Part shown: positions 1-36,287 of the stretch, piece after piece
How positions within the stretch are numbered: the first letter of the stretch is position 1
Layout: every line of letters starts with the position of its first letter
Assembly: GCA_027437055.1 (NCBI GenBank)
Contig: DAIAOV010000020.1
Span: forward strand, 1 to 36,287
Length of the DNA: 36,287 nt
Direction: 5' to 3'
From: Legionella sp.
GTDB lineage: Bacteria > Pseudomonadota > Gammaproteobacteria > Legionellales > Legionellaceae
Program-made: the position numbers and the translations under genes
Notes under the pieces: model-generated
The model's database searches: none
What the model saw: only the letters and a program-made list of their open reading frames with translations
What the model was told of the DNA's origin: nothing

Positions 1-422
1 GAGTCGACATCGCTGAAAAAATGCTGACTCACGCTAAAGAAAAAGGAATATATGATGTTTTAGTTCAAGCAGAACTTACCGAATTTTTTAAACAAAATAC
101 AGAACACTTTGATCTCGTAGTCGCGGCTGATGTACTCCCTTATTTTAGCGATCTTGGCGATTTATTTACCTCTGTTTACCAACACATGAATAATGAAGGA
201 TATTTTATCTTTACTACCGAGATCAGCAAGAAATCTCCTTGGTTTCTTGAATCAAGCGCTCGTTTCAGCCATCACCCTGACTACATCAGCGATTTGGCAG
301 AGCAAAACCAATTCCAAATCGTCCTACAGGAAAAGATACCCGCCCGCCTCCAAAACAATCAACCGTTAGAGGCTATGGTCTATGTATTGAAAAAATTCGT
401 ACCTGATCAAGCAATGGCATAA
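1..422 (+). CDS. SAM-dependent methyltransferase, C-terminal part (5' end outside window)
   Basis: The reading frame is open from the left edge (codons from base 3 read VDIAEKM) to a TAA at 420-422, so the gene begins outside the window. An internal ATG at 21 is probably not the start, because VDIAEKML is the usual second motif of class I SAM-dependent methyltransferases (the acidic residue contacts the SAM ribose). FDLVVAADVLPYF then matches the post-motif strand, and GYFIFTTE matches the later strand of the fold. The substrate cannot be told. About 140 residues are visible, which leaves the glycine-rich motif I and any N-terminal domain (some relatives carry TPRs) out of view. The next gene begins 92 bases downstream behind its own -10-like box, so it is probably transcribed separately. 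Confidence 0.7.
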   Translation, partial: VDIAEKMLTHAKEKGIYDVLVQAELTEFFKQNTEHFDLVVAADVLPYFSDLGDLFTSVYQHMNNEGYFIFTTEISKKSPWFLESSARFSHHPDYISDLAEQNQFQIVLQEKIPARLQNNQPLEAMVYVLKKFVPDQAMA

Positions 423-478
423 ACAGTTACAAAAATTCATTTTCCCTAACGAGGTCAAATACCCTTTCAAAAATGATC

Positions 479-484
479 TATAAT
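479..484 (+). promoter_or_regulatory. Candidate -10 box upstream of the 515 gene
   Basis: A perfect TATAAT lies 30 bases before the ATG at 515. No good -35 hexamer stands at the usual distance (CAAATA at 456-461), so the promoter may be weak or activator-dependent. It would serve the gene pair 515-2226. Confidence 0.4.
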
Positions 485-514
485 TAACCATATCGATTAA
501 TTTATGGTATCACT

Positions 515-1660
515 ATGGAAGAAAAATCCGAACAGAATCACCAAGCCAAGCTATTTAAAAGAATAGAAAATATTATCAAATTCATTGATAAAACTAAGAA
601 AGAACAGAAAAAAGCCTCCTCTTTGACTGATAATTTAGATGTAGTGAGAGAAATTCTTATAAGCAGCCAGATAGAGGGCAATAAAATAAATATTGCAAAA
701 CTTCATGAAGCAATACACTTCATCGAAACAATCTCTGTGGGAAAAAAACAATTTTTTTGGGAGAAAAATGCAAGCACTTTAGCCGAGGTATTTGTTCAAA
801 AAAATGAAGCAATTCTTTCTACCTCAGAAAGATCACAACCTTCTCCAACTTCAGTTAATAGAAGTCAACTGCCTAGAAAATATCATGACATTTTTGGCCA
901 AATTCATGGCACTCTATATGATTTAGCTCAAGAGCATATGAAACTTCAACCGTATGGTCTTACTCAAAATAAACAACAAAAAGGATTAAAACCAGCCTGG
1001 GAAATTTCTAACCCTAAGGAAGACGATGAAGTAATGAATCAAGAAATAGGTAATTGGCAAGCAGGACAAATGAAATTAAGAGAAGCTACTGACAAAGCAA
1101 CCCGCGATTATCTAAGAAATGTCTCTGTTCGTGGCATGTATGCCAATACAGAGGAAGATATTGAACATTTATTGCAATATCTGGTGGATTGCTCTAAATA
1201 TAAAAACAACAATGATAAAGACATTCTACGGCAATGGCTTGCCCATAATGGTCATCAAGGTAATAAAGATTTTATTAATTTTTTAGCTCATGCGGGTGGT
1301 ATTATTTCTAAAGAGGGGGTAGTGCTTGGCGTATCACAAACTGATGAACTCAATTGGACCATCGAGAATGGTGACATTGTAATGAACATTGACATCAGTG
1401 TACATTCATTGATAATGAATGACCGCATTTATGCTAATGACAAGAATGGACACATGGTTGTAACAGACTCACCTGAAAACATAAAGAAGACTGGAGCTCC
1501 TTTACTTCGTTTTCAAAGCCAAGTAAAATTGCATATCAATAATGATCAGGTAGTCGAGCCTCAAGTTACCCGACTGATTGTCACTAGTTATACTAGTGAT
1601 CTTCAACCATCAGATAAGTTAGTATCACAGAATTCGGCTATAAGTTTACGTACTCTATAA
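515..1660 (+). CDS. Unrecognised 381-residue protein, possible Dot/Icm effector
   Basis: I do not recognise this family. The protein is hydrophilic, with no signal peptide or membrane segment. Residues 1-110 are rich in Lys and Glu and likely helical. A Ser/Pro-rich hinge lies near 104-120. The last third (about 280-370) looks beta-rich. The stop codon overlaps the start of the F-box gene in a TAATG junction, so the two are probably translationally coupled. A cytosolic protein of unknown fold beside a eukaryotic-type domain gene is the common setting of Legionella type IV effectors, and the polar, Ser-rich tail is compatible with a secretion signal; both points are inference. The Shine-Dalgarno before the ATG is poor. 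The left neighbour is an unrelated methyltransferase. Confidence 0.75.
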   Translation: MEEKSEQNHQAKLFKRIENIIKFIDKTKKEQKKASSLTDNLDVVREILISSQIEGNKINIAKLHEAIHFIETISVGKKQFFWEKNASTLAEVFVQKNEAILSTSERSQPSPTSVNRSQLPRKYHDIFGQIHGTLYDLAQEHMKLQPYGLTQNKQQKGLKPAWEISNPKEDDEVMNQEIGNWQAGQMKLREATDKATRDYLRNVSVRGMYANTEEDIEHLLQYLVDCSKYKNNNDKDILRQWLAHNGHQGNKDFINFLAHAGGIISKEGVVLGVSQTDELNWTIENGDIVMNIDISVHSLIMNDRIYANDKNGHMVVTDSPENIKKTGAPLLRFQSQVKLHINNDQVVEPQVTRLIVTSYTSDLQPSDKLVSQNSAISLRTL

Positions 1661-2226
1661 TGACCTATTCTTTTTTTGACTCCATGCCCGACGAGGTTAT
1701 TTTATATTGCTTAAAATACCTCAATGAACAATCATTAGCCAGATTCAGTTTAACTTGTTGTAGAATGAGTATAATAGCTCAAGATAACCAGCTTTGGCTA
1801 AATCATTGCTTTCTGAATCCTCAAACTAGTGCACTCATTAATTCGCTTGATATACAAGAGGAATTAACATCGTGCTCCATCAACCCCTATGATTTTTTTC
1901 GTCATGTATTAAACAAAAACAGCGTAGCTCTTCAAGCATTACTGGCCTCAGAATCCCCTAGACAGTTTTCCTTATGGTTTGCATCTTATGAGCAATTACA
2001 CTCCCCTCGCCTATTTTCCAAACCACTTCCTGCTTCTCCCCATAATTTATTTTTAACCCAGGAAATCGGCAAGAAAAAAACTCTAAACCGAAATAAAGTC
2101 AAAGACTGGGTTATGGTTGATGTCACTGATGATGGAACAATGCTGAAGCAGTTACTGGAACAGCATCAGATATCATATACTGAATCATTCACTACCAAAG
2201 CAATAAGTTCTTATACATCAGGGTGA
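1660..2226 (+). CDS. F-box domain protein, probable translocated effector
   Basis: The N-terminal 50 residues fit an F-box: MPDEVILYCLKYL (9-21), then LARFSLTCCRM (26-36) and QDNQLWLNHC (41-50), the usual pattern of Pro-Asp-Glu-Val, spaced leucines, a Cys pair and Leu-Trp. In eukaryotes the F-box binds Skp1 and recruits SCF ubiquitin ligase. Several Legionella effectors (for example AnkB and LegU1) use it inside the host. Residues 50-188 match no repeat I recognise (no ankyrin, LRR or kelch), so the target-binding part is unknown. No signal peptide or membrane segment is seen. The tail is rich in Ser, Thr and Glu, which suits Dot/Icm export (inference). The ATG overlaps the preceding stop by one base, with no separate ribosome-binding site. 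Confidence 0.75.
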   Translation: MTYSFFDSMPDEVILYCLKYLNEQSLARFSLTCCRMSIIAQDNQLWLNHCFLNPQTSALINSLDIQEELTSCSINPYDFFRHVLNKNSVALQALLASESPRQFSLWFASYEQLHSPRLFSKPLPASPHNLFLTQEIGKKKTLNRNKVKDWVMVDVTDDGTMLKQLLEQHQISYTESFTTKAISSYTSG

Positions 2227-2380
2227 TATACCTCTATCAAAAAATGATGGCCACGGTCAATATTAGCGATGTACGTTTTTCTTTCTTTGCTGTGATAACG
2301 AGGACAGAACGAAATCACGGAATAAGCAGGCAGCAGTAAACGCTATTCCCACTTTTAGCACGTCGAAACACACATCGTAA

Positions 2381-2411
2381 TCGTAGGTCGGGCCAAGGGC
2401 CCGACCTACGA
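2381..2411. repeat. Perfect 14-bp palindromic repeat (REP-like)
   Basis: Arms 2381-2394 and 2398-2411 are perfectly complementary (TCGTAGGTCGGGCC and its reverse complement) around a 3-base loop. The element lies just past the stop of the cysteine-module gene. It has no T-run on either side, so it is not a standard intrinsic terminator, though it could protect or end the transcript. Related weaker copies sit at 3493-3526 and about 3785-3802. Confidence 0.75.
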
Positions 2412-2418
2412 TAAAGGA

Positions 2419-2940
2419 TTAATGACAAGTACAAGTAGCAGATTGACTGCCGTCTTTACACATTTGATAGCCTGTAGATTTATTGCATTGAGCTACGCCA
2501 CCATGACGTGAGCAGCAGCCCTTAGCACTGGTGCCACTACTCGCCGGTGTGGTTGTACTTTTATTCTTAGTAGTACTGGCTGGAGTATTAGTATTATTTG
2601 TATTTGATTTGCCACTACTCCACCAGTGTTTTTTAGGTTTGGTTGTAGTAGTTGTGGTGGTTGCAGGATTCTTCTTGGTAGAAGTTGCAGGCACCTGTTT
2701 GGTAGTGGTTTTTTTTGTAGCAGTTGGTTTAGTAGTTTTTTCTTTTTTACACTTACATGTCGGAGAAGCAGTACCGTCTTTGCACATCTGGTACCCTGTC
2801 GATTTGTTACAAGAGGCAACCCCACCATGTCCCGCACAACACGCCGCATAAGCACCTGCCAAAGGACTACTCAATAAAAAAAGTGCTATAAGAAATTGCT
2901 TGGTGCATCCCCATTTAGAAGTCATATTAGTATTTTTCAT
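2419..2940 (-). CDS. Secreted protein with two six-cysteine modules and a Thr-rich linker
   Basis: The 173-residue product has a signal peptide (Lys14, then QFLIALFLLSSPLAGAYA, cut near Ala32). Two near-copies of a 31-residue module follow, Cys34-Cys64 and Cys142-Cys172. Each has the order CC..HGGVA.CNKSTGYQMCKDG..S.TC.C, and 24 of 31 positions are identical. Between them lies a low-complexity Thr/Lys/Asn/Pro linker (about 65-140). Six cysteines per module suggest disulfide-bonded mini-domains acting outside the cytoplasm; the function is unknown. An ATG at 2967 is in frame, but the start at 2940 is preferred: GGAG stands six bases before it, and the -10 box at 2973-2978 would put the RNA start near 2966. 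A palindrome follows the stop. The gene seems to stand alone. Confidence 0.75.
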   Translation of the reverse strand: MKNTNMTSKWGCTKQFLIALFLLSSPLAGAYAACCAGHGGVASCNKSTGYQMCKDGTASPTCKCKKEKTTKPTATKKTTTKQVPATSTKKNPATTTTTTTKPKKHWWSSGKSNTNNTNTPASTTKNKSTTTPASSGTSAKGCCSRHGGVAQCNKSTGYQMCKDGSQSATCTCH

Positions 2941-2972
2941 TTGGAGCTCCATATCCATAGTTGACATTATCT

Positions 2973-2978
2973 ATTATA
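2973..2978 (-). promoter_or_regulatory. -10 box of the cysteine-module gene
   Basis: On the minus strand these bases read TATAAT. Transcription would begin near 2966, giving a leader of about 26 bases with GGAG before the ATG at 2940. No convincing -35 is seen at 17 bases. Confidence 0.45.
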
Positions 2979-3116
2979 GACCATGTTAAAAACTCCAGTA
3001 TAAATAATAGACTTTCTTCAAAATTCGCTATAGTAAGCAACGTGTAAGAAAAAATAACGCAGAACCGGAATGTGCATGAAAGCCGATATCCATTTGATAT
3101 TATAAAGACTGATGGA

Positions 3117-3134
3117 TGCCGACTTTCGTCGGCA
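3117..3134. repeat. Small hairpin downstream of the leader-like peptide gene
   Basis: TGCCGAC (3117-3123) and GTCGGCA (3128-3134) pair across a 4-base loop. A second AT-rich hairpin (arms 3141-3148 and 3155-3162) overlaps the end of the 88-residue gene. On the minus strand the second hairpin is followed by only a short T tract, so these are at best a weak terminator. Confidence 0.4.
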
Positions 3135-3156
3135 ATTCGAAAATAGGTTCATTTAC

Positions 3157-3423
3157 CTATTTCATACCTAAAAATCCTTTTATTTTAGTAAACAATCCCA
3201 CCGCGTTTGTTTCTAGCTCTTGAAGATTTCCTAAGCCAAGCTCATTAAGGTTCTCTACTTTTTGAATCCAACCTAATTCTTCTTCATTAAGCTCCACCCC
3301 AATTTTATTTAATGCTTGTTGAGGATTTTCCTTTAATTCGTTGAGGAAATTAGGATCATTCTTGATATTTTCAATTACAGCCATAATTTTAGGGCTTTCA
3401 CTTGTTATAGTATTAAGATCCAT
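3157..3423 (-). CDS. Small protein resembling an NHLP/Os1348-type RiPP leader peptide
   Basis: The 88-residue protein is acidic and has no signal peptide or cysteine. Residues 20-50 contain NDPNFLNELKENPQQALNK followed by IGVELNEEEL. This resembles the nitrile-hydratase-like leader fold of some RiPP precursors (a short helix, 'F...L..NP..AL...G..L...E'), but the match is by eye. The C-terminal stretch after about residue 60 would be the core or a functional amphipathic tail (NAVGLFTKIKGFLGMK at 73-88). It has no Cys and few Ser/Thr, which argues against a thiazole or lanthipeptide core. No modification enzyme, protease or exporter lies nearby. AAGGAG sits eight bases before the ATG, so the start is well supported. 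Other readings: a small regulator or a bacteriocin-like peptide. Confidence 0.6.
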   Translation of the reverse strand: MDLNTITSESPKIMAVIENIKNDPNFLNELKENPQQALNKIGVELNEEELGWIQKVENLNELGLGNLQELETNAVGLFTKIKGFLGMK

Positions 3424-3450
3424 TCTGATTACTCCTTCTCTTATATTTCC

Positions 3451-3478
3451 TATAAATACACATTTCCCTTGTCATCAA
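3451..3478 (-). promoter_or_regulatory. Candidate promoter of the leader-like peptide gene
   Basis: On the minus strand TTGATG (3473-3478) and TTTATA (3451-3456) are 16 bases apart. The RNA would start about 20 bases before the ATG, with a good AAGGAG (3432-3437) between. Confidence 0.4.
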
Positions 3479-3492
3479 TCAATTGTCTCAAC

Positions 3493-3526
3493 AACGTAGG
3501 TCAATCCCCTTGGGCCAGCCTACGTT
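3493..3526. repeat. Degenerate copy of the palindromic repeat
   Basis: AACGTAGG (3493-3500) and CCTACGTT (3519-3526) are complementary, with a partly self-complementary middle (CCCCTTGGG). The sequence looks like a mutated version of the palindrome at 2381-2411. Confidence 0.55.
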
Positions 3527-3644
3527 ATTGATCCTATTAGACATGAAGTAACACTACATTTAAATATAGCACATTAATTAATCACAATATCTTAATTAAG
3601 ATCACTTGTATGGGTGGTAATATTAGTATGGATAGATCCCCGCC

Positions 3645-3746
3645 CTTTCAATTAACCTTAAAGTTTACTTGACACGCAACAATGCCTACGTACCGCGGCA
3701 CGTTGGGCTTAGCAGATGTCAAGTAAAGTTTAAAGTTAATTGAAAG
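3645..3746. mobile_element. 102-bp miniature inverted-repeat element (MITE) with 8-bp target duplication
   Basis: Terminal inverted repeats 3645-3674 and 3717-3746 match at 28 of 30 positions, and both ends begin CTTTCAATTAAC. The direct repeat TCCCCGCC lies immediately outside on both sides (3637-3644 and 3747-3754), as expected for a transposed element that duplicated its target. Removing the element and one copy restores GATCCCCGCCTGCGCGAGG, part of a common repeat, so this is an insertion into an older repeat. The 42-base centre holds a near-palindrome around CCGCGG and no gene. The mobilising transposase is not in the window. Confidence 0.8.
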
Positions 3747-3814
3747 TCCCCGCCTGCGCGAGGATAACAAACAAAACGAGTCTCCCCCTCAGGCCAAAGG
3801 CCCGACAAATGCCG

Positions 3815-5206
3815 TTAAAAAGGAAGAACTAATTGCTTATTTACCAGGTGTATTTGCTTTTTAAACAAATGTTGAATTTGTTTCAAATGATCGTTATCTG
3901 TAGCCTCAAACCGAGCCACAAGGCAAGGAGTAGTATTGGAAGCCCGTAATAATCCCCAACCATTGGCAAATTCAACTCGTAAACCATCAATTGGAATAAT
4001 GCGTGCATCTGAAAACTGAGCTTCTTCGCTAAAACGCTTCATGAAGGTGAATTTCTCTTCTTCTGCTATAGCAATTTTTAGTTCAGGAGTATTAATACTG
4101 TTGGGTATGGTTTCAAACTGCTCGCTAACACTAAGTGAGGAAGAACTAATAATCTCTAATAAACGACATGCACTATATAACGCATCATCAAAGCCATACC
4201 AACGATCTTTAAAAAATAAATGCCCACTCATTTCGCCAGCTAAAGCAGCATTCTCCGTTTTCATCACTGATTTGACTATAGAATGTCCTGTCGGACACAT
4301 TTTGGCAACGCCACCAGCCGCAGTAATAACCTTCTCCAAATGACTAGAGCATTTGACATCAAATACTATAGTAGCCCCAGGAAGACGACTTAAAACCTCT
4401 CGAGCATACAACATCATCAATCGATCAGGCCAAATCATCTCGTCCTTATTAGTAATTAACCCCAATCTATCAGCATCACCATCAAAAGCCAAGCCTATAT
4501 CGGCTTGATGCTTCTTTGTTGCCTCTTTTAAATCAGTTAAATTAGCTTCAACGGTGGGATCAGGATGATGATTAGGAAAACGTCCATCAACATCACAATA
4601 TAATGGAATAACCTCACAACCTAATGATGAAATGACTTGTGGTATTACTGGACCAGCTATTCCATTGCCACAATCAACGACTACTTTTAATGGGCGCTTT
4701 AACTTAATATCACTAAGAATGCGTTGTTTATAATTAGGTATTATATCTAAATAAGTATCTTTACCTTGACCAAAAACACGTGCTCCTTCAGCCACAAAAT
4801 CATAAAGAATATCGATGTCATCCTGGACTAAGGTCTTACCCGCCAAAACCATTTTTATTCCATTATAATCTGCTGGATTATGGCTGCCAGTAATCATTAA
4901 ACCACTATCTATACCTGGTTGTGTATACGTTGCATAGTACATAACAGGAGTAGCGACAGCACCAAGATCGATCACATCAATACCACTATCCATTAATCCT
5001 TTTTTTAAGGCTAAACTTAAAGAAAGGCTAGTTAAACGGCCATCTCTGGCTACAAAAACTTGATTACGTTCTAATTTTTGTAAATAACAAGCCAAAGCCA
5101 AACCCAAGCTATAAAATGAGTGCTCGTCTAGCTCCTGGCCTATTCGTCCACGAATATCATAAGCTCTAAACACAGAGCGATTAATTTGTTTTTGCTCATA
5201 AATCAT
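3815..5206 (-). CDS. algC: Phosphomannomutase/phosphoglucomutase
   Basis: This alpha-D-phosphohexomutase interconverts mannose-6-P and mannose-1-P and, in AlgC-type enzymes, glucose-6-P and glucose-1-P. It therefore feeds GDP-mannose and UDP-glucose pathways in the cytoplasm. The phosphoserine loop GSHNPADYNGIKM has its reactive Ser at 108. The Mg-binding loop DGDADRLG has Asp242, 244 and 246. The sugar-binding GEMSGH is near 324-329, and RASNTTP near the end binds phosphate. Its 463 residues equal the Pseudomonas AlgC length. The start ATG follows the dut stop directly (TAA-ATG), and the order coaBC-dut-algC is common in gammaproteobacteria. Here it could supply glucose-1-P to GalU for cellulose (inference). 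Confidence 0.93.
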   Translation of the reverse strand: MIYEQKQINRSVFRAYDIRGRIGQELDEHSFYSLGLALACYLQKLERNQVFVARDGRLTSLSLSLALKKGLMDSGIDVIDLGAVATPVMYYATYTQPGIDSGLMITGSHNPADYNGIKMVLAGKTLVQDDIDILYDFVAEGARVFGQGKDTYLDIIPNYKQRILSDIKLKRPLKVVVDCGNGIAGPVIPQVISSLGCEVIPLYCDVDGRFPNHHPDPTVEANLTDLKEATKKHQADIGLAFDGDADRLGLITNKDEMIWPDRLMMLYAREVLSRLPGATIVFDVKCSSHLEKVITAAGGVAKMCPTGHSIVKSVMKTENAALAGEMSGHLFFKDRWYGFDDALYSACRLLEIISSSSLSVSEQFETIPNSINTPELKIAIAEEEKFTFMKRFSEEAQFSDARIIPIDGLRVEFANGWGLLRASNTTPCLVARFEATDNDHLKQIQHLFKKQIHLVNKQLVLPF

Positions 5207-5665
5207 TTAGTGTCTCCCTGAGCTACCAAATCCACCCTCTCCCCTAGAACTCTCTGAAAAGGAATCGACTATCTCGAATGAGGCTTGCACAACAGGAACA
5301 AAAACTAATTGAGCAATCCGCTCACCTGGATTTACTGTAAAATGCTCCTGACCTCTATTCCAACAAGAAATTTTTAGTTCGCCTTGATAATCAGAATCAA
5401 TAAGACCGACAAGATTACCTAAAACAATACCATGTTTATGACCTAAACCAGAACGAGGCAAAATGACCGCCGCTAAATTAGGATCAGCAATGTAAATGGA
5501 AAGCCCTGTAGGCAATAGCACCGTTTCTTGAGGACCTATTTGCATGGTTTCATCAATGCATACACGCAAATCTAATCCAGCCGAACCTCCTGTAGCATAA
5601 GTAGGGAGAGGAATAGTATCTCCGATTCTTGGATCCAGAATTTTTAATTGAATAGCCTTTAACAT
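5207..5665 (-). CDS. dut: Deoxyuridine 5'-triphosphate nucleotidohydrolase (dUTPase)
   Basis: Dut hydrolyses dUTP to dUMP and pyrophosphate. This keeps uracil out of DNA and supplies dTMP synthesis. The 152-residue protein shows all five motifs of the trimeric family: AGLDL (motif 1), [11 protein letters not shown] (2), [12 protein letters not shown] (3, with the catalytic Asp), GERIAQLVF (4) and the C-terminal [12 protein letters not shown] (5), which closes over the neighbouring active site. Length is normal for bacteria. It lies 18 bases after coaBC and abuts algC, so the three are probably one transcript. Confidence 0.96.
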
Positions 5666-5683
5666 AATTAATTCCTGATGAAT

Positions 5684-6889
5684 TTAATGCGCCTCATTTT
5701 GCAGAGTTGCTGCAAGGATTGCAATAATTTGTCCTGCCAGACGTGTTTTATGGGTTAAGGGCAATTCGATTTGCTTATTTTTTGTAATCACAATGACCTG
5801 ATTAACGTCACTTTCGAAACCAATTCCCTTACCGACCTGGTTTGCTATTATCATGTCCAATTTTTTATGGTGCAATTTTTCTTTAGCATAAGCCACTACA
5901 TCATTGGTTTCAGCAGCAAATCCTACGACAAAAGAAGCATGGCCGCTTGCAGCCACCGTACTTAGAATATCCACATTTCTTTCGAGCTCTAAGGTTAAGG
6001 ACGCATGATCTTTTTTCTTCACCTTTTCTGTAGCAGGGGATTTAACCTTGTAATCAGCAACGGCAGCGGCACCTATAAATATAGAACTTTTTTGCATGTG
6101 TTTCACTACTGCATCGAGCATGGATTGTGCCGAATCAACCTTAATGAGCTCAATTCCAGGAGAAACGCTTATCATAGAGGGACCACTAATGAGTGTTACT
6201 TGAGCCCCAGCCATAGCAGCAGCCTCAGCCAAGGCATAACCCATTTTCCCTGAGCTGTAATTAGTTAAGTAACGAACAGGATCTATGGGTTCACGAGTAG
6301 GCCCAGCAGTAATGACTACTTTTTTACCAGAAAAAAGCTGATAAACATCATGTAACCGTAATGCCGTCACGATTTGCTCTGCTTCACTAACCCGCCCAAC
6401 CCCTTCTTCACCACAAGCTTGAGAGCCCTCCTCAGGACCAACAAACACGATACCTCGTTCTCGCAACAGCGAGCAGTTTGCCTTGGTTGCTGGATGAGCC
6501 CACATACTTCTATTCATAGCAGGACAAACAAATACAGGGATTTCTGCCACCAAATACAAAGTAGACAGCAAATCATCCGCTATACCTTGAGCCATTTTAG
6601 CCAAAAAATTAGCCGAAGCTGGTGCAATAAGTAAATAATCTGCCCAACGAGCTAGCTCAATATGCCCCATAGCCCGTTCAGCCTGTGTATCAAATAAATC
6701 AGTACGCACTTCATTACCTGATAATGCTTGCATTAATAAAGGACTAATAAATTGCTGTGCTGACTTGGTCATAACCACTCGAACGTCAGCCCCAAGACGA
6801 GTTAATTCCCTCACCAAATAAGCAGACTTATAAGCAGCAACACCACCACAAACACCAAGAAGGATTTTTTTATTAATAAAATCTTGCAT
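5684..6889 (-). CDS. coaBC: Bifunctional phosphopantothenoylcysteine decarboxylase/synthetase
   Basis: CoaBC (Dfp) carries out two steps of coenzyme A synthesis: CTP-dependent joining of cysteine to 4'-phosphopantothenate, then FMN-dependent decarboxylation. The CoaC half shows GVCGGVAAYK (12-21), the catalytic His76 in GHIELARWAD, PAMNRSMW with Asn126, and the lid Cys159 in QACGEEG. The CoaB half begins near 188 with VVITAGPTREPID and the dimer motif NYSSGKMG, and has the Lys-rich ADYKVKSPATEKVKKK. An upstream in-frame ATG at 6982 would add 31 atypical residues and overlap radC. The ATG at 6889 gives 401 residues, near the E. coli length, and is preferred. It is divergent from radC and first in coaBC-dut-algC. 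Confidence 0.94.
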   Translation of the reverse strand: MQDFINKKILLGVCGGVAAYKSAYLVRELTRLGADVRVVMTKSAQQFISPLLMQALSGNEVRTDLFDTQAERAMGHIELARWADYLLIAPASANFLAKMAQGIADDLLSTLYLVAEIPVFVCPAMNRSMWAHPATKANCSLLRERGIVFVGPEEGSQACGEEGVGRVSEAEQIVTALRLHDVYQLFSGKKVVITAGPTREPIDPVRYLTNYSSGKMGYALAEAAAMAGAQVTLISGPSMISVSPGIELIKVDSAQSMLDAVVKHMQKSSIFIGAAAVADYKVKSPATEKVKKKDHASLTLELERNVDILSTVAASGHASFVVGFAAETNDVVAYAKEKLHHKKLDMIIANQVGKGIGFESDVNQVIVITKNKQIELPLTHKTRLAGQIIAILAATLQNEAH

Positions 6890-6963
6890 GACTAACCATT
6901 TTTTATAAGAATAGCGTCGATCAAAGCATAAACTTCGCAATAAAGGAATATAAGGAATACAAA

Positions 6964-7647
6964 ATGACGGTTGTCCAATCAACTCGGCAGTTAGACCTGC
7001 GTGAGAAATTACTTACTCATGGTGCTAAAAGTCTGTCTGATACAGAGTTATTAGCAATATTTATCAGCTCTGGTAGCAGTAAAAAATCATGCGTGCAATT
7101 GGCAGCGGAACTCATCAAATATTTGGGTGATTTGCGAGCAGTATTGAATGCAGATCATCAAAGCTTCAAAAAAATACATGGCTTAGGCGATGTACGCTAT
7201 GTACAACTTCAAGCAGTAAAAGAGATGTGCCGACGTAGTGATTTCATCCACTTACAGAAAGAACCCCAAATAACCAACAGCAAACAGACCTATGCCTATT
7301 TAAAAAAAAGAATGCGTGATTATAAAAATGAAACCTTTGCTGCTTTATTTCTGGATAACCAACAACGTGTTATTGCCTATGAAGAATTATTTTCTGGCAC
7401 AATTAATTCAGCGACTGTTCATCCTAGACCTATAATTGAACGAGTTCTCCAACTTAATGCCGCTGCTTTAATCCTTGCTCATAATCATCCTTCTGGAGTT
7501 TCTGACGCCAGTCAGCAGGATTTAGCCGTCACAGAGCGTCTCAAAGAAGCACTAGAGTTAGTCGATGTGCGTTTACTTGACCATCTTATTATTGGTGATA
7601 ATGAAGTGTATTCCATTATTGCTGAGAGTAAATCAGAATGTCATTAG
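6964..7647 (+). CDS. radC: RadC family (UPF0758) JAMM-domain protein
   Basis: This is a member of the RadC/YicR family. Its exact role is not settled; despite the name it is not needed for DNA repair in the organisms tested. An N-terminal helix-hairpin-helix-like region (about 10-90, with IHGLGDVRYV at 71-80) precedes a metalloprotease-like JAMM domain. That domain has HNHPSG at 173-178 and a downstream Asp186, the His-x-His-x10-Asp zinc site, and the acidic partner is Glu140 or Glu141 in AYEELFSG. Its 227 residues match the family. AAGGA stands 7-8 bases before the ATG. The gene is divergent from coaBC, a common arrangement, and overlaps the start of a small membrane protein. Confidence 0.92.
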   Translation: MTVVQSTRQLDLREKLLTHGAKSLSDTELLAIFISSGSSKKSCVQLAAELIKYLGDLRAVLNADHQSFKKIHGLGDVRYVQLQAVKEMCRRSDFIHLQKEPQITNSKQTYAYLKKRMRDYKNETFAALFLDNQQRVIAYEELFSGTINSATVHPRPIIERVLQLNAAALILAHNHPSGVSDASQQDLAVTERLKEALELVDVRLLDHLIIGDNEVYSIIAESKSECH

Positions 7648-7877
7648 GGATAGAGAACATGCACCAATTATTTTTCACCACCTTTATCCGCAATCGCGTT
7701 ATTCAACTTAGCCTTGCTCTAGGTATATTTTTTGATTTTAGTCTATTGCAATCAATAAAACATATCCTTGTTTTGTTTGGCCTTCCCTACCTAACTTCTA
7801 TTATTATGACGTATCACTTTAAACCCGAAAAAAATAAATTGAAAGCACGTGTTAGCGAGCAATACAGAGGTAAGTAA
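7638..7877 (+). CDS. Small hydrophobic protein of unknown function
   Basis: The 79-residue product begins inside the last codons of radC in another frame (10-base overlap). Residues about 20-58 are hydrophobic (VIQLSLALGIFF, then HILVLFGLPYLTSIIMTY), giving one or two membrane segments. They are followed by a Lys/Arg-rich tail that would stay in the cytoplasm. An alternative ATG at 7659, after GGGATAGAGAAC, would shorten it by seven residues. I do not recognise the family. Overlap with radC suggests cotranslation, but a shared role is not evident. Confidence 0.55.
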   Translation: MSLGIENMHQLFFTTFIRNRVIQLSLALGIFFDFSLLQSIKHILVLFGLPYLTSIIMTYHFKPEKNKLKARVSEQYRGK

Positions 7878-7885
7878 ATTTCTTG

Positions 7886-7891
7886 TATAAT
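7886..7891 (+). promoter_or_regulatory. Candidate -10 box upstream of bcsEFG
   Basis: TATAAT lies nine bases after the stop of the small membrane protein gene and 110 bases before bcsE. The -35 region is poor. If used, the leader RNA would begin with the hairpin at 7897-7920. Confidence 0.35.
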
Positions 7892-7896
7892 CAGTA

Positions 7897-7920
7897 GCAT
7901 AAAAATCTTTCTTTTTATGC
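7897..7920. repeat. 9-bp inverted repeat in the bcsE leader region
   Basis: GCATAAAAA (7897-7905) and TTTTTATGC (7912-7920) pair perfectly across six bases. It is followed by A residues on the plus strand, so it is not a classical terminator for radC. It could be a leader hairpin or an operator. Confidence 0.4.
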
Positions 7921-8001
7921 AAAAAAGAGATTAAATGAATTGAGCTATAGGTAATAAGAGTTGTTGCATATGGTGTTTCTTAAAAAATTGGAAAAGACTT
8001 T

Positions 8002-9561
8002 ATGAGCTTATCTTTTTCTATGGGTATCAGTCAAAGCTGGGGCGCACTCTCTGTAATGCAGTCGCCTGGCTTTTATTGGATTAATACAGACAACGCAACA
8101 GATGCCGAACAATTTTGTAAACAAATAATTGTCGCCCTACCAAAAAATGCCAGCGCGGCTCTAATATGCCAAAATGAAGTACCTCACTCTGTCTTAACTG
8201 ATTTCACTACTCTATCTATAGAAAAATTACCCTTATTTACAGTGCCAGAGAAAAAAGCAGCGATTTTACATCTTACTACTGATTTAATACGTGCGCTAAA
8301 GACCAAACAACAATTGTTTATTCTTTTAGCCAACTCCAATCTCTGGCAATTATGCACAACATCTGAAATTCATATGTGGGTACGAAAAACCAGTAAATGG
8401 CTCAATACAGAACAGAGCACCTTATTAATTCTTAACCATGGGCCAGGCAGTAATCAATTATATAATCATTTATTTTCTCAACATCGATTTTTGGATGGGT
8501 TATCCAAATTACAATGGCAAGAAAACGCGTTACAATACAGCATTTCCTGGTGGGCAACGGAAACAGGTTTCACAGCAAATCAAATCCTTTACATGGATAA
8601 AGATCAAAATGATTGGCATATCCAACCGAATAATCAGCAAAAAACCATTTTGTCGCAAAACGATGAATTTCTTTATTTAGCAGATAAGGCAATTCTTGAA
8701 GGAGTGTTGCCTCCATCTGAAAATTGGCAGCTACTAGATAATAATGAATTATTAGTACAGCAGGCAAAACAATTACAGGCTGCCACTATCATTTTTTCAT
8801 TATCAGACAGTAACCGGATGAATGAACTGGCCAAACAAGTTCATTACCTACGTTGCCAATGTGATGATGCATTGAAAATAGCCATACGAGAAATGAGTCA
8901 TAATATACGCTATAACGATGAACGTTTATTATTGGCCTGTGGCGCTAATTTGACAGTCCCTCAAACGGTCTCCCTCCCCAAATTTCTGATTATGCTGGAA
9001 AGTATACAAGGACAGCGATTTAATCGTTTTGTACCTCAAAATTTTGATGCTTTGCTCGGTGCCATGCGCCCTATAGGGCAAAAAGGCTATCTACCCGTAA
9101 AACAATTTACGCAAGTAGTAATGTCACGAATGAACAATACAATCCTCCCAGAAAATAGCAAAGGCCTGTTAGTTGCTTTAGTACCGGAAGAAAATGTAGA
9201 AACAGAACAAGCATTATCTTTATGTGATTTAAAGCGCTCAGGAGATATAGTCACTATCACTACAAATCGATTATTTCTATTTCTTTCAACATGTGCCGTC
9301 AGCGATCTTGATACAGCGCTCAACTTTATTTTCCAACAACCCGTGAATGTGATATTTTCTAATCATGTTGCCTGGGATCTCGATAGACAAATTATTGCTG
9401 AAATCAAACAGCTTGAATTATATTGTAAGACTATAGAAGATAAGGGAGAAATAGTGTCCGAGCAAGAAGTAACAAAACCGGTGCAAACTCCTCCAATAAC
9501 AGTAGCCAGACGAGTTCCTGAACCTATCTCTCTGACTACTAATAGGAATAAAAGGAACTAA
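8002..9561 (+). CDS. bcsE: Cellulose biosynthesis c-di-GMP-binding protein BcsE
   Basis: BcsE is a cytoplasmic accessory protein of type II cellulose synthase. It binds c-di-GMP and recruits the BcsR/BcsQ complex to BcsA for full activity. The whole 519-residue length follows the E. coli protein: MGISQSWGALS at the start, WQLLDNNELL and DERLLLACGAN in the middle, then ESIQGQRFNRFVPQ and GLLVALVPEE. The C-terminal GIL domain keeps the I-site-type R-x-x-D, here Arg412-Ser-Gly-Asp415 in LKRSGDIVTI. The Pro-rich tail ending ARRVPEPI is also typical. It is the first gene of bcsEFG, 125 bases after the preceding gene, and converges with galU-pgi-bcsC. Confidence 0.93.
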   Translation: MSLSFSMGISQSWGALSVMQSPGFYWINTDNATDAEQFCKQIIVALPKNASAALICQNEVPHSVLTDFTTLSIEKLPLFTVPEKKAAILHLTTDLIRALKTKQQLFILLANSNLWQLCTTSEIHMWVRKTSKWLNTEQSTLLILNHGPGSNQLYNHLFSQHRFLDGLSKLQWQENALQYSISWWATETGFTANQILYMDKDQNDWHIQPNNQQKTILSQNDEFLYLADKAILEGVLPPSENWQLLDNNELLVQQAKQLQAATIIFSLSDSNRMNELAKQVHYLRCQCDDALKIAIREMSHNIRYNDERLLLACGANLTVPQTVSLPKFLIMLESIQGQRFNRFVPQNFDALLGAMRPIGQKGYLPVKQFTQVVMSRMNNTILPENSKGLLVALVPEENVETEQALSLCDLKRSGDIVTITTNRLFLFLSTCAVSDLDTALNFIFQQPVNVIFSNHVAWDLDRQIIAEIKQLELYCKTIEDKGEIVSEQEVTKPVQTPPITVARRVPEPISLTTNRNKRN

Positions 9562-9564
9562 ACT

Positions 9565-9600
9565 ATGGATAAAGTGGGTGCTTACTATGGAACTGACTGA
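9565..9600 (+). other. Eleven-codon mini-ORF overlapping the bcsF start
   Basis: An ATG at 9565 preceded by AAGGA at ideal spacing opens a frame of 11 codons (MDKVGAYYGTD) ending at TGA 9598-9600. It overlaps the first codons of bcsF in another frame. It may be a coupling leader that brings ribosomes to bcsF, whose own ribosome-binding site is poor. It could also be chance. Confidence 0.3.
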
Positions 9601-9781
9601 TGTGATTCAAATCATCTCACTATCAGGAGTGCTCTTTTTTTTCCTTGGATGGACAAGTAAGTCCCTTGTACGAAAATGGTTTAGAACCTTACAAAAAATA
9701 TTCTTAAAACCCCGGTATTTAAAAGCTGCTGGCTTTCTAACCAATACCAATCACGTTGCTCAAACTAAGAAAAAAGAATGA
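9587..9781 (+). CDS. bcsF: Cellulose biosynthesis membrane protein BcsF
   Basis: BcsF is a small inner-membrane protein that, in E. coli, anchors BcsE and helps BcsG assemble with the synthase. The protein has one membrane helix (VIQIISLSGVLFFFLGW), a basic stretch, and the family's KPRYLKAAGFL segment (E. coli has KPRYVKPAG). The ATG at 9587 gives 64 residues, near E. coli's 63. A GTG at 9578 in frame is possible but adds three residues with no better ribosome-binding site. The stop overlaps the bcsG start (ATGA), so BcsF and BcsG are translationally coupled. Confidence 0.88.
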   Translation: MELTDVIQIISLSGVLFFFLGWTSKSLVRKWFRTLQKIFLKPRYLKAAGFLTNTNHVAQTKKKE

Positions 9782-11454
9782 TTAATACAGAACAAATCTC
9801 TCAAGAAACTCCATCTTTGTGGCGAAATTGGCGTGGTTTAGGCGCATGGAATTATTATTTCCTATTAAAATTCGCTCTTTTATGGTACGGATATTTGAAT
9901 TTCCATCCCTTCCTTAATCTAGTCTTCCTCTCTTTTTTATTGTTTCCACTACCTTCAATGTTTTTACATCGTTGCCGCAATTGGATAGCGCTGCCTATTG
10001 GCCTTGCTTTATTTTACCATGACACCTGGCTACCCAATATCTATAGCATCATGAGCCAGGGATCTAATATTTTTAAATTCAGTCCTGATTATATACTCGA
10101 ACTCGTAAACCGTTTTATTAACTGGAACATGATAGGAGCCGCATTTGTCTTATTGGTCGCTTATCTTTTTTTATCTCAATGGATTCGCCTTTCTGTATTC
10201 ACCATAGCTATAATCTGTTGGCTCAATATATTAACTATTCAGGGGCCTGCTATTTCTTTACTTCCGATAACCAATAAAACAACAGAACCTCTAAATCAAA
10301 CGACAGGTCAAACGGCAACCGTTTCTAGTCATGTATCTTCTGCACCATCAACAACTAATATGCCGCCAACCAATGAAAATCTGAATGCCTATTTGAATCA
10401 ATTTTATAATACAGAGAAAAAACGAAAAACAACATTCCCTGAGAAATTAGCGTCTGATGCTCAACCTTTTGATCTCTTAATTATCCATATTTGTTCCTTA
10501 GCATGGGCTGATCTAGATGCCGTGCATTTAAGAAATCATCCCCTATGGAGTCAATTTGACATACTTTTTAATCAATTTAATTCAGCAGCATCCTATAGTG
10601 GTCCCGCTGGAATTCGACTACTACGAGCTAGTTGTGGACAGACATCGCACTCTGCACTTTATGCTCCTACAGATCAAGATTGTTATCTATTAGATAACCT
10701 AGCTAAGCTTGGTTTTACTACAGAAGCGATGCTGGATCACAACGGTTTGTTTGGTAATTTCCTTAAGGAATTACAAGAGGATGGAGGCATAGCTAAAGTG
10801 CCATTAATGTCTCACGTCGGTATTAATCAATCGATGATAGAATTTGATGGTAGCCCCCTGTTCAACAACGATGAGCTACTAAATAAATGGCTTAAAAATA
10901 GGCCCGTAAATAATAGCAAAGCAACCGCCACATACTATAACATTATCACATTACATGACGGCAATCGTTCTATAGACAACAGCAAAGAGATACCTTACGA
11001 AGTAAGAGCTAAAAAATTGTTTGATCAGTTAGTTGATTTTTTTTCCATATTAGAGAAATCAGGTCGCAAAGTAGTGGTTGTTGTCATCCCTGAGCATGGC
11101 GCTAATCTTACCGGCGATAAGTTACAAATGCCCGGGTTACGCGACATCCCAAGCCCAGCCATTACCCATATCCCTGTTGGCGTCAAATTGATTGGTACTA
11201 AAGCACAAAATAAAGGCGAGACCGTGCAAATCAATAATCCAAGCAGTTATCTCGCTTTCTCTGAATTGATATCACGTCTGGTAGATGGAAAGTTATTTAC
11301 TTCACCGCAGCTGGATTTAAAAGCACTAACTAATAAATTGCCAGAAACAGCGGCAATTTCTGAAAATGAAGGAGTTATAGTCCTAGAGTATCAGGATAAG
11401 CCTTATGTGCTCCTCAAAGGAGATACGAATTGGGCTCCCTATCCTCAATCGTAA
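9778..11454 (+). CDS. bcsG: Cellulose phosphoethanolamine transferase BcsG
   Basis: BcsG moves phosphoethanolamine from phosphatidylethanolamine to glucose C6 of the growing cellulose chain on the periplasmic side. The N-terminal half has four or five membrane helices (about 25-170) with the conserved YLNFHPFLNLVF and IALPIGLALFYHDTWLP. A Thr/Ser/Pro-rich linker (about 180-205) follows, then an alkaline-phosphatase-like catalytic domain. Zinc and nucleophile residues are present: CSLAWAD, Ser274 in SYSGPAG (E. coli Ser278), LHDGN, and Glu439-His440 in VVVIPEHG. Length (558) equals E. coli (about 559), and it ends in the typical YQDKPYVLLKG...PYPQ. Its presence implies modified pEtN-cellulose rather than plain cellulose. 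Confidence 0.96.
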   Translation: MINTEQISQETPSLWRNWRGLGAWNYYFLLKFALLWYGYLNFHPFLNLVFLSFLLFPLPSMFLHRCRNWIALPIGLALFYHDTWLPNIYSIMSQGSNIFKFSPDYILELVNRFINWNMIGAAFVLLVAYLFLSQWIRLSVFTIAIICWLNILTIQGPAISLLPITNKTTEPLNQTTGQTATVSSHVSSAPSTTNMPPTNENLNAYLNQFYNTEKKRKTTFPEKLASDAQPFDLLIIHICSLAWADLDAVHLRNHPLWSQFDILFNQFNSAASYSGPAGIRLLRASCGQTSHSALYAPTDQDCYLLDNLAKLGFTTEAMLDHNGLFGNFLKELQEDGGIAKVPLMSHVGINQSMIEFDGSPLFNNDELLNKWLKNRPVNNSKATATYYNIITLHDGNRSIDNSKEIPYEVRAKKLFDQLVDFFSILEKSGRKVVVVVIPEHGANLTGDKLQMPGLRDIPSPAITHIPVGVKLIGTKAQNKGETVQINNPSSYLAFSELISRLVDGKLFTSPQLDLKALTNKLPETAAISENEGVIVLEYQDKPYVLLKGDTNWAPYPQS

Positions 11455-11527
11455 AGCAACCAAGCTACAAATAAGTAACACAGGGTTAATCCCTTAAGTT
11501 ATTGAGTGAACAGTTATCAGTCATCAC

Positions 11528-14500
11528 TTAGCTAAAATTCGCATAAGGAGCCAGAGGTCTTATTGGCATATCGAGATCCCCCATCCAACCGTCAAGAGAA
11601 TAACGAAGATAAAAAGATATATGGCTTGGAGTATAATCTCTAGTACGCTGGATATTAACCACACCACCACAAGTCCAATGAGGGCCAAGGCGACGCTCCA
11701 CTAAAGCCAATAATGTATATCCCCACCCAGTATTCGGCCCACCTGTAACAATAGAATTTTGTGCAAGAGTAACTGGTGGATATAAATAGGGCAAAGGATA
11801 AAGCCAGCTATTCTGATTATTCGCCGTAGACCAGGAAATTGAGCCACCAAATTCATAAGACCAATTGGCTATTCTTTGTCTAAGGTCAACAGGAAGAGAA
11901 AACGAAACATAACTCTGTGGACTATAATACCCCCCCTGCCCTAAGGTAAAACCACTCAGATCCTTTTGATAATGCCAAAGCATATTATTAATACCAATAG
12001 ACATTCGAGTATTATCTTCATTAATCAGTTTATAATAATATCCTTCCATCAATCGAACTCGGTAGTTGTTAGCTACATTTTTACCAGTTAATTGATCTGC
12101 GTCCATAAAACCCCATAAGCCAAAAGAGCCACCTCTATCATAACTTAAAGACAAATTAGGACCAGTAGCAACAACACCACCCCATATAATTCCAGTATTA
12201 GGATCTCGAGTTCCTGCTAGGGACAATAATGAATTGGACATAGGACGGCGAGACGCGGCTAAAGTCCAACCCACATGATTGAAATTTCCAGAATAAGCAA
12301 TCCCGCCAACCGTATTAACAACATTAAATCCTAATGGAGTTTCGCCAATATCTACAGCCCATCTATCATTAAACCAACCAAAGGAACCACCAAATCCTCT
12401 AGCTCTTTGCGCTATACCAGTGGTGCAACCATTGATCCCGCAGGTACCAAAATTATTAAAATAGACACCACCATTAGTGGCAAAATTACCAGCACTTACA
12501 TAGACTATATCACCTCGTGCATAGGCGCGCCCATCATATAAAGGCATATCCGCCTGGACTATATCATCTTTGACGATTAACTCCGAAGTTCCGCCGGTTC
12601 CGCTCAAAGTCCAGTTATCATGTTCCGCGGTGATCCGCACCTCCTGTCGACGATAAAGCTGGGCTGCATCAGAACGAATCCCCCGCTTCAACCAATCATC
12701 ATCCTTGTGATTACGCATTAAAAAAGTATAAGTATCATTATCTCTTGGATAAATCGAAGTAATTTTACTTTGAACCATGGCATCTGCATAATCGCTTCTA
12801 GCCATTTGATACTGATGTAATTTTTGCTCCAAGTTTGCTGCATCGCGAAAGATTAATGAAGGCATCATACCTGGAGGAGCTACACGTGCTTGAGGCTTAA
12901 TTCGTTGAAAAATTGTATAGGCGTTATTTAAGTCACCCACAGCAATCCAGGCATTAGCGACTCGCCGTTGCATATTCATGTCTAATGTTGCTTCAGTGGG
13001 TTGTTCTATTCGCAGCAGACGATGAGCTTCCTTAAGTTGACCTCCGGCAACTAAAGCCTCTATTTCTCCTAGAAGTGCATCAGCATTTTGGGGTTCTGCC
13101 GCCCTTACTTTACGGTAATAAGTCAAAGCTTCGTTAACTTTACCATCCTCTAGCGCCCAATCAGCTAATTTTAATGTGATCATAGTCATTTGGGGTTGTT
13201 TTAATAAATACGCAGTAGCCCCAGCCTTATTACCTCGGTCTCTCATTTTTTCGGCGTAATCTATAGCCATTCGCGCATGCTTCCATGCTAATTCTTTTTC
13301 TATACGCTGTACCAAATTCTGGGTATCTTTATCCCAAAGTTTCCTTGGGATTTTATTCAAATAATTTATTGCCTTTTCATCCTGTTTAATTGAGGATAAA
13401 AAAAGCGCATAAATATAAATTATCTTAGGATTATTGTTTTGTTTTGCCACTAATGTTGCTAATAAATCGTTCGCTTTTCCATCTTGTTTCAATTCATGTA
13501 ATACTTGGGCGAGATGATAAGCCAACCAAGGCGAGTCAGGAGTTAATTGGCTTGCCTCCCTATATTTTTGTAATGCCTCAAACCACTGCTTACGAGCAAC
13601 AAAATGCTCAGCCTGTTGCTGCAAAACATCACTTTGTAACTCTCGTCTTATATCTTTAAATTTAAACTGTTTACTCAGTGGTAAGCTGTCTAAATAATTT
13701 AACGCTTTTTGCGGTGATTGCTTTCTATAAATCCCTATCAACCCATACACGGCAATACTACCACTAGGATAGAGGCGCTCTGCCTTTTTATACTCCTGCT
13801 CTGCGGTTACATAATCCTTGCGGGCATAGGCTACATTTCCTAAACCAATTACCGCAAAGTCATTGGTACTATCATACTGAATCGCCAACTGATATTTTTG
13901 CTGAGCTAAAGCAAGATTACCTGCTTTGAAGGCCTTATTTCCTTCTGTATTGAGTAATTGAGACAACGTCGACTGAAGTGATTTAACCCAATTGATATTA
14001 CTTGCATTATTACTTTGAATAATATTATTTTCTTGCAGATACAGATATAAATCTTGCAAATGTTTCACCCCCTCATCCTCATATTCAGGTATTCTTGCCA
14101 CTGTAGACCAATATTCAACAGCAAGAGCAGGAGTAGGTGGATCTTCATGAAAAAGCTCATCGTAGAGTTTTTTTGCTTCAGCTAATTTTCCGGCAACAGT
14201 AAATAGTCTGGCTTGTTGCAATTTTTGCTCTGTCCCAGGTTGTGATAGAGAAACATTGATTTGCGCCTGCTTATAAACCTCAGAGTCAGGAGCAAGTTGC
14301 CTTAACTTTTCCAACAATTGTTCCGCTAAAATCCGATTACCTTTTCTTAAGGCCAGTCTCAGACGGGCAGCAATCACATCAGGATCATCAGGTGCTATCA
14401 GATCTAAGCGATAAAGTGCCTGCTCTACTAAATCATCTCTATAACTGACTTCCCCCGCCAGTACCTGTTGCAATAAAAATTGTTTTGGAGTGACATTATC

Positions 14501-14593
14501 CGCTGCCTGCACTTGAGAAATACATGCGGCACCGAACAAAACTAAGCTGAGTTTTCTGAGCTTAAATTTGACATTCCGGATAGATTTTTTCAA
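11528..14593 (-). CDS. bcsC: Cellulose synthase outer-membrane subunit BcsC
   Basis: BcsC carries the polymer across the periplasm and outer membrane. The 1021-residue protein has a signal peptide (basic start, LSLVLFGAACISQVQA, cut near residue 30). An array of TPR helices follows to about residue 650 (for example AFKAGNLALAQQKYQLAIQY and LALGKVNEA-type repeats). The C-terminal beta-barrel domain, from about 680, shows alternating aromatic strands, ends in Phe-Ser and includes WGYTLLALVERRLGP. E. coli BcsC is about 1150 residues, so a few TPRs may be missing. The start codon is TTG at 14593, with GGA eight bases before it inside the pgi end; no upstream or early ATG exists. It is on the opposite strand from bcsRQABZ, unlike E. 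coli, and is last in galU-pgi-bcsC. Confidence 0.92.
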   Translation of the reverse strand: MKKSIRNVKFKLRKLSLVLFGAACISQVQAADNVTPKQFLLQQVLAGEVSYRDDLVEQALYRLDLIAPDDPDVIAARLRLALRKGNRILAEQLLEKLRQLAPDSEVYKQAQINVSLSQPGTEQKLQQARLFTVAGKLAEAKKLYDELFHEDPPTPALAVEYWSTVARIPEYEDEGVKHLQDLYLYLQENNIIQSNNASNINWVKSLQSTLSQLLNTEGNKAFKAGNLALAQQKYQLAIQYDSTNDFAVIGLGNVAYARKDYVTAEQEYKKAERLYPSGSIAVYGLIGIYRKQSPQKALNYLDSLPLSKQFKFKDIRRELQSDVLQQQAEHFVARKQWFEALQKYREASQLTPDSPWLAYHLAQVLHELKQDGKANDLLATLVAKQNNNPKIIYIYALFLSSIKQDEKAINYLNKIPRKLWDKDTQNLVQRIEKELAWKHARMAIDYAEKMRDRGNKAGATAYLLKQPQMTMITLKLADWALEDGKVNEALTYYRKVRAAEPQNADALLGEIEALVAGGQLKEAHRLLRIEQPTEATLDMNMQRRVANAWIAVGDLNNAYTIFQRIKPQARVAPPGMMPSLIFRDAANLEQKLHQYQMARSDYADAMVQSKITSIYPRDNDTYTFLMRNHKDDDWLKRGIRSDAAQLYRRQEVRITAEHDNWTLSGTGGTSELIVKDDIVQADMPLYDGRAYARGDIVYVSAGNFATNGGVYFNNFGTCGINGCTTGIAQRARGFGGSFGWFNDRWAVDIGETPLGFNVVNTVGGIAYSGNFNHVGWTLAASRRPMSNSLLSLAGTRDPNTGIIWGGVVATGPNLSLSYDRGGSFGLWGFMDADQLTGKNVANNYRVRLMEGYYYKLINEDNTRMSIGINNMLWHYQKDLSGFTLGQGGYYSPQSYVSFSLPVDLRQRIANWSYEFGGSISWSTANNQNSWLYPLPYLYPPVTLAQNSIVTGGPNTGWGYTLLALVERRLGPHWTCGGVVNIQRTRDYTPSHISFYLRYSLDGWMGDLDMPIRPLAPYANFS

Positions 14594-14598
14594 TTAGA

Positions 14599-16056
14599 TT
14601 ATCCAATTATTTGTTTCGATAGCTCAACTCCTGGTTGATCAAATGCATTAATATTCCATATCACACTTTGTGTAAAAACTTTATGCTCGTATAAAGCCAT
14701 TAAAGAGCCAAGCGTTTTAGGAGACCAATCCAATAAAGATACATGATTCGTAGGCGTTTTGCATGATTTAACTTGATGAAAATTATTAATATTCACTCCA
14801 TTGCTTAACACTTTTTGGTGGGCATCTCGTATTTGATTAACCATGCCATTTTCTAAAGCATCTACACTAATCAAATCGGCCGCAACTCTATGTGTTCCTT
14901 GGCATAATAACTGAAAATAGCTATGCTGCACTTGATGCGCAAGCCCCCCCCAAACAATGGGTGCTGTAGAATAATTAACTATTCGCCCATCTTTGTCTAT
15001 TGATTTCCCATTGCTTTCCATATCCAATTGTTGCATATAAGGAATAAAATGCTGTAGATCATAAGAATAAAGCAACATCAGAAGGTTATGAATTTTTAAG
15101 AAATTAATATTCCAAATGCCAAGTAACCCTAAAAGGACGGGTAAGTTGTGGGAGAATTCAGTATTCTGAAAATGCTTATCCATCTCTCGAGCCCCGGCAA
15201 GCATTTCAGAGAAATGCTCGAATCCAATGGCAATACAAGTAATGAGATTAATAGCGGAGCATGTAGAATAACGCCCTCCAACCCAATTCCAGATAGGGAG
15301 CACATTATTTATTCCCAATTGTTTCGCCTTTTTTACATTAGCAGTAACAGCAATAATATGCTTATCAATCTGTTGGGGTTGGCCTATCCACAAAATCGCC
15401 TTATCCATATTACATAAGGTTTCTTTTGTAGTAAATGATTTCGAGGCAATAATAAAAAGTGTGGTTTCAGGGGTCAATTGGCTTAATGCACGTTGAAACT
15501 CATGGGGGTCAATACCAGATATAAAATGAAATTTTAATTTATCTGTTGCAAAGTCAATTAAAGACCTGGTACAAAATTTCGGTCCTAAAAAAGAACCTCC
15601 AATACCTACATTAACAATATCAGTAATGGGTTTTCCTGAATAACCTAACCACGCCCCATTTCTTATTTGAGTAGAGATATCCCGCATTTGCTCACGAACA
15701 TGTAAAATATCAGGAATGATATTGTGGCCATTCACTATGATTTGTTCATCGCCAGAAGTTCTGAGTGCGGTATGTAACGCTGGTTTATGTTCAGAAGTAT
15801 TAATAGGATGACCAGACATCAACTGATTTATTTTTTCCTGCAAACCACACTCATCTGCAAGAGAAAAGAGCAAATGCAATATTTCGTCATCTATAAATTG
15901 TTCGCTATAATCAATTGCAATAGTTGATGCCGTAGCACAATATTTTTTTCCTCTTAGATGTTTATTAGAGTTTAAGCGCAAATGATATTCATCACACTGT
16001 GATTGTTTATAGCACTCTAACTGTTTCCATGAGTCGATTTGTGTTAATTCTAGCAT
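14599..16056 (-). CDS. pgi: Glucose-6-phosphate isomerase
   Basis: Pgi interconverts fructose-6-P and glucose-6-P. At 485 residues it is shorter than E. coli Pgi (549), as in a compact subgroup. Seen motifs: VNVGIGGSFLGP and ASKSFTTKET (phosphate binding), WVGGRYSTCSAINL (signature), the catalytic Glu in MESNGKSI, His in QHSYFQLLCQGTH, and Lys in FDQPGVELSKQ. The usual WGEPGTNGQH is WGGLAHQVQH here, so six residues before the catalytic His differ from the standard form while the His is kept. It sits between galU and bcsC with gaps of six and five bases, clearly one operon, so it seems dedicated to feeding glucose units into UDP-glucose for cellulose. Whether another pgi exists cannot be seen. 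Confidence 0.92.
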   Translation of the reverse strand: MLELTQIDSWKQLECYKQSQCDEYHLRLNSNKHLRGKKYCATASTIAIDYSEQFIDDEILHLLFSLADECGLQEKINQLMSGHPINTSEHKPALHTALRTSGDEQIIVNGHNIIPDILHVREQMRDISTQIRNGAWLGYSGKPITDIVNVGIGGSFLGPKFCTRSLIDFATDKLKFHFISGIDPHEFQRALSQLTPETTLFIIASKSFTTKETLCNMDKAILWIGQPQQIDKHIIAVTANVKKAKQLGINNVLPIWNWVGGRYSTCSAINLITCIAIGFEHFSEMLAGAREMDKHFQNTEFSHNLPVLLGLLGIWNINFLKIHNLLMLLYSYDLQHFIPYMQQLDMESNGKSIDKDGRIVNYSTAPIVWGGLAHQVQHSYFQLLCQGTHRVAADLISVDALENGMVNQIRDAHQKVLSNGVNINNFHQVKSCKTPTNHVSLLDWSPKTLGSLMALYEHKVFTQSVIWNINAFDQPGVELSKQIIG

Positions 16057-16062
16057 AAAATA

Positions 16063-16962
16063 TTACCGTTCAGATTGTTGCCTCTCTAAAGTATCTAGCA
16101 ACCATTTAGAAAAACGCTCCCCTTCTACAGGGTCAACTCTGCCTAAATCTACATTCGCCTTCAAAAAACCTAATATACTTCCACAATCATAACGCGTACC
16201 TTCATAGTGATAAGCTAAAACAGGTTCTTTCTTCAATAAATTTTTAATTGCATCTGTTAATTGAATCTCATCGCCATCAACATGAGGTAATGCCCTAATT
16301 TCATCAAAAATACTTGGACTAAGAATATAACGTCCGACTATAGCGATATTTGAAGGAGCATTTCCCGGAAGTGGTTTCTCAACCAAATCAGTAATATTGA
16401 GAATACGCTCACTCCGTTGTTCCCCCGCGACAATTCCATACTGAGAAGTATTTTCCAAAGGAACGTTCTGCACTGCGAGAACACTAGTTTTATATTCCTT
16501 ATAAATATCGACCATCTGCTTCATGATAGGAGGCTCGCCAATGATCAGATCATCAGCAAGTAATACAGCAAACGCCTCTTCTCCAATTAAACTCTCGGCA
16601 CATAAAACAGCATGTCCTAGACCTAAGGGTTTAGGCTGACGAACATAGAAACACTCCATATCTTCTGGTTTAACTGCATGTACTAGGGATAAAAGCTCCA
16701 TCTTATTATGGGCAAGCAGTTCGCTCTCTAATTCATTCGATATATCAAAATGATCTTCAATAGCCCGTTTATAATGGCAAGTAACAAAAATCATTTGTCG
16801 TATACCAGCAGCATATGCCTCTTCAACCGCATACTGAATTAAAGGTTTATTGACGATAGATAGCATTTCCTTTGGAGCAGCTTTAGTTGCAGGTAAAAAT
16901 CGTGTTCCTAAACCAGCCACAGGAAATACCGCCTTATGTATCGGAGCGTGTGAAGGTTTCAT
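16063..16962 (-). CDS. galU: UTP-glucose-1-phosphate uridylyltransferase
   Basis: GalU makes UDP-glucose, the substrate of BcsA, from glucose-1-P and UTP. The 299-residue protein shows the nucleotide-binding PVAGLGTRFLPATKAAPKEM (14-33), KPLIQYAVEEAYAAGI, LLADDLI with the metal-binding Asp, DLVEKPLPGNAP with the catalytic-site Glu-Lys, and DGDEIQLTDAI. Length fits the bacterial family. It is first in galU-pgi-bcsC and lies 340 bases from the divergent bcsR. Placing the UDP-glucose enzyme in the cellulose locus suggests that precursor supply is coregulated with export. Confidence 0.95.
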   Translation of the reverse strand: MKPSHAPIHKAVFPVAGLGTRFLPATKAAPKEMLSIVNKPLIQYAVEEAYAAGIRQMIFVTCHYKRAIEDHFDISNELESELLAHNKMELLSLVHAVKPEDMECFYVRQPKPLGLGHAVLCAESLIGEEAFAVLLADDLIIGEPPIMKQMVDIYKEYKTSVLAVQNVPLENTSQYGIVAGEQRSERILNITDLVEKPLPGNAPSNIAIVGRYILSPSIFDEIRALPHVDGDEIQLTDAIKNLLKKEPVLAYHYEGTRYDCGSILGFLKANVDLGRVDPVEGERFSKWLLDTLERQQSER

Positions 16963-17142
16963 TGTTAATTAAGCCTTTTATTTTATTTATAGCAAAAAAA
17001 ACAAGTATTATCATTTATCAATAGCATAGAATTGGTAGAAAAAAAATATTAACTTCTATAACAAAATGACAATAGCTCAATAAATTAAATGCAATCTGCG
17101 TACCAACTTTTTTGTGTTCCGTATTACTGTCATTGACTTATC

Positions 17143-17234
17143 GTCATCCTGAGGAGATTGGCGCGAGGGCTCTCCTAAGTGGGGATCAATGCCTATTATC
17201 CTTCGCTGCGCAGGGATGACATTTCTGAATGTCA
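17143..17234. repeat. REP-like imperfect inverted repeat in the cellulose promoter region
   Basis: GTCATCCTG (17143-17151) and CAGGGATGAC (17211-17220) are inverted copies bounding an 80-base unit, with GGAGA and TCTCC inside. It continues into a hairpin TGACAT/ATGTCA (17217-17222 and 17229-17234). The ends GTCATCC and GGGGATC resemble the older repeat split by the MITE at 3645. It lies just upstream of the bcsR promoter. Confidence 0.55.
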
Positions 17235-17241
17235 GAAAATA

Positions 17242-17270
17242 CTAACACCTGCAATAATGATTGCTATACT
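17242..17270 (+). promoter_or_regulatory. Candidate promoter of bcsRQABZ
   Basis: CTAACA (17242-17247) and TATACT (17265-17270) are 17 bases apart, and TGC just before the -10 gives an extended -10 (TGCTATACT). The start would fall near 17277, about 26 bases before the bcsR ATG. Confidence 0.5.
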
Positions 17271-17302
17271 TGAAATAAATGCCATCATTATAAGAACAGA
17301 AA

Positions 17303-17506
17303 ATGGACGGTAAGGCACTAAATTTTAAATATAAAATACCAATAAAACTCCCGGATGACTTATTGGTATTAGCGAATACCTATTCCTTATCCAATCTAAA
17401 TTATGTTGCTATCTCACGGCAAGAATATTTAGTTAAGATGATGGAAAACTGGCCATTATTGACTGAGTTAGCTCAAGTATATTCTAAAGAGAGTAACCAA
17501 TCTTAA
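17303..17506 (+). CDS. bcsR: Cellulose biosynthesis protein BcsR
   Basis: BcsR is a small cytoplasmic protein that pairs with BcsQ, is required for cellulose synthase assembly in E. coli, and takes part in c-di-GMP binding with BcsE. The 67-residue protein keeps the family's C-terminal segment: SLSNLNYVAIS, a QEYL region, and MENWPLLTELAQ (E. coli: SLPDIDYADIS...KRWPLLAEFAQ). The N-terminal 25 residues are less similar. It is first in bcsRQABZ, 20 bases before bcsQ. The ribosome-binding site is weak. Confidence 0.85.
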   Translation: MDGKALNFKYKIPIKLPDDLLVLANTYSLSNLNYVAISRQEYLVKMMENWPLLTELAQVYSKESNQS

Positions 17507-17526
17507 AATTTAAGGATGACTTCTTT

Positions 17527-18279
17527 ATGCCAGTAATCGCATTACAAGGAGTTCGAGGAGGTACTGGAACCACATCAGTAACCGCAGGATTAGCTTGGTC
17601 TTTGCAAAGATTAGGTGCCTCCGTATTAGTCATAGACTATTCCCCCGATAATTTGTTGCGATTGTATTTTAATATGCCATTTACACAACGCCGTGGTTGG
17701 GCTCGCGCTTTGATCGATGGCATTCCCTGGCAAGAAAGTGCAATGAGTTATACTAAATCATTAGATTTTGTACCTTTTGGAACTATTTCCAAGGCAGAAC
17801 AGCTAAAGTTAGAAACGCAGCCTAAAATTGAAATTGACTCAGACTTTTGGCAATCGCAACTCAATTTATCACAATTAATTGCTCACAAGAGTTATGATTG
17901 GATTCTTATGGACCTACCACCCAATCATCTTACTCCATTTGCTTATTACGGATTATCCCTTATTGATTATCGAATTTGTTTATTAAATCCAGATATGTCA
18001 TGTCATATTGGACTGCATCAACAAAAATTGCTTAGTAATTGTTATTTTTTAGTTAATAAATACAACTCATCCTATCTATTGCAACAAAACCTAATGCAAT
18101 TATGGCAACGGACCTTATCTACTCTACTACCGCGAATCATTCACAGTGACCAAATCATTGCAGAATCACTTGCGGCCAAACAACCACCTGGTGAGTATGG
18201 TGCCAATAACCTTGCGGCAAAAGACCTCATGGCTTTGGCCAATTGGTGTTGCACTTCTTTTGTAGAGCACGCATCATGA
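17527..18279 (+). CDS. bcsQ: Cellulose biosynthesis MinD-like ATPase BcsQ
   Basis: BcsQ is a ParA/MinD-type nucleotide-binding protein that, with BcsR and BcsE, forms the cytoplasmic regulatory complex under BcsA. The P-loop is GVRGGTGTTS (8-17), lacking the signature Lys of MinD just as in E. coli BcsQ (VRGGVGTTT). The switch and B motifs are seen as VLVIDYSPDNLLRLYFN and WILMDLPPNH. The C-terminal part AESLAAKQPPGEYGANNLAAKDL is strongly BcsQ-like. Its 250 residues match E. coli. AAGGA stands before the ATG, and the stop overlaps the bcsA start (ATGA). The gene is complete here, unlike the bcsQ nonsense allele of E. coli K-12 lab strains. Confidence 0.94.
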   Translation: MPVIALQGVRGGTGTTSVTAGLAWSLQRLGASVLVIDYSPDNLLRLYFNMPFTQRRGWARALIDGIPWQESAMSYTKSLDFVPFGTISKAEQLKLETQPKIEIDSDFWQSQLNLSQLIAHKSYDWILMDLPPNHLTPFAYYGLSLIDYRICLLNPDMSCHIGLHQQKLLSNCYFLVNKYNSSYLLQQNLMQLWQRTLSTLLPRIIHSDQIIAESLAAKQPPGEYGANNLAAKDLMALANWCCTSFVEHAS

Positions 18280-20891
18280 GCATGACTCTAAGACTATTTT
18301 TGAGTCCCCCTCTCTTTCAAAAACTTGAGGAGCATTATCGAAATTATAGGCTCCATGGAGCCTCTTTTTTAGCAGCATTCCTCGCCAATTTTTTTGGGGG
18401 CTTAGGCTGGCTTTTCCTAAAACTTGAATCACCTAGCTGGCAATGGATCAGGCTAAATCGTTTGCAATTATTTCCTCAAGTCTCTTCAATGCGCCCTAAA
18501 GTCGGGGATATAATGCGCTATATTATCCAATCAGTTTGGTTACTATTAATTTATCCTTCAAGACAAAGCAGTATCACCCATCGCATTAAAGAATGGCAAA
18601 GACAAAGCATCCAGAATTACTATAGCAACGTCAATGCCCTACCTGGTAAAATTCATCACAGCAGAATGGGAAAAAGAACTCGAATTTTTGTCAAAAGTTT
18701 AAGTAACAAAGCCTACAAAACGTTACTAATCTTAGTGAGCATTTTTTCGGGAATCTTATTAATTTTATGCATTACTCAGCCCTTTAATGCGATGCCTCAG
18801 TTTATTTTCTTAATGCTTTTATTATTCATCGCTTTTAGTATTAGGAACATGCCTGGACATATTACTGTCATTATGCTTATAGTCCTTTCATTAATCGTTT
18901 CTTGTCGCTATTTATGGTGGCGTTATAGTGCCACTCTTATCTGGGAAGATTACACAAGCATGATATTTGGTACACTACTTATCATTGCTGAAACTTATAT
19001 TTTTCTAGTCCTTATCCTTGGTTATTTCCAAACCATTTGGCCTTTACAACGCAATCCAGTCCCTCTCCCCGAAGATTATTCTACTTGGCCTACTGTTGAT
19101 ATTATGATACCGACCTATAATGAGGAGTTGAGCGTGATCAAACCTGGAGTTTATGCAGCACTAGGTATGGACTGGCCAAAAGAAAAAATCAATATCTATA
19201 TTCTTGACGATGGAAATCGCCTGTCAGTTAAAAAATTTGCTCAAGAAGCAGGAGTTCATTATATTACTCGTACCAATAATGCTCATGCCAAGGCAGGTAA
19301 TATCAATAATGCATTAAAATATTCTTCAGGTGAATTCATTGTTATTTTTGACTGCGATCATATCCCTACCCATAGTTTTCTCCAATTAACCATAGGCTGG
19401 TTTTTAAAAGATCCTAACTTGGCTATTGTACAAACACCACATCACTTTTTTTCACCCGATCCTTTTGAGCGCAACCTAGGAGCATTTCAAAACATACCTA
19501 ATGAAAGCGCTTTATTCTATGGAATAATACAAGATGGTAATGATTTTTGGGATGCTACTTACTTTTGTGGCTCCGCCGGTATATTACGTCGTAGCGCCTT
19601 AGAAGAGGTTGGAGGTTTTTCTGTAGAAAGCGTTACTGAAGATGCATTGACCTCCATCCGTTTACAGCGTCAGGGCTATACTTCGGCTTACATACGTATC
19701 CCCATGGCTGCGGGTCTAGCAACAGAAAGTTTATCAGGCCATATTGGCCAGCGAATTCGTTGGGCGCGAGGCATGGTACAAATTTTACGGGTAGATAATC
19801 CATTAACAGGCAAAGGGCTCAAGATCGGCCAACGCCTGTGTTATTTCAATGCCATACTCCATTTTTTATCTGGTATTCCGAGATTAATTTTTCTCATTAC
19901 CCCAGTCGCTTTTCTGGCACTATATGCTCGAATTGTTTATGCTCCAGCAGCGATGGTTTTATTATATGGTATCCCTCATATTATTCATGCGGTACTGTCT
20001 AACAGCCGCATTCAGGGAAAATATCGTCATTTTTTATGGAATGAAATTTATGAAACCGTAATGGCTTGGTATATTGCATTACCTACAACTATTGCATTAA
20101 TCAATCCACGCAAAGGAAAGTTTAATGTTACTGTCAAAGGAGGCTTAGTCAAGGAGCGTTATGCTGATTGGGTAACAGCACGCCCCTACATCGTTTTACT
20201 GTGTATTAATTTTATCGGTTTGATCGCCGGACTCTATCGTTTATTTTGGGGGCCAAGTGAGGATATTTTGGCGGTACTCATTACTTTATCCTGGGTAATC
20301 TATAACATGGCAATTATTGGAGGAGCCCTAGGCGTAGACGTTGAAGCCAAACAGATACGTAAATCACATCGCGTTAAATTTTCCATGCCTGCTGCCATTG
20401 CTCGAACTGATGGCCATTTATTTCCTTGTACCTTACGTAATTACTCAGGTAGTGGTGTGGGTATAGAAGTAAATGATCCCTCTTCTCTAAAAAATGGCGA
20501 AAAAATAGCCCTTATATTGAATAAAGGTCTTGATGAATTCCGCTTTCCTTGCACTGTAACTCGGATTTTTAATCATGAAGTGGGAGTGCGCTTGAATAAG
20601 CTTTCTTTAAAACAAAATATAGATTTTATACAATGTACTTTCGCCAGAGCAGATAATTGGGTTCTATGGCAAAAATATATTCCAGAAGAAAAACCATTAG
20701 AAAGTATGGGGCATGTGTTCAAACTAGACTTCCGTGGATATCTGAGTATTATAGAATATGCTCCTCCTTTAATTCGTAGCATATTATCTCATTTAACCAA
20801 TATGCTCATGTGGGGAGTATCGTTTTTTCCCCATAACATTAAAAAGAATCAGGCCGAGGCTGCTAATGCTGTTGGAATAGTTGAAATTTAA
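18276..20891 (+). CDS. bcsA: Cellulose synthase catalytic subunit BcsA
   Basis: BcsA polymerises glucose from UDP-glucose and pushes the chain through the inner membrane. The family-2 glycosyltransferase motifs are intact: DDG (Asp311-312), DCD (359-361), TED (454-456, catalytic base) and QRIRW (492-496). About eight membrane helices flank this domain. The C-terminal PilZ domain has R-KSH-R (695-699) and NYSGSGVG (Asn in place of the common Asp), so c-di-GMP activation is likely. An upstream ATG at 18243 would add 11 unrelated residues. The ATG at 18276 starts MSMTLRLFLSPPL like E. coli BcsA, gives 871 residues, and overlaps the bcsQ stop. The stop overlaps bcsB by one base. Confidence 0.97.
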   Translation: MSMTLRLFLSPPLFQKLEEHYRNYRLHGASFLAAFLANFFGGLGWLFLKLESPSWQWIRLNRLQLFPQVSSMRPKVGDIMRYIIQSVWLLLIYPSRQSSITHRIKEWQRQSIQNYYSNVNALPGKIHHSRMGKRTRIFVKSLSNKAYKTLLILVSIFSGILLILCITQPFNAMPQFIFLMLLLFIAFSIRNMPGHITVIMLIVLSLIVSCRYLWWRYSATLIWEDYTSMIFGTLLIIAETYIFLVLILGYFQTIWPLQRNPVPLPEDYSTWPTVDIMIPTYNEELSVIKPGVYAALGMDWPKEKINIYILDDGNRLSVKKFAQEAGVHYITRTNNAHAKAGNINNALKYSSGEFIVIFDCDHIPTHSFLQLTIGWFLKDPNLAIVQTPHHFFSPDPFERNLGAFQNIPNESALFYGIIQDGNDFWDATYFCGSAGILRRSALEEVGGFSVESVTEDALTSIRLQRQGYTSAYIRIPMAAGLATESLSGHIGQRIRWARGMVQILRVDNPLTGKGLKIGQRLCYFNAILHFLSGIPRLIFLITPVAFLALYARIVYAPAAMVLLYGIPHIIHAVLSNSRIQGKYRHFLWNEIYETVMAWYIALPTTIALINPRKGKFNVTVKGGLVKERYADWVTARPYIVLLCINFIGLIAGLYRLFWGPSEDILAVLITLSWVIYNMAIIGGALGVDVEAKQIRKSHRVKFSMPAAIARTDGHLFPCTLRNYSGSGVGIEVNDPSSLKNGEKIALILNKGLDEFRFPCTVTRIFNHEVGVRLNKLSLKQNIDFIQCTFARADNWVLWQKYIPEEKPLESMGHVFKLDFRGYLSIIEYAPPLIRSILSHLTNMLMWGVSFFPHNIKKNQAEAANAVGIVEI

Positions 20892-23200
20892 TGGATGATA
20901 ACCTAATGACAAAAAAAACAGTCTTTATCATGACATTGTTCTCGATGGCTATCAGTTTAATTGTCCCAATGACTCAAGCTGCGCCAGCTAAAGCCTCCAA
21001 TACTGGTGTAGTAAAAACTCCTCCAACACAAACGCAGCCAACTACAATATCACCCACTACGGATGGAGCTCCTACTACAAAAACAAAGATATTTTTTAAT
21101 AAAGACACTATATCCCAGAAAACTTTTACAATTTTTGGCCTTAATCCTGAAAGCAGGATAGAGTTTAATGTCCGTAAAGATCAACTGGTTACCCAAGCTC
21201 AGTTAAGCCTGCAATTTACTCCTTCTCCCTCATTAATTCCCGTGCAATCTCAATTGAAAATCTACCTTAATGAAGAGCTTGTAGGTCTTATAAGTCTCAC
21301 TGAGGAGATGTTAGGAAAATCCAATCATGTTGAAATGCCCATTGATCCTCGATTTTTTAATGATTTTAACCGGCTAAGAATACAATTTATTGGTCATTAT
21401 AAAGCCATATGCGAAAATCCAGCGAATACGACTGTATGGGTGGAAGTCAGTAAACTCAGTTTTCTCGAACTGACTACACAAACTTTAGAATTAAAAAATG
21501 AACTAACCCATTTCCCTGAACCATTTTTTGATCGATTAGATGATAAACCACTAATACTACCTATGGTGTTTGCGGGACAACCTGATCTAACACAACAACG
21601 AGCTGCAGCAATTTTAGCATCCTGGTTTGGGGTTAAGGCACGATGGCATGGTCAATCATTCCCAGCTTTATTCAATGAATTACCTGAACGTAATGCCATT
21701 ATATTTCTTACTAACTCGCAACGACCTGACTTTCTCAAAAATTATAGAACAGTCAATGCCCCCACAGTAGAAATGATCAGTAATCCAGATACCCCTTACG
21801 TTAAGCTACTTGTGATTTCTGGTCGTGACAGCAACGATTTAATCACTGCAGTAAAAGGAATAGTCACAAGTAACGTATTGTTTCTTGGTTCTAGCGTAAC
21901 CGTGAATCAAGTCAATACTATAGCCCCCCGAAAACCATATGATGCTCCTTATTGGGTTCGAGTCGATAGACCTACCACATTTGAAGAGCTACAACAATTT
22001 AAAGAACAATTACAGACAAAAGGATTTAATCCCAACCCCATTTCACTGCCGTTTAATTTGCCCCCAGATTTATTTCTCCATGGCAGCTCCGGCATAAAGG
22101 TATTATTAAAATATCGTTATACCATACCTCCACCACAAGGTGTTTCACATCTCAATGTTAGTTTGAATAATTATTTCGTCCAAAGTTTTAAATTATTACC
22201 AGCTTCTGAGCAAGAATCAAAGTTGCTTGGTGTGGTGCATTTATCAGATTCCGATGAGCCAACAAAAGAGTTTACGATCCCAGCATTAGACTTGGGAACA
22301 AACAATGAAATGGTATTTGAATTTGCTTATACTAACGCCATAGGAGGAGGAACAATAGATGGACGTTGCGAATCATATACCTTAACAGACAATTATGATT
22401 CTATTGATGGCAACTCTACCATAGATTTCTCAAATTATTACCACTATATAGCAATGCCCGATTTAAAAGCCTTTGTTAGTGCTGGTTTTCCCTTTAGTCG
22501 CCTTGCTGACTTATCTGAAACCTGGATCTTAATCAGTAAACATCCCTTAGCCATAGAAATTACTACGCTATTAAATACTATGGGCAATATAGGCTCTCAG
22601 ACAGGATATCCTGTTTTAGCAATGAACTTAACCGATGACTGGTCACAATTAAAAGACAAAGATGTTGACGTTCTCATCATTGGCACCATACCTGCTGAAC
22701 TCTATGATGACAGTCAAATTAATCTTCTAATGAATAAAACAGAAAGTTGGGTCAACTCCCCATTTCGTCAAGCAGAACTTCCCGATATCCCCATATCCCC
22801 CAGTAATGCAGCAGTAAACAATAAAACTGTAATCAGTTCTGATGGAGTACTTGCAGCCATAATAGGCCTTCAATCGCCTTATCATAAACAACGCAGTATA
22901 GTCGCTCTTCTTGCAGACACACCACGTGGCTTTGAACTGCTAAATCAGGCTCTTTCTGTAAAAACGCTTATTAGCCAAGTATTTGGTTCTGTAGCAGTAA
23001 TTAAAGAGTCCGGAATAAATAGTTTACAAGTTGGCCCTATTTATCATGTAGGTTATTTACCATGGTACATGAAAATTTGGCTTGCTCTGCAACAACACCC
23101 GGTCAATATGGCTTTTGCTTCCATATTTGTTGCACTGATTATAACATTTATCTTATGGCGTGCTTTATCGGCCTTTAGTCGTCGTCGTTTAAAGAAATAG
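20891..23200 (+). CDS. bcsB: Cellulose synthase periplasmic subunit BcsB
   Basis: BcsB is the periplasmic partner of BcsA. It has carbohydrate-binding and flavodoxin-like domains and a C-terminal membrane anchor that BcsA needs for activity. The 769-residue product has a signal peptide (TKKTVFIMTLFSMAISLIVP, cut near AAPA), a Thr/Pro-rich spacer, the BcsB region with SLNNYFVQSFKLLP and GRCESYTLTDNYDSIDGNSTI (CBD2/FD2), and a final helix (about 738-760) with a basic tail. The ATG at 20891 overlaps the bcsA stop. An in-frame ATG at 20906 removes five acidic residues (MDDNL) and gives a more normal signal peptide; either start is possible. Length is near E. coli (779). Confidence 0.95.
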   Translation: MDDNLMTKKTVFIMTLFSMAISLIVPMTQAAPAKASNTGVVKTPPTQTQPTTISPTTDGAPTTKTKIFFNKDTISQKTFTIFGLNPESRIEFNVRKDQLVTQAQLSLQFTPSPSLIPVQSQLKIYLNEELVGLISLTEEMLGKSNHVEMPIDPRFFNDFNRLRIQFIGHYKAICENPANTTVWVEVSKLSFLELTTQTLELKNELTHFPEPFFDRLDDKPLILPMVFAGQPDLTQQRAAAILASWFGVKARWHGQSFPALFNELPERNAIIFLTNSQRPDFLKNYRTVNAPTVEMISNPDTPYVKLLVISGRDSNDLITAVKGIVTSNVLFLGSSVTVNQVNTIAPRKPYDAPYWVRVDRPTTFEELQQFKEQLQTKGFNPNPISLPFNLPPDLFLHGSSGIKVLLKYRYTIPPPQGVSHLNVSLNNYFVQSFKLLPASEQESKLLGVVHLSDSDEPTKEFTIPALDLGTNNEMVFEFAYTNAIGGGTIDGRCESYTLTDNYDSIDGNSTIDFSNYYHYIAMPDLKAFVSAGFPFSRLADLSETWILISKHPLAIEITTLLNTMGNIGSQTGYPVLAMNLTDDWSQLKDKDVDVLIIGTIPAELYDDSQINLLMNKTESWVNSPFRQAELPDIPISPSNAAVNNKTVISSDGVLAAIIGLQSPYHKQRSIVALLADTPRGFELLNQALSVKTLISQVFGSVAVIKESGINSLQVGPIYHVGYLPWYMKIWLALQQHPVNMAFASIFVALIITFILWRALSAFSRRRLKK

Positions 23201-23289
23201 AGCGACAGGGATGGAAAAACAGTCATCCATACAAATTTAAAAAGTATAAGTAAATACCTACGTCTAATGATGTCACTGGATTACATAAG

Positions 23290-24408
23290 ATGAAACATCA
23301 ATATACTCTCACTTTGAAAATTTTGAGCATCATTTTCTTGTTTCTATTACTTCATTCTAGTAGCTTAAAAACCATTGTGTATTGGCCTGAATGGCTTGAT
23401 TTCAAACGGCTATATATTAGTGATGATGGACGAGTAGTCGATTCATCATCACCTAATAAAATCACCACCTCCGAAGGCCAAAGTTATGCCTTATTTTTTG
23501 CCTTGATTGCTAACGATCGTGTGATGTTTGATAAGTTAGTTCGCTGGACCGAAAATAATCTTGCCGCAGGAGATTTGGGCGCACAAATACCCGCATGGTT
23601 ATGGGGAAAAAATCCACAAAAACAATGGACGATTCTAGATCCTAATTCTGCATCCGATGCTGATCAATGGATAGCCTATGCTCTGCTTGAAGCAGGACGT
23701 TTATGGAAGAATCAGCATTATGAAGCCTTAGGCACTCAATTGCTTCGACGCATTTTAAAAGAAGAAGTAGCTGATATTCCTGGGATAGGGAAAATGGTAT
23801 TACCTGGCAAAATGGGTTTTGTACACGGAGACAACTGGCGGCTTAACCCTAGTTATTTGCCACCTCAGGTTCTTGCTAGATTTGTTTCCCTAAGCAGTGA
23901 GTGGAAAGATATTGAGCAAAATAGTTTGCACTTTTTAGTCGACTCTTCACCCAAAGGTTACTCGCCCGATTGGATTATTTGGAATAAAAGTGCGGGTTGG
24001 CAACCCGATCAAGAGCAACCTAATATCGGTAGTTATAATGCGATCCGTGTCTATTTATGGATTGGCATGCTCGCTGATGAACTAGGCTATAAAAAAGAAC
24101 TAACTCAACATTTCTTACCTATGGTACAGCTCACACGACAGCAAGGCACGCCACCAGAACAGATTAACACGGTCACAGGTATCTATTCTGGTAAAGGGCC
24201 TATAGGATTCTCAGCGGCTTTATTACCTCTTATGGCCGACTCCCCCGCCCTTAAAGTACAACGCTTACGTGTAGATAAATCACCTATAATTCCGGGAGAC
24301 TATTACAATGCAGTACTCCGACTTTTTGGCCAAGGTTGGGATCAGCATCATTATCGTTTTAATCCTCAGGGTGAGCTTATTCCTGAATGGAATTTGAGAG
24401 GATCCTAA
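23290..24408 (+). CDS. bcsZ: Periplasmic endo-1,4-beta-glucanase BcsZ (GH8)
   Basis: BcsZ is the cellulase of the cellulose locus. It trims or frees chains in the periplasm and influences polymer length. The glycosyl hydrolase family 8 signature is clear: TTSEGQSYALFFAL with catalytic acid Glu62, and DPNSASDADQWIAYAL with the Asp pair near 123-125 (base region). GDNWRLNPSYLPPQ and IGSYNAIRVYLW are also typical. A hydrophobic N-terminus (LKILSIIFLFLLLHSSS) is a signal peptide. Its 372 residues match E. coli (368). An 89-base gap after bcsB with a small GGATG/CATCC hairpin may tune expression, but it is most likely in the same operon. Confidence 0.95.
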   Translation: MKHQYTLTLKILSIIFLFLLLHSSSLKTIVYWPEWLDFKRLYISDDGRVVDSSSPNKITTSEGQSYALFFALIANDRVMFDKLVRWTENNLAAGDLGAQIPAWLWGKNPQKQWTILDPNSASDADQWIAYALLEAGRLWKNQHYEALGTQLLRRILKEEVADIPGIGKMVLPGKMGFVHGDNWRLNPSYLPPQVLARFVSLSSEWKDIEQNSLHFLVDSSPKGYSPDWIIWNKSAGWQPDQEQPNIGSYNAIRVYLWIGMLADELGYKKELTQHFLPMVQLTRQQGTPPEQINTVTGIYSGKGPIGFSAALLPLMADSPALKVQRLRVDKSPIIPGDYYNAVLRLFGQGWDQHHYRFNPQGELIPEWNLRGS

Positions 24409-24473
24409 TATTTTCTTAATAAATTTGTGATAAAATGTGAGCACCTGAGTGCGTAAAAATAAAACTCCTTAAG

Positions 24474-24504
24474 TTGACACCATTTGAACACGTCATCTTA
24501 CAAA
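24474..24504 (+). promoter_or_regulatory. Candidate promoter of the 24534 gene
   Basis: A perfect TTGACA (24474-24479) is followed at 17-19 bases by CTTACA or TACAAA-like -10 boxes. A start near 24511 would leave a leader of about 23 bases. The strong -35 with a weak -10 suggests separate transcription from bcsZ. Confidence 0.4.
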
Positions 24505-24533
24505 TATAGAGAGACAAAAAAACTACTATTATT

Positions 24534-26144
24534 ATGGGTAATTCAAAAGTACGTCTCATAAAACATCGTTTCTTTGATAAATCATCAAAAGAGGACAACA
24601 AACCTCTTTCCATAGTCCCTGTACAACAACAAATACCAAAGGAACAAACAGCACCATTATCTTTTTCAACTGCATTAAACAAAGAAGATGCTGATTTTTC
24701 TTTTAAAGACGATGATTTTGATTTAGATCAACTGCAAGCGGAATTTTCTTCCTTATATCAATTATTTATTGCCAATAAACAGCAGTGGCTCAAAAGACAA
24801 GATATTGTCGCATACATGTACTATATCTGTAACTTGATGATTCTCTATTATCAATATGATTATGTCCGAGCCGATTTACAAAAATTAGAAGAACAAAGAA
24901 AAGAAATTGAAGACTTTATCGAAGCCCATTTTTCTAAACAAGCACAGAAAGCAATCTACCAATTATCAGAAGAATTAAAAGCACATCACTCAGACAATAC
25001 ACATTCTTTAATTAGTATTGCCAAAATACGCCACTATATTTCCATTCTCAATGCTAATCGCTCTACATGGGGTTATAGCCGTGCTTTGGCAAATCACGCA
25101 ATTATTTATCTACAAAACAATTGCAAATCGCACCTAATTAATGGCCAGAATGGGTTCTTTGGAGTTCAATGTATCTCTGTCGAAATCGTTAATTTCTTGG
25201 ATAAAACAAAAGTACCGTTAGCCGTTTTGGGTATTGTTCTCTTTGGGCTTCGCTTTCTAATTAATTTAATCCTCATGCTCAAACATTTGATACAGGCAGC
25301 CTTAAGCCCAGAACTATCTGTCAAAAAAGTACTAGAACATGAAATGGATAAACGTGGTTTTACCATGGCCAGTGATCTGGTCTGGGGAACTGTCACTTTA
25401 TTGACTACTTATAATCTCTATTTTCAAATTCCATCATTAGCTATTTCTCCAATTGTTTTGAGTTTTCTTGTATTTGATTCTTTATTACTCATAGCTCAAT
25501 GGTCTGTGGAAACAGTTAAATATAATAAACGATTACAAGAGCTAATTACTCAGGAACAAAATGCAACACCAGCTGAAAAAGCGATCATCAAAAGACAGAT
25601 TGATTTATTAAATGATGAATGGGAAGCTCAATGTGCTTATTTTCTCATTAATGTTCTGGCAGCAAATATTATCTTTATTGCTTTTGGAATTAGCATGGTA
25701 TGTTCAGGAGTTTTTATTCTCGCTGGCATGGCATTTCTAAGTATGCTAGGTAATGCCCTCTATAATACAGCTGAAGAGTATAAAAAATATCAACAGGCTA
25801 AAATTGCTATTCGTCGAGAAGAGGCTAATGGGGCGGTATTGAATGATGAGCATCATAAACAACTCATGAACAAGCTCCTTGAGCAATGCAACCAAGCCAA
25901 CATTGAGTTTTGGCAGACACTGGGTTTTAATCTAGGAGCTACCGCCTTTATTATCACAGCAGCGGTAATATCATGGCCTATAGCACTTAGCTTGACGCTA
26001 ACTTATGCTGCTTATCGCATCTACGTGCATCATCAAAGTCAATCAGTAACACCTGATAAGGAGCAGGCCCCTTCCAGAGAGGTTTATCGCACTCTAGATC
26101 TAGAACAACTGGAAGAACACGACTTAACGCCTTGTTTGCCTTAA
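24534..26144 (+). CDS. Unrecognised multi-pass membrane protein, possible effector
   Basis: I do not recognise this 536-residue family. Residues 1-65 are polar and acidic near the end (KEDADFSFKDDDFDLDQ). Residues 65-170 are helical with heptad-like Leu/Glu patterns (LQKLEEQRKEIEDFIEAHF). Hydrophobic segments follow at about 228-250, 302-323, 368-405 and 464-495, separated by long helical loops (323-367 and 408-460, Glu/Lys-rich). There is no signal peptide. The tail reads LDLEQLEEHDLTPCLP, an E-block-like acidic motif of Dot/Icm substrates, so a membrane-inserting effector is possible (inference). No clear ribosome-binding site precedes the ATG. It follows bcsZ by 125 bases with a likely promoter of its own, and no cellulose role is evident. 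Confidence 0.7.
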   Translation: MGNSKVRLIKHRFFDKSSKEDNKPLSIVPVQQQIPKEQTAPLSFSTALNKEDADFSFKDDDFDLDQLQAEFSSLYQLFIANKQQWLKRQDIVAYMYYICNLMILYYQYDYVRADLQKLEEQRKEIEDFIEAHFSKQAQKAIYQLSEELKAHHSDNTHSLISIAKIRHYISILNANRSTWGYSRALANHAIIYLQNNCKSHLINGQNGFFGVQCISVEIVNFLDKTKVPLAVLGIVLFGLRFLINLILMLKHLIQAALSPELSVKKVLEHEMDKRGFTMASDLVWGTVTLLTTYNLYFQIPSLAISPIVLSFLVFDSLLLIAQWSVETVKYNKRLQELITQEQNATPAEKAIIKRQIDLLNDEWEAQCAYFLINVLAANIIFIAFGISMVCSGVFILAGMAFLSMLGNALYNTAEEYKKYQQAKIAIRREEANGAVLNDEHHKQLMNKLLEQCNQANIEFWQTLGFNLGATAFIITAAVISWPIALSLTLTYAAYRIYVHHQSQSVTPDKEQAPSREVYRTLDLEQLEEHDLTPCLP

Positions 26145-26156
26145 ATGCAGACAAAG

Positions 26157-26197
26157 TCCCGCTTACTTACGTGCGCTGCTCGGATAAGAGGTTCTAT
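26157..26197 (+). repeat. Dispersed 41-bp repeat, copy 1
   Basis: This sequence matches 28784-28824 at 38 of 41 positions in the same orientation. It starts TCCCGCTTAC and ends CTCGGATAAGAGGTTCTAT. It lies between the convergent genes 24534 and 26194 and overlaps the last four bases of the latter. Confidence 0.75.
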
Positions 26198-26919
26198 TCA
26201 ATTTTTATTGAATTATAATACTGCGGCAAAGTTTCAGAAATCAAAGCATCTACTTCTGCCACATAAGGAATATCATCAACAGCTGTACGTGGATGTACTC
26301 TGTCATTCACCCACGAATCAGACCAATTTCCTGTGGTCTTCACACAGACTTTAGCAAAACCATGTAAATTGTATTTTTTTTCTAAATCCAAACATCCCGA
26401 TAAGAATGTGTCTACATAAGATTGTACTATAGGATATTGTGGGGATGGCAAAGCATTATCAGTCAAAGTAGTATAAATCCAATATTGTCCCTCAGGTAAA
26501 GGCACTTTACTAAGTGATTGAATTTTATCTTTAGGTACATTAACCCTACAATAAGTATTTTCACGTTTATCATAATTATACAAATCAGCTGATACTTTTA
26601 ATTTAAAATAAACAGCATTCATTTTAGCATCAGGTTTTACTTTTGCTCCCAAATAGGTAGTACCAAAACGCGGATCGGTACTATGCTCAATCCAACCACG
26701 CTCAAAGCCGGTTACATAGATAGGGATATTATCACCCACATTAGAGCTATCTTCACGCTTAGACTCTTCTTTCATCAGAGAACCATAACCGATGATATAT
26801 TGCGACAAATTGATATTGACTGGGGGCCTGCATCCCTGTTCTTGTAGATTATCTTTGGCATAAATGGATAAGCTTAAAGTGCATAATAACAAAACACCCC
26901 TACAGTATTTTAAAATCAT
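26194..26919 (-). CDS. Exported gamma-glutamylcyclotransferase-like protein
   Basis: The 241-residue protein begins with a signal peptide (ILKYCRGVLLLCTLSLSIYA, cut near 21). YIIGYGSLMKEES (41-53) then carries the YGSLM substrate loop of the gamma-glutamylcyclotransferase fold, followed by VTGFERGW, which fits the next strand. Members of this fold release 5-oxoproline from gamma-glutamyl compounds, including glutathione. The catalytic Glu cannot be assigned with certainty here, and an exported form is unusual. The remaining Cys residues (30, 125, 178 and 193 region) could form disulfides. A GTG at 26961 in frame is possible, but the ATG at 26919 has GGAG seven bases before it and exposes the signal peptide at once. 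A small AT-rich hairpin (26196-26213) overlaps the stop. Confidence 0.65.
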   Translation of the reverse strand: MILKYCRGVLLLCTLSLSIYAKDNLQEQGCRPPVNINLSQYIIGYGSLMKEESKREDSSNVGDNIPIYVTGFERGWIEHSTDPRFGTTYLGAKVKPDAKMNAVYFKLKVSADLYNYDKRENTYCRVNVPKDKIQSLSKVPLPEGQYWIYTTLTDNALPSPQYPIVQSYVDTFLSGCLDLEKKYNLHGFAKVCVKTTGNWSDSWVNDRVHPRTAVDDIPYVAEVDALISETLPQYYNSIKIE

Positions 26920-27015
26920 TCCCTTGCTCCATGTTTTTAGTGTGACAAAACTCACGTTCACAATTTAATGCTTAGCCTATATTAATCCAAATGTGTTTAC
27001 CCACCATAACGCTAA

Positions 27016-28479
27016 TTATGTTTGCCTTGTAGATTTTATATTTTCTTCAATGCGCTTGAGCATATATGGATAAAATGGATTTGACGAAATGCGAATCAGA
27101 GCATCTAAGCTTACAATCAATACATTACGTTCTCCACGCGTTGCTGTTGCTCCTAACTGGATGCCATAGTTTTCGTTTGGATCCGGTTGTAAGCCATATA
27201 GTCCATCGGTGACTGGAAAAGGTAATGCTACATGCGATAAGGAGTAGACATCTGGAGGATAAAACAGATCTAAAGGATGAATGTTTTCTTCGAGACTGCC
27301 AGCTTCAGTAATATGCTCAGCTACTTGCCCACTGGTAACGCTAACATTAGTAATTGCTGTTGTGCGAAATTGTCGAGGCGGTTCATTGAGATAGCGAGCC
27401 AACGCCATTCCCGAAGATCTACGTAATAAAAGGCCGAATTTCGCTGCTCTATTGAGATCAAATAATACCAATTCACTGCCATTAGCTGGTAATTTGGCAT
27501 AAAAAGCAGAAATGATATCACGAGTACTGACTGTAAAATCCATCACCGATTGAAAAGTTAGCACCGGTGGTAGTTGAGCTAGAAGTCCATTATCGGCAAA
27601 GCGGAGAATTTCTTGTTGTAAAGCCATCGTTAAGCGGTAGGATTGGCGTGCCCCATTAATTGGAAACGAATTGTATTTGAAGGGATTAAACTCAGGAAGC
27701 ACACTTAGCCAGGCTGCTTTGGCAAAAGCAGGCAATATGGCTGGTAAGCCAGCAAACCCTGCAAAACGAGCGAAACGAGTGATTCCAATCATTGGCGAAA
27801 TTAATATAATTTTATTGGGTCGCGCTAGTTCACTATGTTCAATGGCATCGAGCGCATATTTTAATGCTAGTGCACCTCCATTAGAAAATCCTACAAGGTG
27901 TAATGGTTTATTTGGACCGATACGTCTTTGTGCTTCTCTGACTGCTAAGCGAGTGGCTGCTAACCAATCCTCCCATTTAATATCAGTTAATGCAGCAGGT
28001 ACAGTACCATGCGCAGGCAATCTTATTGCTATTGTGATAAAGCCATGCTCCCGATAATGTCGAGCAATATGGCGAAGGCTATACGGGGAATCAGTCAGGC
28101 CATGTAAAAAAACAACTGCACCAACAGGAGTTCCTTGCGGCTCGAATATATAAGAATGATTCCAATCAGGTGAAAAATTATCAGGATAAATGGGACTTCC
28201 TTTAAAATAACGATTAACAGGAACCTGATCTTTCTTATCTAATTTTTGCGTCACCTCAAGACGGACCTCATCAAAGATTTTATTTTCCTTCTCAATATAT
28301 TGCCCCCAATCAAGCTTATCGATTTCCGAAGCGTGCATTTCGTTAGGGACATAAGTGTGCCAGAGCTCTAATGGTATACCACGCTGAGTGTCATAAATTC
28401 GCACCGCTAACAGAGTAAGTACACTGATGCAAAAGAATATCATTATGAATTTTAATAACTTAAAAACTATGACTGGCAT
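27016..28479 (-). CDS. Membrane-anchored alpha/beta hydrolase
   Basis: The 487-residue protein has an N-terminal membrane helix (about 7-26, VIVFKLLKFIMIFFCISVLTLLAV), so the rest likely faces the periplasm. A serine hydrolase domain begins near 118: VVFLHGLTDSPYSLR (oxyanion region), RLPAHG, then the nucleophile elbow GFSNGG with Ser199. SLSHVALPF near 416 probably gives the catalytic His. The order fits the Hydrolase_4 (monoglyceride-lipase-like) group. The substrate is unknown; esterase or lysophospholipase activity is plausible. It is about 50 bases from the cyclotransferase-like gene on the same strand and may be cotranscribed, but there is no functional link I can name. Confidence 0.8.
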   Translation of the reverse strand: MPVIVFKLLKFIMIFFCISVLTLLAVRIYDTQRGIPLELWHTYVPNEMHASEIDKLDWGQYIEKENKIFDEVRLEVTQKLDKKDQVPVNRYFKGSPIYPDNFSPDWNHSYIFEPQGTPVGAVVFLHGLTDSPYSLRHIARHYREHGFITIAIRLPAHGTVPAALTDIKWEDWLAATRLAVREAQRRIGPNKPLHLVGFSNGGALALKYALDAIEHSELARPNKIILISPMIGITRFARFAGFAGLPAILPAFAKAAWLSVLPEFNPFKYNSFPINGARQSYRLTMALQQEILRFADNGLLAQLPPVLTFQSVMDFTVSTRDIISAFYAKLPANGSELVLFDLNRAAKFGLLLRRSSGMALARYLNEPPRQFRTTAITNVSVTSGQVAEHITEAGSLEENIHPLDLFYPPDVYSLSHVALPFPVTDGLYGLQPDPNENYGIQLGATATRGERNVLIVSLDALIRISSNPFYPYMLKRIEENIKSTRQT

Positions 28480-28620
28480 GAGTTTAAATGTTCCTGTATC
28501 CCTACTATCTCAAAATACTAACACAATCTATTTTATAAGTATCCCATAGCAGGAACCGTTAACCTGAGTGATAGCGGAGCCCAACAAAATAGCTCGGCGG
28601 TAATGCACTAAGTGACAATA

Positions 28621-28762
28621 GACTTCTTGCATAACCTGTATATTTTGTTTTAGTGCAAGGCGTAAGCGTTTCGAGGGGCGGAGTTTACATAAAGTAAATG
28701 AGTACCGGAGAAACGCTTACAACGCCGCAATAAAACAAAAGATGCAGGTTATGCAAGAAGTC
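28621..28762. mobile_element. 142-bp MITE with TA target ends
   Basis: Long terminal inverted repeats (28621-28672 and 28710-28762) are identical over the outer 18 bases (GACTTCTTGCATAACCTG) and over the inner GTAAGCGTTTC, with scattered changes between. TA flanks both ends (28619-28620 and 28763-28764), the duplication made by IS630/Tc1-mariner-type transposases. The 37-base centre has no coding capacity. The mobilising transposase is not present here. Confidence 0.75.
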
Positions 28763-28783
28763 TAATGAAAAGCGTTACACAAA

Positions 28784-28824
28784 TCCCGCTTACTGACGTG
28801 CGCGACTCGGATAAGAGGTTCTAT
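28784..28824 (+). repeat. Dispersed 41-bp repeat, copy 2
   Basis: It matches 26157-26197 at 38 of 41 positions in the same orientation and begins 21 bases after the MITE. Its nature is unknown; it may be the end of a larger repeat family. Confidence 0.75.
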
Positions 28825-28922
28825 AATCCGAGCTGTGACTGTGAAAGAGCGAGTACTGAGTAACTGTTCAGGATGCGATCTTGAATCTTGGAGGAGTGCT
28901 AGGTTTGAGTCCCATTTGTGAT

Positions 28923-29879
28923 TTAAGCTCGAGAAAAATCAAACGAGAGTATAGGTGAAATGCTAGATTGTTTTAATGCCAAGGCCAATAACCTATCCAC
29001 CCCCAAAGCAACCCCACTGCATGATGGCAGTCCATGTTCTAAAGCCTGTAACAGAAATTCGTCTGCCGCCACAGCAGGTAGTCTCTTCTCTTCTCTAATG
29101 AGTTGATCCTGAACAAAGCGTCGGGCTTGCGCCTCTTTTTCCGTCAATTCATGAAATCCATTAGCTAACTCTACTCCTTGAAAATAAACTTCAAAACGCT
29201 CAGCAACGGTTCCATTAATCTTAGCAAGAGCCGCTTGTGATGGGGGAAAATTATATACCGCAACTGGCGCGCTCTCTTTACCCAGAAAAGGTTCAACAAC
29301 ATGGCTCATTAATAAAAACAAATACTGATCTTTATCTTGCTCATCCGAAGACAAGACATTATCTAAATGATAACGCTGCACTACCTGTTTTAATTGCTCT
29401 ATGGATGCGACAAAAGGATCAAAATCACAGGCTTCTAAAAAGGCCTCTTGATAAGTTTTTCTAATCATGGGAGCAGAGTGAATTAAGGTTTGTAAAAAAA
29501 GATCGACCTCATCCATTAGCGTATGATGATCAACAGCTAATTGATACCACTCTAATAAAGTAAACTCTGGATTATGCCACCGCCCTAATTCATCATCACG
29601 AAAAACCCGCGCCAATTGAAAGATGGGACCAGAACCAGCAGCTAACAAACGCTTCATATGATATTCAGGTGAGGTTTGTAAGCAATACGCTTCATCCCTG
29701 AAATACGCTTTAATATTACTCAAATAGATATCTGTTACCCCATAACGTGCCATAATGGGAGTTTCCACTTCCAAATAAAAACGTTGGGTAAAAAACTGAC
29801 GAATTGCTGCCAAAAACTGCGCGCGTTGACGTAATAATTCTATAGAGGCTGAAGGCTGCCAAGATAACTCAGAGATCAT
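28923..29879 (-). CDS. epmA: Elongation factor P beta-lysylation ligase EpmA (GenX/PoxA)
   Basis: EpmA attaches beta-lysine to a conserved Lys of EF-P, which helps ribosomes through polyproline. It is a class II lysyl-tRNA synthetase core without the anticodon-binding domain; 318 residues fits (E. coli 325). Class II motifs are visible: EVETPIMARYG (motif 1), FRDDELGRWHNPEFTLLEWY (motif 2) and GVALGVDRLLALAL (motif 3). YCLQTSPEYHMKRLLAAG and ELANGFHELT are family-specific. Its ATG overlaps the sufT stop (TAATG), so it is translated from the end of the suf transcript, a curious pairing with no obvious shared pathway. Confidence 0.95.
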   Translation of the reverse strand: MISELSWQPSASIELLRQRAQFLAAIRQFFTQRFYLEVETPIMARYGVTDIYLSNIKAYFRDEAYCLQTSPEYHMKRLLAAGSGPIFQLARVFRDDELGRWHNPEFTLLEWYQLAVDHHTLMDEVDLFLQTLIHSAPMIRKTYQEAFLEACDFDPFVASIEQLKQVVQRYHLDNVLSSDEQDKDQYLFLLMSHVVEPFLGKESAPVAVYNFPPSQAALAKINGTVAERFEVYFQGVELANGFHELTEKEAQARRFVQDQLIREEKRLPAVAADEFLLQALEHGLPSCSGVALGVDRLLALALKQSSISPILSFDFSRA

Positions 29880-30253
29880 TAATAAAAAATTCCCAATTCA
29901 AGTCGTGCTGCTTCAGTCATTCGCTCCTGAGACCATGGCGGCTCCCAAACTAATTCCACAGTACAGTCACTAACGCCTTTAACTTGATTTACAGCTTGCT
30001 CTACAGTTCCAGGGAAGGTTTGCGCCACAGGGCAGCCAGGAGTCGTTAAGGTCATCTGGATAAAAACGTGTCGCTCATCATCAATAGTCACGTTATAAAT
30101 TAGCCCCAAGTCGTAAATATTGACTGGAATTTCCGGATCAAAAACGCCTCGAAGTGCGTCAATAACAGCTTCGCTTAATTGTTCTTTATTTGGTATTAAA
30201 GACGTCGTATCTTGTGTTGGTTCCTGAGCCTGTTTTTTCTTAAAGCCAAACAT
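29879..30253 (-). CDS. sufT: Iron-sulfur cluster assembly protein SufT (MIP18/DUF59 family)
   Basis: SufT-type proteins help mature Fe-S proteins, often under high demand. The 124-residue protein has a short Lys/Gln-rich start and then the MIP18 domain: ALRGVFDPEIPVNIYDLGLIYNV with the conserved DPE, MTLTTPGCP with the conserved Cys, and VELVWEPPWSQERMTEAARLELG at the end. It lies six bases after sufU and overlaps epmA by one base. Confidence 0.9.
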   Translation of the reverse strand: MFGFKKKQAQEPTQDTTSLIPNKEQLSEAVIDALRGVFDPEIPVNIYDLGLIYNVTIDDERHVFIQMTLTTPGCPVAQTFPGTVEQAVNQVKGVSDCTVELVWEPPWSQERMTEAARLELGIFY

Positions 30254-30259
30254 TGAAGG

Positions 30260-30709
30260 TTACTCCGTTTTCACTACAGCAGGATCTTTGTTTAATGCTG
30301 CTTCCAATGTATGCCATGCTAAAGTGGCGCATTTTACGCGAGCAGGGAATGCTTTAACGCCAGCAAGAACACTCAATCTATCCATAGCGCCTAGCTGAAT
30401 TTCATTGTCCACGGTGAGCATATGATGAACACGGTGAAACAACTCATGAGCTTCATCTACAGTCTTACCTTTCAAAGAGTCAGTCATCAATGATGCCGAT
30501 GCTTGTGAAATAGCGCAACCACATCCAACAAAACTTAAATCAGTAATCAAACCATTTTCTATTTTGGCATAAACAGTTAATTTATCACCACATAGAGGAT
30601 TAAAACCATTAGCTTGCGTCGTCGCATCATCCATCGCATGATGATTTCGTGGATTACGATTATGATCAATAATGATTTCCTGATAAAGCTCCCGCAACTC
30701 TACACTCAT
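30260..30709 (-). CDS. sufU: SUF system scaffold or sulfur-transfer protein SufU
   Basis: SufU-type IscU-fold proteins take sulfur from SufS and pass it to SufBCD. The metal and sulfur ligands are all present: Cys40-Gly-Asp42, Cys65 in VGCGCAISQAS and Cys127 in ARVKCATLAW. The roughly 20-residue insertion before the last Cys, which marks SufU from IscU, is present. Length (149) is typical. It overlaps the sufS stop by four bases. With no sufE or sufA in the operon, SufU is the probable sulfur acceptor, as in Gram-positive SUF systems. Confidence 0.92.
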   Translation of the reverse strand: MSVELRELYQEIIIDHNRNPRNHHAMDDATTQANGFNPLCGDKLTVYAKIENGLITDLSFVGCGCAISQASASLMTDSLKGKTVDEAHELFHRVHHMLTVDNEIQLGAMDRLSVLAGVKAFPARVKCATLAWHTLEAALNKDPAVVKTE

Positions 30710-31950
30710 GCAAATACCTCTTTAGCTCGTTTCAATGCAATGACGCACTGATCTATTTCCTCTCGAGTATTATAAAAAGATAATGAAATTCGAGAGGTTG
30801 CTGCAACTTCAAAAAAATCCATCAAAGGCATAGTGCAATGATGCCCACTACGTATGGCTATACCCTCGCTATCCAAAATAGTTCCTATATCGTGGGCATG
30901 AATTTTACCATGCACAAAAGAAATAACAGGTACCTTATGTTTTGCAGTTCCTATGATGTTAAAGCCTTTAACTCCCTCAACGGCAGCAGTCGCGTAGTTA
31001 AGTAATTGCGCCTCATAGGCCGCAATAGTTTCCATGTCTAAAGAACCCAAGAAATCAATGGCGGCACCTAAACCAATAGCTCCGGCAATATTTGGGGTAC
31101 CTGCTTCATATTTTTGCGGAATAGCAGCATATTCAGTGGCTTCAAGAGTGACGTAGTTAATCATTTCACCACCACCTTGATAAGGTGACATGCCATTTAA
31201 AAGCTCTTCTCTACCCCACAAAACACCTATCCCTGTAGGACCATACATTTTATGCCCTGAAAATGCATAAAAATCACAATCCAAATCTTGTACGTCTATG
31301 GGTAAATGAGCAACTGCCTGTGCCCCATCAAGCAATACTTTGGCTCCGTATTGATGAGCCATCTCTATCATCTCTTTTACGGGATTGATTGTCCCCAGGG
31401 CATTGGATACATGGTTAATCGCTACAAATTTAGTATTTTCATTTAATTTCTTCGCAAACTCATCCAATAAGATTTCGCCAGTCAAAGAAATAGGAGCAAC
31501 GACCAACTTAGCTCCAGTTTTTTTACAGACCATCTGCCAGGGAACGATATTGGAGTGATGCTCCATATGAGTAATCAAAATTTCTTCGCCAGGTAAAATC
31601 TTAGGTGCTACAAAACTTTGCGCGACTAAGTTAATTGCTTCAGTAGTACCCCGCACAAAGATACACTCTCGTGTAGCATAAGCATTAATAAAACGTTTTA
31701 CCTTAGCGCGCGCCTCTTCATAATGCTCTGTAGCCCTAACGCTTAGGGCATGAACGCCTCTATGAACGTTCGCATTATCATGCTCATAGTAATTTGCTAT
31801 AGCTTGAATTACTGATTTTGGCTTTTGCGTTGTTGCTGCATTGTCAAAATAAATTAGATCATAATCATTCACTTTTTGGTTTAACACCGGAAATTGATTA
31901 CGAATCTCCTTAATCTGCGGTGGTGAAAGTGTTGAAATAGATGTACTCAT
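30706..31950 (-). CDS. sufS: Cysteine desulfurase SufS
   Basis: SufS is a PLP enzyme that takes sulfur from cysteine (releasing alanine) as a persulfide. It shows IYFDNAATTQKP at the start, THMEHHSNIVPWQ, the PLP lysine Lys234 in FSGHKMYGPTG, and the persulfide-forming Cys372 in RSGHHCTMPL. Its short loop around this Cys is of the type II (SufS) form. Its 414 residues match the family. It lies four bases after sufD and overlaps sufU. Confidence 0.96.
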   Translation of the reverse strand: MSTSISTLSPPQIKEIRNQFPVLNQKVNDYDLIYFDNAATTQKPKSVIQAIANYYEHDNANVHRGVHALSVRATEHYEEARAKVKRFINAYATRECIFVRGTTEAINLVAQSFVAPKILPGEEILITHMEHHSNIVPWQMVCKKTGAKLVVAPISLTGEILLDEFAKKLNENTKFVAINHVSNALGTINPVKEMIEMAHQYGAKVLLDGAQAVAHLPIDVQDLDCDFYAFSGHKMYGPTGIGVLWGREELLNGMSPYQGGGEMINYVTLEATEYAAIPQKYEAGTPNIAGAIGLGAAIDFLGSLDMETIAAYEAQLLNYATAAVEGVKGFNIIGTAKHKVPVISFVHGKIHAHDIGTILDSEGIAIRSGHHCTMPLMDFFEVAATSRISLSFYNTREEIDQCVIALKRAKEVFA

Positions 31951-31954
31951 TTGC

Positions 31955-33223
31955 TCACCCCAACTGTTGAGTTAATAACTTGCCCATCCAATCAGCCAAA
32001 TTACGATGAGGAATAAGCTGTAAATTATTCTGGGCAAAGGCATGAATTAAAAATTGTGAGGCTTCCACCCTACCAATTCCTCGTGTTGCTAAATAAAACA
32101 AAGCATCTTCATCCAATTGCCCAACCGTTGCTCCATGAGAGCACAATACATCATCGGCAAAAATCTCTAATTGCGGTTTGGTATCAATCTCAGCATGAGC
32201 AGAAAGTAATAAATTTTTATTTTGTTGTTTGGCATCCGTATGTTGTGCATCTTTGGCAACAATTACCTTGCCATTAAACACAGCACGAGAATGACCTGTT
32301 AAAATACCCTTATAATCTTGTTCACTAAAACAATTAGGTACTAAATGATTCACCGTAGTGTGATGATCAATATGTTGTCCTTCCGCTGGAGCATAAATAC
32401 CATTCATCAAGCATCGCGCATATTCTTCTTGCAAATACATACTAATGTCACTACGTACCAATTTACCACCCAAACTTAATGAATGACTGGAAAATTGGCT
32501 CCGAGCTGATTGCTGCACAGCAATATGTCCAAGATGAAAAGCTGCTTTACTTTCTCTTTGGATTTTATAATGAGTCAATTGCGCACCAGCACCAAGATAT
32601 ACTTCTGTAACGGTATTGGTTAAATAACAACTGTCTTCTTCGCCACAATATTCTTCAATGAAATCGACCTGACTTTGCGCCTCAGCAATAATGAGATGAC
32701 GCAAATATACAGCCTGATTTTCTTGATCTTGCACATGGGTAAGAGCAATAGGTTCTTCTATGTATACTCCTTTAGGAATATACACAAACAAACCACATTG
32801 GATCATCGCTGTATTTAAAAAGTGAAAGCCATGCTCCTGTTGTAAAATCTTTGCTAAATACGGTTTAATCAGATCTGTATGCTGCTCAAGGGCTACTGGT
32901 AAAGGAAGAAGTATGACGCCCTTAGGTAAACGCTTCATCAACTCTTGTTCGCCAGAAAGGTGCCCGTTATGCATTAATAAAGAGTGTTTTGCTGGCAAGT
33001 CAGAGTGTAATGGAGTACCCGAACTTTTTCTTCCTAATGGAGAAGTAAAAGGTTGTTTTAACATGGCATCAACATTGGTATATTTCCACTCTTCATTATG
33101 CCGTGTTGGAAAACCATGATGATTTAAATCAACTGACGCTTTAGATTGTAATTGAGCCAGCCAAGGATAAGTTGATATCCCTTTTTGTGCCTGCTCTTGA
33201 TAAAATTCTAAAATCTCGTTCAT
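31955..33223 (-). CDS. sufD: Fe-S cluster assembly protein SufD
   Basis: SufD pairs with SufB and SufC in the SufBC2D scaffold that builds Fe-S clusters and helps acquire iron. The 422-residue protein has the N-terminal helical region (FPTRHNEEWKYTNVDAML) and then a beta-helix core. The conserved C-terminal segment includes SRAVFNGKVIV, QNKNLLLSAHAEIDTKPQLEIFADDVLCSHGATVGQ (with the key His in CSHGAT) and ATRGIGRVEASQFLIHAF. It overlaps the sufC stop by four bases, implying coupling. Confidence 0.95.
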   Translation of the reverse strand: MNEILEFYQEQAQKGISTYPWLAQLQSKASVDLNHHGFPTRHNEEWKYTNVDAMLKQPFTSPLGRKSSGTPLHSDLPAKHSLLMHNGHLSGEQELMKRLPKGVILLPLPVALEQHTDLIKPYLAKILQQEHGFHFLNTAMIQCGLFVYIPKGVYIEEPIALTHVQDQENQAVYLRHLIIAEAQSQVDFIEEYCGEEDSCYLTNTVTEVYLGAGAQLTHYKIQRESKAAFHLGHIAVQQSARSQFSSHSLSLGGKLVRSDISMYLQEEYARCLMNGIYAPAEGQHIDHHTTVNHLVPNCFSEQDYKGILTGHSRAVFNGKVIVAKDAQHTDAKQQNKNLLLSAHAEIDTKPQLEIFADDVLCSHGATVGQLDEDALFYLATRGIGRVEASQFLIHAFAQNNLQLIPHRNLADWMGKLLTQQLG

Positions 33224-33972
33224 TGCTGCTCCACTTCCTCAAGCCAGCTGTACCCTTTTTTCTCTAACTCCAGTGCTAAAGATTTATCACCAGACATAAT
33301 GATACGGCCATTCACCAGCACATGAATGAAATCAGGCTCAATATAATCAAGTAGTCGTTGGTAATGCGTGACTAAAATAATAGCATGATCCGGTGAACGC
33401 ATAGCATTCACTCCATGAGAAATAATTCGCAAAGCATCTATATCTAAGCCGGAATCAGTTTCATCCAAAATAGCTAATTTAGGTTCTAAAGCGGCCATTT
33501 GTAAGATTTCATTGCGCTTCTTCTCACCACCAGAAAAGCCTTCGTTAATACTGCGGTATAAAAAAGTCTCATCCATATCCAACAACTGGCATTTTTCGCG
33601 GATAAAACTTAAGAACTCTATAGCATCAAGAGTATTTTTTCCCTGACCTTTACGTACCGCATTAACCGATGCTTTAAGAAAGTTAATATTAGTTACCCCA
33701 GGAATTTCAACAGGATATTGAAAAGACATAAAAACACCGGCCTGTGCTCTCTCTTCAGGAGCCAAAGCCAATAAATCTTGCCCCAAGTAACTGACTTGTC
33801 CTCCAGTCACCGCATAAGAAGGATGACCAGCCAATACTTTTGATAAAGTACTTTTTCCAGAACCATTAGGACCCATAATGGCATGTACTTCACCAGCGTT
33901 CACCTGAAGGTTAATACCTTTTAAAATGGACTGTTCATTAATTGAAACATTTAACTCATTAATTTTTAACAT
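33220..33972 (-). CDS. sufC: SUF system ATPase SufC
   Basis: SufC is the ABC-type ATPase of the SufBC2D complex; it is cytoplasmic and not part of a transporter. Walker A is GPNGSGKST (34-42), the signature FSGGEKKRNE is at about 146-155, and Walker B LAILDETDSGLD at 166-177. The EGFSGGEKKR and ETDSGLDIDAL forms are diagnostic of SufC. Its 250 residues fit. It starts one base after the sufB stop. Confidence 0.97.
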   Translation of the reverse strand: MLKINELNVSINEQSILKGINLQVNAGEVHAIMGPNGSGKSTLSKVLAGHPSYAVTGGQVSYLGQDLLALAPEERAQAGVFMSFQYPVEIPGVTNINFLKASVNAVRKGQGKNTLDAIEFLSFIREKCQLLDMDETFLYRSINEGFSGGEKKRNEILQMAALEPKLAILDETDSGLDIDALRIISHGVNAMRSPDHAIILVTHYQRLLDYIEPDFIHVLVNGRIIMSGDKSLALELEKKGYSWLEEVEQQ

Positions 33973-33973
33973 A

Positions 33974-35422
33974 TTAACCCACTGCCCCTTCTAAACTTAT
34001 ACCTAACAATTTAGTGGCTTCCACTGCAAATTCCATAGGTAATTCTTTTAATACTTGCTTACAAAAGCCATTGACTATCATTGACACGGCATCTTCGGTC
34101 TCAATACCTCGTTGCTGGCAATAAAACAATTGCTCTTCACTGATTTTGGAGGTAGTTGCTTCATGCTCAACTTGAGCCGTTGGATTCTTCACCTCTATAT
34201 AAGGAAAAGTATGTGCTGAACAATGGCTACCCATCAACATAGAATCACATTGAGTGTAGTTACGCGCATTAGTCGCCGTTGGAGCGATACGAACCATTCC
34301 TCTATAAGCGTTGTGTGCACGACCAGCACTAATTCCCTTAGAAATAATAGTGGATCGAGTATTCTTACCAATGTGAATCATTTTGGTACCGGTATCAGCC
34401 TGCTGGAAATTATTAGTTAAGGCAACGGAATAAAATTCCCCAACAGAATCATCACCTTGTAAAATCACACTAGGATATTTCCAGGTAATAGCCGAACCGG
34501 TTTCAATTTGCGTCCAAGATATTTTAGAACGCTTACCACGACAAGCTCCTCGCTTGGTCACAAAGTTATAAATACCCCCCTTGCCCTCTTTATCGCCAGG
34601 ATACCAATTTTGTACGGTCGAATATTTAATTTGTGCCCCGTCTAAAGCAACTAACTCAACAACCGCAGCGTGCAATTGATTTTCATCGCGCATTGGTGCA
34701 GTACATCCTTCTAAGTAAGACACATAACTGTCTTCATCGGCAATAATTAACGTTCTCTCAAACTGTCCCGTAGACGCTGCATTAATACGAAAGTAAGTGG
34801 ATAATTCCATAGGGCAACGAACCCCTTTAGGAATGTAAACAAAAGAGCCATCACTGAACACTGCGGAATTCAATGCCGCATAAAAATTATCTCTATAAGG
34901 CACAACGGAGCCCAGATATTTCATCACTAATTCGGGGCATTGGTGCACCGCCTCAGAAAGTGGGCAAAAAATAACACCTTTTTCAGCAAGTTTCGCTTTA
35001 AAAGTGGTTGCTACAGAAACGCTATCAAAAACAGCATCTACAGCCACACCAGCCAGCATTTCTTGTTCTCTAAGAGGAATACCTAATTTAGCATAAGTTT
35101 CTAATAACTCGGGATCTACTTCATCCAAGCTTTTTGGAGCATCTTTTTTACTTTTAGGTGCTGAATAATAAGAGATAGCTTGATAATCAATAGGTGGATA
35201 ATGCACGCTAGACCACTCAGGATGAGGCATAGTCAACCAATGCTTGAATGCTTTTAAACGCCATTCCAATAAAAATTCAGGCTCTTTTTTAATAGCCGAT
35301 AAACGACGAATAACGTCTTCGTCCAATCCAGGTAAAAACGTTTCTACCTCAATGTCGGTTACAAACCCGTGTTGGTATTCTCTATCGAGCAGAGAATTAA
35401 TTTGCTCACTGCTTTTAGCCAC
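33974..35422 (-). CDS. sufB: Fe-S cluster assembly protein SufB
   Basis: SufB is the main scaffold subunit on which new clusters are built with SufC and SufD. The 482-residue protein keeps the long conserved core: [33 protein letters not shown], the [20 protein letters not shown] region, and near the end [19 protein letters not shown] with the cluster-ligand Cys and [21 protein letters not shown]. Length is near E. coli (495). It overlaps the regulator gene by eight bases and is the first structural gene of the operon. Confidence 0.97.
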
Positions 35423-35876
35423 GATTTACTCCACTTGCTAACTGCCGGACGCGCTCAAGGTCGCGCGCCTGAAGAGTTGGTTTTGCCAATGCATCCAAAC
35501 TCACGCTATCCAGCGCCGTTTCTATTGCATGACTTATCAATCGCCAATTGCCTTGTATAGTACATACTCGTTGTAACGAACAATCGTTAGGTTGCAAACT
35601 ACATTCGGTAAAACCACGATGCTCTTCCAAGGCATAAATAATTTGAGATACTGATATTTCAGTAGCAGGTCTTTGTAATCTGTATCCTCCAGTAACACCT
35701 CGTACTGAGGATAACAAACCTGCAGCGGTTAAACGCTTCAATATTTTACTTACCGTGGGCACAGCTAAATGGGTATGTAATGCGATATCACGGGCATTAC
35801 ATAACTCTTGCGCGTGCTTGGCAAGATACACCATAACAACTGTTCCATAATCGGCCAATTTGCTGATGCGCAGCAT
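35415..35876 (-). CDS. Rrf2-family Fe-S responsive regulator of the suf operon
   Basis: This 153-residue Rrf2/IscR-type repressor (the family annotated as SUF system regulator) has a winged helix at about 1-70 ([40 protein letters not shown]). It also has three Cys, at 92, 99 and 105, that match the IscR cluster ligands (92, 98, 104). It therefore probably senses Fe-S status and represses its own operon. It is first in regulator-sufBCDSU-sufT-epmA. The start is ATG at 35876 after a G-rich stretch. It might be called sufR, but the name is used for an unrelated cyanobacterial regulator, so I give none. Confidence 0.92.
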
Positions 35877-36287
35877 AACACCCCCACATCAAATAATCTA
35901 GTACCAAATAAGTCTTGATTAAACCTAAAATATCTTACTTTCAGATAGCTTGGTAAAAATAAACATAAAATCTACTTCCGAATGCTAAGGCATAATGACA
36001 CCGTTTCATTTTGCCCTAAATTTTGCATCGTCATCCCTAAAGTTATCTTGGGACAACGACAATACGAAATGCCCACAACCCCTAAAACTGTACTATTAAA
36101 AAATTTAATCCTTATAGTATAAATATAGTACTAAATTGGTTCTATATCTGGCAAAAGATGAATGATACCTTATTGTAAAGTCACTATGCAATGAAAATAT
36201 CCTTTGCATGTAGGGCAATCGCGCTAAAAATCGCTTGACATTAGAATCTGAGCGAGATACCGATTATCCCAACCTGCTTTATTTCGT
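35877..36287. other. Gene-free region upstream of the suf operon
   Basis: The 411 bases contain no gene I can support. Near the suf regulator, minus-strand boxes TTAATC (35917-35922) and TAGATT (35895-35900), 16 bases apart, could be a weak promoter. An AT-rich section with TATAGTATAAATATAGT near 36114-36130 and a TTGACA at 36235-36240 suggests that a plus-strand gene begins beyond the window. GTCATCCC near 36030 may be a fragment of the REP-like repeat. Confidence 0.4.

What the first reader, a model, noticed from the sequence alone, without database searches (positions are those of the whole stretch)
8002..24408. Complete type II (pEtN) cellulose locus in a Legionella-like chromosome, rearranged compared with E. 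coli
All of bcsE, F, G, R, Q, A, B, Z and C are present with intact motifs. Unlike E. coli, bcsC is on the opposite strand from bcsRQABZ and is the last gene of a galU-pgi-bcsC operon placed between bcsEFG and bcsRQABZ. Cellulose is not a textbook trait of Legionella, so a complete synthase with BcsG suggests a modified-cellulose matrix in its life cycle.
Basis: partly seen in the sequence, partly recalled or inferred. Interest (0 to 1): 0.75.

Follow-up and report, generated by a model that had tools for sequence, protein, structure and literature searches.

The report
Legionella cellulose locus with captured galU-pgi
This is a complete set of genes for making and probably decorating cellulose in a relative of Legionella fallonii, a species already shown to make cellulose; its odd gene order is usual for the genus and has two sugar-supply genes built into it.

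Summary
bcsE, F, G, R, Q, A, B, Z and C are open genes, and bcsC ends a galU-pgi-bcsC run on the opposite strand. The window is a contig of a fragmented Legionella genome near L. fallonii.

The main point is in print: L. fallonii carries bcs and bcsEFG genes "with some differences in organization" and binds calcofluor (PMC4256840). G059, which is L. fallonii LLAP-10, has the same locus at 62-90% protein identity.

Not seen in the papers I searched:
- 20 of 45 genus genomes have BcsG, BcsC and a strong BcsB match; four have BcsE over cut-off.
- bcsC directly follows galU-pgi in 18 of 20 loci, so this order is the genus norm.
- The four bcsE-bearing loci adjoin radC; in 30 genomes without them radC and epmA lie 0.1-7.6 kb apart.
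- In those four genomes the bcs-linked galU is the only GalU found.

Lateral transfer of the package and vertical descent with relocation remain undecided. BcsZ has Asn where E. coli has catalytic Asp243, BcsC is shorter, and a second bcsAB pair lies elsewhere.

The parts
8002..9561 (+). bcsE, 519 aa, secondary c-di-GMP sensor with an RSGD motif
   Evidence: Pfam PF10995 600 bits; RxGD at residue 416 region
9578..9781 (+). bcsF, 67 aa, membrane peptide; keeps the KPRY-K-AG tail of E. coli BcsF
   Evidence: Pfam PF11120 52.7 bits, TIGR03493 58.6 bits over cut-off; alignment
9778..11454 (+). bcsG, 558 aa, phosphoethanolamine transferase
   Evidence: Pfam PF11658 709.6 bits; C243/S278/H396/E442/H443 of E. 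coli kept
11528..14593 (-). bcsC, 1021 aa, TPR and outer-membrane channel, TTG start; lacks the equivalent of E. coli residues 187-335
   Evidence: NF008520 1204.6 bits, BCSC_C 351.5 bits; alignment
14599..16056 (-). pgi, 485 aa, glucose-6-phosphate isomerase
   Evidence: Pfam PF00342, NF001211 over cut-off
16063..16962 (-). galU, 299 aa, UTP-glucose-1-phosphate uridylyltransferase; only GalU found in this genome
   Evidence: TIGR01099 363 bits over cut-off; genus search
17303..17506 (+). bcsR, 67 aa
   Evidence: NF040717 48.3 bits over cut-off; Pfam 24.6 bits, just under cut-off
17527..18279 (+). bcsQ, 250 aa, MinD-like ATPase
   Evidence: Pfam PF06564 268 bits, TIGR03371 over cut-off
18243..20891 (+). 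bcsA, 882 aa, cellulose synthase with N-terminal domain and PilZ domain, TTG start
   Evidence: NF008558 1337 bits over residues 12-874; motifs
20891..23200 (+). bcsB, 769 aa, periplasmic subunit
   Evidence: NF008325 1025 bits over cut-off
23290..24408 (+). bcsZ, 372 aa, GH8 endoglucanase; Glu55 kept, Asn at E. coli Asp243
   Evidence: NF008305 495 bits; alignments
6964..7647 (+). radC, left flank of the locus
   Evidence: Pfam RadC; flank in all four bcsE-bearing loci
28923..29879 (-). epmA-like class II tRNA-synthetase-type gene, first gene of the right flank, followed by suf genes
   Evidence: Pfam tRNA-synt_2 (the name epmA is mine); adjacency to radC in 30 other genomes
3815..5206 (-). 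PgmG-like phosphoglucomutase/phosphomannomutase, a likely glucose-1-phosphate source, outside the locus
   Evidence: NF046027 471 bits, below its 600-bit cut-off; Pfam

Best explanation
This is a full type II (E. coli-like) cellulose secretion locus. BcsA, switched on by c-di-GMP through its PilZ domain, polymerises glucose from UDP-glucose and passes the chain through BcsB. BcsG, held by the N-terminal domain of BcsA, adds phosphoethanolamine from membrane lipid. BcsF holds BcsE, which keeps BcsR and BcsQ on the synthase. BcsZ trims stray chains and BcsC carries the product over the outer membrane. Pgi and GalU, transcribed just ahead of bcsC, tie hexose phosphate and UDP-glucose supply to secretion. 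Shown here: the genes, their order, conserved residues and distribution. Inferred: the reactions, the modification of the product, the co-transcription, and any role in the life cycle. The locus is a close relative of the published L. fallonii one, and the galU-pgi-bcsC order reflects bcs genes assembled around the genus's own galU-pgi pair.
For: Family matches over whole lengths and conserved residues of BcsA, BcsE and BcsG. BcsA matches the full-length E. coli-type model over residues 12-874, which includes the N-terminal region; PMC11470070 passages say that region recruits BcsG and that BcsF recruits BcsE-R-Q. Same layout in L. fallonii LLAP-10 (identity of G059), a species reported calcofluor-positive. 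bcsC directly after pgi in 18 of 20 Legionella loci. galU-pgi pair next to truD in 8 of 8 bcs-less genomes fetched. Gaps of 5-6 nt between galU, pgi and bcsC.
Against: BcsZ has Asn at the E. coli Asp243 position, and an E. coli D243A mutant showed no cellulase activity and much reduced secretion (PMC11379886 passages); but 16 of 18 Legionella BcsZ have Asn, L. fallonii among them. BcsC is shorter than in E. coli. A promoter scan of 7600-24700 found 62 sites against 58.4 expected by chance, so it says nothing about transcription units. No product has been analysed for this organism.
Confidence: 0.85

Rival explanations
1. The locus is a horizontally moved package: bcsEFG, bcsC-pgi-galU and bcsRQABZ entered the radC-epmA interval in the ancestor of the four bcsE-bearing species, bringing GalU into a lineage without it.
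For: radC and epmA lie 0.1-7.6 kb apart in 30 genomes without the locus, against 21.3 kb in the window and about 24.6 and 33.4 kb in G059 and G057. 12 of the 13 other genomes in the same half of the species tree lack GalU. The bcs-linked pgi groups with galU-linked pgi genes of the rest of the genus (0.992), apart from the second pgi of G000 and G059.
Against: GalU presence needs three changes under losses only and three under the cheapest mixed history, so it favours neither. In the galU tree the four branch outside most others rather than inside a donor group. GC content of the locus (0.37-0.40) does not stand out in the window. Deep branches near the four species are weakly supported (0.186, 0.543).
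Confidence: 0.45
2. Vertical descent: the ancestor of the genus had bcs genes beside galU-pgi; the four species moved the block to radC-epmA and kept bcsEF, other lineages lost bcsEF or everything.
For: bcsC-pgi-galU adjacency is shared by both kinds of locus at two chromosomal sites. Equal parsimony for galU. Legionella BcsA (without G065) forms one clade, though only at 0.737, and BcsG at 0.378.
Against: Needs losses of GalU in three separate groups of close relatives and a move to a new site. BcsA/BcsB of the 14 second-kind loci are closer to the window genome's second pair than to the window pair.
Confidence: 0.45
3. The locus is decayed or inactive, a relic on its way to loss.
For: BcsZ Asn at position 243. 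Decay is seen in relatives: bcsG split in G057, BcsG of L. gormanii (G008) lacks three of five residues checked, bcsQ cut short in G016.
Against: All eleven genes of the window locus are open and 62-90% identical to those of L. fallonii, reported calcofluor-positive. The BcsZ Asn is shared by 16 of 18 Legionella and occurs in 5 of 54 other BcsZ.
Confidence: 0.08
4. The locus is contamination in the assembly, from another bacterium.
For: The genome is fragmented with 2.32% estimated contamination.
Against: The contig carries radC, dfp, dut and suf genes 92-96% identical to L. fallonii beside the locus, and G000 pairs with L. fallonii in the species tree with support 1.0.
Confidence: 0.02

Closest known systems
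Legionella fallonii LLAP-10 cellulose locus (lfa3354-lfa3363; PMC4256840)
   Same: Same genes, order, strands and flanks in G059, which is that strain; a separate two-gene bcsAB pair too, probably the paper's lfa2987-lfa2988 (my inference; the figure is not held).
   Different: 62-90% protein identity, so a different species. The paper's text does not mention galU or pgi in the section I read.
E. coli K-12 bcsRQABZC and bcsEFG
   Same: All nine bcs genes, with BcsG, BcsA and BcsE motifs kept.
   Different: In E. coli bcsC follows bcsZ and no galU or pgi lies in the stretch shown. BcsC is 1021 rather than 1157 aa and BcsZ has Asn for Asp243.
bcs loci without bcsE/F in other Legionella (L. anisa, L. 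bozemanae, L. parisiensis, L. steelei, L. steigerwaltii, L. gormanii and others)
   Same: bcsG, bcsC-pgi-galU and bcsABZ.
   Different: Placed around galU-pgi-truD in the proC-recQ interval, with an ankyrin-repeat gene before bcsR; no bcsE over cut-off and no BcsF-like ORF seen upstream of bcsG. The paper had reported L. anisa and L. dumoffii without bcsE and bcsF.

Membership tests
Type II (E. coli-like) bcs system | bcsE, bcsF and bcsG present | tested here: met
   Pfam matches over curated cut-offs
Type II (E. coli-like) bcs system | bcsR and bcsQ present | tested here: met
   NCBIfam BcsR 48.3 bits over cut-off, BcsQ over TIGR03371 cut-off; Pfam BcsR just under cut-off
Type II (E. coli-like) bcs system | BcsA, BcsB, BcsC and BcsZ core | tested here: met
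   Over cut-off with NCBIfam equivalog models
Type II (E. coli-like) bcs system | BcsA with E. coli-type N-terminal domain | tested here: met
   NF008558 matches residues 12-874 against model 1-864 of 872; its fold was not modelled
Type II (E. coli-like) bcs system | c-di-GMP motifs in BcsA and BcsE | tested here: met
   RKSHR and NYSGSG in BcsA, RSGD in BcsE
Type II (E. coli-like) bcs system | BcsG catalytic residues | tested here: met
   CSHEH at E. coli 243, 278, 396, 442, 443. S278 is named in a paper passage; the other four are recalled
Type II (E. coli-like) bcs system | BcsZ catalytic pair Glu55 and Asp243 | tested here: not met
   Glu55 kept, Asp243 is Asn; the pair is named in PMC11379886. 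Asn also occurs in 5 of 54 BcsZ of non-Legionella BcsG loci, so I treat it as a property of the enzyme, not of the system
Type II (E. coli-like) bcs system | Product is phosphoethanolamine cellulose | not testable with these tools
   No product data for this organism
L. fallonii-type locus | Same gene order and same radC flank | tested here: met
   G059, G057 and G060 alignments; G060's contig ends before the epmA side, and G057 carries extra genes inside the block

The most novel reading that the evidence does not exclude
The locus is a self-contained cellulose package that carries its own UDP-glucose supply and moved between Legionella lineages; after arrival its galU became the only GalU of the recipient lineage, and in some species its pgi the only intact Pgi, so central sugar metabolism now depends on genes placed inside a cellulose operon.
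Probability: 0.4. Interest if true: 0.5.

Novelty: new member of a known kind. Interest (0 to 1): 0.33.

Why it matters
It shows that complete cellulose gene sets are spread over a good part of Legionella (20 of 45 genomes), in two chromosomal settings that share one trait: the sugar-supply genes galU and pgi sit directly ahead of bcsC. The 16 Legionella genomes with BcsG but no BcsE over cut-off offer a natural comparison for how the modifying enzyme works without the BcsE-BcsF arm. The Asn in BcsZ raises a clear question about the catalytic base of this enzyme in Legionella.

Tried and rejected
Contamination was considered and set aside because of the flanks. A decayed locus was considered and set aside because all eleven genes are open. 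A transfer signature in base composition was looked for and not seen. Promoter and terminator scans gave no more than chance: 62 against 58.4 and 10 against 12.3. No Rfam match and no tRNA in the window. I first read GalU distribution as favouring transfer; a parsimony count gave three changes either way, and I lowered the transfer reading. A class-wide search gave few outgroups: BcsG in 6 of 370 genomes, two of them Legionella, so trees rest mainly on Enterobacterales. The 322-aa gene beside the second bcsAB pair looked like a nucleotide cyclase by eye, but Pfam (0.069) and PDB (0.017) matches are weak. The search with BcsQ was not specific: all 45 genomes and all 14 controls match, so only strong matches (268 bits or more) were counted. 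I did not predict structures.

Full report
What is there. bcsE, bcsF and bcsG run on the plus strand from 8002 to 11454. bcsC, pgi and galU run on the minus strand from 11528 to 16962, with 5-6 nt between genes. bcsR, bcsQ, bcsA, bcsB and bcsZ run on the plus strand from 17303 to 24408. Against E. coli proteins, BcsG keeps the five residues checked, BcsA its DCD, TED, QRIRW and PilZ motifs, and BcsE its RxGD motif. Two departures: BcsC lacks the equivalent of E. coli residues 187-335, and BcsZ has Asn where E. coli has Asp243.

Whose genome. The window is contig C122 of a fragmented genome (290 contigs, 88.35% complete, 2.32% contamination). In a 12-marker tree of 43 genus genomes (3,601 columns, some genomes with four markers only, midpoint root) it pairs with G059 at support 1.0. 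G059 is L. fallonii LLAP-10: two 8,001-base pieces of its smaller contigs are 100% identical to that strain's plasmids, with matching record lengths.

What was known. Gomez-Valero and colleagues (PMC4256840; passages and section 9 read; the figure is not held) reported a complete cellulose machinery in L. fallonii in two clusters, 'with some differences in organization', strong calcofluor fluorescence in contrast to L. pneumophila, and homologous genes except bcsE and bcsF in L. anisa and L. dumoffii. Papers found by full-text searches showed me nothing further on Legionella bcs loci; these cover an open-licence library only, and I judged most of them from listings.

Distribution. BcsG is in 20 of 45 genus genomes, BcsC in the same 20. 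BcsB matches 24 of 45, of which the same 20 score 613 bits or more and four (G005, G009, G028, G033) 112 bits or less. BcsE passes its cut-off in 4 of 45 (G000, G057, G059, G060); five more genomes have sub-threshold matches of 18.9-21.3 bits. Strong BcsQ matches (268 bits or more) are in 14 of 45, with a 50-residue piece in G016; weaker MinD-like matches occur everywhere, controls included.

Two kinds of locus. In the four bcsE-bearing genomes the block starts after radC; in G000, G057 and G059 it ends before epmA, while the G060 contig ends earlier. radC and epmA lie 103-7,595 bp apart in 30 genomes without such a locus; in 9 more with radC the fetched stretch did not hold epmA, and 2 of 45 had no radC match. 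In 14 others the genes surround galU-pgi-truD between proC and recQ: bcsG and bcsC on one side, an ankyrin-repeat gene, bcsR, bcsQ (10 of 14), bcsA, bcsB and bcsZ on the other (G030 is split over two contigs; the names proC, recQ and aroB are mine by eye, TruD is). G026 and G065 have different orders nearby. Eight bcs-less genomes fetched have pgi-galU-truD together; seven of them show proC and recQ at the two sides. bcsC directly follows pgi in 18 of 20 loci. Among 71 non-Legionella BcsG loci, the best 80 of 226 and mostly Enterobacterales, all 71 have BcsE and none a pgi or galU match over 80 bits within the stretch held, up to 10 kb a side.

GalU and Pgi. The window galU has matches over 200 bits in 32 of 45 genomes; 13 lack one. 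Of the 13 other genomes in the same half of the species tree, 12 lack it and G027 has one. In the four bcsE-bearing genomes the bcs-linked galU is the only one over 45 bits. G000 and G059 have a second pgi at 53% identity, without galU beside it in G000; G060 has only the bcs-linked pgi, and the other copy of G057 is in pieces. In the pgi tree the bcs-linked copies group with the galU-linked genes of the genus (0.992) and not with the second copies. A parsimony count of galU gives three changes under losses only and three under any history, so it does not decide between transfer and loss.

A second synthase pair. The genome has another bcsA-bcsB pair on C66 without bcsC beside it, also in L. 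fallonii at 90%. In the BcsA tree this pair groups with the 14 second-kind loci (0.988), not with the window BcsA. Beside it lies a 322-aa gene, also in L. fallonii at 92%, with only weak cyclase-like matches.

BcsZ. Asn replaces Asp243 in 16 of 18 Legionella BcsZ; G008 and G030 have Asp. Among 54 BcsZ of the non-Legionella loci, 48 have Asp, 5 Asn and one a gap. PMC11379886 (passages) reports that E. coli E55A and D243A enzymes were inactive in a plate assay and that D243A much reduced secretion. L. fallonii, with Asn, was reported calcofluor-positive, so Asn is at least compatible with calcofluor binding; whether the enzyme is active is open.

How it works. The mechanism is taken from E. coli work (PMC11470070, passages): BcsA's N-terminal domain recruits three BcsG, and a BcsF dimer recruits BcsE with BcsR and BcsQ. 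The window has every one of these parts. The link of galU-pgi to bcsC is an inference from gene order; transcription was not tested, and the promoter scan was at chance level.

Verdict. A true, complete, E. coli-like cellulose locus, a close relative of a published one. The gene order is a genus trait, and its galU-pgi content is the most interesting part.

Noticed in passing
G000:C66, locus L003 4233-9089: A second bcsA-bcsB pair without bcsC beside it, closer to the BcsA of other Legionella loci than to the window pair; also in L. fallonii.
   Followed up: partly
L003 3215-4183: A 322-aa gene next to the second pair with weak class III nucleotide cyclase-like matches; 92% identical in L. fallonii.
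   Followed up: partly
window 23290-24408: BcsZ has Asn at E. coli Asp243, as in 16 of 18 Legionella BcsZ.
   Followed up: yes
L116 9271-10908 (L. gormanii, G008): BcsG has Asp, Asn and Gln at three of five catalytic positions, so it may be inactive; strong BcsQ match also absent.
   Followed up: no
L138 9954-13072 (G057): bcsG is in two pieces, with a 281-aa reverse ORF between them.
   Followed up: no
window 24534-26144: A 536-aa ORF after bcsZ with no Pfam or NCBIfam match; 72% identical at the same place in L. fallonii, no match in the G057 and G060 stretches.
   Followed up: partly
window 1660-2226: A protein with an F-box domain, a eukaryotic-like domain.
   Followed up: no
G005, G009, G028, G033, and extra places in G034 and G059: Weak, often partial BcsB-like matches (137 bits or less), some in pairs of pieces, of unknown role.
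   Followed up: no
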